Assembly: GCF_001509555.1 (NCBI RefSeq)
Contig: NZ_LMAS01000005.1
Location: 71,507 to 135,506, forward strand
Length of the DNA: 64,000 bases
Direction of reading: 5' to 3'
DNA from: Bacillus sp. FJAT-29937
Lineage (GTDB): Bacteria > Bacillota > Bacilli > Bacillales > Cytobacillaceae
Both the position numbers and the translations under genes were made by a program. The notes under the pieces are model-generated. The model was given only the letters and a program-made list of their open reading frames with translations, made no database searches and had not been told where the DNA came from. Shown here piece by piece: positions 1 through 64,000 of the stretch (positions within the stretch are counted from its first letter, which is position 1; each line of letters starts with the position of its first letter).

Positions 1-345
1 CTTCTTCCTTAATATTTGCCCTGATTCATTAGCCTCTTTTAGAATCATTTCTCCAGCATTCGTAATTTCCAAATAAATGATGCGGCGGTCAGTTTCATCA
101 GTTGAGCGGGTAACTAACTGCCTCTTTACTAATTTTTCCATTAGGTGGGTAACTGTTGGTGGTGTTAAGCCGAGTGCCTTTGCTATATCAGAAGGGCGAC
201 TTTTTCCATTTACCCTTAAATGACCAAGGACTAAAACATGTGATACTCCCAAGTCCTTATTGAAACCCTTATTCCACCGGATAATAAGGTCATTTGTTAC
301 TTTATCCATATTATGTATGATTTCAAAAATCGTTTCCTCAGACAC
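1..345 (-). CDS. MarR-family transcriptional regulator (3' end outside window)
   Basis: The reverse strand encodes 115 residues of a winged-helix protein whose C-terminus lies beyond the window edge. The recognition region (SRPSDIAKALGLTPPTVTHL) and the beta-wing (STDETDRRIIYL) are typical of MarR proteins, which bind palindromes and are often released by small ligands. The start is taken as GTG at 345 because a GGGGAA ribosome-binding site lies about 6 bases upstream; TTG at 348 would be too close. It is divergent from the SDR gene at 666, so control of the SDR cluster is a reasonable inference. Confidence 0.85.
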   Translation of the reverse strand, partial: MSEETIFEIIHNMDKVTNDLIIRWNKGFNKDLGVSHVLVLGHLRVNGKSRPSDIAKALGLTPPTVTHLMEKLVKRQLVTRSTDETDRRIIYLEITNAGEMILKEANESGQILRKK

Positions 346-372
346 CAAATATTCCCCACTTTCGAAAATAGA

Positions 373-397
373 ATCCCCGCAAATTAAAGCTGGGGAT
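373..397. other. Small inverted repeat in the MarR gene leader
   Basis: ATCCCC (373-378) and GGGGAT (392-397) form a six-base-pair hairpin upstream of the MarR start. On the plus strand it is followed by a short T run. Its role is unclear; it may be a leader hairpin or a weak terminator. Confidence 0.25.
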
Positions 398-558
398 CAC
401 TTTTTCATATTATACCATTATTAGGCTGGAAATCTGCAAAAATGATAATATGCTTCATACCAGTGCTAGTGTGGAAAGCAACCTTTTTTTATTAATGTAA
501 CAAATTAATGCGTTTTTATTGCGTTTGTTGTCACAGTTTAGTAACATTTAGTTATTAA

Positions 559-576
559 TAGTTAGACATCTAAATA
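559..576. promoter_or_regulatory. Candidate MarR operator
   Basis: TAGTTAGA-CA-TCTAAATA is an 18-bp imperfect palindrome (7 of 8 arm positions pair) in the divergent region between the MarR gene and the SDR operon. Size and position fit a MarR-type operator. The rest of 346-665 is AT-rich with no other clear feature. Confidence 0.4.
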
Positions 577-665
577 TTTAATATATGAATAGTTTTAAAT
601 AAAGTAATAATTTTAGGTGACTAGATTATTTGGAAAAAAGCAAAACAAAAAAGGGGTGCATCAAT

Positions 666-1415
666 ATGAAATTAGAAGGAAAAGTAGCGATTATCACTGG
701 GAGTGCTTCAGGAATTGGAAGGGGTATGGCTCTCGCCTTAGCGAAAGAAGGGGCACATGTTGTAATAGTTGATATCAACGAAGAAATGGGTCAAAAAACA
801 TTAGCAGAAATTAATCAATATAACGAAGGCATGCTGTTTATTAAAGATATTTCAATAAAAGAAAATGTAGAAGAAATTGTAAGGGATGTAGTAAATAAAT
901 TTGGTAAGTTAGATATTTTAATTAACAATGCACACGCTTCCAAACAAGCACTATTTGCAGAAACAACACAAGAGCTTTTTGATTTATCGTTTGGAACTGG
1001 TTTTTATCCAACTTTCTACTTCATGCAAGCAGCTTATCCTGAACTAAAGAAAACAAAAGGAAAAGTGATAAACTTTGCTTCTGGTGCAGGACTTAACGGT
1101 CAACCAACTCAAACCTCCTATGCGGCAGCAAAAGAAGCAATCAGAGCAATATCACGTGTTGCATCCAATGAGTGGGGCCCTGAAGGAATTAATGTAAATA
1201 TTATCTCCCCAATCGCACTAACCTCTGGTGTCGAACAGTGGAGCAAAAGTGCACCTGAATTATATGAAGCAATGATAAATAATATTCCACTTAGAAGGAT
1301 GGGGGATCCTGAAGGGGATATTGGAAGAGTGGCAGTTTTCTTATCAAGTAGCGACTCTGATTATATTACTGGACAAACTATCATGGTTGATGGTGGTTCC
1401 ACGAAACTACGATAA
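666..1415 (+). CDS. Short-chain dehydrogenase/reductase (SDR), first of three
   Basis: This 249-residue classical SDR has the NAD(P)-binding motif TGSASGIG at residues 11-18, NNA at 87-89, a catalytic Ser near 139 and YAAAK at 152-156, and ends near the usual GQTIMVDGG motif. The full active site suggests a working cytoplasmic alcohol/ketone oxidoreductase of unknown substrate. ATG 666 is chosen over the upstream TTG 630 because AAGGGG sits just before it and the SDR homology begins there. It leads a run of three SDR genes facing a MarR regulator. Confidence 0.85.
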   Translation: MKLEGKVAIITGSASGIGRGMALALAKEGAHVVIVDINEEMGQKTLAEINQYNEGMLFIKDISIKENVEEIVRDVVNKFGKLDILINNAHASKQALFAETTQELFDLSFGTGFYPTFYFMQAAYPELKKTKGKVINFASGAGLNGQPTQTSYAAAKEAIRAISRVASNEWGPEGINVNIISPIALTSGVEQWSKSAPELYEAMINNIPLRRMGDPEGDIGRVAVFLSSSDSDYITGQTIMVDGGSTKLR

Positions 1416-1458
1416 TAACGAATTAACCTATTTGTTTTACAAATTGTAAGTTAAATGA

Positions 1459-1492
1459 ATAGGTGGGGTTTTTTAAAAAAAGTCCCACCTAT
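1459..1492. terminator. Inverted repeat after the first SDR gene, possible terminator
   Basis: ATAGGTGGG (1459-1467) pairs perfectly with CCCACCTAT (1484-1492), with a T6/A7 run inside the loop. A competing stem (ACCTATT at 1426-1432 with AATAGGT) would place the T run directly behind a hairpin, so termination or attenuation is plausible. Confidence 0.45.
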
Positions 1493-1552
1493 AATAGACT
1501 TGTTTTAATTAATTAATAGTTCCAAAGCAATGACAAAAAGGGGTAATTGTGT

Positions 1553-2347
1553 ATGGATAGAGTAATAGGGAAGGTCGCGTTAGTAACAGGGGGCGCTTCG
1601 GGTATTGGACTTTCATCGGCACAACTTTTAGCGAAAGAAGGGGCAAAAGTAGTCGTAGCAGATTACAATTTCGATGGGGCGAAAAAAGCAGCAGAAGATA
1701 TTCAGGCAAACGGCGGAGAAGCAGTAGGTATTTTCCTCGATGCAGGAAAGGAAGAATCTATTAAAGAAGCGGTTGAATTTACTGTTAAACATTATGGAAA
1801 AATAACAGTTTTATTTAATAATGTTGGTTCAACAAATCTAAAGAAAGACTTAGATGTTGTTAATATCGATCTTGAGGAATGGGATCGAGTGATGAATGTA
1901 AATTTAAAAAGTGTATTACTAGGAAGTAGATTTACGATTCCTTATATGATAGAAAATGGTGGAGGTTCCATTATCAATACAGCTTCCATGGCTGGTTTCG
2001 CAGGGGACTCAATACGTGCTGCGTATGGTGCTTCGAAAGCTGGAGTAGTAAATTTAACCAAGTATATTGCAACGCAATATGGAAAACAAAATATACGCTG
2101 TAATGCTGTTGCACCTGGTCTTATTTTAACACCTGCAGCAAAAAATAATATGTCTCAAAAATTATTAGATGTTTTTGGAAAATACAACCAGCTCCCTTAT
2201 CATGGAGAGCCAGATGATATTGGTAACACGGTATTATTTTTAGCTTCGGATGAGTCGAAGTTCATAACAGGACAAACAATACAAGTTGAAGGCGGACATT
2301 ATTTAAGTAACCCAACTATCCCAGATTTTAGAGAAATGATGAAGTAA
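1553..2347 (+). CDS. Short-chain dehydrogenase/reductase (SDR), second of three
   Basis: This 264-residue classical SDR has TGGASGIG at residues 12-19, Ser near 145 and YGASK at 158-162. The NNAG motif reads NNVG (89-92), a tolerated variant. A C-terminal extension after the GQTIQVEGG motif is slightly longer than in its neighbours. ATG 1553 is preferred because AAAAAGGGG lies 9 bases upstream; TTG 1547 would leave only 3. The protein differs clearly from SDR 1 and 3, so they are not recent duplicates. Substrate unknown. Confidence 0.85.
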   Translation: MDRVIGKVALVTGGASGIGLSSAQLLAKEGAKVVVADYNFDGAKKAAEDIQANGGEAVGIFLDAGKEESIKEAVEFTVKHYGKITVLFNNVGSTNLKKDLDVVNIDLEEWDRVMNVNLKSVLLGSRFTIPYMIENGGGSIINTASMAGFAGDSIRAAYGASKAGVVNLTKYIATQYGKQNIRCNAVAPGLILTPAAKNNMSQKLLDVFGKYNQLPYHGEPDDIGNTVLFLASDESKFITGQTIQVEGGHYLSNPTIPDFREMMK

Positions 2348-2353
2348 TGATGA

Positions 2354-2446
2354 ATTGTCGGAAATATAATAGCAAACCAAGGTTGGAGATTAGCCTATTT
2401 GGCCATCGTGATCACAGCCATTGTAATAGCTGGTTTATGGAATTAA
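2354..2446 (+). pseudogene. C-terminal remnant of a membrane transporter (MFS-like)
   Basis: Between SDR 2 and SDR 3, a frame starting right after a stop codon reads 30 residues to TAA at 2444-2446. They contain NQGWRLAYLAIVITAIVI, a hydrophobic helix preceded by a GWR motif as found at transmembrane boundaries of MFS permeases. No start codon or ribosome-binding site precedes it. It looks like the tail of a deleted transporter once within this operon. Assignment to MFS is tentative. Confidence 0.5.
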
Positions 2447-2475
2447 ATAAAATTAAAATTAAGGGGGATTCTTCA

Positions 2476-3210
2476 ATGAAAAGATTAGATGGAAAAGTTG
2501 CAATTGTTACAGGCGGAGCACAAGGAATGGGTTCTTCTCACGTTAAACTCTTCGTAGAAGAAGGCGCAAAGGTAGTTTTTACGGATATTAATGAAAAACT
2601 AGGATGTGCATTAGAAACTGAACTCGGAGAAAATGTTAAATTTGTTAAACAAGATGTAACAAATGAATCTGACTGGCAAAATGTTGTCGAAGAGACAGAA
2701 AAAGGATTTGGAGCTATTGATATTTTAGTAAACAATGCAGGGATTAGTATGAATAAATCACTAATGGAAATGACAGAAAGTGATTATCGAAAAATTGTAG
2801 ATATTAATCAGGTTTCTGTATTTCTAGGGATGAAAGCCGTAGTTCCTTCGATGACAAAAGCAGGGAAGGGTTCAATCGTTAATATTTCTTCAATAAACGG
2901 ATTAGTAGGCGGTGCAGTTGGTTACACTGATACAAAATTTGCAGTTCGTGGTATAACAAAAGCCGCTGCGTTGCAGTTAGGGCATTTAGGCATTCGAGTA
3001 AATTCTGTGCATCCAGGTGTTATTGAAACACCGATGGTAACTCAAGGAGATGCCGCAGAGGTAATTAAAGAGTTTTCAAAACATATTCCAGTAAGAAGAG
3101 TAGCAAAACCTGAAGAAGTATCGAACCTTGTTCTTTATTTAGCTTCTGATGAATCTAGCTATTCAACGGGTTCTGAGTTCGTAATCGACGGCGGATTAAC
3201 TGCACAATAA
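2476..3210 (+). CDS. Short-chain dehydrogenase/reductase (SDR), third of three
   Basis: This 244-residue classical SDR has TGGAQGMG at residues 12-19, NNAG at 86-89, Ser near 138 and YTDTK at 150-154. It resembles the hydroxysteroid/cyclohexanol dehydrogenase-like branch. ATG 2476 follows AAGGGGG by 9 bases; the longer frame from 2347 would begin inside transporter-remnant DNA and is rejected. It is probably co-transcribed with SDR 2. Confidence 0.85.
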   Translation: MKRLDGKVAIVTGGAQGMGSSHVKLFVEEGAKVVFTDINEKLGCALETELGENVKFVKQDVTNESDWQNVVEETEKGFGAIDILVNNAGISMNKSLMEMTESDYRKIVDINQVSVFLGMKAVVPSMTKAGKGSIVNISSINGLVGGAVGYTDTKFAVRGITKAAALQLGHLGIRVNSVHPGVIETPMVTQGDAAEVIKEFSKHIPVRRVAKPEEVSNLVLYLASDESSYSTGSEFVIDGGLTAQ

Positions 3211-3306
3211 GTGTCATCTATTTTAAAAAGGCAAATGAATTTGTGAGAACACTGCATGGGTTCATCGGGTTAGTGAAAAAACAAGGGAATTAGGATGTTT
3301 TTTAGG

Positions 3307-3340
3307 AAAGGAGCAGCAAATAAGCTACTCCTTTTCTCTT
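3307..3340. terminator. Bidirectional terminator between convergent genes
   Basis: AAAGGAG (3307-3313) pairs with CTCCTTT (3328-3334), extended inward by AGC/GCT, with a pyrimidine-rich tail and an A run on the other side. It separates SDR 3 from the convergent DsbA-like gene. Confidence 0.65.
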
Positions 3341-3354
3341 GGTTAATGTCCATG

Positions 3355-4284
3355 TTATTTTGTTGTAACATACAATTCCCCTAAAATTTCCTTCACCTGA
3401 AAACTTCCTGGCGAAAGTTCTTTTTCAATAAAAGTGTTAATCGCCGATTTCTCAACATCGTACATCACTTCAATTTCTTTTGAAAATAGAAGTTTTTCCT
3501 TCTCCAGTAAGCTAGACAGGGGCATATGTTGTTTTGGCTGCAGATCTTCCACATTTAGAGCACGTTTCAATCCGTCAACATAGTATTCAAACGGACGGCC
3601 GCCAACAATTTTTACGCCTTTATTTTCTTCATTGATCATAATAATGGTAGGAAAACCTCTGGCACCTAAGCTTCTAGTCAGAGCAAAATCTTCATTCAAT
3701 AATTGGTGTCCGATTGGTTGTTCTGCTTCCTTTACAATGGCTTCTCCATTTAGACCAAGTTTATTTACGACTTCGATCATAACAGTTGTATCTGAAATAT
3801 TTTGATTAAATACGAAAAGTGCTTCTCTTGCACGGCGTAAATATTCAAATGCTAAAGTATCACTATGATTTTTTTGAATCACTTTGAATACACGAGAGGG
3901 CGGGAATGATGATTGAACAGGATTATCAATCATTAAAGAGCCGTCAATAGGCATTCTTGAATATTCTCCAACCTCTCTCCAGTGACCAGCAACATCGGCT
4001 GGTTTATAAATTCCGTTTGCAGGATCGATTGGTCCGTCATGCCATTTTTCCAGCAAGCCGCCCATAACCGTATGAAAATTAAAATAGTCTCCATACTGCT
4101 CAACAAAACGGCGAAGAGTAGGTTCAATGGCCCAGCAATGAGAACAAATAGGATCAGTCACATAATAAAGATTAACTGATTTTTTTGGCTGATTAAAATC
4201 AATCATCTCCATTTCCTCCTCTCCTGCTGCTCCGCATACACCTGTTTCTAAATCACAAATCATATTTTGATTGTTGTTCGACAT
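3355..4284 (-). CDS. DsbA-family thiol-disulfide oxidoreductase (FrnE/YjbH-like)
   Basis: This 309-residue protein has a thioredoxin-fold DsbA domain with the redox motif CSHC at residues 47-50, preceded by YVTDPI, and a conserved GFPT loop carrying the cis-proline. There is no signal peptide, so it is probably cytoplasmic, like FrnE- or YjbH-type proteins. YjbH/SpxH itself is a ClpXP adaptor for Spx; this protein is too divergent to be assigned that role. Two extra Cys (residues 10 and 17) sit at the N-terminus. GGAGG precedes the ATG. A TetR regulator is encoded divergently. Confidence 0.75.
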   Translation of the reverse strand: MSNNNQNMICDLETGVCGAAGEEEMEMIDFNQPKKSVNLYYVTDPICSHCWAIEPTLRRFVEQYGDYFNFHTVMGGLLEKWHDGPIDPANGIYKPADVAGHWREVGEYSRMPIDGSLMIDNPVQSSFPPSRVFKVIQKNHSDTLAFEYLRRAREALFVFNQNISDTTVMIEVVNKLGLNGEAIVKEAEQPIGHQLLNEDFALTRSLGARGFPTIIMINEENKGVKIVGGRPFEYYVDGLKRALNVEDLQPKQHMPLSSLLEKEKLLFSKEIEVMYDVEKSAINTFIEKELSPGSFQVKEILGELYVTTK

Positions 4285-4457
4285 AACTATTTCCTCCGTT
4301 TCATTTAATATTTACATTGTTCGAAAATGAAGCTTCTTATTTGCTTTATAATTGCATTTTAGTACATAATGAAAACCATCCATACCAATAGTTCGTTGTA
4401 TTTGTCGTTTATCCAACACATTGAATAAATTGTTTAAAAAGTAGGAGGGAAATGTAG

Positions 4458-5027
4458 ATGACTCAACCAAAAACGGATCCCCGAATTCTACGTACACGTA
4501 AATTAATCATGGATTCCTTTATGGAACTTTCAGGTAAAAAGGAATTCAAGGACATTACCGTTAAGGATATTACAACAGAGGCCATGATCAATCGGGCCAC
4601 TTTCTATTACCATTTTGAAGATATATATGATTTATTGGAAAAAGTACTGTCAGAAGTACTGTTGATAAATTTGAAAGGCAATATGTTCGAGAAAAACGAA
4701 CTCAATGAAGAATCGGTTGTTAGTATTTTTATAGCGATCACGGATTTTCAAAAGTCTTTATCCAATCGATGTCATAGGGGATACGAAGATACCATTGCCC
4801 GTATCATTAGGGAGCAGCTTGAAATCATTTTTTACAAAATGCTGCAAAAACAATATTCAAGTGAAGATGAGCAGCCTTTAAAGATTACTTCTGCCATGTT
4901 AAGCTGGGGGCTTTACGGAGCATCTTTAGAATGGAGAAGAAGCGGTCAGGAGACGCCACCTGAAGAATTTATCAAATTAGCCATTCCTTTTATCAAGTCG
5001 GGGATTGATTTTGGGTCTAAGGCATAA
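4458..5027 (+). CDS. TetR/AcrR-family transcriptional regulator
   Basis: This 189-residue protein has a TetR helix-turn-helix at about residues 10-55 (ITTEAMINRATFYYHF) and a helical ligand/dimer domain of the type seen with DhaS-like regulators (TetR_C). The start follows AGGAGGG. It is divergent from the DsbA-like gene across a 173-bp region, the natural target. The MerR fusion gene starts 64 bp downstream on the same strand. Confidence 0.85.
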   Translation: MTQPKTDPRILRTRKLIMDSFMELSGKKEFKDITVKDITTEAMINRATFYYHFEDIYDLLEKVLSEVLLINLKGNMFEKNELNEESVVSIFIAITDFQKSLSNRCHRGYEDTIARIIREQLEIIFYKMLQKQYSSEDEQPLKITSAMLSWGLYGASLEWRRSGQETPPEEFIKLAIPFIKSGIDFGSKA

Positions 5028-5091
5028 ATGAAGATAGTGCCTAAATTTCCAAGGTCTTTCTGAAATAAGAAAGTACTTATGAATAAATAAT

Positions 5092-6327
5092 TTGACTGGC
5101 AGTGATATCGTGAGAATCGGCAAATTTGGAGAAAAAAATAAATTGAGTATTGATACAATTAGGCATTATATGGATCTAGGGTTAATCGTGCCTGAAAAAA
5201 AGGGTGGCCATTATTTTTTTGACGAGCGCTGTCAAAGCGATTTAGAGCTCATTTTGGAATTTAAAGGAATGGGATTTAGTTTAAACGAGATTAAAGTGAT
5301 TTTTCTTTACGGGAATTTTGGCAAATTTACAGATTATGAAAAAGATACATATTATCAATCTTTATTTATAGATAAATATGAGAAGATTGAACAGGAAATA
5401 AAAAATTTAGTAGAAATTAAAGACAAGCTCAAGACAAAAATGGATGATCTATCAACCAAATCTGAAGGTTCAAGCTCAATGATGGGGATTGATTTAAAAG
5501 TTCTCGATATGCTGAAATGCTTAAAATGTAGTGAAAAGCTCATTCTTCAAGATGGTATCATTAATCGAAATCAGATTATGGAAGGGAAGCTAGCTTGCGA
5601 TTGTGGCGAAGAATATCTTATTGAATCAGGAATTTTAAACGTAGGTATGGCGCTCAACTCGAATGCTGGACATCCACTTGAAGAATATATTCTAGAATAC
5701 ATTCATGAAACCGATCCAGCTTATTTGGAAAATATCTTTAAAGGGGGAGAATGGTCAAAGAGGAAACTTGAACAGTTAGATTTAAGCGGTAAAGTGTTAC
5801 TTGAGTTAGGATCAGGCGTTGGTTTTTTTCTGCGAAATATTTATACAGAATTGCCGGAAGATTGTCTATATATTGCTGTTGATCGCAGCTTGGAGCGGCA
5901 CCGTTTTTTAAAAAGTGTATTGGAGCGAACGAGTCTCAGAAGAAACATTCTCTTTATTTGCGCTGACTTTCTAGACATACCGATAAAGGAACACTCCATC
6001 GATGTGGTGATCGATAAAGCGGGTACCAGTAATTACAGCTTTGAACATGAGAAGTTTTTGCTGAGTGAATTGGTGCCACTTCTTAAACCCGATTGTTATC
6101 TATTGGGATCCTATATTGCTTTTAAAAATTTCAGCACAAAAAGCAAAATTGAAACTAGATTCAGAGACAATTTTATTGCTAGCAAAATTAAGGGAAATAT
6201 TGAAAGTTTAATGTATATTCCCCTTGCTGAAAGTACTTCCGAATATATAGATAGAGGCGGGAGGTACGAAAATTTCTTTGTCCAAGGGGAAAAGATATTT
6301 TATTATTCATTTTTTGGTAAAAGGTAG
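5092..6327 (+). CDS. MerR regulator fused to a zinc-ribbon and SAM methyltransferase
   Basis: This 411-residue protein combines three parts. Residues about 5-75 form a MerR winged helix (KLSIDTIRHYMDLGLIVPEK), followed by a coiled coil to about 130. A Trm112-like four-Cys zinc ribbon lies at about 140-175 (CLKC and CDCGEEY). A class I SAM-dependent methyltransferase occupies the rest, with motif I LELGSGVGFF near residue 235. MerR proteins usually sense drugs or metals through the C-terminus, so the enzyme part may act as sensor or as a separate activity such as resistance. Neither TTG 5092 nor GTG 5110 has a good ribosome-binding site; the start is uncertain. An MFS exporter follows. Confidence 0.75.
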   Translation: MTGSDIVRIGKFGEKNKLSIDTIRHYMDLGLIVPEKKGGHYFFDERCQSDLELILEFKGMGFSLNEIKVIFLYGNFGKFTDYEKDTYYQSLFIDKYEKIEQEIKNLVEIKDKLKTKMDDLSTKSEGSSSMMGIDLKVLDMLKCLKCSEKLILQDGIINRNQIMEGKLACDCGEEYLIESGILNVGMALNSNAGHPLEEYILEYIHETDPAYLENIFKGGEWSKRKLEQLDLSGKVLLELGSGVGFFLRNIYTELPEDCLYIAVDRSLERHRFLKSVLERTSLRRNILFICADFLDIPIKEHSIDVVIDKAGTSNYSFEHEKFLLSELVPLLKPDCYLLGSYIAFKNFSTKSKIETRFRDNFIASKIKGNIESLMYIPLAESTSEYIDRGGRYENFFVQGEKIFYYSFFGKR

Positions 6328-6346
6328 GGTTAGCCCTATCTTTTTT
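6323..6346 (+). terminator. Terminator overlapping the stop codon of the MerR fusion gene
   Basis: GGTAGGG pairs with CCCTATC over a TTAG loop, with one G-T pair, followed by six T. The TAG stop lies within the 5' arm. Confidence 0.75.
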
Positions 6347-6443
6347 ATTTTCTCCTAATAAATTCATTGAATTTACCTATTGATGTTGGCTTTACACAAC
6401 AGCTTAAACTTAATAAAAATGGTTTTGGCGAGGTGGATTGGAT

Positions 6444-7733
6444 ATGCAAACATTAAGTATTAGTGGTGAAAATGATCAGAAAGAAATAAGGAACATACTT
6501 CTCTATTCTACAGGAAAGACGATTTCGATATTTGGAACAGCCATTTTTAATTTTGCATTAGGATTATACGTATTAAAGCTGACGGGGTCGGCGTTAAGTT
6601 TTGCAGTTACATTAATATTAGGGATTATTCCGATGATTATTGTCAATCCATTTGCAGGAGTACTCGTGGATAAGTTCAATAAAAAGACGCTAGTTGGTTT
6701 AATGGATCTGCTAAACGGACTCTTGTTAGTTTCTGTTTATATATTATGCAGTAAATATGAATTAAACTTGCTCATCATTTATATCACAACCTTTCTTATG
6801 TCAGGATTCACAACCTTCTTTGGAATAGGAATAGAAGCAGCTAAGCCAAACCTCGTGTCTGAAAAAAGGTTGATGAATATCAACTCCATTAGTAAAATAA
6901 TTGATTCGATCTCTTCTATACTAGGCCCTATGTTAGGGGGAATTGTGTTTGTAATATTTGATATCAGAACTTTTATTATCATTAATGGAGTTTCTTTTAT
7001 CCTTTCTGGATTATCAATGTTGTTTATTGATTTCAAACTTATAAATCACCAATCACATGAAGGTCATTCAGGTGGTAAAATTCATTTTATTAGGGATATA
7101 AAGGATGGAATTTACTATTTATTCGAAAGAAAGGGAATTAAAGGTTTGGCTATTATATTAATTTCAATCAATTTCTTTCTTGGTTTTGCTGTGACCATAC
7201 CATTACCATATATCATTAATACAGTACTACAGCTAAGCCCAAAGGAGTTTGGCATCATCCAAGGAGCCTTCCCAGTGGGAATGATCTTAGGGGCTTTATT
7301 GGTAAAAAAAATTACGGAAAGGATTTCTTATTCCGTTCTTTTGAAAAAATTATGTTTTTCCTTATCAATTTTTATGATCATCTCAGGAATCCCAGTCATG
7401 CTCAAAAGCCTACAAGTGAATTCCATTGTTTATGCCTGTTTTTACTCTGTTGTCATGTTCTTTTTTGGAGTGATCATAGCTCTTATTGATATTCCTCTGT
7501 CTTATGTTTTGCAAAAAGAAATCCCAGATGAGTATAGAGGAAGAGTGCTAAGCATTGTCCTTAGTATTGGAAAAATGATGCTTCCATTAGCAATGGTATC
7601 ATCAGGAGTCTTATTAAATATTATTCCTTCCTATGTCATGCCTATTGCAGGTGGAGTAATATTCTTGCTATTTAATATGCGTTCTTCGAATTCGTTGAAC
7701 ATTGAACTTACTTCAAAAAGTATAAGTACTTAA
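6444..7733 (+). CDS. MFS transporter, macrolide-efflux type
   Basis: This 429-residue protein has about 12 hydrophobic segments and the MFS motif between helices 2 and 3 (GVLVDKFNKKTL). Overall it resembles MefA-like exporters that carry small molecules out by proton exchange. A long hydrophilic loop near residues 200-225 separates the halves. ATG 6444 is chosen because AGGTGG ends 7 bases upstream; TTG 6438 would be 1 base away. The upstream MerR-methyltransferase gene suggests an inducible efflux unit, although a terminator separates them. Confidence 0.8.
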   Translation: MQTLSISGENDQKEIRNILLYSTGKTISIFGTAIFNFALGLYVLKLTGSALSFAVTLILGIIPMIIVNPFAGVLVDKFNKKTLVGLMDLLNGLLLVSVYILCSKYELNLLIIYITTFLMSGFTTFFGIGIEAAKPNLVSEKRLMNINSISKIIDSISSILGPMLGGIVFVIFDIRTFIIINGVSFILSGLSMLFIDFKLINHQSHEGHSGGKIHFIRDIKDGIYYLFERKGIKGLAIILISINFFLGFAVTIPLPYIINTVLQLSPKEFGIIQGAFPVGMILGALLVKKITERISYSVLLKKLCFSLSIFMIISGIPVMLKSLQVNSIVYACFYSVVMFFFGVIIALIDIPLSYVLQKEIPDEYRGRVLSIVLSIGKMMLPLAMVSSGVLLNIIPSYVMPIAGGVIFLLFNMRSSNSLNIELTSKSIST

Positions 7734-7845
7734 GTTGTGTTGTTATTCAAATTCTAGGATAAGAAAGAATGAAGGGTTGCTGGATAAGTGTTTTCAGTAG
7801 CTCTTGCATTACTAGATTATCGGTTTGATGATGGTTAACAACCTA

Positions 7846-8022
7846 CGGACTATGGTTCTGTTATTCATGTAAATAAGCAATATTTTAGTAGATTACGGAC
7901 TATGGTTCCGTTCATGCCCTTAATTAGCCTCACTTTTGTACGTTTTAGAGCAATTAGCGGAACCTGTGTCCGAAATTAACATAAATTGACGTGTTTTTTT
8001 GATATAACGGATTCTCTGTCCG
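7846..8022. repeat. Intergenic four-palindrome element, N7 class
   Basis: Four 15-bp motifs of the form CGGA-N7-TCCG (the first degraded) start at 7846, 7896, 7958 and 8008. Spacing is 50, 62 and 50 bp. A second element with the same geometry is at 38856-39032, and three elements with N5 palindromes show almost the same spacing. The gap 7734-8104 holds nothing else recognisable. Confidence 0.75.
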
Positions 8023-8104
8023 TTCATGATCGAAGATTGAGTTAATAGGCTGTTAGTTAATCGAAATTCGGTCTTTTACTATAACCGAAAAAGAGTCTAT
8101 CACT

Positions 8105-8932
8105 CTAAAACTCAAAATAATTCCTCAGCAAATAAGAAATCCACTTACACTCCGGATGATTCCTAATATTTTCGAGAAGGCCTTTTACAATCGCTGGACT
8201 TAAAGTCGGGTCCAGAAGCTGTTGTTTTAAGAGTATTAATGACTCCTTTGCAATGGGCTCTTCGATATCCGCTAATTTCTCTTCCACCATGCCAATCAAT
8301 TGTTCCTTTGTTATTTCTTCATTTATTGGCTGCTTAAGAATTTCAAACAGATCTTTCGATATAAATGGGATCGTTACTTGTTTTGCCAAAAGGTTTGTTT
8401 TTTCCACAAGCGATTGAGAAAGAAGATGCAAGTCTTGCGGTGAGCTGCTGAAAAGAAAAAGCTGTGAAAAAGTATGCATAAATCCTTTGATGCTAAAAAT
8501 TAAATCATATTTTATCGGTTCGATTGATTTGCCGTATAAACGTTCAATGAGCATTAATATGGTTCTGTTAATTAGCGTGTCGTAATAACGCATTTTTAAA
8601 AAGAAGTCTTTATTAAACGAATGGGACTGCTCTTTCATGAGGATTTTAGCAAAAGCAAAATGCTCGTGGAAAGAGCGAAAGGTTGCATGATAAAACTCAT
8701 ATAAAAGATTATCATTTGTACTTCTGACTACATGGTCAATATCGGCTGTGAATCGCATCATAAAATGATCAATGATTGCTATGATTAATTCATCCTTTGA
8801 TTTGAATGACAAATAGAAAGCACCTTTAGAGATGCCGCAATAATCTGTAATTTGTTGAACGGTTGTGGCATCGAATCCTTGAGTGGCAAAAAGCTCTAGT
8901 GCTTTCTCCATAATTAACTGTTTCTTCATCAT
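8105..8932 (-). CDS. TetR/AcrR-family regulator of swrC (YerO-like)
   Basis: This 275-residue protein has an N-terminal TetR helix-turn-helix (TVQQITDYCGISKGAFYLSF, about residues 24-43) and a long helical C-terminal domain. It is divergent from the RND exporter gene, the same arrangement as B. subtilis yerO-swrC. A palindromic operator lies in the shared 63-100 bp promoter region. Two adjacent ATG codons (8932 and 8929) are both possible; AGGAG lies slightly far upstream of either. Repression of swrC is inferred. Confidence 0.85.
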   Translation of the reverse strand: MMKKQLIMEKALELFATQGFDATTVQQITDYCGISKGAFYLSFKSKDELIIAIIDHFMMRFTADIDHVVRSTNDNLLYEFYHATFRSFHEHFAFAKILMKEQSHSFNKDFFLKMRYYDTLINRTILMLIERLYGKSIEPIKYDLIFSIKGFMHTFSQLFLFSSSPQDLHLLSQSLVEKTNLLAKQVTIPFISKDLFEILKQPINEEITKEQLIGMVEEKLADIEEPIAKESLILLKQQLLDPTLSPAIVKGLLENIRNHPECKWISYLLRNYFEF

Positions 8933-8960
8933 TTCTTAACATCCACTCCTAGGACTTTCG

Positions 8961-8989
8961 TTGACAAATGACTTATCGGTCATTATTAT
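8961..8989 (+). promoter_or_regulatory. swrC promoter with embedded TetR-type operator
   Basis: TTGACA (8961-8966) and TATTAT (8984-8989) are separated by 17 bp. Between them lies AATGAC-TTATCG-GTCATT (8967-8984), a perfect 6-bp-arm palindrome filling the spacer. A regulator bound there would block RNA polymerase. Confidence 0.7.
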
Positions 8990-9031
8990 AAGGAAATGAG
9001 ACTGATTAGTCAATTAAGGGCAGGTGGAGAT

Positions 9032-12000
9032 GTGAAAGGCTTAGTAAACTTTGTTTTGAAGAATAAACTAGCAGTTTGGCTGCTGACCATTATTATAACC
9101 GTTTCCGGAATTTATTCAGGAACACGTATGAAAATGGAGATGATTCCGGATATTTCCATTCCATTTCTAATGGTGATGGACGTATATCCTGGGGCAACTC
9201 CCGAGCAAGTAATGAACGATGTGTCGATCCCTCTAGAAAAAGCGGTTGAGGGCTTGGAACACGTGAAATCCGTTAATTCTAATTCGTATTCGAATGTAGC
9301 TAATATTCAAGTGGAATATGAATATGGCATTGATATGGATGAAGCGAAGCGGGCATTGGATTCTGCGATTGATGCAGTCAAATTGCCTGAAGGCGCCCAG
9401 AAGCCAACGATTACGGCAATTAGTATGAACATGATGCCTGTTGTAGCATTAAGTGTAAGCAGCACGAAAGAGGACATTGTTGAATTAACGTCAACTGTGG
9501 AGGAAGTTTTACTCCCAAAAATCGATAAAATCGATGGTGTTGCCTCTGCCACAATTACAGGGCAGCATATAGAAGAAGTTGACCTTACTTATGACAAGGC
9601 GAAAATGACTGAGCTCGGATTAACGGAAGATTCCGTCAAGCAAATGATTCAGGCAAGCAATCTTGGCGTTTCTTTAGGACTTTATGAATTTGAAGAAGGC
9701 GAGCAGGCAGTAGCAATAGACGGCAAGTTCACGACTGTTGACGAATTAAAGGAAATGCTCATTCCTGTCACGCCATCGGCTGCACAGCCTTTACCATTCG
9801 TAAAGCTTAGCGATATCGCAACCATTCAAGTAGTAGGAAAGGTTCAATCCGTTTCCCGCACAAATGGAAAAGATGCGATTGCTATTCAAATTGTCAAAAG
9901 CCAACAGGCTAACACAGTAGATGTTGTTAACAGTGTGAAGAAATTAATTGAAGATGAAAAGAAGAGAATTGATGGAATCGTTATCAATGTGACGCTTGAC
10001 CAAGGAAAGCCAATTGAAGATTCTGTCGCTACAATGATTGAAAAAGCGTTATTTGGCGGTTTGATTGCGGTATTAATTATTCTCCTTTTCTTAAGAGATT
10101 TCAAATCGACCATTATTTCGATTATATCTATTCCGGTTTCGATTTTAATGGCTATGTTAATCTTAAATTGGATGGATATTACGTTAAATATTATGACGCT
10201 TGGGGCGATTACTGTTGCGATTGGCCGTGTAATCGATGACTCCATCGTTGTCGTTGAAAATATATATCGCCGCCTGCATTTAAAAGGTGAACAACTAACA
10301 GGGCGTGCACTCATTCGTGAATCAACCATTGAAATGTTCAGACCTATTATGTCTTCAACGATCGTAACCGTTGCAGTATTTGCGCCGCTTATTTTCGTTG
10401 GCGGGATGGTGGGCGAGCTGTTCATGCCATTTGCATTAACCATGTCATTTGCTCTCGCAGCCTCATTAATAGTTGCGATTACAATCGTTCCTTCACTATC
10501 TCATTCTTTATTCAAGAAGAAGTTATATAGTGAAAAGACGGAAAGCAGACATAAAGAAGCTGGCAGATTATCTAAATGGTACAAAGGATTCCTTGAAAAA
10601 ACACTTAATCATAAGGTGATTACTTCCATTCTTGCCGTTGTTTTATTAGCAGGCAGTCTGGCGTTGACACCATTGATTGGCTTTAGTTTTATGGGCAGTG
10701 AAGAGGATAAGGTAATGTACTTAACATACACGCCTAAAGCTGGAGAGCTGCCTGAGGATACTTTAGAAAATATTAAGGTAGTAGAAGAAAAAATGCTTGA
10801 ACATGATGATATTGATATCGTTCAAGTTTCCGTTACAGAAAGCGGCGACCGGCAAGCTGCCATGATGGGTGGCGGAGGAAATGGCGGGTTAATGTACTTA
10901 ATCTTTGATCCGGAAATGAAAAACTTCCCTGAAGCACGCGAAGAAATAGAAAAGTATGTAAAGGACATTGGACAATCAGGCGAATGGAAGAGCCAGAACT
11001 TCTCTTCAATGTCCATGGCTTCAAATGAAGTGAGCTATACATTTTACAGTGAAGATTTAGATAAACTCAATAAATCTGTGAAAATAGTTGAAGATGCATT
11101 AAAGGAAAATAGAGGGTTAAAGGATGTTTCCTCTAGTACAGAGGATGCGTACGTTGAATACACCTTCAAAGTGGCACAGGATGAATTATTAACGTATGGA
11201 TTAACAACAGGGCAAATTGTTATGATGTTAAGTCCAGAAAAAACGAAGAATGTGTTAACAACGATTGAAAAAGAAGGAAACGACCTAAATGTAATTGTTC
11301 AGCAGGAACAATCAGCACAGCCAAAATCAATTGATGATATTTTGGAAAAAGAAGTACCGACACCATTCGGTACGACCATGCCGCTTTCTGAACTGGTGAC
11401 TGTTGAGAAAGGCACAACATTAAATACGCTTGCGCGCAGTAAGGGTGAATACCATGCGAGTGTGTCAGGTACCATCATCGGTGAAGATATTTCCAAAGCA
11501 ACAGCGGGAGCTGATAAGACGATTGATAAATTAGATCTGCCTAAAGGAGTAACTGTTGACGTTGCAGGGGTTGCTGCAGATATGCAGGAAACATTTACAC
11601 AGCTTGGTATAGCCATGCTTGCGGCGATTGCCATTGTGTACTTTGTTCTAGTCGTAACATTCGGTGAAGGACTTGCGCCTTTTGCGATTCTTTTCTCATT
11701 GCCATTTACAGTTATCGGCTCATTTGTGGGATTATTGATTGCAGGTGAAACCATTTCTGTATCCGTCATGATGGGGCTGTTAATGCTAATTGGTATTGTT
11801 GTAACGAACGCAATCGTACTCGTAGACCGAATCATTCGGATGGAGCGCACGGGGATGGTTATGCGTGATGCGGTGCTAGAGGCTGGTGCCACACGTCTGC
11901 GTCCGATTCTTATGACAGCCATCGCAACGATTGGTGCCATGGTGCCATTAGCATTCGGTGCAGGCGGAGGCGGCTTGATTTCGAAAGGCCTTGCCATAAC

Positions 12001-12115
12001 GGTAATCGGCGGTTTAATCAGCTCCACGCTATTAACCTTAATTGTTGTTCCAATCGTATACGAAGTGTTATCTAAGATTTTTAGGAAAAACCGTAAGGAA
12101 ATTGAAGAGAATTAA
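9032..12115 (+). CDS. swrC: RND-family efflux transporter SwrC
   Basis: This protein of 1027 residues has the duplicated RND layout: an N-terminal helix, a large extracellular porter loop, six helices, then a repeat of the pattern. In B. subtilis SwrC (YerP) exports surfactin and supports swarming. The motif GRVIDDSIVVVENI in the first half carries the Asp pair of the proton relay. GTG 9032 is chosen because AGGTGGAG sits just upstream and the inferred transcript would begin near 8996, making the ATG at 8996 leaderless. The divergent TetR gene and operator indicate induction by substrate. Confidence 0.9.
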   Translation: MKGLVNFVLKNKLAVWLLTIIITVSGIYSGTRMKMEMIPDISIPFLMVMDVYPGATPEQVMNDVSIPLEKAVEGLEHVKSVNSNSYSNVANIQVEYEYGIDMDEAKRALDSAIDAVKLPEGAQKPTITAISMNMMPVVALSVSSTKEDIVELTSTVEEVLLPKIDKIDGVASATITGQHIEEVDLTYDKAKMTELGLTEDSVKQMIQASNLGVSLGLYEFEEGEQAVAIDGKFTTVDELKEMLIPVTPSAAQPLPFVKLSDIATIQVVGKVQSVSRTNGKDAIAIQIVKSQQANTVDVVNSVKKLIEDEKKRIDGIVINVTLDQGKPIEDSVATMIEKALFGGLIAVLIILLFLRDFKSTIISIISIPVSILMAMLILNWMDITLNIMTLGAITVAIGRVIDDSIVVVENIYRRLHLKGEQLTGRALIRESTIEMFRPIMSSTIVTVAVFAPLIFVGGMVGELFMPFALTMSFALAASLIVAITIVPSLSHSLFKKKLYSEKTESRHKEAGRLSKWYKGFLEKTLNHKVITSILAVVLLAGSLALTPLIGFSFMGSEEDKVMYLTYTPKAGELPEDTLENIKVVEEKMLEHDDIDIVQVSVTESGDRQAAMMGGGGNGGLMYLIFDPEMKNFPEAREEIEKYVKDIGQSGEWKSQNFSSMSMASNEVSYTFYSEDLDKLNKSVKIVEDALKENRGLKDVSSSTEDAYVEYTFKVAQDELLTYGLTTGQIVMMLSPEKTKNVLTTIEKEGNDLNVIVQQEQSAQPKSIDDILEKEVPTPFGTTMPLSELVTVEKGTTLNTLARSKGEYHASVSGTIIGEDISKATAGADKTIDKLDLPKGVTVDVAGVAADMQETFTQLGIAMLAAIAIVYFVLVVTFGEGLAPFAILFSLPFTVIGSFVGLLIAGETISVSVMMGLLMLIGIVVTNAIVLVDRIIRMERTGMVMRDAVLEAGATRLRPILMTAIATIGAMVPLAFGAGGGGLISKGLAITVIGGLISSTLLTLIVVPIVYEVLSKIFRKNRKEIEEN

Positions 12116-12116
12116 T

Positions 12117-12163
12117 GGGGAGCACTGCAAGATGAGTGAGTCATCTTGTGGGGCTTTTTTTTT
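12117..12163 (+). terminator. swrC terminator
   Basis: CAAGATGA (12128-12135) pairs perfectly with TCATCTTG (12141-12148) within an outer AGC/GCT stem and is followed by nine T. Confidence 0.85.
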
Positions 12164-12186
12164 GTTGTTGGTTAGTTGAACATAGT

Positions 12187-12322
12187 GGACAGGTTTTCAG
12201 TATTTTGATGGAAGCTGTCCAATATAGCGAGTTTACTGGACAGGTTTTCTGTATTTTGATAGAACTTGTCCAATAAAGTGAGTTTACTGGACAGGTTCCC
12301 TGTATTTCATCAAAACCTGTCC
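12187..12322. repeat. Three tandem 51-bp hairpin units
   Basis: Units start at 12187, 12238 and 12289, exactly 51 bp apart. Each contains a 34-bp hairpin beginning GGACAGGTT and ending in TGTCC; stem length varies from 5 to 9 bp. Linkers read like GAGTTTACT. The period matches the other intergenic repeats of this window although the palindrome sequence differs. Confidence 0.75.
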
Positions 12323-12420
12323 AACAAGTTAATTTTTAACTAAAATTTTATTAACTTCACAAAAAATTCCATTTTATTTTTTAAAATTATATCCCCGTTC
12401 CCCATAGGGCTGAAGTTTAT

Positions 12421-12723
12421 CTACCATTTTTCCTCAAGTTCAGCTAATGCCTCTTTTTCATTGAAATAAGGGGTGTTTTTCTTTTTAAGAACCTCCAATG
12501 TTTCAATAATAAATGCCTCTTTTCCAAGTTGGTTCCATTCTTCCTGAAGTGCTTTGTTCGTGTGGTTCCCTGATTCAAGCATGAATTTTTCCCCATTTAA
12601 CGTTTTAAAATTTCTTGTACTACTGACAAGCATCTTTTGATTCTTGATGTTTTTAATTTGATAGACACCCGCTTCAATGGGGATTTCTTTATATTGCTGT
12701 TTTAATTCTTTTTTTCTGTCCAT
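12421..12723 (-). CDS. GIY-YIG nuclease-family protein
   Basis: This 100-residue protein fits a small GIY-YIG domain: GVYQIKNIKNQKMLV corresponds to the first strands, and a Glu-rich C-terminal helix follows (ALAELEEKW). The classical GIY and YIG triads appear as GVY and a degenerate LVS, and the usual catalytic Arg is not obvious, so nuclease activity is uncertain. It lies 21 bp downstream of the DUF2087 gene and is likely co-transcribed with it. Confidence 0.6.
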   Translation of the reverse strand: MDRKKELKQQYKEIPIEAGVYQIKNIKNQKMLVSSTRNFKTLNGEKFMLESGNHTNKALQEEWNQLGKEAFIIETLEVLKKKNTPYFNEKEALAELEEKW

Positions 12724-12744
12724 GTTTTTATCTCACTTTCATTA

Positions 12745-13500
12745 TTATTTTTTTAGCCAATATTGACTTCCATCTGGCTTTCTGTCTAAAAATCCATATT
12801 CTATTAAATATCTTCTGATCATGACATGATCCTCATAAATAGCGTTCAACATTTGATTTAATTCCTTTTCATCATAAATTCGCTCGCCCTCGATCAGCGC
12901 TGCAATTTCCCTAAGGACAATTAGACGCTGCTTTTCCTTTGGCGGGAATTTCTTTAAGCTTCTATTTGGTTCTTCTGTAAAGTACTTCAAAATGACTTTT
13001 TCCCGTTCCTCTTTCGTGATGGCATATCGTTCATCCACCATTTTCGCAGTTTTATGAGGGGCAATAAAGGCTGGAGCATGCTGATCCTTGTCTTTTAACA
13101 GTTCCATCATTGTCAAAAATACCTTCGCTTGCCGCTCCTTTTCCTTTAATGCAAACCGGTGGTGCCTAATGGTTGAGGTGCTGCCAATGCCCATTTCTTG
13201 CTGAACCTCTTTATCGCTTTTTCCCTGATGAAAAAGTTGAAGGAGCTCATTCTGATGATCAGTGAGACCGGTAAGCTTCTTATCCATTCCGATTAAATAG
13301 TCAAATACAGATTGGTGGGTAAGCTTAATATGAACTCTCATGAATCTTTCCGCTTCGTAAAGCGTATCATCATGAGAATAAACTATTCCTTTTTCAATCT
13401 TTTCCCCGCAAAGCAAGCATGTAAAGAAATCCTTTTCTTCAATATATCCTCGTTTAAGCTCATCTAAAGAGGCATTCCAAAAGAAATCAGATAGTTCCAT
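12745..13500 (-). CDS. HTH and DUF2087 domain protein, likely transcriptional regulator
   Basis: This 251-residue protein has a zinc-binding-like CLLCGEKI motif near residue 30 and a LuxR-like helix-turn-helix at about 80-120 (GKSDKEVQQEMGIGSTSTIRHHR). A C-terminal DUF2087 domain (FPPKEKQRLIVLREIAALIEG, then YLIEYGFLDRKPDGSQYW) follows. DUF2087 proteins are regulator-like but their signals are unknown. The downstream GIY-YIG gene forms an apparent two-gene operon. Two inverted repeats upstream are possible operators. Confidence 0.75.
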   Translation of the reverse strand: MELSDFFWNASLDELKRGYIEEKDFFTCLLCGEKIEKGIVYSHDDTLYEAERFMRVHIKLTHQSVFDYLIGMDKKLTGLTDHQNELLQLFHQGKSDKEVQQEMGIGSTSTIRHHRFALKEKERQAKVFLTMMELLKDKDQHAPAFIAPHKTAKMVDERYAITKEEREKVILKYFTEEPNRSLKKFPPKEKQRLIVLREIAALIEGERIYDEKELNQMLNAIYEDHVMIRRYLIEYGFLDRKPDGSQYWLKK

Positions 13501-13548
13501 TTAAAAATCACATCCAGATAGTGGTTTTGTTAAACGATTTATAATATT

Positions 13549-13644
13549 GTTTGTCCCATAACAAACATAGTAATGTAAAGTTTAATTAACGTCAATGGAA
13601 ATTAAACGGCCGCATTAAATTGTTGTTTGTTATAAGGTAAACAA
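13549..13644. promoter_or_regulatory. Two inverted repeats upstream of the DUF2087 operon
   Basis: GTTTGT-CCCATA-ACAAAC spans 13549-13566 and TTGTTT-N10-AAACAA spans 13623-13644. On opposite strands both contain GTTTGTTAT. They flank the likely promoter of the leftward DUF2087 gene and are candidates for autoregulatory operators. Confidence 0.4.
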
Positions 13645-13766
13645 TAATGTGATTTGTTTACTTAGGATTTGGTCCAGTATGAAGTTGTATGTAAAACAGT
13701 TCCTTGTATTATCCAGTTTAGGATAAAATAGGGGTAGGGGACTTTTTGATGGAGATGTGAGGAGCT

Positions 13767-13994
13767 TTGCTTTTTTTAGTGCAGATGAGGAAATTGCAAA
13801 GCAGCCGCCAATATGGTGTGAAAGGAAGATATGTATTGTTCAATGGTATTATGTATGCCCTGATTGTCGCGCTTGTCCCGTTATTATTTATTGCTGCAGA
13901 TGCAAGTGAATATGCATTGGTTGCATTTCTCATAGCTTCATTCTTCTTTAACATTTACTTGGTATATCAAATTAGTAAACTGAGGAAAAAATAA
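13767..13994 (+). CDS. Small membrane protein, unknown function
   Basis: Up to 75 residues with two hydrophobic segments (YVLFNGIMYALIVALVPLLF and ALVAFLIASFFFNIYLVY) joined by a short acidic loop, and a basic tail. The start is uncertain: TTG 13767 lies only 2 bases behind GAGGAG, while GTG 13779 and ATG 13785 are further away. Family not recognised. It opens a run of small membrane genes. Confidence 0.5.
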   Translation: MLFLVQMRKLQSSRQYGVKGRYVLFNGIMYALIVALVPLLFIAADASEYALVAFLIASFFFNIYLVYQISKLRKK

Positions 13995-14048
13995 GAAATA
14001 CAGAATTTCCACTTCATTAAATGAAAAGTCAACGAGGGAGTTGAACAC

Positions 14049-14354
14049 GTGTCAGTTTATGAACCACTATATATTTTTATATTTTTATTGATTGTCGGTT
14101 CGGTTTATTTCTTCGTCCTAATTCATACTATCGTAAAATTTAAATTTAATTGGGTCGGGATGCTGTTTCTCTTAATGTCTGTCGGCAGCTATTTGTTAAT
14201 TGGAAAATATATGTTTGATTCTGGAATCGAAGCGGATGAGAATCATTCATTGCTGTTTGGTTTAGGTTTCTTGGAATTGATTCTGTTGTCCTTTTCATAT
14301 ATTTTTCTCGTGCTCTCTATATTACTTGGGAAAAGAGAAGAGAGAATTTTGTAG
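14049..14354 (+). CDS. Small membrane protein, unknown function
   Basis: This 101-residue protein has three predicted transmembrane helices and almost no soluble domain; the acidic loop SGIEADENHS lies between helices 2 and 3. GTG is the start, 9 bases behind GAGGGAG. It follows the previous small membrane gene by 54 bp. Family not recognised. Confidence 0.6.
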   Translation: MSVYEPLYIFIFLLIVGSVYFFVLIHTIVKFKFNWVGMLFLLMSVGSYLLIGKYMFDSGIEADENHSLLFGLGFLELILLSFSYIFLVLSILLGKREERIL

Positions 14355-14455
14355 AAGAGTTAGAAAGAGATGAGGAAAAAATGATTAGAAAAGCTGTAGG
14401 CGCAATTTTTTAAGTGCTCAGGAAAACTCATGAATAATTGTGAATGGGAGACTTT

Positions 14456-14761
14456 ATGGCTGAAATAATATTATTAATTATTTGTATGATTCCCTTTTAT
14501 GGCTTGTTAATTTGGTCCTATTTGGATCCAGAGGAAAGTATGTTATTCGGGAAAAGGTGGATGTATAAAGAAGAACCAGAGATATCTGAAGAAGCTATCC
14601 GATATACTAAATTCGCATCAATGACTGTTATGATTGGACTGCCTATCATTCTATTAAGCTTCATCTTAGATATTCCCTTTCTCAAACTTTCAATGGTAAT
14701 AATGCCTTTAGTATTGGCAATTGGGGCTTTTAAAATTTTCACAGATGTTAAAGATTCCTAA
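14456..14761 (+). CDS. Small membrane protein, DUF6199-like
   Basis: This 101-residue protein has one N-terminal and two C-terminal hydrophobic segments. The loop containing FGKRWMYKEEPEISEEAIRY recalls DUF6199 proteins, but this is from memory and weak. ATG 14456 is preferred over ATG 14444 because GGGAG lies between them at the right distance. Function unknown. Confidence 0.55.
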   Translation: MAEIILLIICMIPFYGLLIWSYLDPEESMLFGKRWMYKEEPEISEEAIRYTKFASMTVMIGLPIILLSFILDIPFLKLSMVIMPLVLAIGAFKIFTDVKDS

Positions 14762-14778
14762 ACAATTGGGTGATAAGG

Positions 14779-15236
14779 ATGACTTTATTTTATCAAGAAT
14801 ATGGTGATAAAAAGGCCCCACTGATGCTTTTTTTACATGCGGCGGCGTGAGCGGCTGGATGTGGAGAGAACAAGTACAAAAGTTCGAAATTGAGTTCTGG
14901 GATTTTTTGGAAAATGCGATTAATAGTGAGCAGTGGTTTATTTGGGTCGCAGAGGAAGAAGGCAGATTTGTTTCTCACATCTATATTGAATTAATACAAA
15001 AAGTGCCCCGTCCTGGGAGGATTACAAGACCTTTTGCCTTTATGACTAATATGTATACAGTTAGTGATTATAGAAACAAGGGGATCGGCAGTCATCTGCT
15101 AACTGCTATAAATGAATGGGCCAATAAAGAGCAGTATGAGTTTATCATTGTTTGGCCGAGTGATGACAGCATAAATTATTATAGGAAAAATGGTTATAGC
15201 CATTGCAAAGAGCCTATGGAATACTTTCCTTCTTAA
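14779..15236 (+). pseudogene. Chimeric pseudogene: alpha/beta-hydrolase head joined to GNAT tail
   Basis: From ATG 14779 the frame reads an alpha/beta-hydrolase N-terminus (LFYQEYGDKKAPLMLFLH) to a TGA at 14848. One frame over it continues as GVSGWMWREQVQKF, the expected HGGGVSGWMW motif after a one-base loss near 14840. The sequence then turns without a break into a GNAT acetyltransferase lacking its N-terminus: FWDFLENAI..., TNMYTVSDYRNKGIGSHLL (acetyl-CoA loop RNKGIG), WPSDDSINYYRKNGY. A deletion therefore fused two genes and a frameshift followed. A GTG-started 129-residue product is possible but unlikely to work. Confidence 0.75.
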
Positions 15237-15243
15237 TTTCCAA

Positions 15244-15453
15244 ATGCCAATTGAAGCAAGAAAATACCTTCTTAAAACAATTGAAGCCATTGGCAGGGAA
15301 CGAGATGTATTTCATATCTATAATAATATTCAAGACCAATATTTACATCTGGATTTTTTTGAGAATGGTATGGAAAGTAATGAAACAATCGCCAAAACAG
15401 ATGGTCATGGCAGATGGTTTAAATGGTTAAAAAAAGGGGAGGATTTCAAATGA
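15244..15453 (+). CDS. Unrecognised short ORF, possibly a 3' gene remnant
   Basis: A 69-residue frame (begins MPIEARKYLLKTIEAIG, ends GHGRWFKWLKKGEDFK) lies right after the GNAT remnant. There is no visible ribosome-binding site, and the frame is open further upstream across the GNAT end. It overlaps the next gene by 4 bases in an ATGA arrangement, typical of translational coupling. It is probably the C-terminal part of a deleted gene. No family recognised. Confidence 0.35.
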   Translation: MPIEARKYLLKTIEAIGRERDVFHIYNNIQDQYLHLDFFENGMESNETIAKTDGHGRWFKWLKKGEDFK

Positions 15454-15656
15454 ATTATTCTGTGAGAGCAAAGGAATGTCCAAAATGTGGCGGAAAAGAA
15501 TTGGGAAAAGGTAAACACTCTGGCTATGCGGTTATGCAACCTGAAAATAAGATGAGCCTAGGCTCGAATATTGAATACATTCTTTGTACGGACTGTGGAT
15601 TCATTATAGAAAGCTATGTGAAAAAGCCAGAGAAATTTAAGGGGACGATTTTTTAA
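15450..15656 (+). CDS. Small zinc-ribbon protein (TFIIB/TFIIIB-like)
   Basis: This 68-residue protein has two CxxC knuckles, CPKCGG near residue 10 and CTDCG near 50, forming a zinc ribbon. Related Bacillus proteins are often labelled transcription initiation factor TFIIIB-like, but no function is established. The start ATG follows GGGGAGG; the longer frame from 15423 is rejected. Confidence 0.75.
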   Translation: MNYSVRAKECPKCGGKELGKGKHSGYAVMQPENKMSLGSNIEYILCTDCGFIIESYVKKPEKFKGTIF

Positions 15657-15718
15657 GGGATAAAGGCTTACGAATAGACGAAATAAATAGATTCTATTTA
15701 TGGAGAGGAGTATGCTGC

Positions 15719-15874
15719 ATGGCTTATATTTTTTCGGCAATCATCGTGGTTGCTGTTGTCTTAATGATTATTAAAATCATTAGAAAACGGAAATTACCAA
15801 GCAATAACTATACTCCATTTGACGATATTACAGAAGGGAAAACTGGAAATGATAAGGAGTATCGATATAAATAG
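15719..15874 (+). CDS. DUF3951 small membrane protein
   Basis: This 51-residue protein has one transmembrane helix (residues 4-21), a basic stretch (RKRK) and the motif YTPFDDIT typical of DUF3951, a small Bacillus family of unknown role. GGAGAGGAG lies about 8 bases upstream of the ATG. It is too short for most ORF finders. Confidence 0.7.
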   Translation: MAYIFSAIIVVAVVLMIIKIIRKRKLPSNNYTPFDDITEGKTGNDKEYRYK

Positions 15875-16067
15875 TTGCTCAATAGTTCATATCGAAAAAT
15901 AAAGTGAAGCCTGTTCAATTACCCAAAAAGTAAAAAGGCATCTTCACATGATAAAGAATTTAAAACGCGAAACAATATAATATCAATTTTCGTCTTTTAT
16001 ATATAAGGATCTTTTTGAATTGTCTATTTAAAGAAAAAAACTAATTAACTGGTATAGGAGGGATTAG

Positions 16068-16445
16068 ATGCTTCACGGTGGGGATTTCATGTTTACTTTC
16101 GCTCCTATATTTATTGGAATTATCTTTGTCATCGTCATCGCTACAATCCTATTTACAATATTTAAAGGATTTTCTCAATGGAATAAAAATAATAACTCCC
16201 CAAAGCTCAACGTCAACGCGAAAGTGGTGACAAAAAGGACGGCGATTCGTGGCGGAGGAGAGAATAGAGCTCATAATGATTATTTTGTTACTTTTGAGGT
16301 TGAAAGCGGAGATCGGTTTGAGTTAGAAGTTGAGGGCTCCGAATATGGGATGCTTGTTGAAGGTGATACCGGAGAGCTTGCCTTTCAGGGTACAAGATAT
16401 CTTGGTTTTATTAGGCAGAAAAAGAAAATGGAGTTTGATGCGTAA
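16068..16445 (+). CDS. DUF2500 domain membrane protein
   Basis: This 125-residue protein has one N-terminal transmembrane helix (about residues 10-32), a linker, and a beta-rich soluble domain. The pattern NAKVVTKRT...YFVTFEVESGDRFELEV...GDTGELAFQGTRYLGF matches DUF2500, a family of unknown function. AGGAGGG precedes the chosen ATG by 7 bases; ATG 16089 is an alternative. Confidence 0.75.
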   Translation: MLHGGDFMFTFAPIFIGIIFVIVIATILFTIFKGFSQWNKNNNSPKLNVNAKVVTKRTAIRGGGENRAHNDYFVTFEVESGDRFELEVEGSEYGMLVEGDTGELAFQGTRYLGFIRQKKKMEFDA

Positions 16446-16526
16446 ACAACCTAATTGGAATTAATTCAACCTATAATTCAACCATCATAAGGGTAAATTA
16501 ACCAAAACGATTCTAAGAGGTGCGTA

Positions 16527-16979
16527 ATGAAACAGTTTGTTTTGGCCATATGTATGATCTCGATTTTGGTTATTTATCCTTCACAGTCAAAGGCAACAAC
16601 AATGCCTTGCAGCATGGTATTGGAGCCCGTTGATAAAAAACTTACCAATGCAAAGGGATCAGCGTTGATTTATAAAGTCCAGTTGATCCCTCAAAGTTTT
16701 GCACGAACGAATATAAGTATTCTCGGAGTGCACCTTCCGAAACCAGCCACCTATGGCAATTACGATAGTTATGAAGGATTTGCCTTTATCCCTAATGAAA
16801 TCAGCTGGCGTTTCAGGCTTTACCCCACTCCAGAAATAGATGGTCCAACTTGGGCTGGAAGAATTGATGACATTACAGCAAAAGTGGAAAATGTCGAAGT
16901 ACAGATAAGACTTTCTAATTCAACTACCAAAAAGCTGGGGCCAAGTATATTATCAGGCAAAATTAATACATGTAAATAG
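16527..16979 (+). CDS. Secreted hypothetical protein
   Basis: This 150-residue protein has a clear signal peptide (residues 1-24, likely cleavage after SKA). The mature part is about 126 residues with two Cys near its ends (CSM and NTCK), a possible disulfide. No known domain is recognised. AGAGGTG precedes the ATG. A terminator follows. Confidence 0.65.
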   Translation: MKQFVLAICMISILVIYPSQSKATTMPCSMVLEPVDKKLTNAKGSALIYKVQLIPQSFARTNISILGVHLPKPATYGNYDSYEGFAFIPNEISWRFRLYPTPEIDGPTWAGRIDDITAKVENVEVQIRLSNSTTKKLGPSILSGKINTCK

Positions 16980-17053
16980 AAGCATAGAACAAAGGGGGTA
17001 TTACTGAAACGTAACGGGTTCACAATATAGGTGCAAAGCAGTAAATTCCATTG

Positions 17054-17093
17054 CAAAAGGGTGCGAAATCACATTTAATTTTCACCCTTTTTT
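17054..17093 (+). terminator. Terminator
   Basis: AAAAGGGTG (17055-17063) pairs with CACCCTTTT (17083-17091) within a T run. It ends the transcript of the secreted protein gene. Confidence 0.7.
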
Positions 17094-17196
17094 GTTGAAT
17101 CAGTGTTTTGATAAATTATATAGTAAATATCCTTGCGAATAGATATCCTCTTTCTGACATAAACGGAAATTATCATTCCCCTTGTGAAAAATAGAC

Positions 17197-17371
17197 GGAA
17201 TAATTCCGCTAAAGTTGGGAAATACACATATTTCTCTAAAAATAGGGGGAGCTTTTCCGTTTATTTGTTCCAAATCGTTGGATTTTGACTTAATTTGACT
17301 TGTTAACCGGAATTCCTCCGCTTATATCTGTCTTTTAAGTCAAAAAATATACATTAGCCGGAAATTCTCCG
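17197..17371 (+). repeat. Intergenic four-palindrome element, N5 class, copy A
   Basis: CGGA-N5-TCCG motifs start at 17197, 17247 (degraded first base), 17308 and 17359, with spacing 50-61-51. The linkers match copies B (33989-34164) and C (42254-42429, reversed) closely, including smaller inverted repeats such as CCAAAT/TTGGATTT around 17272. The remaining gap to 17608 holds only the promoter of the next gene. Confidence 0.85.
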
Positions 17372-17608
17372 CCTATTAAAATTCACACCTATTCCATTTT
17401 TCCTTCCAATACCGTCAGTAAAATACATGGCGAATTACCAAGCTATGTAAAAATTTATTTAATCAATTTTTTCACTCTTGGCACTTCAAAAGAGAACCTG
17501 TTAGCTGAAACAGCGATAATGCTTTTTCTTTTTAAGTCAAGGAAATGGGTTTTTTTGTAAAGTAATGAAAGTGAATGCTGGTATAATGTGTAAAAAGGAG
17601 ATGATGAT

Positions 17609-18244
17609 TTGAGGAAGCTAATCGTTATTCTGTTCGGTCTTTTGTTAGTGGGCTGTGACAAGGAGGTTAGTACAATAACTGATGACATTACTTCCCCTGA
17701 AATGAGAAAGGTAACACCAATGGACCATCACTTCTTAGTTGAATGGCTTTCTGACGCAATGGATAGAGGGAACCATGATTTTGATACCGGGACTCATGGC
17801 GAATTGGTAATAGATCCAAAATCTGCTCCACTTGAACGAGGAGATGTTGTTTATTATAAGATGTTCGAAACGGCAATTAAAAAGAACCCAGAGATTCCAA
17901 AAAATTATTTAGGAAGAGTTGTAGGTTTACCCGGTGAGACAATTGAAATCAAGGATGGTCACGTTTATATTGATCATAAGAAATTGGATACATTTTATGG
18001 AGTGGCTACTATAAGGGGAATGGAAGAAGAGGAGTATTTAGATCAAGCTGATTTGAGTCATGTTAATGATTTAGCTTGGGTTAAGAGTTACTTTAATTTC
18101 AATTTGGAACCTATAAAAGTTGATGAAGAAACGGTCTTTGTTTTGGTTGACCACTGGTGGCGGGGGACAGATAGCAAAGATTTCGGTTTGCTGCCGATGG
18201 AAAGGATACAAGGGAAAGTGTTAGGTTATTCGGATGAATTTTAA
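17609..18244 (+). CDS. S26 signal-peptidase-like lipoprotein without the catalytic dyad
   Basis: This 211-residue lipoprotein has the lipobox LLVGC (Cys16). The rest resembles an S26 signal peptidase core: RGDVVYYK, then RVVGLPGETIEIKDGHVYID. In active enzymes a SMxPT motif holds the Ser and a Lys precedes the RVxGLPGD box. Here the first region reads GTHGELVID and the Lys position is Gly (YLGRVVG), so peptidase activity is unlikely. TTG is the start, 8 bases behind AAAGGAG; an extended -10 (TGGTATAAT) lies at 17579-17587. Confidence 0.7.
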   Translation: MRKLIVILFGLLLVGCDKEVSTITDDITSPEMRKVTPMDHHFLVEWLSDAMDRGNHDFDTGTHGELVIDPKSAPLERGDVVYYKMFETAIKKNPEIPKNYLGRVVGLPGETIEIKDGHVYIDHKKLDTFYGVATIRGMEEEEYLDQADLSHVNDLAWVKSYFNFNLEPIKVDEETVFVLVDHWWRGTDSKDFGLLPMERIQGKVLGYSDEF

Positions 18245-18442
18245 ACTGAAAGCCATAGAAATTATTTTTGAAGAGTTGGAGAATCATTGGAAGGGCAAAG
18301 CCCGATGAAAAGTGAGAGATGAATTATTGAACAAACAGATGCAAAAGTTTAAGACTTGGATCTCAGCATCGATCATTTTTATTAAGCGAACGGTGCAGTT
18401 TATAGAACAATTTTTCTTAATATAGGGGGAGAAGGTGGAAAT

Positions 18443-18979
18443 ATGAACGAACTTAGATTCAGAAAATTTGAAAGTGAAATATCTGAATTAGTTTCATTTA
18501 TGACAAATAATTCATGGGATTATCACTCAGACCCAAAACCTACGGAAGAACAAATTGTTAAGGCATACCATAAAGGTTGGTACCAGGAAGATAGGGAGAC
18601 TTTTTGGATAGAAAATATAAATGAAAAAATGGGATTAATTATTATTCATGATATCAATGACACAATCCCCTTATTTGACATTCGTATAGCAGATAATGTT
18701 AGAGAGAAAGGTTTTGGTACAAAAGCTGTCAAATGGATTACGGATTATATTTTTAATTTACCAGATAAAAAAATACGAATTGAGGCACATACTCGAAGTG
18801 ATAATTTAGCTATGAGAAAAACACTTTATAACTGTGGGTTTGTTAAAGAAGGATATTTAAGACATGCATGGGAGAATAAAGATGGTAGTGTTTCAGACTC
18901 TATTTGTTTTGCAATGATTAGAAGTGACTGGGAAAATGAAGTAATAACTCCAATAAAATTTAATGAATTGCCATATTAA
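18443..18979 (+). CDS. GNAT-family N-acetyltransferase
   Basis: This 178-residue protein has the GNAT fold with the acetyl-CoA loop VREKGFGTKAVKWI and the RimJ/RimL-type C-terminal motif NLAMRKTLYNCGFVKEGYLR. The substrate is unknown; close types acetylate protein N-termini or small amines. GGGGAGAAGG precedes the ATG. It stands alone, with about 200 bp of non-coding DNA upstream. Confidence 0.8.
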   Translation: MNELRFRKFESEISELVSFMTNNSWDYHSDPKPTEEQIVKAYHKGWYQEDRETFWIENINEKMGLIIIHDINDTIPLFDIRIADNVREKGFGTKAVKWITDYIFNLPDKKIRIEAHTRSDNLAMRKTLYNCGFVKEGYLRHAWENKDGSVSDSICFAMIRSDWENEVITPIKFNELPY

Positions 18980-19102
18980 TACACACCTAATTTAGCTAAC
19001 AGGGTCCGGTTGTTCAATAAAAACAGTCGCTTATTGTGCTAACAATGCAGCTTGGATGGCAGGAATCTAAAAGGGTATTTTCATTTTTTGGAGGGGATTA
19101 TT

Positions 19103-19642
19103 ATGAACATCGGAAACGAATATTTAAGAAATATAATTGAAAGATTTAATAGTGTTAAAAGCCTTGGAGATAAGGCAATCAATCAGTTATCGGAAAAGGA
19201 ATTACATTGGACTTATAATAACGAGTCTAATAGTGTTGCCATAATAGTAAAGCATTTAAGCGGAAATATGGTTTCAAGGTGGACTGACTTTTTAACATCA
19301 GATGGGGAAAAAGAATAAAGAAATCGAGAGGAAGAATTTGTAGACGATTTATCTTCGAAATCTGAATTAATGATGGTTTGGGAAAAAGGCTGGAAAGTCC
19401 TGATTGCAACATTAACTGGTTTAAGTGAGCAAGATTTATTAAAAAATATTTCCATTCGTGGAGAAAATCATATGGTCATAGAGGCAATTGAAAGGCAAAT
19501 GGCACATTACGCATATCATGTCGGGCAAATTGTTTATATTGGCAAACAATTAAAGGACAACAACTGGAAAAGTCTAAGCATTCCAAAAGGAAAATCGGAA
19601 GAATACTTAAAGGAAATGCTTGAAAAACATCAAGATAAATAG
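19103..19642 (+). pseudogene. DinB/DUF1572-family gene interrupted by one stop codon
   Basis: A single frame from ATG 19103 to 19642 encodes a DUF1572 DinB-fold protein of about 179 residues. It has a conserved VKHLSGNM helix and HYAYHVGQIVYIGK with metal-ligand His residues. A TAA at 19316-19318 cuts it after DGEKE, where relatives continue with a short motif such as WRNR; RNREEEFVDD follows directly in frame. No frameshift is needed. It is either a recent nonsense mutation or a sequencing error. Confidence 0.8.
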
Positions 19643-19669
19643 GGTAAGACGGATAAATATCTAAACAAC

Positions 19670-19706
19670 AACAGGAACTGTCATGGAGATAGTTCCTGTT
19701 TCTCTT
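19670..19706 (+). terminator. Terminator
   Basis: AACAGGAACT (19670-19679) and AGTTCCTGTT (19691-19700) form a perfect 10-bp stem followed by TCTCTTT. Confidence 0.75.
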
Positions 19707-19819
19707 TAGTATTCAACTATCGGGCGCTTGATAAAGCCTATAAATATATCCTCTACAGGCAGTGCAAAGTAATACAGCAGCTTATTACCCATTTCTAAGA
19801 AAATGCGATTCATAAAGCG

Positions 19820-20115
19820 TTCATGACAACCGTTTCTTGCACTTTTCAAGAAAACGCGTTCCATGAAAGGTTCATGACAACCGTTTCTTGCACTTTCCCA
19901 AGAAACGCGTTCTATGAAAGGTTTATGATGACCGTTTCTTGTACTCTCCTAAGGAAACACGCTCCATGAAGGCTTCATAACAACCATTTCGAGTACTCTT
20001 CCAGGAAAACACGCTCCATGAAGTGTCCATGACAACTGTTTTCGGCATTCTCCTATGAAAACACGTTCCATGAAAGGCTCATGATTACCGTTTCGGGCAC
20101 TTTCCTATAAAAAAG
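19820..20115. repeat. Tandem array of ~51-bp double-hairpin units
   Basis: Five full units (starting 19820, 19871, 19922, 19973, about 20025) and partial units at both ends repeat with a 51-53 bp period. Each holds CGTTTCTTG...CAAGAAACG (perfect in unit 2). Junctions hold CATGAA-AGG-TTCATG. In unit 5 the stem has become TGTTTTC/GAAAACA, a paired change. The array fills the gap before the DUF3231 gene; 19707-19800 shows nothing else. Confidence 0.8.
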
Positions 20116-20192
20116 TTACATTTTGTTCATTTATACTTTTCTCCATTTAGGGAAATATTATTCCATAATGTATGACATAGGAGGTTTTCTTA

Positions 20193-21200
20193 ATGGAGGA
20201 TAAAACAAATATCCCATTAACTGCTGCGGAAATGTCTAGTTTATGGCTGCAGTACATTGACGATACATTGGCAGTTTGTGTGAACAGATATTTTTTAGAA
20301 AAAGTTGAAGATGAGGAAGTACGTCCTATTGTTGAATGGACGCTGGATACAGCTAAAGAAAATATTTCTATCGCACAAAAATTATTTAAAAAAGAGGATT
20401 TTCCCATACCTGTTGGATTCACGGAACAAGATGTAAACCCGCAAGCTCCAAGGCTTTTTTCCGATACATTTTTCTTAATGTATTTACGTCAATTGTCTAT
20501 TCTCGCAATGGTGACTAATAGCTCCGCACTTGGATTAGCTGCACGGCCGGATGTGGTTGATTTTCATAAACGCGTACTAAAGAAGGCGGTTGAATTGCAG
20601 GATAGAACACGCGATTTAATGTTAAAGCAAGGGACTTATATAAGACCCCCTTATATCTCGACTCCTGAAAGGATCGATTTCGTGGAAAAGCAACATTTCT
20701 TAGCTGGTTTTTTTGGAAAAAAACGTTCAATTACCTCAGTGGAGATCACTCATTTATTTTTAAATACTCAAACAAATTCCATTGGAAAAGCTTTAATAAC
20801 AGGATTTGCTCAGACTGCTCAAAATGAAGAAGTAAAAAAGTATTTTTTAAAGGGGAAAGATCTTTCTCAAAAATTTGTAGAGACATTTAGCAATATTTTA
20901 ATAAAGGAAGATCTTCCTGCTCCTATGGGTTGGGATTCGGCTGTTTCAGATTCAACAGCAAATGTATTTTCGGATAAATTAATGATGTATCATATTACAG
21001 CCATGATTGCCGCGGGAATTGGAAACTTTGGCATGGCACTAGCAGCAAGTTCAAGAAGAGATTTAGGGTTAAAATATGCGTCGTTAATTCCGGAAATCTC
21101 ACTGTATGCCGAAGATGGAGCTAAAATCATGATTAAACACGGTTGGATGGAGGAGCCTCCACAATCAGATGACAATGACGAATTAGTAAAGAATAAGTGA
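20193..21200 (+). CDS. DUF3231 family protein, first paralogue
   Basis: This 335-residue protein matches DUF3231, a Bacillus family of all-helical proteins. It contains two internal repeats of about 165 residues, each starting with an LTAAE/ITSVE-type helix and containing a PxPxGf/w motif (FPIPVGF and LPAPMGW). The fold recalls ferritin-like bundles, but metal ligands cannot be assigned by eye. Function unknown. AGGAGG precedes the ATG. A paralogue follows within 120 bp. Confidence 0.8.
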   Translation: MEDKTNIPLTAAEMSSLWLQYIDDTLAVCVNRYFLEKVEDEEVRPIVEWTLDTAKENISIAQKLFKKEDFPIPVGFTEQDVNPQAPRLFSDTFFLMYLRQLSILAMVTNSSALGLAARPDVVDFHKRVLKKAVELQDRTRDLMLKQGTYIRPPYISTPERIDFVEKQHFLAGFFGKKRSITSVEITHLFLNTQTNSIGKALITGFAQTAQNEEVKKYFLKGKDLSQKFVETFSNILIKEDLPAPMGWDSAVSDSTANVFSDKLMMYHITAMIAAGIGNFGMALAASSRRDLGLKYASLIPEISLYAEDGAKIMIKHGWMEEPPQSDDNDELVKNK

Positions 21201-21320
21201 AGTTACTACAATTGAAGAAAATGATAAAAAATAACTCTCTTTGAGCTTAGCTCCTGTATAATATACAGTTATTTACAAAGTATAATAAGGGGTGTATTTA
21301 ATCTTTGGGGGTAACTAATT

Positions 21321-22343
21321 ATGGCCGAAAACCATATAAATTTAACTTCTGCTGAAATAGCTTCAATTTGGACTGACTATATGAACGATAGTATGGCAAA
21401 ATGCGTTGTTGGTTATTTCTTAAAGGTTGTTGAGGATGAGGAAATCCGTCCAATTCTGCAAATGGCTTATGATATTGCGGCTACCCATATTGAAAAGCTC
21501 ACTCATCTTTTTCAAAAGGAGCAGCTGCCACTCCCTACAGGATTTACAAGCGAAGATGTGAATGTGAATGCACCGCGTTTATATACCGACGTATTTATGC
21601 TTATGTATGCAAATCATATGGCAAAGGCAGGAATGCTTGGCTATAGCGGCTTTGTTGCGATGAGTTCTAGAAAGGATACGAGAGCCTATTTCATGGAAGC
21701 ACTTGCGGCGACAGCAAACCTTTATGACAAGAGTACAGATGTAGCCCTTTCAAAAGGTGTATTTGTTCGGGCTCCTTTTATATCCTATCCAACTGAAACG
21801 GATTTTGTAGATAGCAAAAAGTATTTAAGTGGTTTAAATCCGTTCAGTGATAAGAGACCGTTAAATGCGATTGAAATCGCCAGTGTATTTATGAATACGT
21901 TAACGAATCAAATTGGAACGAAACTTGCTTTAAGTTTTGCCCAAATATCCCCAAGAAAAGATGTTCAAAAATGGATGCTGCGAGGGAAAGATATAGCACA
22001 AAAACATCTTGGTGTATTCACACAGGTTTTGATCGATAATGATTTGCAACCGCCAATTTCATCAGATAATTTTATTACTGATTCGATCATTCAGCCATTT
22101 TCAGACAAGCTTACGATGTTCCATATGATATTACTAACTTCAGCAGGAATAGGGAATTATGCCACAGCAGCAGCTGTTAGCCAACGAAGTGATCTTGTCA
22201 TGAATTACGAACGTCTGTCACTTGAAATTGGACAATTTGCCAAAGATGGTGCTGATATTATGATTCAAAACGCCTGGTTAGAACAGCCTCCGGGAACATT
22301 GGATAAAACAAAACTGGCAAAAAATAAAAATAAAAATAGTTAG
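21321..22343 (+). CDS. DUF3231 family protein, second paralogue
   Basis: This 340-residue protein has the same two-repeat layout as its neighbour (LTSAEIASIW...PLPTGF and NAIEIASVF...LQPPIS). It is a tandem duplicate with clear divergence, so the duplication is not recent. GGGGG lies about 10 bases before the ATG, and its own AT-rich promoter region probably precedes it. A strong bidirectional terminator follows. Confidence 0.8.
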   Translation: MAENHINLTSAEIASIWTDYMNDSMAKCVVGYFLKVVEDEEIRPILQMAYDIAATHIEKLTHLFQKEQLPLPTGFTSEDVNVNAPRLYTDVFMLMYANHMAKAGMLGYSGFVAMSSRKDTRAYFMEALAATANLYDKSTDVALSKGVFVRAPFISYPTETDFVDSKKYLSGLNPFSDKRPLNAIEIASVFMNTLTNQIGTKLALSFAQISPRKDVQKWMLRGKDIAQKHLGVFTQVLIDNDLQPPISSDNFITDSIIQPFSDKLTMFHMILLTSAGIGNYATAAAVSQRSDLVMNYERLSLEIGQFAKDGADIMIQNAWLEQPPGTLDKTKLAKNKNKNS

Positions 22344-22350
22344 GCTGCAA

Positions 22351-22384
22351 AACCAAGGGTCTCCCACATTGAAGACCCTTGGTT
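22351..22384. terminator. Bidirectional terminator
   Basis: AACCAAGGGTCT (22351-22362) and AGACCCTTGGTT (22373-22384) form a perfect 12-bp stem between convergent genes. Confidence 0.75.
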
Positions 22385-22393
22385 ATTCACATT

Positions 22394-22870
22394 CTAAAAG
22401 AAAATCCTTCCGACACTGATGAGATTATTAAGAAGCCCCAGCCCGCCTAATGCTCCTTTTCCCACCTTGAGTAAACCTCCAAACATCCCCGGTCGGCCTT
22501 GCCCCATGAAATTCCCCCAGCCCATCGGAACTCCCTGATTCCAGCTGACTGGATTTCCATATACTCCCCAACCACCCATATGCCCTTGGGTATACATACC
22601 TGATTGATTTACTGGCCCCGAATGTCCTTGCGCACTAAAACTCGCTTGATTTCCATTTGTGGCCCAATTAACTGGATGTCCCGGACCGCCGAAGCCCGCT
22701 AGACTTCCAGGACTCAACCAACCTGCTTTATAAACTTGACCACTCCAGCCTGCCGGACTTTCAAAATCATTCTCTTGGTTAAGGGTCTGTAAGTGTAATG
22801 GTGGTGCAGAAAATTGATTATGATAAGGCTGGCTTTGTCTCCTTAAAATCGTATACCTATAATGGTCCAT
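22394..22870 (-). CDS. Gly/Trp/Gln-rich hypothetical protein, possibly spore-associated
   Basis: This 158-residue protein is low in complexity and rich in Gly, Asn, Gln and Trp, with a hydrophobic Gly-rich C-terminus (GALGGLGLLNNLISVGRIFF). Several Bacillus spore-coat or surface proteins have such composition, but no family is recognised. ATG 22870 is preferred over ATG 22876 because GAGGAGAG lies 7 bases before it. It is monocistronic. Confidence 0.55.
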   Translation of the reverse strand: MDHYRYTILRRQSQPYHNQFSAPPLHLQTLNQENDFESPAGWSGQVYKAGWLSPGSLAGFGGPGHPVNWATNGNQASFSAQGHSGPVNQSGMYTQGHMGGWGVYGNPVSWNQGVPMGWGNFMGQGRPGMFGGLLKVGKGALGGLGLLNNLISVGRIFF

Positions 22871-22995
22871 TTGCATACTCTCCTCATCTTAAAAACCCCA
22901 TGTTAAGGATAGGGTATGCATATTGGCTTTTTCTGGATGGTCAAATAACTATGTGCAAAGGCTAATGTAAAAATAATAAAATCTGCCGTGATGAA

Positions 22996-23589
22996 CTAAG
23001 CAAAAGTAGTAAAAAAATCTATCGTTTTGCTAAATGCTGCATGTGCTGATTTTTCATTGTATTTTGGGGAGTACGGATCACTAAATCCATGTTGTCCATT
23101 AAATTTATATATATCAATCTTCTTTTCTTCTAAGCGTAAAATAAGATCTTCAACATTAAATGATGGCTCTTCTGCAAAGAACAACAATGTCGGGCATAAT
23201 GGCCTTTTTTCTATAAAATCTCTAATTCGCGATCCATAATATCCGACAATTCCATCAAGACCTTCATCCTCACAACATAACCAAGCAACAGATGCCCCAA
23301 CGCTGAATCCAATAATAAATACTTTTTTATATTTGTCTTTTATCTCCAATAATACTCTTTTAACTATTTTAGAAGCATAATCGAAACCGATGTTATCCAT
23401 AAAATGTCGATAAGCGTCTTTTTCTTGAGAATAATTAAAAGGCCCATCTTGCTTTAATAAATTTGGACAAATAACATCAAAGCCTTTTTCTGATAAAGAT
23501 TGACAAAAATCTTTTATATGACGGTTAATCCCATAAATCTCATGAACGACAATGATCGCTGTGTCCGACTGATTATGTATGTTTATCAA
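22996..23589 (-). CDS. Dienelactone-hydrolase-family alpha/beta hydrolase
   Basis: This 197-residue protein fits the dienelactone hydrolase fold, with an early strand VVHEIYGINRHIKDFC, the nucleophile elbow GFSVGA (Ser in place of the Cys of true dienelactone hydrolases) and GQHGFSDP carrying the catalytic His. The acid residue region reads AEEPSF, so the triad acid may be Glu. Substrate unknown. It starts at TTG behind GGAGG and is divergent from the RNase J gene. Confidence 0.75.
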   Translation of the reverse strand: MINIHNQSDTAIIVVHEIYGINRHIKDFCQSLSEKGFDVICPNLLKQDGPFNYSQEKDAYRHFMDNIGFDYASKIVKRVLLEIKDKYKKVFIIGFSVGASVAWLCCEDEGLDGIVGYYGSRIRDFIEKRPLCPTLLFFAEEPSFNVEDLILRLEEKKIDIYKFNGQHGFSDPYSPKYNEKSAHAAFSKTIDFFTTFA

Positions 23590-23732
23590 AATATACCTCC
23601 AATCGACTTATTTCTCATTATTGTATTACACTCGGCAAAATAATTTTATATAGGAAGCTCGAATATCTCCCACTGATAAAGGGAAACGCAAAGGGCATAT
23701 TAAGATTATATTTAAAGTGGGAGGAAATACAA

Positions 23733-25406
23733 TTGAGTACAAAAGAGAATGCGTTATCTATCTTCGCTTTAGGCGGCTTGAATGAAATTGGGAAAAATAT
23801 GTATGCAATCGAATATTCAAATGATATTGTTATTATCGATTGTGGAAATAAGTTTCCAGATGAAAGTTTATTAGGAATTGATTTGATAATTCCTGATATC
23901 ACTTACTTAGTAGAAAATAAGGATAAAGTCAAGGCTTTGATTGTCACACATGGGCATGAAGATCATATCGGGGGGATCCCATTTTTCTTAAAAAAATTGA
24001 ATATTCCCGTTTATGCCACACGTTTTACACTTGGATTAATTGAAATCAAATTAAAAGAACACAAGCTTCTAAGAGAAAGTAAACTGGTTGAAATCAACTC
24101 AAACTCAATACTAAAATTCGGTGAAATGAGTGTGAGTTTTTTCAAAGTGATCCATAGTATTCCTGATTGCTTAGGCATGGTCTTCCGCACACCAGCAGGA
24201 AATATTGTGCATACGGGGGATTTCAAATTCGATTTAACCCCTGCGAATAAGGAGCATGCCGATATTCATAAAATGGCTGAAATCGGCCAAGAAGGCGTCT
24301 TACTTCTATTGTCTGAAAGTACGAATGCAGAGCGTCCCGGTTTAAGCCCATCGGAACAAATGGTAGGTGACCATGTGGAAGCAGCTTTCATGAAAGCTAA
24401 ACGCAAAGTGATTGTTTCTACCTTTGCTTCGAATATTAGCCGTGTTCAGCAAGTCGTCCTTGCAGCGCATAAAACAAATCGAAAGCTGGCGTTACTTGGG
24501 CGAAGTATGGTGAATGTTGTAGAGGTGGCGATGGATCGTGGATATTTAACCGTTCCTGATGGAATGTTAATCGCCCCACAAGAAATTAATGAAATGCCGC
24601 CTGAGAAGGTAGCTATTTTATGTACGGGAAGTCAAGGAGAACCATTGGCTGCTCTTGCCCGCCTCTCCACTGGAAACTTTCGGGGAGTCGACATTTTGCC
24701 TGAAGATACGGTTATCCTTGCAGCAGGTCCAATACCTGGGAATGAACGTAATGTCACAAGTATCGTAGACAACTTATTTGCACTTGGAGCTAAAGTGATA
24801 TATGGAACTGGAAGTACATCCGGCATGCATGTTTCCGGCCACGGTTATCAGGAAGATTTAAAACTTATGCTTACATTAATGAAACCGACATATTTTATTC
24901 CCATTCACGGTGAATTTAGAATGCTGCATCATCACCGTTTGTTAGCTGAATCCGTTGGAGTAGAAAAAGGAAACACGTTTATCATCAATAATGGCGATGT
25001 AGTGGAAATTGAAAATGGCATCGCACGCCAAACTAGGACCGTACCCGTCGGAAATACATACGTAGAAGGCGGAGATGTCGGAAATATTGGGGATTATGTA
25101 TTACGGGACAGAAAACAGCTGTCTGAGGACGGAATGTTCATGATTATTGTAACGATAAGCAAAGCCGATAGAAAGTTGATGACGGAACCCGAAACGTTTT
25201 CCCGCGGATTTACAGATCATCGAGATTTCTCGGAGCTTCGCAAAAATGTAAATGAACTCACTGTAAACATTGTTGACGAGCTCCAAGAAGCAAATCGAAA
25301 CTCAAGAAATGTAATGAAAAAACAAATAAAAAAGTCAATACGAGAATACGTATATTCACAAACTAAAAAAAATCCAATGATTGTTCCTATCCTTATTGAA
25401 ATTTAA
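23733..25406 (+). CDS. Ribonuclease J family protein (additional paralogue)
   Basis: This 557-residue protein has the metallo-beta-lactamase/beta-CASP layout of RNase J. HGHEDH is at residues 73-78, HTGDFKFD further on, a beta-CASP insert follows, then HVSGHG and PIHGEFRML. A C-terminal dimerisation domain ends MIVPILIEI as in RnjA and RnjB. It is roughly equally distant from both in memory-based comparison, so it is probably a third paralogue and not the core gene. The TTG start follows GGGAGG. RNase J proteins perform 5' exonucleolytic and endonucleolytic RNA decay. Confidence 0.85.
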   Translation: MSTKENALSIFALGGLNEIGKNMYAIEYSNDIVIIDCGNKFPDESLLGIDLIIPDITYLVENKDKVKALIVTHGHEDHIGGIPFFLKKLNIPVYATRFTLGLIEIKLKEHKLLRESKLVEINSNSILKFGEMSVSFFKVIHSIPDCLGMVFRTPAGNIVHTGDFKFDLTPANKEHADIHKMAEIGQEGVLLLLSESTNAERPGLSPSEQMVGDHVEAAFMKAKRKVIVSTFASNISRVQQVVLAAHKTNRKLALLGRSMVNVVEVAMDRGYLTVPDGMLIAPQEINEMPPEKVAILCTGSQGEPLAALARLSTGNFRGVDILPEDTVILAAGPIPGNERNVTSIVDNLFALGAKVIYGTGSTSGMHVSGHGYQEDLKLMLTLMKPTYFIPIHGEFRMLHHHRLLAESVGVEKGNTFIINNGDVVEIENGIARQTRTVPVGNTYVEGGDVGNIGDYVLRDRKQLSEDGMFMIIVTISKADRKLMTEPETFSRGFTDHRDFSELRKNVNELTVNIVDELQEANRNSRNVMKKQIKKSIREYVYSQTKKNPMIVPILIEI

Positions 25407-25451
25407 AAAGAGGAAGATTTGAAAAATTGAATTCATTGATCTTCAAAAATC

Positions 25452-25513
25452 GGGCGTTATGAATTTACTAAAACTTGTTTTTAAGTGAAATTTTTAGTAT
25501 TTCATAAACGCCC
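25452..25513 (+). terminator. Long hairpin downstream of the RNase J gene
   Basis: GGGCGTTATGAA-TTTACTAAAA (from 25452) pairs with TTTTAGTATTTCATAA-ACGCCC (to 25513), about 20 bp with one bulge, followed by TTTCAAG. It may terminate or be a structured 3' UTR. The gap 25407-25727 also holds a second small hairpin at 25664-25680. Confidence 0.5.
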
Positions 25514-25663
25514 TTTCAAGTATGAAATTACTCTTTATCCTCTGAATGCAAATTCGATTCCACTCCAGCGAAAAGAACAAATGAAAATTAAGTGTAAGTC
25601 CCACCTAAAATTACTCTCAATAAAGCAATCTTATTTTTTGACCAACGATTGTAGACGTAAAAA

Positions 25664-25680
25664 AGCAAGGAATCCTTGCT
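25664..25680 (-). terminator. Small hairpin with T run on the minus strand
   Basis: AGCAAGG-AAT-CCTTGCT is a 7-bp stem. Six A precede it on the plus strand, so it resembles a terminator for leftward transcription; no leftward gene is near. Confidence 0.35.
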
Positions 25681-25727
25681 AGCTTTCTTCATTAATTGTG
25701 CGAAAATTTAAATAAGGAGGGAAGGAA

Positions 25728-26852
25728 ATGAACATTGGTGAAAAGCTAAAGTTAAGAAGAAAAAAAGCAGGGTTTACTCAGGAACAAGTGGCGGAAAGAA
25801 TGAATATAACGAGGCAAACCCTTTCGAATTGGGAAGTCGGGAAAAACTTTCCCGATATTGACTCCATTATTAAGCTAAGCCATATATACCAACTCTCCTT
25901 AGATGAATTTTTATTAGGTAAAATATTTTTCAAAGGAGCGATGGCAATGGTAAAGAAGTTACCAGAATTGGAGATTCAAAGTTTGATTAAAATGCATTAT
26001 CCTTCTGCTAATAATATAAAAGAGCTTAACGGTGGTCTTGTCTCTCAAACGTACTCCTTTAATTCAAATAATGATTGCTTTGTTTTTCAAGTGGGAAATC
26101 AATTCGAAGTGTATGAAAAGGAGAGATGGGTTTACCATCGCTTTCATCATCTTCTTCCTTTAAGGGAGGTGTTGGCTATACAGGTAACAGAAAATGATGT
26201 CGCTTACTCCATTTCTAAATTTATCGAAGGAACTAAATTATTTGATTTAAATAGTCAGGAAATACTTGATGTTTGTCCAGCTGTAGAAAAAGCCCTTGAG
26301 ATATTGGAAGCAATTGAAATGACCGGACAGAATGGATATGGCCGATTTGATCAAACTGGGCAGGCGGGTTATCCGACCTGGGAGGACTATATAAAGGCAG
26401 TTTACAATGAGAATATTTATGATTGGTCAGCCCTGGAACGGAATGGATTAGATTCGGATGTAGTTGAAAATGCTATTAAAGAGCTAAAAGCCCATATTAA
26501 TAGTGTTTCATTAAGTAAAAAATATTTAGTTCACGGAGATTTAGGATCATTTAATTTATTGGCAAAAGATGGGCGGGTTACCGGAATGATTGATTGGAGC
26601 CTTTCTATGTATGGAGATCATTTATATGACAAAGCAAATATTCTTTTTTGGAATGAGGATAAGCTCCAGCCACTCATACAAAGGATTACAAATAGGTATA
26701 TGAGTTCTCCTCAATCTAAGGAAAAAATTTACTGCTATATGCTTCGTATTGGCCTGGAGGAAATTTATAATACAGTTATTCTTAACGAAATAGGTTATGA
26801 CATTGAATGGGTTGCAAATAGATTGCAAAAAATTATTATCAATTTTCATTGA
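25728..26852 (+). CDS. XRE helix-turn-helix fused to an aminoglycoside-phosphotransferase-like kinase
   Basis: This protein of 374 residues joins an XRE/HTH_3 domain (residues 1-64, QEQVAERMNITRQTLSNWEV) to an APH kinase fold (about 75-374). The Brenner motif HGDLGSFNLL and the metal-binding IDWSLS are intact, so phosphotransfer is likely; the substrate may be an antibiotic or a metabolite. An intact AAAGGAG (25932-25938) sits 8 bases before an in-frame ATG at 25947, so a free kinase may also be made. This suggests two genes that became fused, or deliberate dual translation. Confidence 0.75.
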   Translation: MNIGEKLKLRRKKAGFTQEQVAERMNITRQTLSNWEVGKNFPDIDSIIKLSHIYQLSLDEFLLGKIFFKGAMAMVKKLPELEIQSLIKMHYPSANNIKELNGGLVSQTYSFNSNNDCFVFQVGNQFEVYEKERWVYHRFHHLLPLREVLAIQVTENDVAYSISKFIEGTKLFDLNSQEILDVCPAVEKALEILEAIEMTGQNGYGRFDQTGQAGYPTWEDYIKAVYNENIYDWSALERNGLDSDVVENAIKELKAHINSVSLSKKYLVHGDLGSFNLLAKDGRVTGMIDWSLSMYGDHLYDKANILFWNEDKLQPLIQRITNRYMSSPQSKEKIYCYMLRIGLEEIYNTVILNEIGYDIEWVANRLQKIIINFH

Positions 26853-26907
26853 AGGAAGAAAATAATTAAAGAAATATAGCCTTTGGATAAAGTAAACCAA
26901 ATCAATG

Positions 26908-26939
26908 AACAACGTATGAATTTCAACGTTGTTTTTTTA
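26908..26939 (+). terminator. Terminator of the XRE-APH gene
   Basis: AACAACGT (26908-26915) and ACGTTGTT (26926-26933) form a perfect 8-bp stem followed by a T run. Confidence 0.8.
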
Positions 26940-27025
26940 TTTATACATTATCCATTATTCCCCATGTTTTTTAAAAAGGGCTTTCATTTCAAATGATGTT
27001 GTAACGATAATAGTGTACGGCACAT

Positions 27026-27042
27026 AGTATGGAACAAATACT
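27026..27042. promoter_or_regulatory. Candidate PadR operator
   Basis: AGTAT-GGAACAA-ATACT is an inverted repeat, extendable to CATAGTAT/ATACTGTATG with one bulge. It lies about 50 bp upstream of the padR-type gene, in the expected promoter zone with further ATAGTA/CATATAG half-sites. Confidence 0.4.
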
Positions 27043-27090
27043 GTATGACATATAGTAATAACATATAGCAATGATAAATGAGGTGGGTGA

Positions 27091-27438
27091 ATGAGTGCTT
27101 TATTGAATTCATTATCGGCAGAGCTTAGGAGAGGAACATTGACATTAGCCGTTTTAAGTCAATTGCGAACACCCCAGTATGGATATTCACTTGTTCAGTT
27201 ATTGGAGGAATCAGGCATTAGCATTGATCAAAGTACTTTATATCCATTGCTTCGCCGTTTAGAAAAACAGGAATTAGTCACAAGCACCTGGGATACATCT
27301 GAGAGCAGACCGCGTAAGTATTATGTTTTAAGTGAATATGGTCTGGAAATCTTTTTACAGTTAAAAAAGGAATGGATTAAGAACTCTAAAGAACTTTATG
27401 GTTTATTGAAAGGGGGTGAGGAAGATGAATTTAATTGA
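27091..27438 (+). CDS. PadR-family transcriptional regulator
   Basis: This 115-residue protein is a short PadR with the motif TPQYGYSLVQLLEESG followed by STLYPLLRRLEKQELV and the wing RPRKYYVLSEYG. Such proteins usually repress an adjacent membrane gene and themselves. It overlaps the HAAS gene by 14 bases, implying translational coupling. GAGGTGG precedes the ATG. Confidence 0.88.
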   Translation: MSALLNSLSAELRRGTLTLAVLSQLRTPQYGYSLVQLLEESGISIDQSTLYPLLRRLEKQELVTSTWDTSESRPRKYYVLSEYGLEIFLQLKKEWIKNSKELYGLLKGGEEDEFN

Positions 27439-28423
27439 GGTTTATATTCAAGAAGTCACTCGCAGGCTGCCTGAGAAAGGCCGTGCGGATATTGCACTCG
27501 AACTGCGTTCAACCATTGAGGATATGCTGCCTGATGATTACAGCGGGGAAGATGTTAAGGCAGTCCTTAAAAAATTAGGGAATCCGGCAGCATTAGCCAG
27601 CGGTTACCGAGACCAGCCTATGCATCTAATAGGTCCACGCTATTTTGATGTATATGTGTCATTATTAAAAATGATTTTACCAATTGCAGCTGTAGTCTCA
27701 CTGATTTCTATGATTGCAAAATATTTGATCGGGTATAGTGGAGACGAGGCAATTGTAAATGTTGTTCTTACTATTATGGGTGAAGGGATAGGGAAAATCA
27801 TTGAAGTGGGCATCCAAACCTTTTTCTGGCTAACGCTCGTTTTCGCTCTTATAGAAAGAATGGATAAAGGAAAAGATCAACAGCCGTTATCCGCAAGTCT
27901 AAAAAAATGGACACCTGATGATTTGAAAAACATCTCCTACATTCCTAAGAAAAAAGCGATTAAAAAGTGCGAAGTATTTGGAAGTTTAATGTGGACAGCG
28001 ATTTGGGCCACCATTTATTTTTATGCGGATCACCTTGTAGGTATTTATAGAGGAGGCGGAAATCAACTTGAATTCAAAATTCCGGCTTTCAATCAGGAGG
28101 TTTTATTTCAATATTGGCCAGTTGTTCTTATTGTCATCGCCCTTGAGATTACACTAGCATTCTATAAATTAATCAAAGGGCAATGGAATAAGAAAACAGC
28201 CATCTTCAACACAGTGGTCGAGCTGTTCGCAACCATTGTATTCATTGTTATTTTAAGCAATCCGAATTTATTGAGCCAAGAATTTATTACGTATATGTCT
28301 GAATTATTTACTACAACAGCCAAGCAATTTGAAACGTGGGTAATTAGCAGTGTGATTATCACATTTGTTATTTTTGCCGTAATAAATATAATCGATGGGT
28401 TTCGTAAGGCTAGAATTCGTTGA
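27425..28423 (+). CDS. HAAS-domain multi-pass membrane protein
   Basis: This 332-residue protein begins with a HAAS helical domain of about 75 residues (MNLIEVYIQEVTRRLP...LGNPAALASGYRDQP) and then has about six transmembrane helices. HAAS proteins downstream of PadR regulators are thought to transmit signals in the membrane, though mechanisms are poorly known. ATG 27425 follows GGGGGTGAGG. It overlaps the padR-type gene, so both are expressed together. Confidence 0.82.
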   Translation: MNLIEVYIQEVTRRLPEKGRADIALELRSTIEDMLPDDYSGEDVKAVLKKLGNPAALASGYRDQPMHLIGPRYFDVYVSLLKMILPIAAVVSLISMIAKYLIGYSGDEAIVNVVLTIMGEGIGKIIEVGIQTFFWLTLVFALIERMDKGKDQQPLSASLKKWTPDDLKNISYIPKKKAIKKCEVFGSLMWTAIWATIYFYADHLVGIYRGGGNQLEFKIPAFNQEVLFQYWPVVLIVIALEITLAFYKLIKGQWNKKTAIFNTVVELFATIVFIVILSNPNLLSQEFITYMSELFTTTAKQFETWVISSVIITFVIFAVINIIDGFRKARIR

Positions 28424-28519
28424 TATATTTGCTTGTAAAACTAACATTATATTACTTTAAGGGTTGAATAATCATATTCTCTTATGCTGGGGCTGCATAT
28501 AAAGGAGAGGAGCACCAAT

Positions 28520-28987
28520 ATGCCCAAACATGATGATGATGCTTCATTTGGCAATCTGAATATAAAAGGAAAAATAGCCACAGTTGCCGGAATAACGCTT
28601 CTCGTTATTCTGGCACCTAGTTTTGTGCTCGGTATATATTTTTTTGGGCTGGCTGGGGTTTTTGAACTGCTCGGTGTTCGGTATGAATCTGTCTGGTCAG
28701 TGATTGTTTTTGTTGTCAGTTTCTTTGTTTTGGGCATTATAGTAGAATTGTTTTCCGGAGCGGTTTTTGTGCTGCTTAAACAAAAAATGACAGGAAAATT
28801 AAAGGTGCTTTTTGTCCGGATCAGTATTGAAGCCGCATCTAACTGGCTATGTCTCTTTATAATGGATGAGTTTATGAAAAGCATTACCCTTTCCATGAAA
28901 ACAGAGATCATAGTTGCTTTGCTAATGGCTGCAATAGAAATTGTATTCGATGATAAAGGGGATGGAGAAAAGCGGATTGACAGTTAA
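28520..28987 (+). CDS. YrvL-family membrane regulatory protein
   Basis: This 155-residue protein has four predicted transmembrane helices after a short acidic N-terminus and resembles the YrvL family. The family is linked in B. subtilis to control of the sigma-O system; that link is family knowledge and not shown here. ATG 28520 is preferred because GGAGAGGAG lies just upstream. No partner sigma factor is seen in the window. Confidence 0.6.
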   Translation: MPKHDDDASFGNLNIKGKIATVAGITLLVILAPSFVLGIYFFGLAGVFELLGVRYESVWSVIVFVVSFFVLGIIVELFSGAVFVLLKQKMTGKLKVLFVRISIEAASNWLCLFIMDEFMKSITLSMKTEIIVALLMAAIEIVFDDKGDGEKRIDS

Positions 28988-29051
28988 TATCTTTTATTTG
29001 AAGGAGATTTTAGAAGTGCTGATTTTAAGTTTTTAAATTGAGAAAGAAAAT

Positions 29052-29240
29052 TTAATTTTTTGATCGAGGATTTATTTTTTCTGCGTAATAAAAATTAAAA
29101 TTATCAATACAAGCTAATATGAATACATCAACACTACCAAATGTATCTGCATCGTGTTTAACTAATCCTTCTTGGTCTTCTGGTTTTGTTACATTCCCTA
29201 CAAAGGAAACCTCAATTATTTTACCTTGATTTCTTAAATT
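29052..29240 (-). pseudogene. Fragment of a short-chain dehydrogenase
   Basis: On the reverse strand 62 codons read from just after a TGA to a TAA at 29052. The stretch VTKPEDQEGLVKHDADTFG-SVDVFILAC matches the region before the NNAG motif of SDR proteins, with LAC in place of the usual NNA. No start, Rossmann motif or YxxxK is present, so it is an internal remnant of a decayed gene. Confidence 0.6.
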
Positions 29241-29326
29241 TCAATAGAATTGAATGTTAACAGTTAATTCACCACTCTGGAAATAGGTGGAATATGGTGT
29301 TTGACACTATGAATATAGTAGAAAAG

Positions 29327-29335
29327 TGCTATAAT
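29327..29335 (+). promoter_or_regulatory. Extended -10 promoter of the riboswitch operon
   Basis: TGC-TATAAT fits the extended -10 consensus (TGnTATAAT), placing the RNA start near 29342, just ahead of the riboswitch. A TTGACA at 29301 is too far (23 bp) to pair well. Confidence 0.5.
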
Positions 29336-29379
29336 ACTAAATTGAATAGGTAAAAATGTCGAAATATGTATTATCTTGG

Positions 29380-29464
29380 AACCGCGAAAATGGCAAATTC
29401 GTTGAAAAGCGATGACGCAAAGCCTCAGACCTAAGGCATTTGCTATGGTGGCTGGGCTGCCGAA
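29380..29464 (+). ncRNA. Cyclic di-GMP-I (GEMM) riboswitch
   Basis: The conserved core is visible: ATGGCAAA, a GAAA tetraloop (GTTGAAAAGC), GACGCAAAGCCTC, the receptor CCTAAGGC and the closing GGTGGCTGGGCTGCCG. This matches the GEMM-I consensus well. It lies directly upstream of a diguanylate cyclase gene, so the operon that makes and breaks c-di-GMP is controlled by its own product. The switch direction cannot be told; no obvious terminator separates it from the ribosome-binding site at 29463-29469. Confidence 0.9.
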
Positions 29465-29484
29465 AGGAGACTATAATTTACAAA

Positions 29485-30573
29485 ATGAAAAAATTCAAAA
29501 TAAGAATGAAGCTAATTTTCATTCTTATTACATGTATGTCCCTAATAAATATTTTTGATGAAAAGATACTACTGTTCTTTCATTTAAAAGGGGACGGTTT
29601 ATGGGAAGTTCTTTTAGATACCGGAAGTTCTTTTGTGGTACTTACATCGGTTCTATGGGCTTTTTTACTAGGCAAAAAAATCATCCTTAACTACAAAGAA
29701 AAAGAAAAGCATTATCGTAATTTGATTGATTTATCTCCAGAGGCCATATTTGTCCATAGGAATGGGAATATCATCTTTACAAACAAAGCTGGTGTTACAT
29801 TGCTGGGAGCAAATAGTGTGGATGATTTACTTCATCACAACTGGAAAAACTACATACAATCCAGTTCCAGTGATTTGTATCACCTAAGGGAAAAAGTAAA
29901 ACATTATAATAGGGAAATAGTAACCTTTCAAATTAGAGTTGAAAGATTAGATGGTCAATTCATTGATTTAGAAGTCACTTCAACAAATATTGAATACGAT
30001 GGATTGCCAGCAAGGGAATTTATCGCCAGAGATATTACCTTCAGAAAAAAACAAGAAAGTATGATAAAAAAATTAGCCTATCAAGATACATTGACGGGAT
30101 TGCCCAATCGAAGGGCTTTTTTGGATAATCTTGAGCAGCTTATAAAGGATTCGAAAAAGAACAATTATAATTTTGCTGTTTTTTTTATTGATTTGGATGG
30201 GTTTAAAAAGGTAAACGATTCCCTGGGCCACGATACCGGCGATGAGCTCTTAAAGAGGGTAAGTGCGCTTTTAGAGAGTTGTGTCAGAGAGCATGACATC
30301 GTTGCTAGATTAGCAGGAGACGAATTTACGATACTTTTACCCGAATCTACTAAACAAGATTGCAGCTTAATAGCGAAGAGAATTATCAGCAGCTTAGATC
30401 CACCTCTCTACATTATGGGGAAAGAAATTCACGTCACACCTAGTATTGGCATTTCTTTATATCCACAAAACGGAGAGGATGCGACAACATTAATAAAAAA
30501 GGCCGATGAAGCTATGTATCAAGCTAAGAATAACGGAAAAAACAGTTATCAGTTTGTAGAAGAAATTTTCTGA
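29485..30573 (+). CDS. Membrane-anchored PAS-GGDEF diguanylate cyclase
   Basis: This 362-residue protein has two N-terminal transmembrane helices, a PAS domain (about 75-190, ending in IARDITFRKKQ) and a GGDEF domain (about 200-360). The active loop is AGDEF near residue 278, a variant usually active. The RxxD inhibitory site (REHD) lies five residues before it. It should make c-di-GMP from GTP. ATG 29485 is 15 bases behind AAAGGAG, longer than usual; longer frames would include riboswitch RNA and are rejected. Confidence 0.85.
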   Translation: MKKFKIRMKLIFILITCMSLINIFDEKILLFFHLKGDGLWEVLLDTGSSFVVLTSVLWAFLLGKKIILNYKEKEKHYRNLIDLSPEAIFVHRNGNIIFTNKAGVTLLGANSVDDLLHHNWKNYIQSSSSDLYHLREKVKHYNREIVTFQIRVERLDGQFIDLEVTSTNIEYDGLPAREFIARDITFRKKQESMIKKLAYQDTLTGLPNRRAFLDNLEQLIKDSKKNNYNFAVFFIDLDGFKKVNDSLGHDTGDELLKRVSALLESCVREHDIVARLAGDEFTILLPESTKQDCSLIAKRIISSLDPPLYIMGKEIHVTPSIGISLYPQNGEDATTLIKKADEAMYQAKNNGKNSYQFVEEIF

Positions 30574-30596
30574 TTTTAAGGAAAGGAGAATAGGAT

Positions 30597-33167
30597 GTGG
30601 ATTCGACAAATAAAACATTGGATCACTCAACAAGTCATATAGAAGTTTCTGATATTTTTTTTCGTTCAATATTTGAACATAACCCTGACACCGTTTTCTT
30701 CCTAGATAAGGAAGGTATGATTGCGAAGCCAAATGAAGGGTTTTCCGAATATCTGGGTTATACAAAAGACGAAATAATATTTCATTCGATCAAGCAATTT
30801 CTCTATATAAATGAAATCCCAACATATAAAAAATGCTTTAGTAAGGTTCTTTCTGGCGAAGTGCAGCATATTGATACTGTTTTTATACATAAAGATGGAA
30901 GAAAAGTTCAAATTAATCTCACTTTAATCCCTGCAAAATTTAATGGAGAAGTGGTTGGGGTTAGTGGGATAGCAAAAGATATTACAGAGGAAAAGGAAAC
31001 CGCCATTGAATTAATCGAATCGGAATTAAAATTCCGAAGCCTAGTTGAGGAAGCTCTAGTTGGCGTCTATATCATACAAAATGAAAAATTAATATATGGA
31101 AATCCTCGGCTATATCACCTTTTAGGAACAAAGATTTCATCAAGTGCACTAGATGTTTTGGATTATATTCATCCAGAAGATCATGCTGAAATGAAATCTG
31201 TTTTTAATCAATTAATTGATGGGAAAAAAGGCATTGGCCATACCTTTAGAATCGTAAGTAAAGATGGTTCTATTATTGATATTGAAGCCCATTCAAAACG
31301 TATTTATTATCATGATCAAACTACTATTATTGGAACACTTCAAGATATTACTGAGCGTAAAAAGTCAGAGGAATTAAACAAATATTTAGCTTATCATGAT
31401 TTTTTAACCGAACTGCCAAACAGAAGATTCTTTCAAGAAAAGTTGGAAAAAGAATTGATTATTAGTAAAACGCTGCAACAAAAAATGGCAGTCATGTTTC
31501 TCGATTTGGACCGGTTTAAATATATCAACGACACTCTAGGGCATTTTGTGGGAGATGAGCTGTTGAAACTCATCTCAAAAAGGTTAAAAATCTGTCTAGG
31601 GGAGAATAATTTCCTAGCAAGACTGGGTGGAGATGAATTTTCTGCTGTGCTTCCTAATATTGGAAATACAGATCAGGTCATCAAGCAATCAGAAACGATT
31701 ATTAAATCATTAGAGGAACCATTTTTTATTGAGGGGTATGAGCTTTTTATTACGACCAGCATCGGGATTAGTATTTATCCTGCTGATGGAGAAGATACGG
31801 AGTCCTTAATGAAATACGCCCATTCTGCTCTTTATAAATCGAAAGAAAGAGGGAAGAATACTTACCACATCTATACCTCTTCTATGAATATACAAACCTT
31901 TAAAACATTCAATCTCGAGTCGGGTCTTCGGAATGCAATCGAGCTAAATCAACTTGAATTTTATTACCAGCCAAAGGTTTGTGCACGTACCAATCAAATT
32001 GTCGGAGTGGAAGCTCTGATTCGCTGGAATCATCCGGAATGGGGACTGTTATCGCCTGATGAATTCATTCCGTTGGCAGAAGAAACAGGATTAATTACCG
32101 AAATTGGGAAATGGGTCAAATATAAAGCATGTGCCCAAAATAAAGCATGGCAAGAGGCAGGATTACCGGCTATTCCTATTTCTATTAACATATCTGCCAG
32201 TCGATTTTTAGAAAAAGACTTAGTCGAAAATATCGTCAGAACACTAGAAGAAACCAAGCTTTCACCTGATTATTTGCAAATTGAAATCACAGAGACTTCC
32301 CTATTAGAAAATGAAAAGGTAGTTTTGGCTACGATAGATGAATTAAGGAGCATTGGAGTTAGAATCGCCTTAGATGATTTCGGGACAGGGTATTCATCAC
32401 TCTCTTACCTAAATCGGTTTAAAGGAAGAATGGATTCACTAAAAATTGACCGATCTTTTATAACGGATTTAAGTGAGAAAGATCCTGATAACTCTAATTT
32501 TATTACGAAGACCATTATTGAGTTAGCCCAGCATCTCAATATGGAGGTTGTTGCAGAAGGAGTGGAAAATCTTGAGCAGCTCCAAATATTGAAGAATTAC
32601 AAATGTGAAACCATCCAAGGCTATTTATTCTCTAAGCCTGTCAAGGCAAATGATTTTGCTTCCCTTTTAGAAAAAGGTAAATTAGAAGTGTCAGGAAGCT
32701 ATGATAGCGAAATGGATAAGTTTGAAGATAAACGGGAGTATTTTAGGGTAAAACTTGATTTTCCTTTACTTGCCTCTATGACCCTTATTCGAATTCACGG
32801 AAGAAAAGTAGAACTAGGGAACACGAATGTTTTGATTGAAGACATTGGATTAGGGGGTCTCAGGTTTTTATCGGATATTAGGTTAACTGTTCACCGGGAT
32901 ATTATTTTGGAATTTGAAACGGAAATCTTAGGTGAGACGATTAACATGTATGGTTCCGTCGTATGGATGCACGAAGCAAAGCCTGGTATTTTCCAGTATG
33001 GACTGGAATTTTTGGTAGAAGAAACGGAGCGCTCCAATCTAGCTAAATTACTAAATAAGTTCGCGATTCTTCTTAGAAAGAATCCAATCGTTCCGGAGTG
33101 CAACTTTATTAAAACGGATCGATATCATTTTATAAAGAATCAAAGGGAAATGTTAAAAAAGGAATAA
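30597..33167 (+). CDS. PAS-PAS-GGDEF-EAL-PilZ c-di-GMP signalling protein
   Basis: This soluble 856-residue protein has two PAS domains (about 20-260), GGDEF (GGDEF near 343), EAL (EALIRW near 471, with later DDFGTGYSSL) and a C-terminal PilZ domain (REYFRVKL near 713 and DIGLGGLRF). The I-site of the GGDEF part is missing (GENN). All catalytic signatures look intact, so it may both make and degrade c-di-GMP, with PilZ sensing it. GTG start behind AAAGGAG. It lies 23 bp after the membrane cyclase, in one operon under the riboswitch. Confidence 0.88.
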   Translation: MDSTNKTLDHSTSHIEVSDIFFRSIFEHNPDTVFFLDKEGMIAKPNEGFSEYLGYTKDEIIFHSIKQFLYINEIPTYKKCFSKVLSGEVQHIDTVFIHKDGRKVQINLTLIPAKFNGEVVGVSGIAKDITEEKETAIELIESELKFRSLVEEALVGVYIIQNEKLIYGNPRLYHLLGTKISSSALDVLDYIHPEDHAEMKSVFNQLIDGKKGIGHTFRIVSKDGSIIDIEAHSKRIYYHDQTTIIGTLQDITERKKSEELNKYLAYHDFLTELPNRRFFQEKLEKELIISKTLQQKMAVMFLDLDRFKYINDTLGHFVGDELLKLISKRLKICLGENNFLARLGGDEFSAVLPNIGNTDQVIKQSETIIKSLEEPFFIEGYELFITTSIGISIYPADGEDTESLMKYAHSALYKSKERGKNTYHIYTSSMNIQTFKTFNLESGLRNAIELNQLEFYYQPKVCARTNQIVGVEALIRWNHPEWGLLSPDEFIPLAEETGLITEIGKWVKYKACAQNKAWQEAGLPAIPISINISASRFLEKDLVENIVRTLEETKLSPDYLQIEITETSLLENEKVVLATIDELRSIGVRIALDDFGTGYSSLSYLNRFKGRMDSLKIDRSFITDLSEKDPDNSNFITKTIIELAQHLNMEVVAEGVENLEQLQILKNYKCETIQGYLFSKPVKANDFASLLEKGKLEVSGSYDSEMDKFEDKREYFRVKLDFPLLASMTLIRIHGRKVELGNTNVLIEDIGLGGLRFLSDIRLTVHRDIILEFETEILGETINMYGSVVWMHEAKPGIFQYGLEFLVEETERSNLAKLLNKFAILLRKNPIVPECNFIKTDRYHFIKNQREMLKKE

Positions 33168-33181
33168 TAAATCAAGGCTGC

Positions 33182-33221
33182 GAACATTGAATTTCCTTTG
33201 AAAATTCAATGTTCTTTTTTT
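33182..33221 (+). terminator. Terminator of the c-di-GMP operon
   Basis: GAACATTGAATTT (33182-33194) and AAATTCAATGTTC (33202-33214) form a 13-bp stem followed by seven T. Confidence 0.9.
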
Positions 33222-33411
33222 GCAAAGTTTATTCGCCTTGATTACCATAGAGAAAAAAATATAGCAGCTATTATAAACTTATTTGGTACAATAAAAGCGA
33301 ATTAAACAGTAACCTTTCTGTATATATCTATTAAACCCTCTATGTACATGTATAAGGAAACATACTGGAGGATATTAAGAAAAACATATTAAATACAGGA
33401 TGTGAACAAAA

Positions 33412-33897
33412 ATGAGCGTGTATGACTTTACAGTAAAGAAAATCGATGGTCAGACAGAGTCGTTGTCGCGTTATGAAGGAAAAGTCGTTCTTATCGTCAA
33501 TACGGCGAGCAAGTGTGGCTTTACGCCACAGTATAAGGGATTGCAAGTGTTGTATGATAAGTACCGTGATTTAGGATTGGAGATTCTAGGATTTCCTTGT
33601 AATCAATTCGGTCAACAGGAACCAGGTACGAATGAGGAAATTCAGCAGTTTTGCGATTTGAATTATAATGTGAGTTTTCAAATGTTTGCAAAGGTAGACG
33701 TAAATGGTGCGAATGCGGCTCCACTTTATCAATACATAAAAAAAGAGGCCAAAGGCGCATTAGGGTCACAGGCAGTCAAATGGAATTTTACGAAATTTTT
33801 AGTGGACCGAAAAGGGAAAGTGGTAAAGCGTTTTGCTCCACAGATAGAACCGGAAAAACTGACAGCTTCAATAGAAAAAGTGCTGAATCTGCACTGA
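33412..33897 (+). CDS. bsaA: Glutathione-peroxidase-family thiol peroxidase
   Basis: This 161-residue protein is a GPX-family peroxidase with catalytic Cys35 (SKCGFTPQ), [11 protein letters not shown] and KWNFTKF, close to B. subtilis BsaA. In Bacillus such enzymes likely reduce peroxides with thioredoxin or bacillithiol-type thiols. The ribosome-binding site is weak (AGGATGTG 9 bases upstream). It is monocistronic with a terminator. Confidence 0.88.
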
Positions 33898-33909
33898 TAA
33901 ACAATCAGG

Positions 33910-33938
33910 CGCGTTTATTTAGGAACGCGACTATTTTT
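33910..33938 (+). terminator. Terminator
   Basis: CGCGTT (33910-33915) and AACGCG (33924-33929) form the stem, followed by ACTATTTTTATTT. Confidence 0.65.
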
Positions 33939-33988
33939 ATTTGGCTATGTTATAACTGAATGTTGACTTTACCTTGTTTGAAAATAAC

Positions 33989-34164
33989 CGGACAGATTCC
34001 GTTTATTATTGGAAATACCCATATTTCCCTAAAAATAAGAGGACGTTTTCCGGTTATCTTATCCAAATCTTTGGATTTTGTCCTATTTTGAGCAGTTAAT
34101 CGGAATATCTCCGTCTATATTTACTTATTAAGCATCCAAATATACATTAGTCGGAAATTCTCCG
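33989..34164 (+). repeat. Intergenic four-palindrome element, N5 class, copy B
   Basis: CGGA-N5-TCCG motifs start at 33989, 34040 (first base changed), 34101 and 34152, with spacing 51-61-51. Similarity to copy C extends upstream to about 33945 (ACTGAATGTTGA and GTTTGAAAATAA). Linkers contain GGAAATACCCATATTTCC and TCCAAATCTTTGGATTT inverted repeats. Confidence 0.88.
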
Positions 34165-34465
34165 CTTATTGAATTCTCATACCTACACGAAAATCAACAA
34201 TAGCAATTTGATTTTCGAATCACGCGAGGTTACCGAGTGGGGAAAAAAGAAAAAAGGACAATTCCAATTTTCAAAGTAGAAAAAGAGACTACTTTTAACT
34301 ATTTTCCATGACGGGGCAGGGGGTTACCTGTTTTCAAATGAGGAGAAGTTTTCCACGCTTGATAAATTCAGGTTTGGCAAGTGAGGGGGAAATTACCTAT
34401 AAACAGGATGGAAATATTTTGAGATAATCAAGGGATAAAATATTTAAAGATACTGTGGTGATAAA
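34165..34465. other. Intergenic region without recognisable feature
   Basis: AT-rich DNA with short A-rich runs (34240-34270). No open frame with a ribosome-binding site and no strong hairpin was found. Confidence 0.5.
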
Positions 34466-34852
34466 ATGGATAAATCCTCTTCAAGGTTAATATCTGTCTT
34501 GCTTTACACAACATTTGTAGTAAGCACAATAATTACATTATTTATTGTATATAGGGATATTGACAATCTATTTTCTTCTAAATTTGTAATTAGCTATGTG
34601 GTTTTTCTTATTCTGTATTTTATTTATTTTATTATTACAACTGCAATCAATATGGGAAAGTTAAAATGGTTTGATATTAGAAAAAGAATATATAGATTTA
34701 TTACTTCCTTTGTTTTCCTTAGTGGAACAAGTATCATTTGTTATTACTTTTTAGAACCCACGGAAATAGATTATTATAGGATTTTTCCAATTACTTTTGG
34801 TACATCACTAGGGGTCGTTTTTTTTGATTTGGCTTTTTTGGGAAGGAAGTAA
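34466..34852 (+). CDS. Small four-helix membrane protein, unknown
   Basis: This 128-residue protein has four predicted transmembrane helices with a short basic loop (KLKWFDIRKRIYR). No family is recognised. The ribosome-binding site is weak (GTGGTG). It is flanked by a repeat-rich gap and a strong terminator. Confidence 0.55.
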   Translation: MDKSSSRLISVLLYTTFVVSTIITLFIVYRDIDNLFSSKFVISYVVFLILYFIYFIITTAINMGKLKWFDIRKRIYRFITSFVFLSGTSIICYYFLEPTEIDYYRIFPITFGTSLGVVFFDLAFLGRK

Positions 34853-34915
34853 ACCACAATGTAGGTTAATCTATTCCAGAATAGGGTGCGATTGTCGAAC
34901 AATATAAGCTAAATT

Positions 34916-34962
34916 GGCTTTCTACTTAATGTTCATATAAACAAAGTAGAAAGCCTTATTTA
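34916..34962. terminator. Bidirectional terminator
   Basis: GGCTTTCTACTT (34916-34927) and AAGTAGAAAGCC (34944-34955) form a perfect 12-bp stem, followed by TTATTTATT, between convergent genes. Confidence 0.8.
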
Positions 34963-35059
34963 TTCTGCAAAAACATCCTATATATCCTATCAAAGCTAGC
35001 TCGGTCGCTCTTAAAACACGCATAATCAACTCTTTTATACTTTAACACTATAAAAAGTT

Positions 35060-36568
35060 TTATTTGAATGGGAGACCGGCGCCAGAGTCATAATCAAAGT
35101 ATGTCCTTGGTAAGTTATTAACTTCAGATGCAACTCGGATTCCAGATTCGATTGCACCTTGAATCCATGCGTGAGCAGATGAGGTATGTTCCCCGGCAAA
35201 ATGAACCCTTCCTTCCGGTGAGGCAATATAAGGTGTTAATTCCGTTACTTGTCCGGGCTTAAACATAGTAAAAGCTCCAGCAGAATATGGATACCTTATC
35301 CAACTATGACTCGCTCCCCCTTGAAAATCACGATATACTTGAGGACCGTGGATGGTCGCTAAATTTTTTAATACATATTCGAGGCGGTTATCCTCAGCCA
35401 GGCTATCCCAAGGAATCGCATCATCCTCCCAAGTATAGCTGCCTAAAATGACCCCAGGTCCATCTGAGCCGAGATTATGGCTGGGATATTGAACATATTT
35501 AATCGGGAGATCCGTAATAGTCTGCCCACCATATACCCCTCCCTTTTCCCAGAACCTGCTTTTGAACTGAATGCCCGTCTTTGTAGAGCCAGCATAGTTT
35601 GTTTCCCGAATCGCCATCCATTTTTTTTCTGAAAATGAGTCGCGAGGTTCAATTTCTACAAATTGTAAAACGGTAAATGGGATGGTCACAATGGCAAGAA
35701 CACCAGTAATCCTCGTTGGCTCCAAAATTTTATGTACAGCTTGAACCGTTACCTGATTGTCGTGTTGTACAATTTTCTTCACATATTGGCCATAATGGAT
35801 GTTATCCTGCAATTGTTCAGTAAATGCATTAGGAAGTTTGTCGTTACCTTCATTGATCTCATAAAACTTGATATCAGGGGTAAATAGGACTAAAAGCTCA
35901 CGTAATAGTTCTAAGAAAGACAATTCCATTAATCCCTCAAGTGTAAGCATTACTTTAATCATCTCGATTGCACCTGGTGATAACGATTGCCCAAACGGAT
36001 TATATCTCAAATAATTATCCATGGAATATTTATCGAATTCTCTGATGACCCAAGACCAGTTGCTTGGATTTTGATTAATAATATCTGTTATTGGCTTGAT
36101 CGCTAATTGAAGTAATTCGGAAGCGGTTTTCCCTCGTTCATGAGGATACACTGGGAAGTTAAGAATATCAGGATTCCGTTCATAAGTTTTCCTATAAACT
36201 TTTTTCCCTTTAATGTAGATGATATTATTAGGATCACTATTAATAAATTCATTCGTTGGCAGTTTGAACTTTTTTATATATTCTAACGTCAACGAATGAG
36301 TATGAGGAATACGCATTGCACCAGCCTCAAGATATTGTCCATCCTTGAAATCACCTCTTAATGTGTAGACCTGGCCTCCCACCCTATCAGTTGCTTCAAG
36401 AATTGTTATATCATGTCCAGCTGTCTTCAGTAATGATGCAGCTACAAGCCCTGCCATACCTGCACCTAAAATAATTATTTTCTTAGGCTCTTTCGATTTT
36501 TCAAGGCCATTTCTAATAATTGAAATCATTTTTTCTTCTGGTATCTGAGGAAATACGTAATTTAACAT
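35060..36568 (-). CDS. Flavin monoamine/L-amino-acid oxidase family protein
   Basis: This 502-residue protein has the FAD-binding motif GAGMAG at residues 35-40 with LEATDRVGG (ADP-ribose binding), a substrate domain in the middle, and the C-terminal FAD motif GRVHFAGEHTSSAHAWIQGA. It likely oxidises an amine or amino acid with O2, giving peroxide, or acts as an amine dehydrogenase. Substrate unknown. No signal peptide. GGAGGGAG precedes the ATG. Confidence 0.82.
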   Translation of the reverse strand: MLNYVFPQIPEEKMISIIRNGLEKSKEPKKIIILGAGMAGLVAASLLKTAGHDITILEATDRVGGQVYTLRGDFKDGQYLEAGAMRIPHTHSLTLEYIKKFKLPTNEFINSDPNNIIYIKGKKVYRKTYERNPDILNFPVYPHERGKTASELLQLAIKPITDIINQNPSNWSWVIREFDKYSMDNYLRYNPFGQSLSPGAIEMIKVMLTLEGLMELSFLELLRELLVLFTPDIKFYEINEGNDKLPNAFTEQLQDNIHYGQYVKKIVQHDNQVTVQAVHKILEPTRITGVLAIVTIPFTVLQFVEIEPRDSFSEKKWMAIRETNYAGSTKTGIQFKSRFWEKGGVYGGQTITDLPIKYVQYPSHNLGSDGPGVILGSYTWEDDAIPWDSLAEDNRLEYVLKNLATIHGPQVYRDFQGGASHSWIRYPYSAGAFTMFKPGQVTELTPYIASPEGRVHFAGEHTSSAHAWIQGAIESGIRVASEVNNLPRTYFDYDSGAGLPFK

Positions 36569-36896
36569 AATCTCCCTCCATTACTGAATAGGAAATAAAT
36601 CAATAAATGATCGACCATTATCAACTTATTCAGACAAAGGGTAGTATTATGAAAAAAAGTAAATGTCTTAAAAAATCATTGTTCCACTGAAGGACCATAT
36701 ATCCAGTGAAAAGAAGCATTATACCAAAACCCTAAATGCTATGCTTTCTAAAGGCTAATATGATCGGCCTCCTAATTCTTTCGCACCAGCTCAAGCTTGT
36801 AAAAATAAAGGTTATCCTAAATATTTATTGTGGCATATTGATGTTTCTTAATTAATATGAATACAGTGAATGCTTGAAACTATTGGGGGGATTTGG
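36569..36896. other. Divergent intergenic region
   Basis: This 328-bp region separates the leftward amine oxidase from the rightward DUF2935 gene and must hold both promoters. No convincing -35/-10 pair, operator or hairpin stands out. Confidence 0.5.
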
Positions 36897-37736
36897 ATGA
36901 ATGGAAATGAGCATTTGCATGCTGATACTGGCGTCACATCAGGAATGTTTGTCGAGCGATCGTTAAATGAAATTCGTTTTTGGTCTAGAATCATGAAAGA
37001 ACATTCTTTATTTCTCCGATTAGGGTTTAGAGCGGAGGACACTCAATTAATCCAAGAAGCCAATCAATTTTACCGATTATTTGAACACATTGAACAAACG
37101 GCACATTCCCTTTCCAATCAAACAGATCCCAATCAAATAAGAGGATTTAATACGGAAGTACAACAAGCTGCCACTAACATATTTGCCTTTAAACGAAAAG
37201 TATTAGGGTTAATTCTTACATGTAAATTACCAGGGGCCAATAATTTTCCATTGTTAGTTGATCATACAAGCAGGGAAGCGAATTATTTTAGAAAACGTTT
37301 AATCGAATTAAATGAAGGTAAATTGAAAGCTCTTCCTGATGCCATTATTAAAGAAAATGTCTTCTTCTTAAGGATTATGGCAGATCATGCTAAATTTATT
37401 GGTCATCTTCTTGATCCATCGGAAAGAAAGCTCGTAGATATGGCTCGGAATTTCAGTAATGATTTCGATCAATTAATGTATCAAGCAATAGATTTAGAAT
37501 CTATGAAGCCACAATCTCAAACCGTTCCGCTTTTAGATCAATTTCTAGATCAAAATCGTGTATCAGTCGCATCTCTTCGTGACTTTAAGAAAACTGCGCG
37601 TGATTTAATAGAACAATGTAAAATAAAAAGTATTATTCATCCGCTTTTAGCCGATCATGTTTTCCGTGAAGCTGATAGATTCCTTGAAATAATTGATATG
37701 TTTGATTCTCATCTTACAAGCGGCCATCAATCCTAG
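36897..37736 (+). CDS. DUF2935 family protein
   Basis: This 279-residue, all-helical protein matches DUF2935, common in spore-formers. Two repeated halves each carry ferritin-like Exx..H helices (VERSLNEIRFWSRIMKEHS; VDHTSREANYF; ENVFFLRIMADHAKF; ADHVFREADRF). A metal site is likely but no activity is known. ATG 36897 follows GGGGGG; the longer frame from 36870 lacks such a site. Confidence 0.8.
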   Translation: MNGNEHLHADTGVTSGMFVERSLNEIRFWSRIMKEHSLFLRLGFRAEDTQLIQEANQFYRLFEHIEQTAHSLSNQTDPNQIRGFNTEVQQAATNIFAFKRKVLGLILTCKLPGANNFPLLVDHTSREANYFRKRLIELNEGKLKALPDAIIKENVFFLRIMADHAKFIGHLLDPSERKLVDMARNFSNDFDQLMYQAIDLESMKPQSQTVPLLDQFLDQNRVSVASLRDFKKTARDLIEQCKIKSIIHPLLADHVFREADRFLEIIDMFDSHLTSGHQS

Positions 37737-37837
37737 GTAGTGTAATGGGCTTATGGCATTTGGAGTAGACTAATGTGGCAAATAAAAATGAAGATTTATT
37801 GTGGAGCATTGTTTTTCTAGACTTTGAACAGTTTAAT

Positions 37838-37884
37838 AAAGGGGTAGCGTCAGGAAACCGTGTTTCTAGATGCTACCCTTTTAG
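37838..37884 (+). terminator. Strong terminator
   Basis: AAAGGGGTAGC (37838-37848) pairs with GCTACCCTTTT (37872-37882), with an inner GGAAAC/GTTTC stem and a T run. Confidence 0.85.
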
Positions 37885-37889
37885 GGTTA

Positions 37890-38170
37890 TCAATTTAATG
37901 AATCATCTTTAAAGAACCATTTATAGTAAGCATGTGATAGGTAGTTAGAAAGCCAAATTGTCAAGAAACTCCAATACCAAGCCCATTTTTTATATCGAAT
38001 TAGTTTCGTATACTTCGCTATTAAGACCTCTGAACCGACAAGCAGTGATGTGTGAAATAAATTGTACAAAGCCTTTACAATAATATTTCTTTTTTCAGGA
38101 TAATAAAGGTTAAATAAAATACTAAATACTGGATATAAAAAGTATTCAAAACAAAAACTAGCTTTATACG
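37890..38170 (-). pseudogene. C-terminal remnant of a CBO0543-type membrane protein
   Basis: The reverse strand reads about 92 residues to TGA at 37890. The stretch FHTSLLVGSEVLIAKYTKLIRYK followed by WAWYWSFLTIWLSNYL recalls CBO0543-family membrane proteins of Bacillus. It has no start codon context, and the homology ends abruptly near 38170, where the YIEGIA remnant begins on the other strand. A deletion removed the 5' halves of both genes. Confidence 0.6.
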
Positions 38171-38172
38171 TT

Positions 38173-38571
38173 TTTTTAAAAAAAGGGCGGTATGGATATG
38201 GGCCAAACCTTTATGTAGGGGATATACATATTAAGAACGTTGGATTAGCGGAAAGTCGAAAGCTCATTCTGGAGAAAGCTGTTGGGGCCATTATTACACC
38301 GAAAAATGAAGACAGTATTGTCACCTTATCCCATATGGGACAAAGACAAGCCATGCTGCATCATATTGCGAATGTACTCGGTTCTTATCTGGATTCCGGA
38401 GAGCCGGCATTAATTCCACTTTCTAAAAGGGATATGGAAGACGGGCGGATTGCTTTATTTTTTTTGCCAAAAGAAAAGGACTTTGCTCAAATAAAAGAAG
38501 TACTAAAACATGTGCCGGTTCTTGATAGTGCTATCCGCCTCCCGCATCAATCCGATAAAGGAAAACAATAA
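38173..38571 (+). pseudogene. C-terminal part of a YIEGIA-family protein
   Basis: The open frame from 38173 reads GRYGYGPNLYVGDIHIKNVG, SRKLILEKAVG, SHMGQRQAMLHHIANVLG and DMEDGRIALFFLPKEKDF to a stop at 38571. This resembles the C-terminal region of YIEGIA proteins, a membrane family of spore-formers normally near 290 residues. The membrane part and start are missing, so it is a remnant; an ATG at 38335 could give a 78-residue product without a ribosome-binding site. Confidence 0.6.
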
Positions 38572-38588
38572 TGGAGGTTACATAGGAA

Positions 38589-38777
38589 ATGGAACAACCA
38601 ACAAAAATTATCGCCATTATTACGACTAAAACCGAAAATGTTCAAGCCGGCGGAGCACCCGTGTTTGTTGTAAAGGATGCAGAAGGTCTTCAAAAAACAA
38701 GCTTCACCCTTGAAAAAATATTGGATGCATCAGCACATGAAGTTGATCCAGACACGATGATTATTGTGGCACACTGA
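38589..38777 (+). CDS. Capping complex subunit for YIEGIA (orphan)
   Basis: This 62-residue protein (TKIIAIITTKTENVQAGGAP ... FTLEKILDASAHEV) matches the small subunit usually encoded next to YIEGIA. Its own reading frame is intact and GGAGG lies upstream, but the partner gene is truncated. It may still work if another YIEGIA copy exists in the genome, or it may be decaying. Confidence 0.65.
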   Translation: MEQPTKIIAIITTKTENVQAGGAPVFVVKDAEGLQKTSFTLEKILDASAHEVDPDTMIIVAH

Positions 38778-38855
38778 ATTTGGCACGATAGAAAGAGGCT
38801 TGCTAGGGCAAGTTCTTTGTGCTGCATCAATGTGGCCCCCCTCGTTAAAACTTGG

Positions 38856-39032
38856 CGGACACCAATTCCCTTATTTGCACGAAAATAGAGGAATTCCTGT
38901 GTTTGCGGACAGAGATTCCTCTATTTTGTAAAAAAGCAGTCATTTTCATCTGTTTTTCTTAAATAACGTACGCAGTGTCCGCTTAGCCTATAAATCAAGG
39001 TCAATTATTGAAAATAACGGATTTCATGTCCG
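38856..39032. repeat. Intergenic four-palindrome element, N7 class, second locus
   Basis: Motifs of the form CGGA-N7-TCCG, some degraded, start at 38856, 38906, 38967 and 39018, with spacing 50-61-51. The first two read CGGACAC..TTCC and CGGACAG..TTCC; the last is CGGATTTCATGTCCG. The layout is like 7846-8022. The remaining gap 38778-39214 shows nothing else. Confidence 0.75.
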
Positions 39033-39214
39033 CATAAATAGTTGCGCACCATGAGCGGGGACCAAAAGTCAAGGAGCGGCCTCCCCAATAAGCAATTTTC
39101 ATTACCCGATAGCGATTTCTTTCCTAAGGGAATTGGATTTTTATGTTAAAATAAAGGGAGCATTTAAAGTAAAGAGGACGGCTCTTTTTTACATACAGAT
39201 TGAGGGGGAAAAGC

Positions 39215-39745
39215 ATGTCACCAAAACAAGACTACAAATCTTGGATTCGGACGGTACGAATAGAAGATGCTGAAGCCATACTTGATATTCACCGTGAGGT
39301 CATTAAAGAAAAGGATTATTTTATAGCGTTGTCTGATGAGTTCAATAAAACGGTGGAAGAGCAAAAAGAATGGATAACAAAGATCCTTATGCATGAAAGA
39401 GAAACGATGTTTGTTGCAGAAATGAATGGAAGAGTAGTAGGTTGGATCGTGTTCCTGTCACAAGAGAGACAAAGGATGCATCACACAGGATCCATCGCCA
39501 TCATGCTTCAGAAAGACTATCGAAATAAGGGGATTGGCAAGCTTTTGATCAATGAGATCCTTTCATGGGCAGCGCAGCATCCAGTGATCGAAAAAGTTTC
39601 ATTAGGGACGTTCTCCACGAATTCAAGAGCTATAGAGCTATATAAAAAGCTAGGGTTTGTCGAGGAAGGGCGCAAAGTAAAAGAATTTAAGTTTAGCGAT
39701 GATGAATATGCAGACGATGTTTTAATGTTTAAGTTGGTTAAATAG
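39215..39745 (+). CDS. GNAT-family N-acetyltransferase
   Basis: This 176-residue protein has the GNAT acetyl-CoA loop DYRNKGIGKLLINEIL and NSRAIELYKKLGFVEEGR, with an early IRTVRIEDAEAILDIHREV strand. Substrate unknown. ATG 39215 is chosen because GAGGGGGAAA lies just before it; the frame from TTG 39200 would include that site. No paralogue lies next to it. Confidence 0.85.
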   Translation: MSPKQDYKSWIRTVRIEDAEAILDIHREVIKEKDYFIALSDEFNKTVEEQKEWITKILMHERETMFVAEMNGRVVGWIVFLSQERQRMHHTGSIAIMLQKDYRNKGIGKLLINEILSWAAQHPVIEKVSLGTFSTNSRAIELYKKLGFVEEGRKVKEFKFSDDEYADDVLMFKLVK

Positions 39746-39802
39746 GTAAGAAGTTAGCTATTGAGAATAGCTATTAAATTAAATTCGAAAGGATGAAAGA
39801 CA

Positions 39803-40501
39803 ATGAAGCAAATCATTGCGTTAGGCGGCGGCGGGTTTTCTATGGAACCAGATAATCCATTATTAGATAGATACATACTTAACCAGTCTAATAGAGCGAA
39901 TCCAAAAATTTGCTTTATTCCTACAGCAAGTGGGGACTCAGACACCTACATCTCTAGATTTTATCAATTCTTCGAAAAACAACATTGTCAACCTTCGCAC
40001 CTATCATTATTTAAACCATCCACTAGGGATATTGAGAGCTTTTTATTAGAAAAAGATATTCTTTATGTTGGCGGTGGAAATACCAAGAACCTATTAGTCT
40101 TATGGAAGGAATGGGGAATGGATATTGTTTTGAAAAAGGCTTGGGAACAAGGAATAATATTAGCTGGAATAAGTGCCGGTTCCATTTGCTGGTTTGAAGA
40201 AGGAGTGACAGATTCTTATGGTGATAGGCTTGAACCACTAAAGTGCTTAGGTTTTTTAAAAGGGAGTAATTGCCCGCATTATGATGGAGAATCAGACAGA
40301 AGACCTTCCTATCATGAATTAATAGCTTCTAAAAAAATAATACCTGGAATTGCAACTGATGATGGTGTTGCTATTCACTATATAGAACAAAATATAAGTA
40401 GAATTGTAAGTTCTAGGCCTAATGCCAAGGCATATAAAGTCGATTACCATCAAGAAGTTGAAGAGACCGAACTTGAAACAGAATTTTTAGGTTCTTATTG
40501 A
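39803..40501 (+). CDS. Peptidase E-like serine peptidase (family S51)
   Basis: This 232-residue protein has the S51 layout: ALGGGGF at the start, FIPTASGDSDTYISRFYQFF, YVGGGNTKNLL and the nucleophile elbow GISAGSICW (about 119-127). Peptidase E cleaves Asp-X dipeptides in other bacteria; the specificity here is inferred. GAAAGGATG precedes the ATG. Confidence 0.85.
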   Translation: MKQIIALGGGGFSMEPDNPLLDRYILNQSNRANPKICFIPTASGDSDTYISRFYQFFEKQHCQPSHLSLFKPSTRDIESFLLEKDILYVGGGNTKNLLVLWKEWGMDIVLKKAWEQGIILAGISAGSICWFEEGVTDSYGDRLEPLKCLGFLKGSNCPHYDGESDRRPSYHELIASKKIIPGIATDDGVAIHYIEQNISRIVSSRPNAKAYKVDYHQEVEETELETEFLGSY

Positions 40502-40524
40502 CTGGTTAAAAAGGATAAATAAAA

Positions 40525-40545
40525 AGGAGCTGTAATTCAGCTCCT
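40525..40545 (-). terminator. Terminator for the leftward DUF4386 gene
   Basis: AGGAGCTG and CAGCTCCT form a perfect 8-bp stem. On the minus strand it is followed by five T. Confidence 0.7.
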
Positions 40546-40611
40546 AGCTCTCCTTGTTCTCCATGTAAAGCTCAACTTAATGCTTAAAGACAAGCTTTCC
40601 TGCAAATCGTT

Positions 40612-41313
40612 TTACTTTTTTGCAAACAATAAGGCAAGTGCAGTTTGATTGAATCCCTTAACCATGAGCCAAACAGCTAAAATCATTTCATTCGCTGCTA
40701 CCGGTATGGCCAAAATAGCACCCCAAACTGAAAGTTGAGGAAATACCCCGAACATGACGAACAAGGCACAAATAAAAATTAGAGTTGCCCCTGTCATACC
40801 TAAAATGGGTATAAATCTTGGTACGAGCTTGGTTTTATAAAATATATAACTGTACATAAATGTATTAATTCCTAGCATGAAATTGGGGCCAAGCAGAAAT
40901 GTCCAGTCATGGATTGCATGTAATACGATTCCGGAGGTTTGAAAAGATGTGGTATCTGGGGATCCTAATGCGATAAATTCCTGGCTTAATGTCAAAAGGG
41001 ACAGTACACTGATTACACCAATTGTAATTATAATCGCTTCTAGAAATCTGAAACAAACATGCCATAGTGCAATCGTATCATTATATTTTCTTAAAATCGG
41101 AAACATGATTGTTGCAGTACCAACCGCTGAGACGACAAGAATGAGTTCCATAAGTGCTCCCAGTACTACTTGATTGGCATGTTCAGAACCATTCATTAAG
41201 TAATTAGGTCCGTTTAGGATAGGGTCGTATAATAAGAGACCTGCAACCGCCGAAACGGCTGCAAGAATAAACAGTATCCCCACAATTTTGGCTGCTTTTT
41301 TGTTTGAATTCAT
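40612..41313 (-). CDS. DUF4386 membrane protein
   Basis: This 233-residue protein has about seven transmembrane helices and the order typical of DUF4386 (KKAAKIVGILFILAAVSAVAG near the start, HVCFRFLEAIIITIGVISVL, LGPNFMLGINTFMYSYIFYK). Function unknown. An XRE regulator and a small membrane protein are encoded upstream on the same strand, 60 bp away, so a three-gene operon is likely. Confidence 0.75.
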   Translation of the reverse strand: MNSNKKAAKIVGILFILAAVSAVAGLLLYDPILNGPNYLMNGSEHANQVVLGALMELILVVSAVGTATIMFPILRKYNDTIALWHVCFRFLEAIIITIGVISVLSLLTLSQEFIALGSPDTTSFQTSGIVLHAIHDWTFLLGPNFMLGINTFMYSYIFYKTKLVPRFIPILGMTGATLIFICALFVMFGVFPQLSVWGAILAIPVAANEMILAVWLMVKGFNQTALALLFAKK

Positions 41314-41372
41314 TTATTTATCCCCTTTTTTTAATAAATTTACAAACAGTTAAGCAAAAACAATAATCATTC

Positions 41373-41600
41373 TTACAGCTTTGAGTCGTCCTCATAAAAG
41401 AAAACCTCTTCCAACGGTAAGTTAAAGGCATGAGCAATACGAAAAGCCAATTCTAAAGATGGGGAGTAGTTTCCCTTTTCGAGAGCCACGATTGTCTGTC
41501 TTGTAACACCAACCTTGTCTGCCAATTGCAGCTGTGTCATTTCACCATGATTGAAGCGTAATTTTCGAATGTGATTGCCGACAAGATTCTTCTTACTCAT
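41373..41600 (-). CDS. Small XRE-family regulator
   Basis: This 75-residue protein is almost only a helix-turn-helix (MTQLQLADKVGVTRQTIVALEKGNYSPS). Such mini-regulators usually control their own operon with a membrane protein. It starts one base after the stop of the upstream gene, behind GGAGAGGAG within that gene, so it is translated with it. Confidence 0.85.
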   Translation of the reverse strand: MSKKNLVGNHIRKLRFNHGEMTQLQLADKVGVTRQTIVALEKGNYSPSLELAFRIAHAFNLPLEEVFFYEDDSKL

Positions 41601-41601
41601 A

Positions 41602-42048
41602 TTAGACTCCTCTCCGATAATGATAAAGTCTCGTAGCGGATCCGGTTAGATCAGAAATGAATCCTGAAATGATCAGAATCATAAACATTACCTGTATAGG
41701 CTGATAGATGATTAGTGACCCCATTGCAATAAGAAACCCGATGATAAATACAAAAAAGCCATTCCGGAACGCTTTCAAGTCAATTAATTTATCCAGTTCA
41801 TCCGCAAAATTTGGTTCTTTTTCTCTGGTTGTAATTCTAAAGACAATGTTAAATATAATGCTAATCATTATGTGTGCAACGATTGAAACCAAAGTCAAGA
41901 TTAGGACGAAGGAACCCCAATAACGAAAAGACTCAGCCGACTCCATCTCCCCGCCGGGATACTGCGGGTACATGTACAAACAATAAAATCCAAAAATTAG
42001 AATTGTACTAATCAACGATAAGATACTTTTCTTTTCTTGGTACGTCAT
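41602..42048 (-). CDS. Four-helix membrane protein in XRE operon
   Basis: This 148-residue protein has four predicted transmembrane helices; a cytoplasmic loop with ITTREKEPNFADELDKLIDLK joins helices 2 and 3. It is the first gene before an XRE mini-regulator, a common Bacillus pairing with no known activity. The promoter region holds TTGACT and the palindrome GTTTAATAAAC, a possible XRE operator. AGGAGG precedes the ATG. Confidence 0.65.
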   Translation of the reverse strand: MTYQEKKSILSLISTILIFGFYCLYMYPQYPGGEMESAESFRYWGSFVLILTLVSIVAHIMISIIFNIVFRITTREKEPNFADELDKLIDLKAFRNGFFVFIIGFLIAMGSLIIYQPIQVMFMILIISGFISDLTGSATRLYHYRRGV

Positions 42049-42253
42049 AGTTACCTCCTAGTATGGATATTTTTACATTCTGTTAAGTTTATTAAACATA
42101 ATGTAATATAAACTATACATCAAGTCAAGATTATGTTACCTTAAATTAGAAAAAATAAACACAAATTTCCAATATGTACTCCGAAAAAGCATGGTAATTT
42201 GTAAAGGATTCCGCGATGCGTCTTATATTTTTTTGTAGGTATAAAATCATAAG

Positions 42254-42429
42254 CGGAGAATTTCCGTCTATTTATATAGTGGAGGCTTAAGAGGCAAATA
42301 TAAGCGGACAAATTCCGATTAACTGTTCTAAATAAGGGAAAATCCAAAGATTTGGATAAGATTAGCGGAAAAATTTCCTTTATTTTTAAGGAAATATGGG
42401 TAATTCCCAATTTAAACGGAATTATTCCG
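42254..42429 (-). repeat. Intergenic four-palindrome element, N5 class, copy C
   Basis: This is the reverse-complement copy of A and B. Motif starts on the plus strand are 42254, 42305, 42366 (degraded) and 42417, with spacing 51-61-51. Similarity to copy B continues to about 42480 (GTTTGAAAAATAA and CTGAATGTTGA on the minus strand). Confidence 0.88.
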
Positions 42430-42481
42430 TTTATTTTTCAAACAGAGTAAAATCAACATTCAGTTATTATATTTAACATAG

Positions 42482-42900
42482 TAATTTACATCTATTTTAG
42501 CAATCCAATTCATACGGACCCCAAAATGCGATAAGGATTCACTAATCAAAATCTAAACAAAAATTTGCAATGGTCATCGCCATCTGTTTTGCAGCCAATT
42601 CGATTTACCTAGTCTGTTTCAGGAACATTTTTAAACAGTTGTGTTTCACAATTGAAGCTGTTTTAATTCCTGCGCCACTGCTAGAATCGGACAGTTAAAA
42701 TGCTTCTAATTAATGTATAAAATAAAATATTATATATACAATTTATTATAAAAAGTATTATAAATTAATATTTTCATTGTTAATAACTAAGATACTTGTA
42801 AAACAAGCTAGTATTGGGCACAACCAAATGAACAGTTTTCTATTTAAATTTTCCTAAATCCAATTGACGGCAGATATAAGTTTTGAGGGAGAAGAATACA
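42482..42900. other. Intergenic region without recognisable feature
   Basis: Very AT-rich, especially 42715-42800. No gene, hairpin or known RNA was recognised. It separates the repeat from an internally deleted gene. Confidence 0.5.
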
Positions 42901-43098
42901 ATGGATAAAATTAAACACATTTCAAATGATCTTAAGGATTGGATAAGCAATACATTAAAAAGCGGTGTGAATCCAGAATCAATTGAATATGGTAATAGTA
43001 AAGGCCAAGTGGACCATAGGTCGCTGCATAGCAGTTCTCCTGTCTTAATGGGAGAGAAATGGGTAGCAACTAAATGGATTCGGCAAGGGAAAATATAG
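42901..43098 (+). pseudogene. Internally deleted 2OG-Fe(II) oxygenase gene
   Basis: The 65-residue frame starts well (ATG behind GAGGGAG; KIKHISNDLKDWISNTLKSG) and ends with HSSSPVLMGEKWVATKWIRQG. The end matches the C-terminus of prolyl-4-hydroxylase-like 2OG-Fe(II) oxygenases (HGGxPVxxGEKWIATxWxR). The whole jelly-roll core with the HxD...H iron site is missing, so the gene lost its middle. Full-length relatives have 200-300 residues. Confidence 0.6.
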
Positions 43099-43168
43099 TG
43101 TTTTCTTTAGGGGAAATTTAACTTTGGGAAATAATGAACGAAAAAGAACTTAAAAGGGGTGTGTGAGT

Positions 43169-43657
43169 ATGGATAATGTATCTAAATTTAAAGAAGTCAT
43201 GGGAAATTATCCGACAGGGGTGACGGTTGTAACCACGGTTGATGAAAATCAAACGCCAGTTGGACTGACGGTCAATTCGTTTGCATCGGTTTCACTTGAC
43301 CCGCTTTTGGTTCTATGGTCGATTGACAAGCGAGTTTCCTCGCATGAACTTTTCACAAAAACGGATAAATTTGCGGTTAATGTTCTTGCGGCAGAGCAAG
43401 GCGATGTGTGCAACCTGTTTGCTACGAGGGGGGTTGACCGCTTTGCGAATTGTGAATGGAACCAATCAGAGTATGGACTGCCAATTCTTAGCGGTACTTC
43501 TGGAGTATTCCAGTGCGAGACCTTTAAAGCGGTCGATGCTGGCGACCATACAATCCTGATCGGAAAAGTCGTTGATATAGAAAGCAATAATAAAGAACCA
43601 CTGCTCTATCATAAGCGTACGATTGGAAAAATCCCTCGGGAGTTTTATTCCAAGTAA
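43169..43657 (+). CDS. Flavin reductase-like FMN-binding protein
   Basis: This 162-residue protein has the flavin-reductase fold: YPTGVTVVTTVDENQTPVGLTVNSFASVSLDP, VNVLAAEQ and GDHTILIGKV. Such proteins reduce FMN/FAD with NAD(P)H, often for a partner monooxygenase. No partner is seen nearby. ATG 43169 is 9 bases behind AAGGGG; GTG 43163 would be 3. Confidence 0.85.
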   Translation: MDNVSKFKEVMGNYPTGVTVVTTVDENQTPVGLTVNSFASVSLDPLLVLWSIDKRVSSHELFTKTDKFAVNVLAAEQGDVCNLFATRGVDRFANCEWNQSEYGLPILSGTSGVFQCETFKAVDAGDHTILIGKVVDIESNNKEPLLYHKRTIGKIPREFYSK

Positions 43658-43675
43658 AATTAGTTACAATTAGTC

Positions 43676-43711
43676 GATACCTTCCCTATAATAGGAAGGT
43701 ATCTTTATTTT
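43676..43711 (+). terminator. Terminator
   Basis: GATACCTTCC (43676-43685) and GGAAGGTATC (43694-43703) form a perfect 10-bp stem followed by TTTATTTTT. Confidence 0.85.
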
Positions 43712-43807
43712 TACCTATGTTAAGGTTTTTGTTAATATTAGATAAGGAATTGTTGTAATTTCAGTGACATTGAAATTAAATCATATAAGAAGATAGGAGA
43801 AAAAATA

Positions 43808-44776
43808 ATGAACCATTCATATAGAGTGTTGCTTTTTTATAAATATGTCCATATCGCGAATCCTGAGGAATTTGCTGCGCAGCATCTGCAGTTCTGCAAG
43901 GAACTTGGTCTTCGGGGCCGCATCCTAGTGGCGGAGGAAGGAATCAATGGGACGGTTTCAGGGACAGTTGATCAGACTGATGAATATATGAGGGGGATGC
44001 ACGAGGACCCGCATTTTTCTGATATGATCTTCAAGGTCGATGAAGCAGAAGACCAAGCGTTTAAAAAAATGCATGTCCGTCCGAGGAAGGAGCTTGTCAC
44101 TTTAAGGCTTGAGGATGATATCAATCCGAATGAAGTAACAGGTGAGTATCTGGAGCCGAAGGATTTCTTTGAGGCGATGCAAGATTCCGATACTATCGTA
44201 ATCGATGCCCGCAACGATTACGAATATGACCTTGGCCATTTCCGCGGTGCCATCCGTCCGGATATTAAAGCATTTCGCGAGCTTCCGGACTGGGTAAGGG
44301 AGAACAAGGATATGTTGGAAGGCAAGAGGGTGCTTACCTATTGCACAGGCGGCATCCGCTGCGAAAAATTCTCCGGCTGGCTTGTGAAAGAAGGCTTCAA
44401 GGATGTCGGCCAGCTTCACGGGGGGATTGCCACTTACGGTAAAGACCCGGAAGTAAAGGGGCAGCTTTGGGACGGCATGATGTATGTTTTCGACGAGCGG
44501 ATTTCCGTGCCAATCAACCATGTAGAACATGTTGTTGTCGGAAAGGATTACTTTACAGGCGAACCTTGCGAACGTTATGTTAATTGCGCAAATCCGGAGT
44601 GTAACAAGCAGATTTTGACCTCGGAGGAAAATGAGCACAAATACTTGCGTAGCTGCAGCCATGAATGCCGCGTTCATCCAAGGAATAGGTATGTTGAAGA
44701 ACATGGCATGACGGAGGAGCAGGTTTTAGAACGTTTACGCATAATTGGCGAAGACGGTGCAGTTAGCCATAGCTAA
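43808..44776 (+). CDS. trhO: tRNA uridine(34) hydroxylase TrhO
   Basis: This 322-residue rhodanese-type protein matches TrhO (YbfQ/YceA), which forms 5-hydroxyuridine at tRNA position 34. It has the N-terminal domain with [12 protein letters not shown], a rhodanese domain with the active loop [14 protein letters not shown] (Cys about 179), and a C-terminal Cys-rich part ([16 protein letters not shown]). By eye it is more GC-rich and uses more GGC/CGC/GAC codons than its neighbours, so it may be highly expressed or acquired. AGGAG precedes the ATG. Confidence 0.92.
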
Positions 44777-44822
44777 CTACTACTTGGCAGCTCAGTCAAT
44801 TTAACGCTTAAATGATTTGAGT

Positions 44823-44870
44823 AAAAAACGTCTTATCCCTTGGTGAATATGGGATAAGACGTTTTTTATT
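44823..44870 (+). terminator. trhO terminator
   Basis: AAAAAACGTCTTATCCC (44823-44839) and GGGATAAGACGTTTTTT (44851-44867) form a perfect 17-bp stem, usable in both directions. Confidence 0.92.
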
Positions 44871-45125
44871 ATATCTAATTAACGCTTATTTTTGTGGTGC
44901 TTCTTCAATTTCGGAGCATGGGGTTTTAAAGAAAGAGAACTAGTTTTGATGTTCATAATCACAATTTATTAATGAAGGGGGAATTTACTATTGTGTAGAA
45001 TGAATTGTTAATAGAGTACTCGAATGAGTTTTAAATAAGATAAATATTAATAGCTAAAATATCATAAGAAAGTATCGATCGATTACCACTCCGTAAATGA
45101 TGGGCATATTAAGCCACATTGAAGG
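44871..45125. other. Degraded intergenic DNA
   Basis: No gene with start and ribosome-binding site and no hairpin is evident. It leads into the TRAP permease remnant and is probably decayed sequence. Confidence 0.45.
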
Positions 45126-45359
45126 AAAACCTTCTTTGAAGGAATATTAGCGTTAATTTTGCCTTTGATTATTATATTTGGGATTTGGGGAGGGATATTT
45201 ACGCCTACTGAAGCTGGTGCCGCAGCTACCGCAAATCTATTCGGCTAGCTTATTACGGCTGAACAAATTCCGAAATTTCTTCCTCAACTTGTGGCAGGTG
45301 TATCTGATAATCGATATCTTGTACTTGCTTTAGTTAACATCATTTTCTTAATGGCTTGA
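45126..45359 (+). pseudogene. Remnant of a TRAP transporter large permease (DctM)
   Basis: In one frame the DNA reads KTFFEGILALILPLIIIFGI, WGGIFTPTEAGAAATANLFG, a TAG at 45246, then LITAEQIPKFLPQLVAG and LVLALVNIIFLMA to TGA. GIFTPTEAG is the hallmark of DctM permeases. Both ends are missing and an internal stop is present. It lies at the left edge of the catabolic island and hints at an earlier organic-acid locus. Confidence 0.75.
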
Positions 45360-45403
45360 TGTTTTTAAATTGCATCTGCTGCAATTTAGGGATTTATATT
45401 AAA

Positions 45404-45730
45404 TCAAAACTTCGGCAATGCATCCACCGCATCCGCCAAGTCACTATATGAATCCTTCAAATATCTGCTGGTAGTAGCGATATTATCATACCCCGCCAAT
45501 ATTCTTACCTTTTCTTTATCATTATTTGTCGCTGTTAACATCCACTTACAAAAAGTATGCAGGAACATATGAGGTGTTAATTTTTTCTTTGGCAGACTAT
45601 AACCTTCAATTAACGTCTGGATCCATCGGACCGTGAACTTCGTTGATCTTTGGCTGTAAAAGACATAGGGGAGCCTACAACATGTTGCTTGTGTTTTGTT
45701 ATTTCTCCAGCCAAATAGTTTAAATTCCAT
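45404..45730 (-). pseudogene. Degraded tyrosine recombinase (integrase), left copy
   Basis: The 108-residue frame covers only the C-terminal catalytic region: LTPHMFLHTFCKWML and VRILAGYDNIATTSRYLKDSYSDLADAV. In active enzymes the first box is HxxRH and the second LGH; here Arg is Leu (MFLHTF) and His is Tyr (LAGY), so it is inactive. A related broken copy lies at 62197-62476 in the same orientation, bracketing the island. Confidence 0.8.
45451..45659. repeat. Direct repeat, left copy (integrase DNA)
   Basis: This stretch aligns with 62265-62477 in the same orientation over about 210 bp with an estimated three-quarters identity by eye. The longest shared run includes CGGACCGTGAACTTCGTTGA. 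The two copies flank about 16.6 kb. Confidence 0.8.
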
Positions 45731-45755
45731 ATAGTATTTAAAAGGTAATACTATA
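45730..45755. repeat. Inverted repeat beside the left integrase remnant
   Basis: TATAGTATT and AATACTATA form a perfect 9-bp-arm inverted repeat across an 8-bp loop, right at the 5' end of the integrase remnant. It may be a terminator-like hairpin or part of an old recombination site. Confidence 0.35.
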
Positions 45756-45941
45756 TTTTATAAATGTAATAAGACAAAAAAATATTATTTCACGATAAAA
45801 ATTGGTATCAAGTTTTATCTGTTGAATGAATACTCAAATAATTAATGATATATTTAGAGGTTTTTTCTCCATCTGATCGAAAAGTATATAAGAATAAAAG
45901 CAACTTGTCCCATTTTTTATAATAAAAGGAGTGGATGAAAA

Positions 45942-47723
45942 ATGAGTTCCATACTTTTTGAGATACAAGACGAGGTTATTTTAGTTGCAGAAGCTATTAA
46001 ATCGGTTTTGTCGTTGGAAGTTATTATATATGATTTAAATAAAGTAGTCGTAGCAGCTACAGGTGGTGGTCAGCATGCTGTTATAGGTGAACCTGTAAGG
46101 GGACATATAATCAGTGAGGTATTAAAAACAAATAAACCTGTATACAATTTAGAACCAGGATTTCATGAAATCTGTAAAAGTTGTATCCTCTATGAATCTT
46201 GTCCAGAAAAAGCGGATGTTTCATATCCGTTAAAACACGAGGGTGAAAATGTTGGCGTTATCAGTTTAACAGCCTTTTCAGAGGAACAAAAACTGGAATT
46301 TAAAGAAAAGCATTTAATTTTATCAAATTATCTTGGGAAGATGGCTGATTTAATCAGCAGTAAAATAAATGGTAAATCCCTTTTGAAAAAGTATCTATCT
46401 ACCTCCCGAATGCTCCAAGTGACCATTCAATCTATGAATGAAGGGATCATTTCCGTAGATCGGAACGGCTATATATTAGAATTGAATCGTTCAGCTGAGA
46501 AGATTTTAAAGATATATAGAGAAGAAGTCTTAAAACAAAACATAATAGATGTGATGCCAGATTTACCAATTATGAGTGTATTATCAACAGGAAAGGGATT
46601 TTCTAATCTGGAATTTGCCCTACAAATAAATGGTATGAATATTCAGATTATAAGCAGTGCAACCCCGTTAGTTCACGATAGTCATATTATCGGGGTCGCT
46701 ATATCTTTTAAAGATTTAGATGAATTTCGGAAAATTGCCTATTCTATCACCACAGAGGCTGATGATTCAACCTTTGATACCTTAGTTGGAAAAAGCTTAA
46801 GCATTCTACAGGTAAAATCCATTGCAAAAAAAGTGGCGACAACTGATTCTACAGTCATTATTTTGGGTGAAAGTGGAACAGGAAAGGAGCTATTCGCAAG
46901 AGCTATCCATAAAGAAAGTAAAAGAGTAAATAAGCCATTTCGAGCAATTAACTGTGCGGCAATTCCCGAACAATTGTTGGAAAGCGAACTATTTGGCTAC
47001 AGTGAAGGGGCATTTACGGGTGCAAGAAAAAAGGGGAAGCCTGGAAAATTTGAGATGGCTGATGGAGGAACGTTATTCCTAGACGAAATAGGTGATATGC
47101 CTCTTCACCTACAAGTCAAAATACTTCGTGTATTAGAAGAAAGAAGGGTTGAACGAGTTGGTTCAAATGATTCGATAGAAATTAATATCCGGGTTATTGC
47201 GGCTACAAATAAAAACCTTGAACAAATGGTGAAAGATGGCGAATTTCGAGAAGATTTATTTTATCGATTGAATGTGATCCCACTCAAAATACCCCCATTA
47301 CGCGAAAGAGACGGAGATGTTTCCGTACTGCTTCGTCATTTTGTTAAACATTATGACAATATAACAGGAAAGAAAGTTAGAGGATTCACACCTGAGGCAG
47401 AGGAAATGCTTTGCGGTTATAGTTGGCCTGGAAATATCCGAGAATTACAAAATACTGTGGAATATGCCATAAATATGGCTACTGACCATTGGATAACAAT
47501 TGATAATCTCCCGCCAAGAATAAGGGATTTGGGCCACCCAATGGTTTTCAATAAAAATATTACTTTAGCTGAGATGGAAGAAAATATGATAAGGGAGGCG
47601 ATTAATAAATACGGAGATAGCTTAAATGGAAAGAAACAAGCGGCGAAGGAGCTTGGGATAAACCTAGCCACTTTATATAGGAAAATCGGAAAATATCAAA
47701 ACATTCGCAAAGTGCAAATTTGA
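45942..47723 (+). CDS. Sigma-54-dependent transcriptional activator (enhancer-binding protein)
   Basis: This 593-residue protein has an N-terminal sensor domain with a Cys cluster (CKSCILYESC at 78-87), a PAS domain (about 150-265), an AAA+ domain with Walker A GESGTGKE (about 308), the sigma-54 loop GAFTGA (about 355) and Walker B GGTLFLDEIGD (about 375), and a Fis-type HTH (about 560-585). It should bind upstream sites and use ATP to open sigma-54 promoters. The operon at 47939 with a -24/-12 promoter is the obvious target. AAAAGGAG precedes the ATG. Confidence 0.92.
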   Translation: MSSILFEIQDEVILVAEAIKSVLSLEVIIYDLNKVVVAATGGGQHAVIGEPVRGHIISEVLKTNKPVYNLEPGFHEICKSCILYESCPEKADVSYPLKHEGENVGVISLTAFSEEQKLEFKEKHLILSNYLGKMADLISSKINGKSLLKKYLSTSRMLQVTIQSMNEGIISVDRNGYILELNRSAEKILKIYREEVLKQNIIDVMPDLPIMSVLSTGKGFSNLEFALQINGMNIQIISSATPLVHDSHIIGVAISFKDLDEFRKIAYSITTEADDSTFDTLVGKSLSILQVKSIAKKVATTDSTVIILGESGTGKELFARAIHKESKRVNKPFRAINCAAIPEQLLESELFGYSEGAFTGARKKGKPGKFEMADGGTLFLDEIGDMPLHLQVKILRVLEERRVERVGSNDSIEINIRVIAATNKNLEQMVKDGEFREDLFYRLNVIPLKIPPLRERDGDVSVLLRHFVKHYDNITGKKVRGFTPEAEEMLCGYSWPGNIRELQNTVEYAINMATDHWITIDNLPPRIRDLGHPMVFNKNITLAEMEENMIREAINKYGDSLNGKKQAAKELGINLATLYRKIGKYQNIRKVQI

Positions 47724-47818
47724 TTCGCATTTTGCAAATAAGAGGAAATCAAGGCAGGTAAAGTCTTTTAATGTTGAATTGAAAGGCTTACCTGCCATTT
47801 TTATTTGCATTTTGCGAA
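47704..47818 (+). promoter_or_regulatory. Three enhancer-like sites for the sigma-54 activator
   Basis: Palindromic 15-mers TTCGC-AAAGT-GCAAA (47704-47718), TTCGC-ATTTT-GCAAA (47724-47738) and TTTGC-ATTTT-GCGAA (47804-47818) share the consensus TTYGC-N5-GCRAA. The first two are 20 bp apart, two helical turns. They lie about 65-180 bp upstream of the -24/-12 promoter, the usual range for enhancer sites. Confidence 0.75.
47753..47803 (+). terminator. Terminator of the activator gene
   Basis: GGCAGGTAA and TTACCTGCC (47788-47796) form the stem base, extended by AGTCTTT/AAAGGC with a bulge, followed by ATTTTTA. It isolates the activator transcript from the operon. Confidence 0.8.
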
Positions 47819-47883
47819 TAAACTTAAAAGTTTTATTATGAGGAAATCCATATATTAATGCGATTTCAAACTTTATTTCAATT

Positions 47884-47899
47884 TGGCACAGATATTGCA
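47884..47899 (+). promoter_or_regulatory. Sigma-54 (-24/-12) promoter of the catabolic operon
   Basis: TGGCAC-AGATA-TTGCA matches the sigma-54 consensus TGGCAC-N5-TTGCA fully, with 10 bp between GG and GC. Transcription should begin near 47910, 29 bp ahead of the first ATG. Confidence 0.9.
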
Positions 47900-47938
47900 T
47901 TATTAAATATATCAAAGAAAAAATGGAGGAAGGAAGAT

Positions 47939-48919
47939 ATGAATACTATTCGAAAAATGTTCATGATGAAGTCTGTTCAAACGATTCTTAAGACTTGTTT
48001 AAATGTAAAACCAGGAGAAAACCTACTCATCCTAACAGATACCAACACGACTGAAATAGGGGAGATGTTTGCAATTGTAGGACATGGGATGGGCGCAGAG
48101 GTTGTTCTGACAGTCATGCATCCAACGACAAGACATGGTGATGAACCGCCAAGAATTATCGCTGAAGCCATGAAAGCAGCCGATGCAATCGTTGCTCCGA
48201 CAACATTCTCTATTAATCATTCAACTGCCAGAAAAGAAGCAAGTAACGCTGGTGCAAGACTCATTTTTATGCCTGATGCGAACGAAGAAGTTTTCTTGGA
48301 TGGATCTTTAGATATTGATTTTATGGCCCAAAAGGAAGTGATCGATAAGGTATCAGCCATATTAGAGGCAGGCGAAGAATTAAGCATTACTTCAAAATTA
48401 GGAACGGAACTGCACATGAAAATTTCAGGTCGACATGCAGTACCTCAAACAGGAATTTGCCACGAACCTGGTATGATTTCACCGCCACCATGCATTGAAA
48501 CTGCAATATCGCCAATTGAAGGCACAACAGAAGGAGTTATGTACGTGGATGGGGCAATAGTACCTGGAAGAGCATGTCAAGAGCCAGTAAAAATTACCTT
48601 TAAAGAAGGAAGAATTGTTTCGATTGAAGGAAAAGAAGATGCAGAAATGTTAAGACAAACTTTAGAAAGCTACAATCATCCGAATGTCTATTGCGCGGTA
48701 GAAATGGGAATGGGTATGAACCCAAATGCAAAGATTGGCAGGGGAGGACAACTAGAGGACGAGGCGGAATTTGGTACGATGCATATTGGAATTGGAAATG
48801 GAATCACCTTCGGAAGCAGTATAAGGGCACCGGGCCATTGCGATCTTGTCATGCGTGATCCTGTCATTAAAGTGGATGGCAAAATTCTTATGAAGGATAG
48901 ACAACTCTTTTTAGATTGA
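47939..48919 (+). CDS. M29-family metalloenzyme, first copy (leucyl aminopeptidase / NicX-like)
   Basis: This 326-residue protein belongs to the M29 fold, which includes aminopeptidases and the Fe(II) enzyme NicX (2,5-dihydroxypyridine 5,6-dioxygenase). Metal ligands seem present: VEMGMGMNP, FGTMHIGIG and GHCDLVM (HxD). At this length it is nearer NicX-like proteins than true aminopeptidases of about 410 residues. ATG 47939 follows GGAGGAAGGAAG; the longer frame starts before the sigma-54 promoter and is impossible. First gene of the operon; a paralogue is at 53946. Confidence 0.75.
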   Translation: MNTIRKMFMMKSVQTILKTCLNVKPGENLLILTDTNTTEIGEMFAIVGHGMGAEVVLTVMHPTTRHGDEPPRIIAEAMKAADAIVAPTTFSINHSTARKEASNAGARLIFMPDANEEVFLDGSLDIDFMAQKEVIDKVSAILEAGEELSITSKLGTELHMKISGRHAVPQTGICHEPGMISPPPCIETAISPIEGTTEGVMYVDGAIVPGRACQEPVKITFKEGRIVSIEGKEDAEMLRQTLESYNHPNVYCAVEMGMGMNPNAKIGRGGQLEDEAEFGTMHIGIGNGITFGSSIRAPGHCDLVMRDPVIKVDGKILMKDRQLFLD

Positions 48920-48936
48920 GGGGGGAGGGCTTTTGA

Positions 48937-50454
48937 TTGGATTTAAGTTTAATAGGAGAATCGATTGCTAGTATCTTATCTGTTAAAGTCTTGCTTTTGT
49001 TTTTATTTGGGACAATTGCAGGCATGGTTGTAGGAGCACTTCCCGGACTTACTACCACTATGGGAGTATCCATATTAATTTCATTTACATGGGGTATGGA
49101 ATGGATCGAGGCAATGGTGTTAATTATTTCTGTTCATATTGCAGGTACATACGGGGGATCCACACCTGCCATATTTTTGAATATACCGGGCACCCCAGCA
49201 TCTGCGGCCACTTCCATGGACGGATATCCTATGGCGCAAAGAGGGGAAGGGGGCTTGGCTCGTGGGCTTGCGACTTTTCAATCCTTTCTTGGAACCATCT
49301 TTGCAGCCGTTCTGTTCTTAATTGGTGCCCCCTTACTTTTAAACTTTAGTATGAGCTTTGGGTCATGGGAATATTTCTTACTGGCCATGTTCGGAATTAT
49401 ACTTAGTGCTAATTTGACTGCAGAGTCACTGGTAAAAGGATTAATCTCAGGATTTTTAGGATTGGCTTTAGCGACAGTAGGAATGGATAAAATTACGGGA
49501 GTACAACGGTTTACTTTTGGTGAAAGCGCTTTAATGGATGGGTTCAGCCTCATTGCTGTTTTAATAGGAATCTTTGGTATCGCGGAAGTGATTGAATCCT
49601 TAATCCAGCTCAAACCTCCATTAAAAGCTGAAAAATTTAAATCTATTTTTCCACCGTGGCGGATGTTGGTGAAGTTTCTACCTACTGGAGGAAAATCCTC
49701 CGTAATTGGGGCTTTAATAGGAGCAATCCCTGGAGTTGGAGCGGATGTAGCCGCATGGGTTTCTTATGATGCTGCCCGCCGAAGCAGTAAGAATCCTGAA
49801 AGTTTTGGAAAAGGAAATCCAGAAGGAATCGTCGCTGCAGAAACCGCGAATAACGCTTGCGTACCCGGATCCTATATCCCTATGCTCACACTGGGAATAC
49901 CAGGGGATGCCGTGACAGCCGTCATTATAGGGGGACTCTTGTTACATGGATTGCAACCTGGTCCATTATTACTTACTCAGAACCCAAATATTTTACAACA
50001 GTTTTTTATCATTTTAGTTGTTTCCGCAGTATTTATGCTGATATTTGGGTTACTCTTTTCGTTTCTATTTCAAAAAGTTTTGTCTGTTCCAAGAAGCGTT
50101 GTTTTAATGACGGTTACTGTATTTAGTGTTATCGGAACGTTTGCCGTTAATAGCCGTCCATTTGATATCGCAGTCATGTTTGCTTTTGGGATTATTGGCT
50201 TTTTAATGCGAAGGGTTGGCCTTGCTGCTCCTCCCCTAGTACTCGGATTAATTCTAGGCTTAATGGCTGAACAAAATTTTCGAAGAGCCATGGTTAGTGC
50301 TGATTATTCGTTTCTGCCATTTATAACACGTCCTATAAGTCTATTCTTACTTGTATGTATTGTGTTTTTGCTATTGAACCAAAATCAATTTTTATCAAAA
50401 AAGTTTAAAAAAGTATGGAAGAAAATAAGAACTGATGAGGAGGCAAAATTATGA
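48937..50454 (+). CDS. Tripartite tricarboxylate transporter, large permease TctA
   Basis: This 505-residue protein is a TctA permease of about 12 helices with the typical motifs GALPGLTTTMGVSI, GTPASAATSMDGYPMAQRGEGG and GAIPGVGADVAAWVSYD. With TctB and TctC it takes up carboxylates using an ion gradient. The start is TTG, 7 bases behind GGAGGG. It follows the M29 gene by 17 bp and overlaps the TctC gene by 4 bases (ATGA). Confidence 0.92.
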   Translation: MDLSLIGESIASILSVKVLLLFLFGTIAGMVVGALPGLTTTMGVSILISFTWGMEWIEAMVLIISVHIAGTYGGSTPAIFLNIPGTPASAATSMDGYPMAQRGEGGLARGLATFQSFLGTIFAAVLFLIGAPLLLNFSMSFGSWEYFLLAMFGIILSANLTAESLVKGLISGFLGLALATVGMDKITGVQRFTFGESALMDGFSLIAVLIGIFGIAEVIESLIQLKPPLKAEKFKSIFPPWRMLVKFLPTGGKSSVIGALIGAIPGVGADVAAWVSYDAARRSSKNPESFGKGNPEGIVAAETANNACVPGSYIPMLTLGIPGDAVTAVIIGGLLLHGLQPGPLLLTQNPNILQQFFIILVVSAVFMLIFGLLFSFLFQKVLSVPRSVVLMTVTVFSVIGTFAVNSRPFDIAVMFAFGIIGFLMRRVGLAAPPLVLGLILGLMAEQNFRRAMVSADYSFLPFITRPISLFLLVCIVFLLLNQNQFLSKKFKKVWKKIRTDEEAKL

Positions 50455-51494
50455 AACTTAAAATGATGTTTCTATTATCTATGTCATTCATTTTATTACT
50501 AGGTGCCTGTTCTAGTAATCAATCCAATAATGCAAATTCAGAGGAAGATACAATAAAAGAAGACAAATACCCCGCACAGCCAATTGAAATCATTGTTGGG
50601 TTTGGTGAAGGTGGGGGAACGGATACGATGGCAAGAACCCTCCATCCAATGCTTCAAGAAGAATTAGGGCAACCAATTGCTGTAAGAAATATGCCTGGGG
50701 CTTCGAGTGCACTAGCCTTGGAATATGTGAATGAGCAAGAAGCCGATGGCTATACAATCTTATTCCAAACAGACCTTGTACGGGTATTCCCAACGATGGG
50801 AATGACTGATTTAACCTATAAAGATTTCGAACAAATTGGGATCGGGGCTATGGGGATTGCAAACTTTATTGTTAATGAAAAGTCTAATCTGAAATCATTC
50901 GATGATGTGGTAAAACTTCTAAAAGAAGGAAATGCCAAAGTTGGAGTAGCTGCTATTGGAGATCCGTGGCATCTTACCTTGGAAATTGTTAATAATGTTG
51001 TCGGCGGAGATGCTGAAATTATAACCTACGATTCAGGGTCAAACGCTGCAATGGCCGCTATGAAAGGGGAAGTAGATTTCTCCATTAGCGGGGTTAACGA
51101 AGTTGTAGATTTACTGCGTTCAGGTGATTTACGTTCCTTAGCTGTGATGGATAATAAAGCATTTGAAGTGGATGGTTTCGGATCTATCCCTCCGGTGACT
51201 GATTTTGTTGCAGGCATGGATAAGTATGTACCTGAAGGAACATGGTGGGGACCAGCAGTAAAAAGCGGAACACCAAAGGAAATCGTGGATCAATTAAGAC
51301 AAGCTTATAACAAAGCAATTAAAAGTGAAAAGTTTAAAGAGTTTGCGAAGAAACGGGCAATTGTCTTAACAGATATTGAAGATAGCCAACAATATACAAA
51401 AGAAATCACAGAGAAAACAAGTTGGTTACTATGGGATATAGGTGTTGGGAAACGATCACCTGAAGAAGTAGGGATTAGTAAGCCGCAAGAGTAA
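50451..51494 (+). CDS. Tripartite tricarboxylate transporter substrate-binding lipoprotein TctC (Bug family)
   Basis: This 347-residue lipoprotein has the lipobox LLGAC (Cys20). A Bug-type binding protein follows, with YPAQPIEIIVGFGEGGGTD, NMPGASSALALEYV and MAAMKGEVDFSISG. It captures the carboxylate at the membrane and passes it to TctA/TctB. The four-base overlap with the TctA gene indicates coupled translation. The order A-C-B differs from the common C-B-A. Confidence 0.92.
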   Translation: MKLKMMFLLSMSFILLLGACSSNQSNNANSEEDTIKEDKYPAQPIEIIVGFGEGGGTDTMARTLHPMLQEELGQPIAVRNMPGASSALALEYVNEQEADGYTILFQTDLVRVFPTMGMTDLTYKDFEQIGIGAMGIANFIVNEKSNLKSFDDVVKLLKEGNAKVGVAAIGDPWHLTLEIVNNVVGGDAEIITYDSGSNAAMAAMKGEVDFSISGVNEVVDLLRSGDLRSLAVMDNKAFEVDGFGSIPPVTDFVAGMDKYVPEGTWWGPAVKSGTPKEIVDQLRQAYNKAIKSEKFKEFAKKRAIVLTDIEDSQQYTKEITEKTSWLLWDIGVGKRSPEEVGISKPQE

Positions 51495-51510
51495 TTGAAG
51501 GGAGAAGAGG

Positions 51511-51951
51511 ATGAGAATTAATAAGGATTTTATTCTTTCAGGTATGGTACTAACCTTTGGTCTCTTTTTAGTAATAGAGAGTTTTACATTCCCAGAAGGG
51601 AAACATCTTTTAAATTCTTCGCGTTCGTTTCCAATGTTATTAGGCTATGGTTTTACGGCGCTAGCAATCTGGCAATTTATTAAAACCTTTCGTGAGAAAA
51701 AAGAAAAAACAAAAGAATCCTTTTCACGTCTTGAAATTAAAAGGGGAGTCGTCTTTATTCTTCTTACGGTTGGGTATATTTTTGTGCTTATTCCTATGAT
51801 AGGCTTTATGATTTCTACATTGTTGTTTCTATTTATTGGGATATTGTTTTATAAAGAAATTCGTTGGTACACAGCATCATTGATATCTATCGGAATGATA
51901 GGTTTCGTTTACTTAGTTTTTGAACAACTAATGAATATTCGACTACCTTAA
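51511..51951 (+). CDS. Tripartite tricarboxylate transporter small permease TctB
   Basis: This 146-residue protein has four predicted transmembrane helices and the TctB pattern (N-terminal LSGMVLTFGLFLVIESFTFP; then SRSFPMLLGYGFTALAIWQ). It completes the three-part transporter. GAAGGGAGAAGAGG precedes the ATG, 16 bp after the TctC stop. Confidence 0.85.
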   Translation: MRINKDFILSGMVLTFGLFLVIESFTFPEGKHLLNSSRSFPMLLGYGFTALAIWQFIKTFREKKEKTKESFSRLEIKRGVVFILLTVGYIFVLIPMIGFMISTLLFLFIGILFYKEIRWYTASLISIGMIGFVYLVFEQLMNIRLP

Positions 51952-52005
51952 AAGCAAAAAGTTGTAGGATTGTTATCCAATAAATAATCTGGGTTGGTGA
52001 TAATA

Positions 52006-53127
52006 ATGAAAATCAAAAAAAGCATTGAAAGAGTTCCTGGCGGTCTAATGGTTATCCCTCTTATGTTAGGGGCACTATTAAATACGATTGACCAGCTTCA
52101 CATTCCTTTTATTATGAACATCCTTAAATCCTTAGGGGTATCACCTGCCCAAGAAGGTATTTATGAGTTTATGAGAATTGGCGGCTTTTCGGAGGCTCTT
52201 TTTAAAAATGGAACCTTAACGCTTATTGGTTTATTTCTATTCTGTGCAGGTAGTCAAATGAATTTGAGAGTAGGTGGAAAGGCTTTAAAGAAAGGTATTT
52301 TGCTTACCTCAAGTAAGTGCTTAACCGGAATTCTCATTGGAATTTTGTTTGGAATATTTTTTGATCCAATGAACGGTCTTCTTGGTTTATCGACAGTGGC
52401 GATTATTGCAGCTATGACCAATGGAAATGAAGGAATGTATGCAGTTCTTACAGGTCAATATGGAAACCGTTCAGATGTTGGTGCAATCTCTGTTTTAACT
52501 TTAAATGACGGCCCATTCTTTACAATGCTTGCATTAGGAATGGTTGGGTCACATTTTCCACTAATCGCATTTATTGCGGTATTGCTGCCAATAGCTCTTG
52601 GAATGCTGCTTGGAAACTTAGATGAGGATATTCGAGAATTCCTAAAGCCTGGAGAAACATTACTTGTCCCATTCTTTGCATTCTGTCTTGGAGCAGGAAT
52701 GAACTTTATGAGCTTCTTTAATCCAGAGGCAGTCTGGGGAGGGTTAGCTTTGGGCTTTGCAACAGTTATTTTATCAGCTATTACAGGGATCCTAGTCTAC
52801 CGTTTATTCGGTGAGAGAAGCACAATTGGTCCAGTTGCTGAAGCATCAACGGCAGGGAATGCGGTTGGGACCCCTGCAGCCATCGCTGCAGCCGCAGCAG
52901 TCTCAGCTGGGGCAGGACTCATGACATTGGAAGAGGCAAAGGCTTTCCAAGATATTGCGAATCTGGCAACCATACAAATTTCGATATCTACAATTACTAC
53001 GTCCATTTTATGTCCAATAGCAGTCATCCTTTGGGATAAGTATCAAAGAAGCAAGGGGATTGATGGAACAATAGAAGACATTTCTAAAAAAATAATAGTT
53101 CAACCAGAAATGAAACAGAATGCTTGA
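52006..53127 (+). CDS. 2-keto-3-deoxygluconate permease family transporter (KdgT-like)
   Basis: This 373-residue protein has about ten hydrophobic helices and KdgT-family motifs (RVPGGLMVIPLMLGALLNT, LTLNDGPFFTMLALG, TAGNAVGTPAAIAA). KdgT imports 2-keto-3-deoxygluconate with protons; here the neighbours point to another 2-oxo or hydroxy acid, so specificity is open. The start is set at ATG 52006, where GGTGAT is the only upstream purine block. A second transporter in the same operon as TctABC is notable. Confidence 0.82.
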   Translation: MKIKKSIERVPGGLMVIPLMLGALLNTIDQLHIPFIMNILKSLGVSPAQEGIYEFMRIGGFSEALFKNGTLTLIGLFLFCAGSQMNLRVGGKALKKGILLTSSKCLTGILIGILFGIFFDPMNGLLGLSTVAIIAAMTNGNEGMYAVLTGQYGNRSDVGAISVLTLNDGPFFTMLALGMVGSHFPLIAFIAVLLPIALGMLLGNLDEDIREFLKPGETLLVPFFAFCLGAGMNFMSFFNPEAVWGGLALGFATVILSAITGILVYRLFGERSTIGPVAEASTAGNAVGTPAAIAAAAAVSAGAGLMTLEEAKAFQDIANLATIQISISTITTSILCPIAVILWDKYQRSKGIDGTIEDISKKIIVQPEMKQNA

Positions 53128-53145
53128 AGATAGGAGATGAAAGGT

Positions 53146-53910
53146 ATGGAAATGATTAAGGTTAATTTTGCTGACCATATTTGTACAATTACAATCAATA
53201 ATCCGCCAATGAATATACTTTCAAAGGAATTTCGCGAAGAATTTGTACCCTTTATGGAAGAATTAAAAGGGAGACCAGATGTTCGTGTCATCATTTTAAC
53301 TGGCGAGGGGGATCGTGCGTTTTGTGCCGGAGCAGATTTAAACGAAGAAGGGGAATTAACACCAGAAACTGTACGGCTATTTCTAGAAGAGGATTGCCGA
53401 ATTTATGACATTGTCAATGAAATGCCTCAACCAGTGATTGCAGCTGTTAATGGCTATGCCTTTGGCGGAGGGTTTGAGCTTGCTTTAGCCTGTGATCTTC
53501 GCATCATGTCAGAACGTGCAAAGCTTTGCGCTGCTGGTGTGAAGGTTGGATTAGTTGTTGGACCTACCCGTCTCGTCCGGCTATTGGGGGAAGCGTATGC
53601 CAAGGAAGTAATTCTAACAGGAAGAACGATTACTGCAGAAGAGTCTCTTCAAAGAGGTTTGGCAAGTACTGTTGTTCCTCATGAAAAATTAATGGAAGAA
53701 GCACTAGAGTGGGCAAAGATGATTGCTTCACGTGCCCCCATTGCAGTAAGGCATGCAAAAGATGTCATTCAGAAAACAATGGAATTCAATTGGCAAGATG
53801 CAATGACAATGGAATTAGATGCTTTTATTAGATGCCAAGAAACAAGGGATCACAAACACGCGATTGAGTCATTTTTCAATAAGCAAACCCCTTCCTTTGA
53901 GGGAGTTTAA
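53146..53910 (+). CDS. Enoyl-CoA hydratase/isomerase family protein
   Basis: This 254-residue crotonase-fold protein has the oxyanion-hole motifs AFCAGADL and NGYAFGGGFELALACD. The first catalytic Glu of hydratases (in GGGFE) is present; the second, in the usual QPE motif, is replaced (CAAGVKVGL). It may therefore be an isomerase or hydrolase. ATG 53146 lies 9 bases after GGAG; ATG 53137 touches it. It works on a CoA ester, presumably made by the CoA-transferase two genes on. Confidence 0.82.
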   Translation: MEMIKVNFADHICTITINNPPMNILSKEFREEFVPFMEELKGRPDVRVIILTGEGDRAFCAGADLNEEGELTPETVRLFLEEDCRIYDIVNEMPQPVIAAVNGYAFGGGFELALACDLRIMSERAKLCAAGVKVGLVVGPTRLVRLLGEAYAKEVILTGRTITAEESLQRGLASTVVPHEKLMEEALEWAKMIASRAPIAVRHAKDVIQKTMEFNWQDAMTMELDAFIRCQETRDHKHAIESFFNKQTPSFEGV

Positions 53911-53945
53911 TATTAAACATTGAGGAACTGGAGGAGATTTACTTT

Positions 53946-54941
53946 ATGAAAGATGTGCTAATGTACCCTGCAGCCAACGCATTAGTAAAAGTATTGGCTG
54001 GAGTTGTTGAAGGAGAAAAGGTATTAATTTTAACTGATTTTCTAACGGAAGGAATATCAAAAGTACTTGCGTCTGCCACTGCTGCATTAGGTGCAGAACC
54101 AATCACCATATCAATGTTACCAAGAAATGGACACGGGGATGCCTTGCCAGAAGCTATAGCTGCTGCGATGAAAGAAGTAGATGTGGTTATCGCTCCAACG
54201 ACATATAACATTGCTCATACAAAAGCACGCCATGACGCACAGATGGCTGGAACAAGGATTTTAATTTTGCCTGAATCACATGAAAACATTCTTTTAAGTA
54301 GTGGATTGCGTGCTGACTTTGTTGCAATAAGGCCTCAAGTGGAAAGGCTTGCTAATATTTTGACAAACGGGGAATTCGTTCGAATTACAACACCGAAGGG
54401 CTCCGATTTACGCTTTTCCATTAAAGGTAGGGAAGGAAGGGCATTAACTGGATTTGCTAATACAAAGGATGTATCTGCGGCGCACTGTATTGAATCTAGC
54501 ATTGCCCCAGTTGAAGGAACAGCTGAAGGTATACTGGTCGTTGATGGAAGTATTCCAGGTGTTGGCCTGATTGATACTCCCGTAGTAGTGGAATTTAAGG
54601 AAGGGAAAGCCATTTCGATCACAGGCGGAAAAGAAGCTGATCTGTTTAAAAAAGTGTTAGAAGAAAGAAATGATGAAAACGGAAATATCTACTTTGCTGG
54701 TGAATTCGGAATTGGCATGAATCCGGAGTGTCAATTAGAAAACAGTATGTTAAGTGATGAAGGCGTGTTTGGAACGATTCACATCGCTTTAGGAACGAAT
54801 GCTTATATCGGAGGGAACATTAAAGCAAAGGGCCACTACGATATGGTTGTCAATGCTCCTACAGTTGAAATTGATGGAAATGTCATTTTAAAAAATAAAG
54901 AGCTATTTTTAAATAATGAAAATTTAATTGGAAAATCTTAA
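53946..54941 (+). CDS. M29-family metalloenzyme, second copy (leucyl aminopeptidase / NicX-like)
   Basis: This 331-residue protein is a divergent paralogue of the operon's first gene, sharing layout and ligand motifs (GEFGIGMNP, FGTIHIALG, GHYDMVV). Both contain APTT in the N-terminal half (VIAPTTYN here, IVAPTTFS in copy 1). Clear divergence suggests the two either act on different intermediates or form a hetero-oligomer. GGAGGAG precedes the ATG. Confidence 0.75.
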   Translation: MKDVLMYPAANALVKVLAGVVEGEKVLILTDFLTEGISKVLASATAALGAEPITISMLPRNGHGDALPEAIAAAMKEVDVVIAPTTYNIAHTKARHDAQMAGTRILILPESHENILLSSGLRADFVAIRPQVERLANILTNGEFVRITTPKGSDLRFSIKGREGRALTGFANTKDVSAAHCIESSIAPVEGTAEGILVVDGSIPGVGLIDTPVVVEFKEGKAISITGGKEADLFKKVLEERNDENGNIYFAGEFGIGMNPECQLENSMLSDEGVFGTIHIALGTNAYIGGNIKAKGHYDMVVNAPTVEIDGNVILKNKELFLNNENLIGKS

Positions 54942-54972
54942 TTCGAAGAATAAGCGTAAGGAGATGGATAAA

Positions 54973-56121
54973 ATGGGTGCTTTAAAAGGAATACGTGTTG
55001 TTGACTTAAGTCAGGTCATGGCGGGACCTTATTGCGGAATGCTGTTGGCAGATATGGGAGCTGATGTCATTAAAGTTGAACCACCGAATGGCGAAAACAC
55101 TAGAACGTGGTCACCAGGAATAAACGGTGAAAGCTATGCTTATATGGCAATCAATAGAAACAAGCGCGGTATGACCCTTAACTTAAAAACAGAGGAGGAC
55201 AGGAATACTTTTTATAAATTAATTGAAACAGCCGACATCTTAATTGAGAACTATCGCCCTGGTGTTGTTAAAAGATTGGGTATCGACTATGACACTCTTA
55301 TTAAAATAAACCCACGGCTCATTTATTGCTCTATTTCTGGATTTGGCCAATATGGACCATATTCTTCCCGCGGAGGATATGACTTAATTGCTCAAGGGAT
55401 GACAGGGATTATGAGTGTGACAGGTGAAAGAGGCGGGAAGCCAGTAAAATGCGGAATACCGGTTATTGATTTGGGTGCAGGATTATTCTCTGCATACGGG
55501 ATTTTATCAGCTTTATATGCCAGAGTAAATACAAATGAAGGGCAATTTATTGATGCCTCCCTATACGATACGGGCATTGCGTTATCTGTCTGGGAGAGCA
55601 TCCAGTTTTGGGTATCTGGCGAAACGCCTACCCCAACTGGAAGCGGACATCGATTATCTGCACCGTATCAAGCATTTGAAGCAAGCGATGGATATTTTAC
55701 TGTAGGGGCAGATACATCGCATCATTGGCCAGTATTCTGCGAAATTATAGGAAGACCTGAATTCCTAAATGACAATAGATTTGTAGATGATGCTTCACGT
55801 ATTCAGCATTTAGATGAATTTGTTAGATTAATAGAAGAAAAAACTCGTTTAAAACCAAGAAAATATTGGTTCGATAAATTTGATGAGGCAGGGATTCCAG
55901 CCGGCCCAATTAACACATACCCGGAATCATTAACGGACCAGCACACGTTTTCCCGAAAAATGGTCGAAGAGGTCGAGCATTCGGTTGCTGGAAAAGTAAA
56001 AGCGCTAGGTATTCCCGTCAAATTATCAAAAACACCGGGAGAAATTAAAAATTCAGCACCTACTTTAGGAGAACATAATGAGGAAATACTAAAAGAATTA
56101 GGCCTTGTCTCAAGCAGTTAA
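54973..56121 (+). CDS. Class III CoA-transferase (CaiB/BaiF family)
   Basis: This 382-residue protein has the family III start (VVDLSQVMAGPYCGMLLADMG), the IKVEPP motif and the catalytic Asp in GGYDLIAQG (Asp137). It transfers CoA between acids, activating the substrate for the enoyl-CoA hydratase. ATG 54973 is 9 bases behind AAGGAG; ATG 54964 touches it and the longer frame from 54928 overlaps the previous gene. Confidence 0.9.
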   Translation: MGALKGIRVVDLSQVMAGPYCGMLLADMGADVIKVEPPNGENTRTWSPGINGESYAYMAINRNKRGMTLNLKTEEDRNTFYKLIETADILIENYRPGVVKRLGIDYDTLIKINPRLIYCSISGFGQYGPYSSRGGYDLIAQGMTGIMSVTGERGGKPVKCGIPVIDLGAGLFSAYGILSALYARVNTNEGQFIDASLYDTGIALSVWESIQFWVSGETPTPTGSGHRLSAPYQAFEASDGYFTVGADTSHHWPVFCEIIGRPEFLNDNRFVDDASRIQHLDEFVRLIEEKTRLKPRKYWFDKFDEAGIPAGPINTYPESLTDQHTFSRKMVEEVEHSVAGKVKALGIPVKLSKTPGEIKNSAPTLGEHNEEILKELGLVSSS

Positions 56122-56171
56122 TCTTATTTTACTACATTAAGATATTACTTTTTAAGGAGTAGGATGTTCAT

Positions 56172-56699
56172 ATGATTCAATACTTGAGGGGACGGGTGCC
56201 TTCCGTTCATTCGGAGACATTTATTCATGAATCTGCACAAATTATTGGGGACGTGAGGATTGCAAAAGATGTCAGTATCTGGCCACAATCTGTGCTCAGG
56301 GGTGATGATCATAATTATATAGAAATTGGGGAAGGAAGTAATATTCAAGATGGCACCATCTGTCATGTTACACCGGAATCTCCACTTGTTATTGGAAAAA
56401 TGGTTACAGTTGGACATAGGGCAACCTTACATGCTTGTACAATTGAAGATGGTGCATTAATTGGAATTGGTGCTATCGTCTTAGATGGAGCAATCATTAA
56501 AAAAGGAGCCCAAGTAGCTGCCGGAGCAGTCGTTCCACCAGGAAAAGTAATCCCTGAAGGGACATTAGCCGTTGGTATCCCTGCAAAGGTCATCCGAGAA
56601 CTACATGATAAGGAAAAACAAGGCCTTATTGCTAATGCAAAAGAGTATATTGAGCTTTGGAAAAATAATTATAAACAAGAGAGTGAGGCCGAATACTGA
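56172..56699 (+). CDS. Gamma-carbonic-anhydrase / CaiE-like hexapeptide protein
   Basis: This 175-residue left-handed beta-helix protein has hexapeptide repeats and the three zinc-ligand His positions (CHVTP, VGHRATLH). It resembles gamma-carbonic anhydrases and CaiE/PaaY. PaaY-type proteins act as thioesterases or supply cofactors in CoA pathways. The neighbouring CaiB-like and crotonase genes mirror the caiBDE association. The stop overlaps the next start (TGATG). Confidence 0.88.
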   Translation: MIQYLRGRVPSVHSETFIHESAQIIGDVRIAKDVSIWPQSVLRGDDHNYIEIGEGSNIQDGTICHVTPESPLVIGKMVTVGHRATLHACTIEDGALIGIGAIVLDGAIIKKGAQVAAGAVVPPGKVIPEGTLAVGIPAKVIRELHDKEKQGLIANAKEYIELWKNNYKQESEAEY

Positions 56700-58006
56700 T
56701 GAATCAGGAGAATATGAGTTTATTTGAAAGAGGTAATCAAGTACTTCCTCCAGTAGCGGGAAGAGCAACAAATCTTGGAATTGTAAAGGCTATTGGTTCG
56801 ACTGTCGTGGATGAAAAGGGCAAATCATATTTAGACTTTGCCAGCGGAGTGGGTGTTAATAATGTAGGACATTGCCACCCAGAAATTATTGAAGCAGTTA
56901 AAGAACAATTAGATTCCATGATTCATATTGGCCACAATGTCGCCTACTATCCATCATATATTAAACTTGCTGAGGAATTAAACTATCTAACTGGATCTAA
57001 CAAAATGGTTTATTTTTCAAATAGTGGAGCCGAAGCGAATGAAGGTGCTATTAAACTAGCGAAAAAAGCCACTAAACGACCGGCCATTATTTCTTTTAAA
57101 AGGGGATTTCACGGCCGAACACTAGCAACTACATCGATTACATTTTCCAACTCTTCCTACCGTAAGGATTATGAAGGATTATTTCCAAGCATTTATTCTT
57201 GTGAATATCCTTATTCCTTCCGATCAGGTTTAAGTAATGAGGAGGAGACCGAAAGATGTATTCAAAATATAGAAGAAGTGTTTACGTATCAAGTGGATCC
57301 TTCTCAAGTGGCAGCCATCATACTTGAACCTGTACAAGGAGAAGGTGGATATATTGTTCCACCGAAGGAATTTATTAAAAAGATAAGAGCTCTTTGTGAT
57401 AAACACGGTATTCTACTTGTGTTCGATGAGGTCCAAACAGGGTTTGGAAGAACAGGTAAAATGTTTGCTTATGAGCATTTTGAAGTAGAGCCAGATATTA
57501 TCACCTTAGGTAAAGGGATTGCATCCGGTTTTCCCTTAAGTGCAGTTATCGCCAAAAGGGATATCATGGAAAAATGGGAATCCGGAACACATGGCGGTAC
57601 ATATGGTGGAAATCCCGTTTCATGTACTGCAGCATTGGCCTCCATCCAAATATTAAGACGCGAAGGAATCGAAAACGCCAGAAAGATGGGAGATTATTTA
57701 AAGAAGCAATTGCTTGATTTACAAAAGGAGTTTAAAGGCATCGGCGATGTTAGAGGCTTAGGATTAATGATAGGGATAGAGTTTGTTAATGAAGAAGGTA
57801 AACCAGATGCAAAAACGGTCAATTGGCTTAAAAATCACGCTTTAGAAAACGGACTCATTCTATTAACATGCGGAACTGAAAAAAATGTCTTACGATTTAT
57901 TCCGCCAACAACAGTCCATCAAAATGAACTTGATCAATCAATACTTATCCTAAAAGATGGATTACAGAAATTAAGTAATAAGGAGAACAGCCATGCTATA
58001 TATTAA
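56699..58006 (+). CDS. Class III aminotransferase (4-aminobutyrate aminotransferase-like)
   Basis: This 435-residue PLP enzyme has NSGAEANEGAIKLA, the metal of fold type I FDEVQTGFGRTG and the PLP Lys272 in LGKGIASGFP. It moves an omega-amino group to 2-oxoglutarate or pyruvate and would make a semialdehyde. The next gene is a semialdehyde dehydrogenase, so the pair mirrors GabT-GabD. The exact substrate (GABA, 5-aminovalerate, beta-alanine or other) cannot be decided. It overlaps its neighbours on both sides. Confidence 0.88.
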   Translation: MNQENMSLFERGNQVLPPVAGRATNLGIVKAIGSTVVDEKGKSYLDFASGVGVNNVGHCHPEIIEAVKEQLDSMIHIGHNVAYYPSYIKLAEELNYLTGSNKMVYFSNSGAEANEGAIKLAKKATKRPAIISFKRGFHGRTLATTSITFSNSSYRKDYEGLFPSIYSCEYPYSFRSGLSNEEETERCIQNIEEVFTYQVDPSQVAAIILEPVQGEGGYIVPPKEFIKKIRALCDKHGILLVFDEVQTGFGRTGKMFAYEHFEVEPDIITLGKGIASGFPLSAVIAKRDIMEKWESGTHGGTYGGNPVSCTAALASIQILRREGIENARKMGDYLKKQLLDLQKEFKGIGDVRGLGLMIGIEFVNEEGKPDAKTVNWLKNHALENGLILLTCGTEKNVLRFIPPTTVHQNELDQSILILKDGLQKLSNKENSHAIY

Positions 58007-59417
58007 CGGCGAATGGAAATCATCAAGACAGGGTGAATACTTAACTGTTTATAACCCTGCCACATTAGAAAAGGTCGGAGAAGTTGCTTTTGGAGGCAAA
58101 GAAGATGTAGAAGAAGCCATCTATGCGGCTTCAGAGGCGTTTAAAACTTGGAAGAAAGTTACAGCTGATGAAAAATCTCGCTACCTAAAAGAAATTGCAA
58201 TCAATTTAAGGGATATTGAGGAAGAGCTAGCAACGACGATTACATTAGAAATGGGGAAACCATTAAAAGAGGCCCTTGGGGAAGTAAGGCTAGCTATTTC
58301 TTATGTTGATTGGTATGCCGAAGAGGCAAAACGTATTTACGGAGAAACGATACCAGCTTCAGCCCAAAACAAAAGAATTTTAGTGCTTCGAGATCCGATT
58401 GGCGTTACAGGTGCCATCACACCTTGGAATTTCCCAGCTGCTATGGTTACACGTAAACTTGCTCCAGCCATTGCCGCCGGCTGCCCGGTTATTTTAAAAC
58501 CAGCTTCAGTGACCCCTCTAACAGCGGTCAAAATTTTTGAAGCAATAGATAAAGCAGGTTTACCGAAAGGAGTAGCCAATTTAGTACACGGTCCATCCAA
58601 CGAGGTTGCTCAATCTTTATTAGATAGCACACATGTCCAAAAAATCACCTTTACAGGTTCAACGGAAGTAGGCAAGAAATTAATGAGAGAAGCCGCAAAT
58701 ACGGTTAAGAAGGTCTCAATGGAATTAGGCGGCCATGCTCCATTTATCGTATTTGAGGATGCTGATCTAGAGGTTGCCGCTGATGCTGCAATTGCTAGTA
58801 AATTTAGAAATGCAGGGCAAACATGTGTATGTACAAATAGAATCTATGTTCAAGAAGAGGTTGCTAAGGATTTTTCGCAGATTCTCACAGAAAAAGTTAA
58901 GCAATTAAAAATAGGAAATGGGCTGGAAGAAGGAACAGAGATTGGACCTTTAATTAATGAGGAAAGTCTCGCAAAGGTAATGGAACATGTAGAAGATGCA
59001 ATAACAAAAGGCGGAAACATACTATGCGGTGGTGAACGTGAAATTTTGAATCAAAAAGGTGCATTCTATCAGCCGACAGTTATTAATAACGCCAATGAAT
59101 CTATGAAAATCGCAGTAGAAGAAACCTTTGGTCCTGTTGTTCCGATCTTTACCTTTAAAACGGAAGAAGAGGCGATTGAAAAAGCAAATCATCCATTCTA
59201 CGGGCTTGCATCTTATTGTTATACGAATGATTTAGGTCGTGCGTTTCGTGTCATGGAATCATTAGAGTATGGAATTATTGGAATTAATGATGCAATGCCA
59301 ACGACAGCCCAAGCGCCATTCGGTGGATTAAAAGAAAGTGGAATTGGTAGAGAAGGAGGAAAATACGGATTAAGCGAATATCTTGAAGAAAAGTTTGTTT
59401 CTCTGAATATTGGTTAA
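57993..59417 (+). CDS. NAD(P)-dependent (semi)aldehyde dehydrogenase
   Basis: This 474-residue aldehyde dehydrogenase has TPWNFPAAM, FTGSTEVGKKL, catalytic Glu in MELGGHAP (about 244) and the nucleophile in GQTCVC (about 278). It is of the succinate-semialdehyde type. It overlaps the aminotransferase gene by 14 bases, strong evidence for a coupled step. GAPDH-like regulation by a second Cys (TCVC) is seen in GabD but untested here. Confidence 0.9.
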   Translation: MLYINGEWKSSRQGEYLTVYNPATLEKVGEVAFGGKEDVEEAIYAASEAFKTWKKVTADEKSRYLKEIAINLRDIEEELATTITLEMGKPLKEALGEVRLAISYVDWYAEEAKRIYGETIPASAQNKRILVLRDPIGVTGAITPWNFPAAMVTRKLAPAIAAGCPVILKPASVTPLTAVKIFEAIDKAGLPKGVANLVHGPSNEVAQSLLDSTHVQKITFTGSTEVGKKLMREAANTVKKVSMELGGHAPFIVFEDADLEVAADAAIASKFRNAGQTCVCTNRIYVQEEVAKDFSQILTEKVKQLKIGNGLEEGTEIGPLINEESLAKVMEHVEDAITKGGNILCGGEREILNQKGAFYQPTVINNANESMKIAVEETFGPVVPIFTFKTEEEAIEKANHPFYGLASYCYTNDLGRAFRVMESLEYGIIGINDAMPTTAQAPFGGLKESGIGREGGKYGLSEYLEEKFVSLNIG

Positions 59418-59431
59418 GAGGAGAAGTTCGA

Positions 59432-60832
59432 ATGGATGTAATCATTAAAGAGTTTGAAGAATTTCTACCTTCAAATCAAATTTTAACGAGTTTGGCAAGC
59501 AGGTACAGTTATAGCTATGATGCTTCATTCGGAACCTACCTGCCTGATTTCGTTGTGCAGGTAAAGAATAAAGAAGAAGTATCATCAATTTTAAAACTAG
59601 CAAACAAATATAAAATTCCAGTAACGCCCAGAGGACAAGGGACATCTCTTAGTGGAGGTCCCCTTCCTGTAAAAAACGGCATTGTTTTAGATATGTCTCA
59701 ATGGGATAGTTATCTACAAATATATCCCGATGATCTCGTGGCAGTCGTTTCACCGGGAGTTCTCACCGCAACAATTAATGAAACTGCTGGTAAATATGGT
59801 TTGATGTATCCGCCTGACCCAAGCAGTGCGCATGTTTCCACCATTGGAGGTAATTTAGCGGAAAATTCCGGCGGACCTCGAGGCCTAAAGTACGGAGTGA
59901 CGAAGGATTATGTAATTGGCTTAGAAGTTGTAACCCCTGAAGGCGAAATTATTAAAACAGGCGGGAAAACGATTAAAAATGTCACGGGCTATGATTTAAC
60001 GAAAATAATTGTTGGGTCTGAAGGCACTTTAGGTGTTATTACCGAAGCTACTTTAAAATTGGTGCCTAAGCCACCAGCAACCTTAACAATGATGGCTGTT
60101 TTTGATGATCTTGTTCTGTCAGGAAAAGCCATATCAAAAGTATTAACAAATGGAATCCTTCCTTCCAAAATGGAAATCATGGATCAGTTTTCAATCATTG
60201 CAGTAGAAAACTATCAGCCTATTGGTCTGCCAACTGATTGTGAGGCGATTATTCTAATCGAATTAGATGGCCATCCATTGGCTATTGAAGACGAAATGAA
60301 AAAAATTGAATCCATTTTTACGGAAATTGGATCTGTAAAAGTGAAAATTGCTAAGGATGAAGCAGAAGCTGCGAGCTACTGGAAAGCGAGAAAACTAGTT
60401 TCTCCAGCTATAGTAAAAATTAAACCAACAAAAGTCTCTGAAGATGCAACGGTTCCTCGAAGTAAGATTCCTGAAATGTTTCAGCGATTAAAGGAAATCC
60501 GTGAAAAATACAATATTCATCTTGTTGTGTTTGGCCATGCCGGCGATGGTAATCTACATCCAAATATTATCTGTGATAAACGTGATGAAGATGAGATGAT
60601 TCGGGTGGAGAAGGCTGTTGCTGAGATTTTCGAGGCAGCTGTCCAATTAGGCGGAACCCTTTCAGGTGAGCATGGAATCGGAACACTGAAGTCTCCATTT
60701 ATGGAAATGGAATTAGGTGAAATTGGGCTTGATATGATGAAAAAAATTAAGCAAGCATGGGATCCAAATAATATATTAAATCCTGGGAAAATTTTCCCTG
60801 AAAAAGGGCAAAAGCTGGTGTTACGGGGATGA
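59432..60832 (+). CDS. FAD-linked oxidase subunit, GlcD family
   Basis: This 466-residue protein has the FAD-binding (PCMH) domain with PRGQGTSLSGG and GGNLAENSGGPRG, and the C-terminal oxidase domain with FGHAGDGNLHPN and SGEHGIGTLK. It oxidises a 2-hydroxy acid (glycolate, lactate or 2-hydroxyglutarate) and passes electrons to the iron-sulphur partner downstream. GAGGAG precedes the ATG. Confidence 0.9.
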   Translation: MDVIIKEFEEFLPSNQILTSLASRYSYSYDASFGTYLPDFVVQVKNKEEVSSILKLANKYKIPVTPRGQGTSLSGGPLPVKNGIVLDMSQWDSYLQIYPDDLVAVVSPGVLTATINETAGKYGLMYPPDPSSAHVSTIGGNLAENSGGPRGLKYGVTKDYVIGLEVVTPEGEIIKTGGKTIKNVTGYDLTKIIVGSEGTLGVITEATLKLVPKPPATLTMMAVFDDLVLSGKAISKVLTNGILPSKMEIMDQFSIIAVENYQPIGLPTDCEAIILIELDGHPLAIEDEMKKIESIFTEIGSVKVKIAKDEAEAASYWKARKLVSPAIVKIKPTKVSEDATVPRSKIPEMFQRLKEIREKYNIHLVVFGHAGDGNLHPNIICDKRDEDEMIRVEKAVAEIFEAAVQLGGTLSGEHGIGTLKSPFMEMELGEIGLDMMKKIKQAWDPNNILNPGKIFPEKGQKLVLRG

Positions 60833-62124
60833 GCAGGACTAGTTTAAAAGAAAAGTTAAATTACAATGAAACATTTAATTGCGTCCAATGTGGTTATTGC
60901 TTACCGGCGTGTCCAACATATGAAACAATGAAAACAGAAGCGCATACCCCTAGGGGAAGAATCAATCTAGTTAGGATGCTTGCTGAGGAAAAAATTAGTG
61001 TTGAAGATTTAAGAGAACCAATTGAAAATTGTCTTGGTTGCCGGGCATGTGAACCCGTATGCCCAACCAATGTCCAATACGGAAAAATATTGGAGGGAGC
61101 TAAGGAAGTTTTAGAGGATAATGCAAAGAAAACGAAAATACAAAGAAAAGTTGAATCTATTCTCTTTGATCAGATGATCCCTTCTAAAAAGTGGATGAAC
61201 TTTATAGGAAATGCTTCATGGTTCTATCAAAAAACAAGGTTGCAAAAAGTAGCTCGAAAAACGGGCGTAACTAAAAGAGCACCTCTTCATCTTGGAGAAT
61301 TCGAAGCGGTATTACCTAACCAAACTTCTCCGCAGATCCGTAAACAAATGGTGCGTGACAATAAAGCCATTGGCCCTAAAAAAATGGTTGTTGGTTTTAT
61401 TACTGGATGCGTCATGGACTCAATTTTTCACGAAACAAATCGTAACACCATAAAATTATTAACAATGTCTGGAGCCGAGGTGATTATTCCTGAAAACCAG
61501 ACTTGTTGTGGGGCACTGCACGCCCATTCAGGAAAAACAAACTCTGCCAAAGAGCTTGCCAAAAAAAATATAGAGGCTTTCGAAAAGGAAAACGTAACAT
61601 ATATCGTAAATAACGCCGGTGGATGCGGCGCGACTCTTGTGGAATACGAACATCTATTCATTGGAGATGAAGAATGGGAAGAACGGGCAAGAAAATTCGC
61701 AAAAAAAACTAGAGATATCTCCCAAGTTTTAAATGAACTTGATGGCCTGCGTTTTACAAACAATATTAATGAGACAATTACCTACCAATCTTCTTGTCAT
61801 ATGAAAAATGTGCAAAAAGTAACTGAAGAACCTTTAGCATTACTAAAGCAAGTTCCAAATGCTGGATACAGAGAAATGAAGAATTTCGACCGTTGTTGTG
61901 GATCAGCAGGCATTTATAATCTTGTAAACTATGAAGAATCCATGGACATATTAGATATTAAAATGAAAAATGCAAAAGAAACAATCGCTACAATTATTGT
62001 AACTACAAATCCGGGCTGCCTATTGCAAATGAAGCTAGGTATTCAAAGGGAAGGGATGAAGAAAACAGTCAGAGCCATCCATCTTGTTGATTTGCTAGTA
62101 GAGGCAGGAGCAGTTCCAAAATAG
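60829..62124 (+). CDS. Iron-sulphur electron-transfer subunit, GlcF family
   Basis: This 431-residue protein has two 4Fe-4S motifs (CVQCGYCLPACP and CLGCRACEPVCP) and two CCG-type boxes (TCCGALHAHSGK, RCCGSAGIYN). It pairs with GlcD and sends electrons to the quinone pool. It overlaps the GlcD gene by 4 bases. No GlcE-like subunit is present, so a two-part enzyme is likely. Last gene of the operon. Confidence 0.9.
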   Translation: MSRTSLKEKLNYNETFNCVQCGYCLPACPTYETMKTEAHTPRGRINLVRMLAEEKISVEDLREPIENCLGCRACEPVCPTNVQYGKILEGAKEVLEDNAKKTKIQRKVESILFDQMIPSKKWMNFIGNASWFYQKTRLQKVARKTGVTKRAPLHLGEFEAVLPNQTSPQIRKQMVRDNKAIGPKKMVVGFITGCVMDSIFHETNRNTIKLLTMSGAEVIIPENQTCCGALHAHSGKTNSAKELAKKNIEAFEKENVTYIVNNAGGCGATLVEYEHLFIGDEEWEERARKFAKKTRDISQVLNELDGLRFTNNINETITYQSSCHMKNVQKVTEEPLALLKQVPNAGYREMKNFDRCCGSAGIYNLVNYEESMDILDIKMKNAKETIATIIVTTNPGCLLQMKLGIQREGMKKTVRAIHLVDLLVEAGAVPK

Positions 62125-62134
62125 CAAGTCGAGC

Positions 62135-62162
62135 AGGAGGGGCAGACACCCCTCCTCTTAAA
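62135..62162 (+). terminator. Operon terminator
   Basis: AGGAGGGG (62135-62142) and CCCCTCCT (62149-62156) form a perfect 8-bp GC-rich stem followed by CTTAAAC. The T run is short. Confidence 0.6.
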
Positions 62163-62196
62163 CAATTACTTCGTATTTCTTCTTGTATCAAATATC

Positions 62197-62476
62197 TCAG
62201 TAACATCCTTGTTTCTTCGCAGATGCTTCACTTTTTAACACTGAATCAACCAAATCAACATAAGAATCCCTCCAATATTTGCTTGTCGTTGCAATATTAC
62301 TATGCCCCGCCAATCTTCTTACCTTTTCAATATCATTAATTGTCACTTTAAACATCCATTTACAATATGCATGCCGGAACATATGAGGCGTGCGTTAATC
62401 TTTTCTTTGGCAGACTATATCCTTCAAGCATCGTCTGGATCCCTCGGACCGTGAACTTCGTTGATCTCTGGCTGTA
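62197..62476 (-). pseudogene. Broken tyrosine recombinase (integrase), right copy
   Basis: The reverse strand reads QRSTKFTVRGIQTMLEGYSL, then a frameshift near 62395, then PHMFRHAYCKWMF and VRRLAGHSNIATTSKYWRDSY. The Arg and His catalytic positions are kept (FRHAY, LAGH), unlike the left copy, but the frame is broken and the N-terminal half is missing. It lies just outside the operon terminator. Confidence 0.8.
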
Positions 62477-62477
62477 A
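62265..62477. repeat. Direct repeat, right copy (integrase DNA)
   Basis: This stretch aligns with 45451-45659, same orientation. The homology stops at about 62477, exactly where the truncated flavoprotein frame begins. Confidence 0.8.
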
Positions 62478-62478
62478 G

Positions 62479-63234
62479 AGAAATACTCGCCATATTATCG
62501 TGGCTGTTGGACTGGGCAACGTAGAATTTTTCCCTTCCAACTTTCAGCATTTGCCAGCTGAACTCATATCGCATTCTTCCGGATATACCTCTTATGAAAG
62601 CTTTGCCGGAAAAAGGGTTGTCGTATTGGGAGGGGGACAAAGCGGGTGGGAGGCGGCAGCGCTGTTGCATCAAGCTGGGGCGAATGTGGAGTTAGCTTTC
62701 CATGGATCAGGATATGAACCTCCTTTGGAAAACATCAATGAACGTCAGCGAGACATTGCCGACAAGTTTTTCTTTCTTCCGGAAAAAGAGAAGGACTATC
62801 TGCGAAAAGAACTACTTAAAGCTACAGTAACTGAATTTCTTCTCCCACTAGTCGAGGGAAAGGTACGGCTACGTCCTTATTCAGATATCATATGTGCTAA
62901 GCATGTACAGGAAACCGGAAAATTTGAGGTTGTTTTTCGAAATGAGGAAAGGGTAGAGGTAGATCATCTTTTTGCTGCCACAGGATACTGTCCGTCAGTT
63001 GATAAGATTATGTTTCTTAAGTCTATATTGCCTAATATCTTGAAGGAAGAAAACGGGTTTCCCGTAGTAAATTTTGAATCAAGTGTAGAAGGTCTCTATT
63101 TTGTCGGTCCACTATCTTCACACCATCATGGACCAACTTATACACAAATCGCAGGTGTATGGCATACGTCTAGAACGATTATTTCATCGCTGCTTAAACA
63201 AGAAGCAGCCATCACATCAACACGTGAAAATTGA
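62479..63234 (+). pseudogene. N-terminally truncated FAD/NAD(P)-dependent oxidoreductase
   Basis: The open frame encodes the C-terminal 250 residues or so of a flavoprotein monooxygenase/oxidoreductase: RHIIVAVGL, the NADPH motif VVVLGGGQSGWEAA, LFAATGYCPSVDK and HHHGPTYTQIAG. The N-terminal FAD-binding Rossmann motif and start are missing; the frame begins at the end of the integrase repeat. It was cut when the integrase DNA arrived. The rest of the gene is intact. Confidence 0.7.
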
Positions 63235-63552
63235 ATAGAGGAGGGTTTAACACCCATAAAGTAGATAATCAGCTAGTTGTTCGATCGAACTTTTTCGTAA
63301 AAATTATATTATCTACTATTTATCACATTTTGAAAATTTAGAAAATTATATTGACTTGATACTCAGAAAATGTTTTAATAATAGCGAAGTGGTAGGGTCA
63401 CTCCACCTTGATAAACCCGACAAATAATGTCACAGAAATTAAGGGGGCAAGAAATTTAACCAGGGCTTCAAGATCAATTATTCACGGAGTCCTAATAGTA
63501 CGATTTAAGGATGAAACGCGCAGCATTAATTTAATGAAAAGAGGTGTCACGG
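63235..63552. other. Leader region of the TauE/SafE gene
   Basis: This 318-bp region holds AT-rich DNA with TTGACT near 63350 and a stretch with several short G/C blocks (63395-63530) that could be a structured leader. It does not match a riboswitch I can name. Confidence 0.35.
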
Positions 63553-64000
63553 ATGTCGGTGATCGCATTCATCATCGGCCTGCTGACTGGTGTGCTGACG
63601 GGTATGATATCCGTGGGCGGCGGTGTTATTGTTACAAGTTTGCTCATCCTGTTTACACATTGGTTGAAATTAGGATTAAATATGAAAGAAATAGCAATGA
63701 TGACATCTTTTAATACGATTTTTACTACTATTTCAGGATCGGTTTATTATTACTTACAAAAACTTGTAAAATTAAATGTTATCTTATATTTTGGTGTTCC
63801 TGCTTTACTAAGTAGTTTGCTATCTTCGCGAATTGCCAACACGCTCAGTGATGATTTATTAAAAGGGATTTTTACCTTATTCTCTATCATTGCCGCCATT
63901 TCTATATTATTACCAAAAAAAGATCCGGTTGAAGTCAAAGAGGAAAGATTCTCTCCCATTCTCGCTATCTTTTTAAGTGCTGGAGTTGGAGCTGTAGGTG
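63553..64000 (+). CDS. TauE/SafE-family sulfite/anion exporter (3' end outside window)
   Basis: The visible 149 residues have several hydrophobic helices and the TauE/SafE signature near the N-terminus (LTGVLTGMISVGGGVIVTSLL). The family exports sulfite, sulfoacetate or related anions. GAGGTG ends 6 bases before the ATG. The gene runs past the window end. Confidence 0.85.
   Translation, partial: MSVIAFIIGLLTGVLTGMISVGGGVIVTSLLILFTHWLKLGLNMKEIAMMTSFNTIFTTISGSVYYYLQKLVKLNVILYFGVPALLSSLLSSRIANTLSDDLLKGIFTLFSIIAAISILLPKKDPVEVKEERFSPILAIFLSAGVGAVG

Follow-up and report, generated by a model that had tools for sequence, protein, structure and literature searches.

A row of recombinase-gene stubs between catabolic modules of a Bacillus chromosome, a possible record of serial module capture

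How did a complete regulator and operon unit come to stand between two broken copies of one recombinase gene in the chromosome of Bacillus sp. FJAT-29937? In the window (the whole stretch of 64,000 nucleotides that was analysed), the unit is bracketed by stubs A and B, which point the same way and are separated by 16.8 kb (Table 1). A preliminary description of this DNA read them as integrase remnants forming a direct repeat, and the repeat is borne out: positions 45425-45577 and 62239-62391 are 80% identical, 45576-45667 and 62394-62485 are 90% identical, and the spacing of the two blocks is 16814/16818. When the whole genome is searched with the right copy, the left copy is hit with 82% identity across 243 bases of the query (E value 8e-66), which excludes chance. 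Each stub is only the 3' third of a tyrosine recombinase gene. In stub A, Leu replaces the Arg of the HxxR motif and Tyr replaces the next His, and in stub B the reading is split over two frames; both defects had been described correctly, but they are of minor weight, because each gene has lost two thirds of its length.

Table 1. Recombinase stubs and neighbouring genes, in window coordinates unless marked as contig
Feature	Position	Strand	Remark
TRAP transporter DctM gene remnant	45126..45404	+	PF06808; several stops
Stub A	45404..45706	-	gene positions 621-931 of a 933-base tyrosine recombinase gene
PAS / sigma-54-dependent activator	45942..47723	+	one unit with operon in 8 congeners
M29-aminopeptidase-like protein 1	47858..48919	+	PF02073, E 1.1e-8
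TctA transporter subunit	48937..50454	+	PF01970
TctC binding protein	50451..51494	+	PF03401
TctB transporter subunit	51511..51951	+	PF07331
KdgT-family permease	51994..53127	+	PF03812
Enoyl-CoA hydratase family	53137..53910	+	PF00378
M29-aminopeptidase-like protein 2	53946..54941	+	PF02073, 25.2 bits, under cut-off 27
Family III CoA-transferase	54928..56121	+	under equivalog cut-offs
Gamma carbonic anhydrase-like	56172..56699	+	under cut-off
Class III aminotransferase	56699..58006	+	NF005993, above cut-off
Succinate-semialdehyde-dehydrogenase-like aldehyde dehydrogenase	57993..59417	+	TIGR01780, 610 bits vs 646
GlcD-like FAD oxidase	59432..60832	+	TIGR00387, 511.6 bits vs 567.9
GlcF-like iron-sulphur subunit	60829..62124	+	under cut-offs
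Stub B	62239..62486	-	gene positions 640-912 of the same recombinase family's 933-base gene
Flavoprotein without N-terminus	62461..63234	+	abuts stub B
Further stub	contig 149582-149839 (window frame 78076-78333)	-	
Further stub	contig 162372-162479 (window frame 90866-90973)	-	

Judged from the families in Table 1, the operon at 45.9-62.1 kb would serve uptake (TctABC and a KdgT-type permease) and the CoA-dependent breakdown of an organic acid. Of the damaged genes reported at its edges, the flavoprotein on the right is indeed decapitated and lacks roughly 70-120 N-terminal residues, a figure that varies with the family compared. On the left, the 32-residue piece of the DctM remnant before the first stop matches PF06808 positions 216-246 with an E value of 4.7e-5 but scores 22.8 bits, just under the cut-off of 23.8, and the next piece has no match at E up to 1.

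To which family do the stubs belong? The gene is akin to recombinases of plasmids, which have a tripartite site 5' of the gene, rather than to known phage integrases. In PLSDB, 36 plasmid records reach at least 60% identity to the recombinase, 14 of them 80-90%; none of the 185 matching phage records reaches 60% (those listed, 10 in number, have 29-31%), which rules out a close phage integrase. The XerC and XerD equivalogs give 174.6 and 152 bits and do not reach their NCBIfam cut-offs of 335.15 and 329.6. The gene belongs to a Xer/TnpI-like family on Bacillaceae plasmids, the likeness to TnpI being one of site layout.

At 42 of 47 full-length loci, a three-part site lies directly upstream of the gene and consists of a palindromic core and, after it, two directly repeated copies of the left arm, with arm spacings of mostly 53-54 and 56-57 bases. 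The three-arm motif, written from 30 loci after core hits had been noticed in five plasmids, occurs in 0 of 1532 control windows taken at random from the same loci. A far-end half-site with up to four mismatches is present in pGS18, NZ_CP040554 and pGEOTH01; the other 44 loci have none within the DNA examined, and the window has none. An extra site match in pNCI002 is that of its second full copy.

On plasmids the core lies at the border of what related loci share. Among 10 locus pairs that are at least 93.9% identical (not all independent, and two with the core position taken from one partner only), similarity on the 5' side stops 0-11 bases before the core start in seven, and similarity on the 3' side extends at least 347 bases beyond the stop in nine. 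Pairs below about 94% were left out because the end of similarity there may reflect no more than where functional constraint stops. For example, pGS18 and NZ_CP040554, a Parageobacillus plasmid, share an outer flank (97.5%) that stops exactly at the final base of a half-site; beyond it come 14.5 kb in pGS18 and 3.2 kb in NZ_CP040554 with no mutual match on either strand, and similarity resumes from the core through the gene (93.4%). Among the 20 of 51 matching records that were listed, no other one matches the NZ_CP040554 module over a long stretch. Similarly, pSJEF4-2-1 and pGEOTH01 share 120 bases of outer flank (95%), which in pSJEF4-2-1 lead directly into the site; in pGEOTH01 this flank ends at the last base of the half-site and the full site lies 2.4 kb farther. 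Since these 120 bases and parts of the gene (79%) are all that match, replacement of the whole gene side would be as possible in this pair as insertion of a module. Contrary to the usual pattern, it is the 3' part that pSJEF4-2-1 has lost, and the 5' part survives there together with its site. Nor can backbone be assigned cleanly to the 3' side and cargo to the 5' side: pGARCT and pBsrF30 have ParA 5' of the gene, and in two plasmids catabolic genes (the dmpG set) stand 3' of it. The idea that cargo lies solely 3' of the gene, taken from loci L124 and L125, which have 7 kb in common on that side, was dropped because plasmid pairs diverge on the 5' side.

Fragments also accompany full-length copies of the gene. 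All 12 extra fragments in the 47 loci, which we estimate to represent about six independent cases, are C-terminal, in the same orientation and 3' of the full-length copy.

The chromosome holds a longer row of such pieces. To the right of the window there are two more stubs in the same orientation, at successive gaps of 15.8 and 12.8 kb, which makes four in total, all on the - strand, with different catabolic modules between them. They are about 72-303 bases long and about 80% alike. Stubs A and B are 83% identical to each other and 72-81% identical to the six intact copies compared; their grouping in the tree has a support of 58/0, and together they group weakly with stub a of the close relative G028 (85/73). 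Stub C and G028 stub b, both beside the same GntR gene, are 71% identical, and the orthology test gave a p-AU of 0.335. All four chromosomal stubs have lost their sites: neither core nor half-site is found in 121 kb of contig around the window (up to 4 and up to 5 mismatches), and the mechanism is therefore not directly readable on this chromosome. The lengths of the window stubs show no age order, which we count against serial capture. Inspection by eye of the ORFs listed for 42-101 kb showed no plasmid replication or transfer gene, which also counts against it.

How is the operon distributed? Of 35 congeners, 8 carry it, each at a different location from that seen here and with the order of regulator and operon kept, in agreement with its earlier description as a self-contained unit; G003 carries regulator and operon with split frames. 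Nucleotide identity to the carriers is 73-76% for the operon and 70-71% for RNase J. In genome searches that scored part of the first-look candidates (8 per genome for the operon and 11 for the recombinase gene), on which the absences rest, the operon is absent from the six congeners closest by RNase J, and the recombinase gene has no match at E 0.001 in seven of the eight carrier genomes; in the eighth it matches about 270 kb away from the operon. None of the eight carriers has the gene beside its operon, which again counts against serial capture. G028 has part of the region, lacks the operon and is rearranged on both sides; with 36 genomes of the genus covered, the empty site joining 45.4 to 62.5 kb, by which the island reading was to be checked in relatives, was not found in it. 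The operon is patchy and behaves as an island. The proposed catabolic island stands as a coherent, patchy unit, but it is probably not a single element ending in A and B.

We propose, at little short of an even chance, that this part of the chromosome is a composite in which catabolic modules are separated by 3' stubs of a plasmid-type recombinase, a fossil left by modules captured one after another. Earlier insertions of gene sets probably left the stubs as scars. In intact members, the plasmid comparison shows modules joined and exchanged at the core, which lies 5' of the gene, and the recombinase itself may perform the exchange. A second copy, on arrival, would create two working sites in direct repeat, and resolution would remove such a pair; arrangements that persist would be those in which one site was lost, and the remaining stubs would hold the 3' end of the gene alone. 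Four stubs in a row would then represent at least three rounds of module joining, after which the sites would have decayed and the modules become fixed in the chromosome. The operon at 45.9-62.1 kb would be one captured module, and a step from plasmids to this chromosome would have preceded. More tentatively, as a reading rather more apt to fail than to hold, we suggest that Bacillaceae plasmids carry a self-contained capture system, recombinase and tripartite site, that joins and swaps modules of several genes at the core, among them catabolic operons, transporters and glycosyltransferases. With the second site resolved away and the 5' side continually replaced, each round would leave a C-terminal stub on the 3' side, and rows of stubs in chromosomes would be a readable record of capture.

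Could the same row have arisen otherwise? Homologous recombination only, with dead, dispersed copies of the gene as portable homology for RecA-dependent circle integration or rearrangement and the recombinase inactive here, would suit the common orientation of the four stubs, as single crossovers between homologous circles always yield direct repeats, and it would suit a region heavily rearranged relative to G028. We nevertheless consider it unlikely: stubs so short and so divergent are poor substrates, and it explains neither the plasmid breakpoints on the core nor the C-terminal nature of the extra fragments. The stubs could also be neutral relics of an unrelated, dispersed gene beside an operon that was inherited in the genus and relocated. 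The operon's identity to the carriers is so close to that of RNase J that a recent import from those species need not be invoked, and the gene finds no match in seven of the eight carriers; yet the operon was not found in the six closest congeners, the stubs share one orientation with each between different gene sets, and the plasmids show a comparable arrangement, all of which makes such a coincidence improbable.

The preliminary description favoured a single integrative element that entered once, lost its integrase and left A and B as its ends. In its favour, the operon lies exactly between A and B, which show a weak grouping with stub a of G028; but there are four stubs and not two, A and B are about as alike as either is to the copies of other species, and the site of the family lies at the 5' end of the gene, which both stubs have lost. 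The weak A-B grouping and the carriers' operons without the gene alongside point the same way, and we regard a single entry as very improbable. The number of stubs and the A-B identity likewise make A and B less likely to be attachment-site copies of one insertion.

How does the proposed capture system compare with known ones? Integrons consist of a recombinase gene, an exchange site on its 5' side and variable DNA beyond. The site and variable DNA are similarly placed here, whereas the modules are multi-gene blocks and the integron integrase model gives 73 bits, not reaching its subfamily cut-off of 265. Genomic islands and ICEs at tRNA genes resemble the locus in having a patchy gene block next to integrase relics; unlike them, the window contains no tRNA, the gene has no close phage-integrase kin, and no transfer genes were noticed by eye. 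The pdif (dif) modules of Acinetobacter plasmids, as outlined in the literature, are likewise bordered by Xer-type sites and exchanged between plasmids and chromosome, but they use the host XerC/XerD, whereas here the recombinase gene adjoins the site and its accessory repeats, and the far end has only half-sites, in three modules. A similar architecture is outlined for TnpI/IRS of Tn4430 and Tn5401 (Tn3 family), a tyrosine recombinase whose site lies directly upstream of its own gene and combines an inverted-repeat core, IR1-IR2, with two direct repeats, DR1 and DR2 (PMC7157771). Here too a core is accompanied by two direct repeats, at fixed spacing. In contrast, the site here is the border between changing modules; no Tn3-family transposase TnpA is named beside the gene in the annotation of 17 plasmid loci, for which the PLSDB gene tables are incomplete.

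Among the open-licence literature matches listed, titles and abstract openings gave no description of such a system. If our proposal is correct, a recombinase usually annotated as a tyrosine-type recombinase/integrase would be a hub of gene-set exchange in Bacillaceae, comparable with the Acinetobacter dif modules but with its own enzyme. It would offer a testable route for catabolic operons between plasmids and chromosomes of Geobacillus, Parageobacillus, Peribacillus and Cytobacillus, and scattered integrase fragments would become markers of module borders. Finally, we note that a search of plasmids with the outer flank of pGS18 returned only the two plasmids already known, and that the outer flank of pGEOTH01 returned 9 records, mostly through an IS256 copy in the query; among these, pSJEF4-2-1 is informative and pNCI001 duplicates pGEOTH01.

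What do the recombinase remnants beside the catabolic operon record? The direct repeat of related integrase remnants that the preliminary description placed on both sides of the operon is borne out by a whole-genome search (82% identity over 243 query bases, E 8e-66), and two further remnants in the same orientation, C and D, follow A and B on the same contig. All that survives in stubs A and B is the 3' third of a tyrosine recombinase gene (933 bases, 310 residues), and no intact copy was found in a search of the genome (4.55 Mb, 21 contigs, completeness 100, contamination 9.28; the window is C17:71507-135506). Gene content differs from one inter-stub interval to the next. We propose as the best explanation, with confidence just short of even, that this stretch is a chromosomal composite of catabolic modules whose stubs were left by serial joining.

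Stubs, modules and related features (window positions unless a contig, genome or locus is named)
Feature	Position	Strand	Description
Stub A	45404..45706	-	
Stub B	62239..62486	-	
Stub C	contig 149582-149839	-	right of window; 80% match
Stub D	contig 162372-162479	-	right of window; 72-base DNA match, 81%, E 1.9e-11
A-B module	45942-62124		sigma-54 activator, TctABC, KdgT-type permease, enoyl-CoA hydratase, CoA-transferase, aminotransferase, aldehyde dehydrogenase, GlcD/GlcF-like oxidase
B-C module			flavoprotein without N-terminus, TauE-like and carboxylate-type transporters (by eye), fumarate hydratase (family search)
B-C module (continued)			succinate-dehydrogenase-like set, altronate-dehydratase-like and malate-dehydrogenase-like genes, GntR regulator (by eye); galactarate-dehydratase-like assignment (family search)
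B-C part shared with G028	64462-77058; G028:C1:816323-830501		
C-D module			GntR-type regulator, M20 peptidase, Opp transporter, amino-acid oxidases (by eye; some by family search)
M29-aminopeptidase-like genes	47858-48919; 53946-54941		in operon
FtsZ-like frame	G028:C1:793817-794965		382 aa (by eye)
pNCI002 copies	L156:46972-47893; 319-1365		core plus recombinase, head to tail
pSJEF4-2-1 remnant	L173:6097-6588		tripartite site and first ~370 bases of gene
Long frame	L124:11970-17546; also L125		1858 aa

The close relative G028 shares a large part of the B-C module; nucleotide identity is 93% over most of the shared stretch and 82% towards its right end. An empty site for A-B, by which the preliminary description could have been checked, did not emerge from this comparison: G028 lacks the operon, but its blocks are reordered around the shared module and no clean empty site was found. 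G028 likewise has a recombinase stub at the right end of the shared module, and beyond it a sigma-54 regulator, hydantoinase A/B, an amidohydrolase and a permease (named by eye) instead of the C-D module. Because homology stops short of the stubs (at 77058 here, 830501 in G028) and stub C and its G028 counterpart are only 71% alike, the two may represent separate events. A tree of 31 rows and 310 retained columns, an alignment too short to settle stub ages, groups A with B at support 58/0 and joins them with G028 stub a at 85/73. The FtsZ-like frame of G028 lies ~1.3 kb from a recombinase stub.

The recombinase carries Phage_integrase and SAM-like domains (Pfam), and its NCBIfam scores fall under every cut-off shown. 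Relatives are encoded at 45 loci in named genomes of Bacillus and kin, Geobacillus, Parageobacillus, Anoxybacillus, Aneurinibacillus and other Bacilli, with one in a Sulfobacillus bin. Matches of at least 60% identity occur in 36 plasmid records (14 at 80-90%); none of the 185 phage records with a match reaches 60%, and the 10 listed are 29-31% identical. Within 160 bases 5' of the gene lies a palindromic core (about AACTAGTCATATAAT-ATAC-ATTATATACGTT). Its left arm then recurs as two direct repeats, the second of which is near or overlaps the gene start. A motif scan found three arms in 42 of 47 loci and at least two in 44, mostly spaced 53-54 and 56-57 bases, and the motif in none of 1532 control windows. 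Three arms are present in all 17 plasmid loci, which played no part in deriving the motif (for five, core hits were already known). This layout is the same as that of TnpI/IRS as described in an excerpt of PMC7157771.

What happens at the core? Among 10 locus pairs at least 93.9% identical, some with members in common, 5' similarity ends 0-11 bases before the core in seven and at -36, -1037 and -1171 in the others; 3' similarity goes on for at least 347 bases in nine. Half-sites, in which unrelated sequence begins after the left arm and centre, lie on the 5' side in the orientation of the full site in pGS18 (14.7 kb away, no mismatches), NZ_CP040554 (3.3 kb, one mismatch) and pGEOTH01 (2.5 kb, four mismatches). 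Three weaker matches, at five mismatches, occur in PasCK1, L144 and L151, and the reversed sequence of the same 1.40 Mb gave one match at five or fewer. The strongest case for joining at the core is the pair pGS18 and NZ_CP040554: their outer flank is common at 97.5% up to the half-site's last base, the intervals between half-site and core (14.5 and 3.2 kb) have no mutual match on either strand, and a 93.4% match then begins at the core and extends across the gene. In pSJEF4-2-1, 120 bases of the pGEOTH01 outer flank (95%) are contiguous with core, repeats and gene; in pGEOTH01 this flank stops on the half-site's last base, ~2.4 kb before the core. The pair has the look of an empty site beside a filled one. 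Replacement of the whole gene side could equally be the cause, since identity between the gene parts is no more than 79% and no match extends into the rest of the outer flank or into the 3' side; this ambiguity slightly lowers our confidence in both the best explanation and the module-capture proposal below.

Among the genes 5' of the recombinase are aromatic-type catabolic ones (pHTA426, a Peribacillus asahii plasmid), CoA-transferase/HMG-CoA lyase genes (pBsrF30) and ParA, a plasmid-maintenance gene (pGARCT, pBsrF30). The content is not catabolic only: glycosyltransferases, ABC transporters and others also occur there. Two plasmids carry a dmpG set on the 3' side.

These comparisons show that, on plasmids, modules are joined at the core. 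The recombinase itself would join them there; a second working site would be unstable, so that only site-less stubs would persist, and the four chromosomal stubs would record module-joining events. More tentatively, we propose a plasmid module-capture system, comprising an Xer/TnpI-like recombinase and its own tripartite site, of which chromosomal stub rows are a record of past captures. Scans of the contig around the window found no core or half-site.

Incomplete copies are also found elsewhere. Across the genus (36 genomes), the full-length query found 15: the 3' end is preserved in 12 (starting within ~35 bases of the stop), two are internal, and one is a ~35-base match near the gene start (E 2e-4); a further C-terminal match, in G002, was seen with a shorter query only. 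Eleven of the 47 full-length loci contain 12 further fragments. All 12 come from the C-terminal part (position 529 or beyond), lie 3' of the full-length copy and share its orientation; as several fragment-bearing plasmids are related, we estimate about six independent cases. Counter to this pattern, pSJEF4-2-1 has lost the 3' end, and Neobacillus pocheonensis, with three same-orientation copies within ~115 kb, has a fourth nearly 400 kb away in opposite orientation. No fewer than five copies occur in the latter species (L126, L127, L133, L138, L148), L133 being interrupted and L138 internally deleted. The pNCI002 copies lie ~1.2 kb apart across the circular record's start; the second, just upstream and cut by that start, is additional to the 12 fragments. 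The 1858-aa frame follows an intact recombinase, and most of the stretch that contains it is common to two Neobacillus-related genomes.

Finally, the whole operon unit is present in eight of 35 congeners (G009, G006, G005, G011, G027, G003, G020, G024) at 73-76% nucleotide identity, preceded by the regulator (protein identity mostly 76-77%); G003 has split frames for the regulator and the GlcD-like protein. Carriers' flanking genes differ from the window's, and genome searches found no recombinase match in seven of the eight; in G009 the match lies ~270 kb from the operon. The six nearest congeners by RNase J, the one gene by which closeness was judged (G019, G028, G021, G018, G007, G022; 85-90%), have single-gene operon matches at most; RNase J of the carriers is 70-71% identical to ours. 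The distribution is patchy, yet similarity to the carriers is about that of an ordinary gene; thus the operon likely moved, but not recently from a carrier species. Its two diverged M29-aminopeptidase-like genes, both weak family matches, possibly have an activity other than aminopeptidase.
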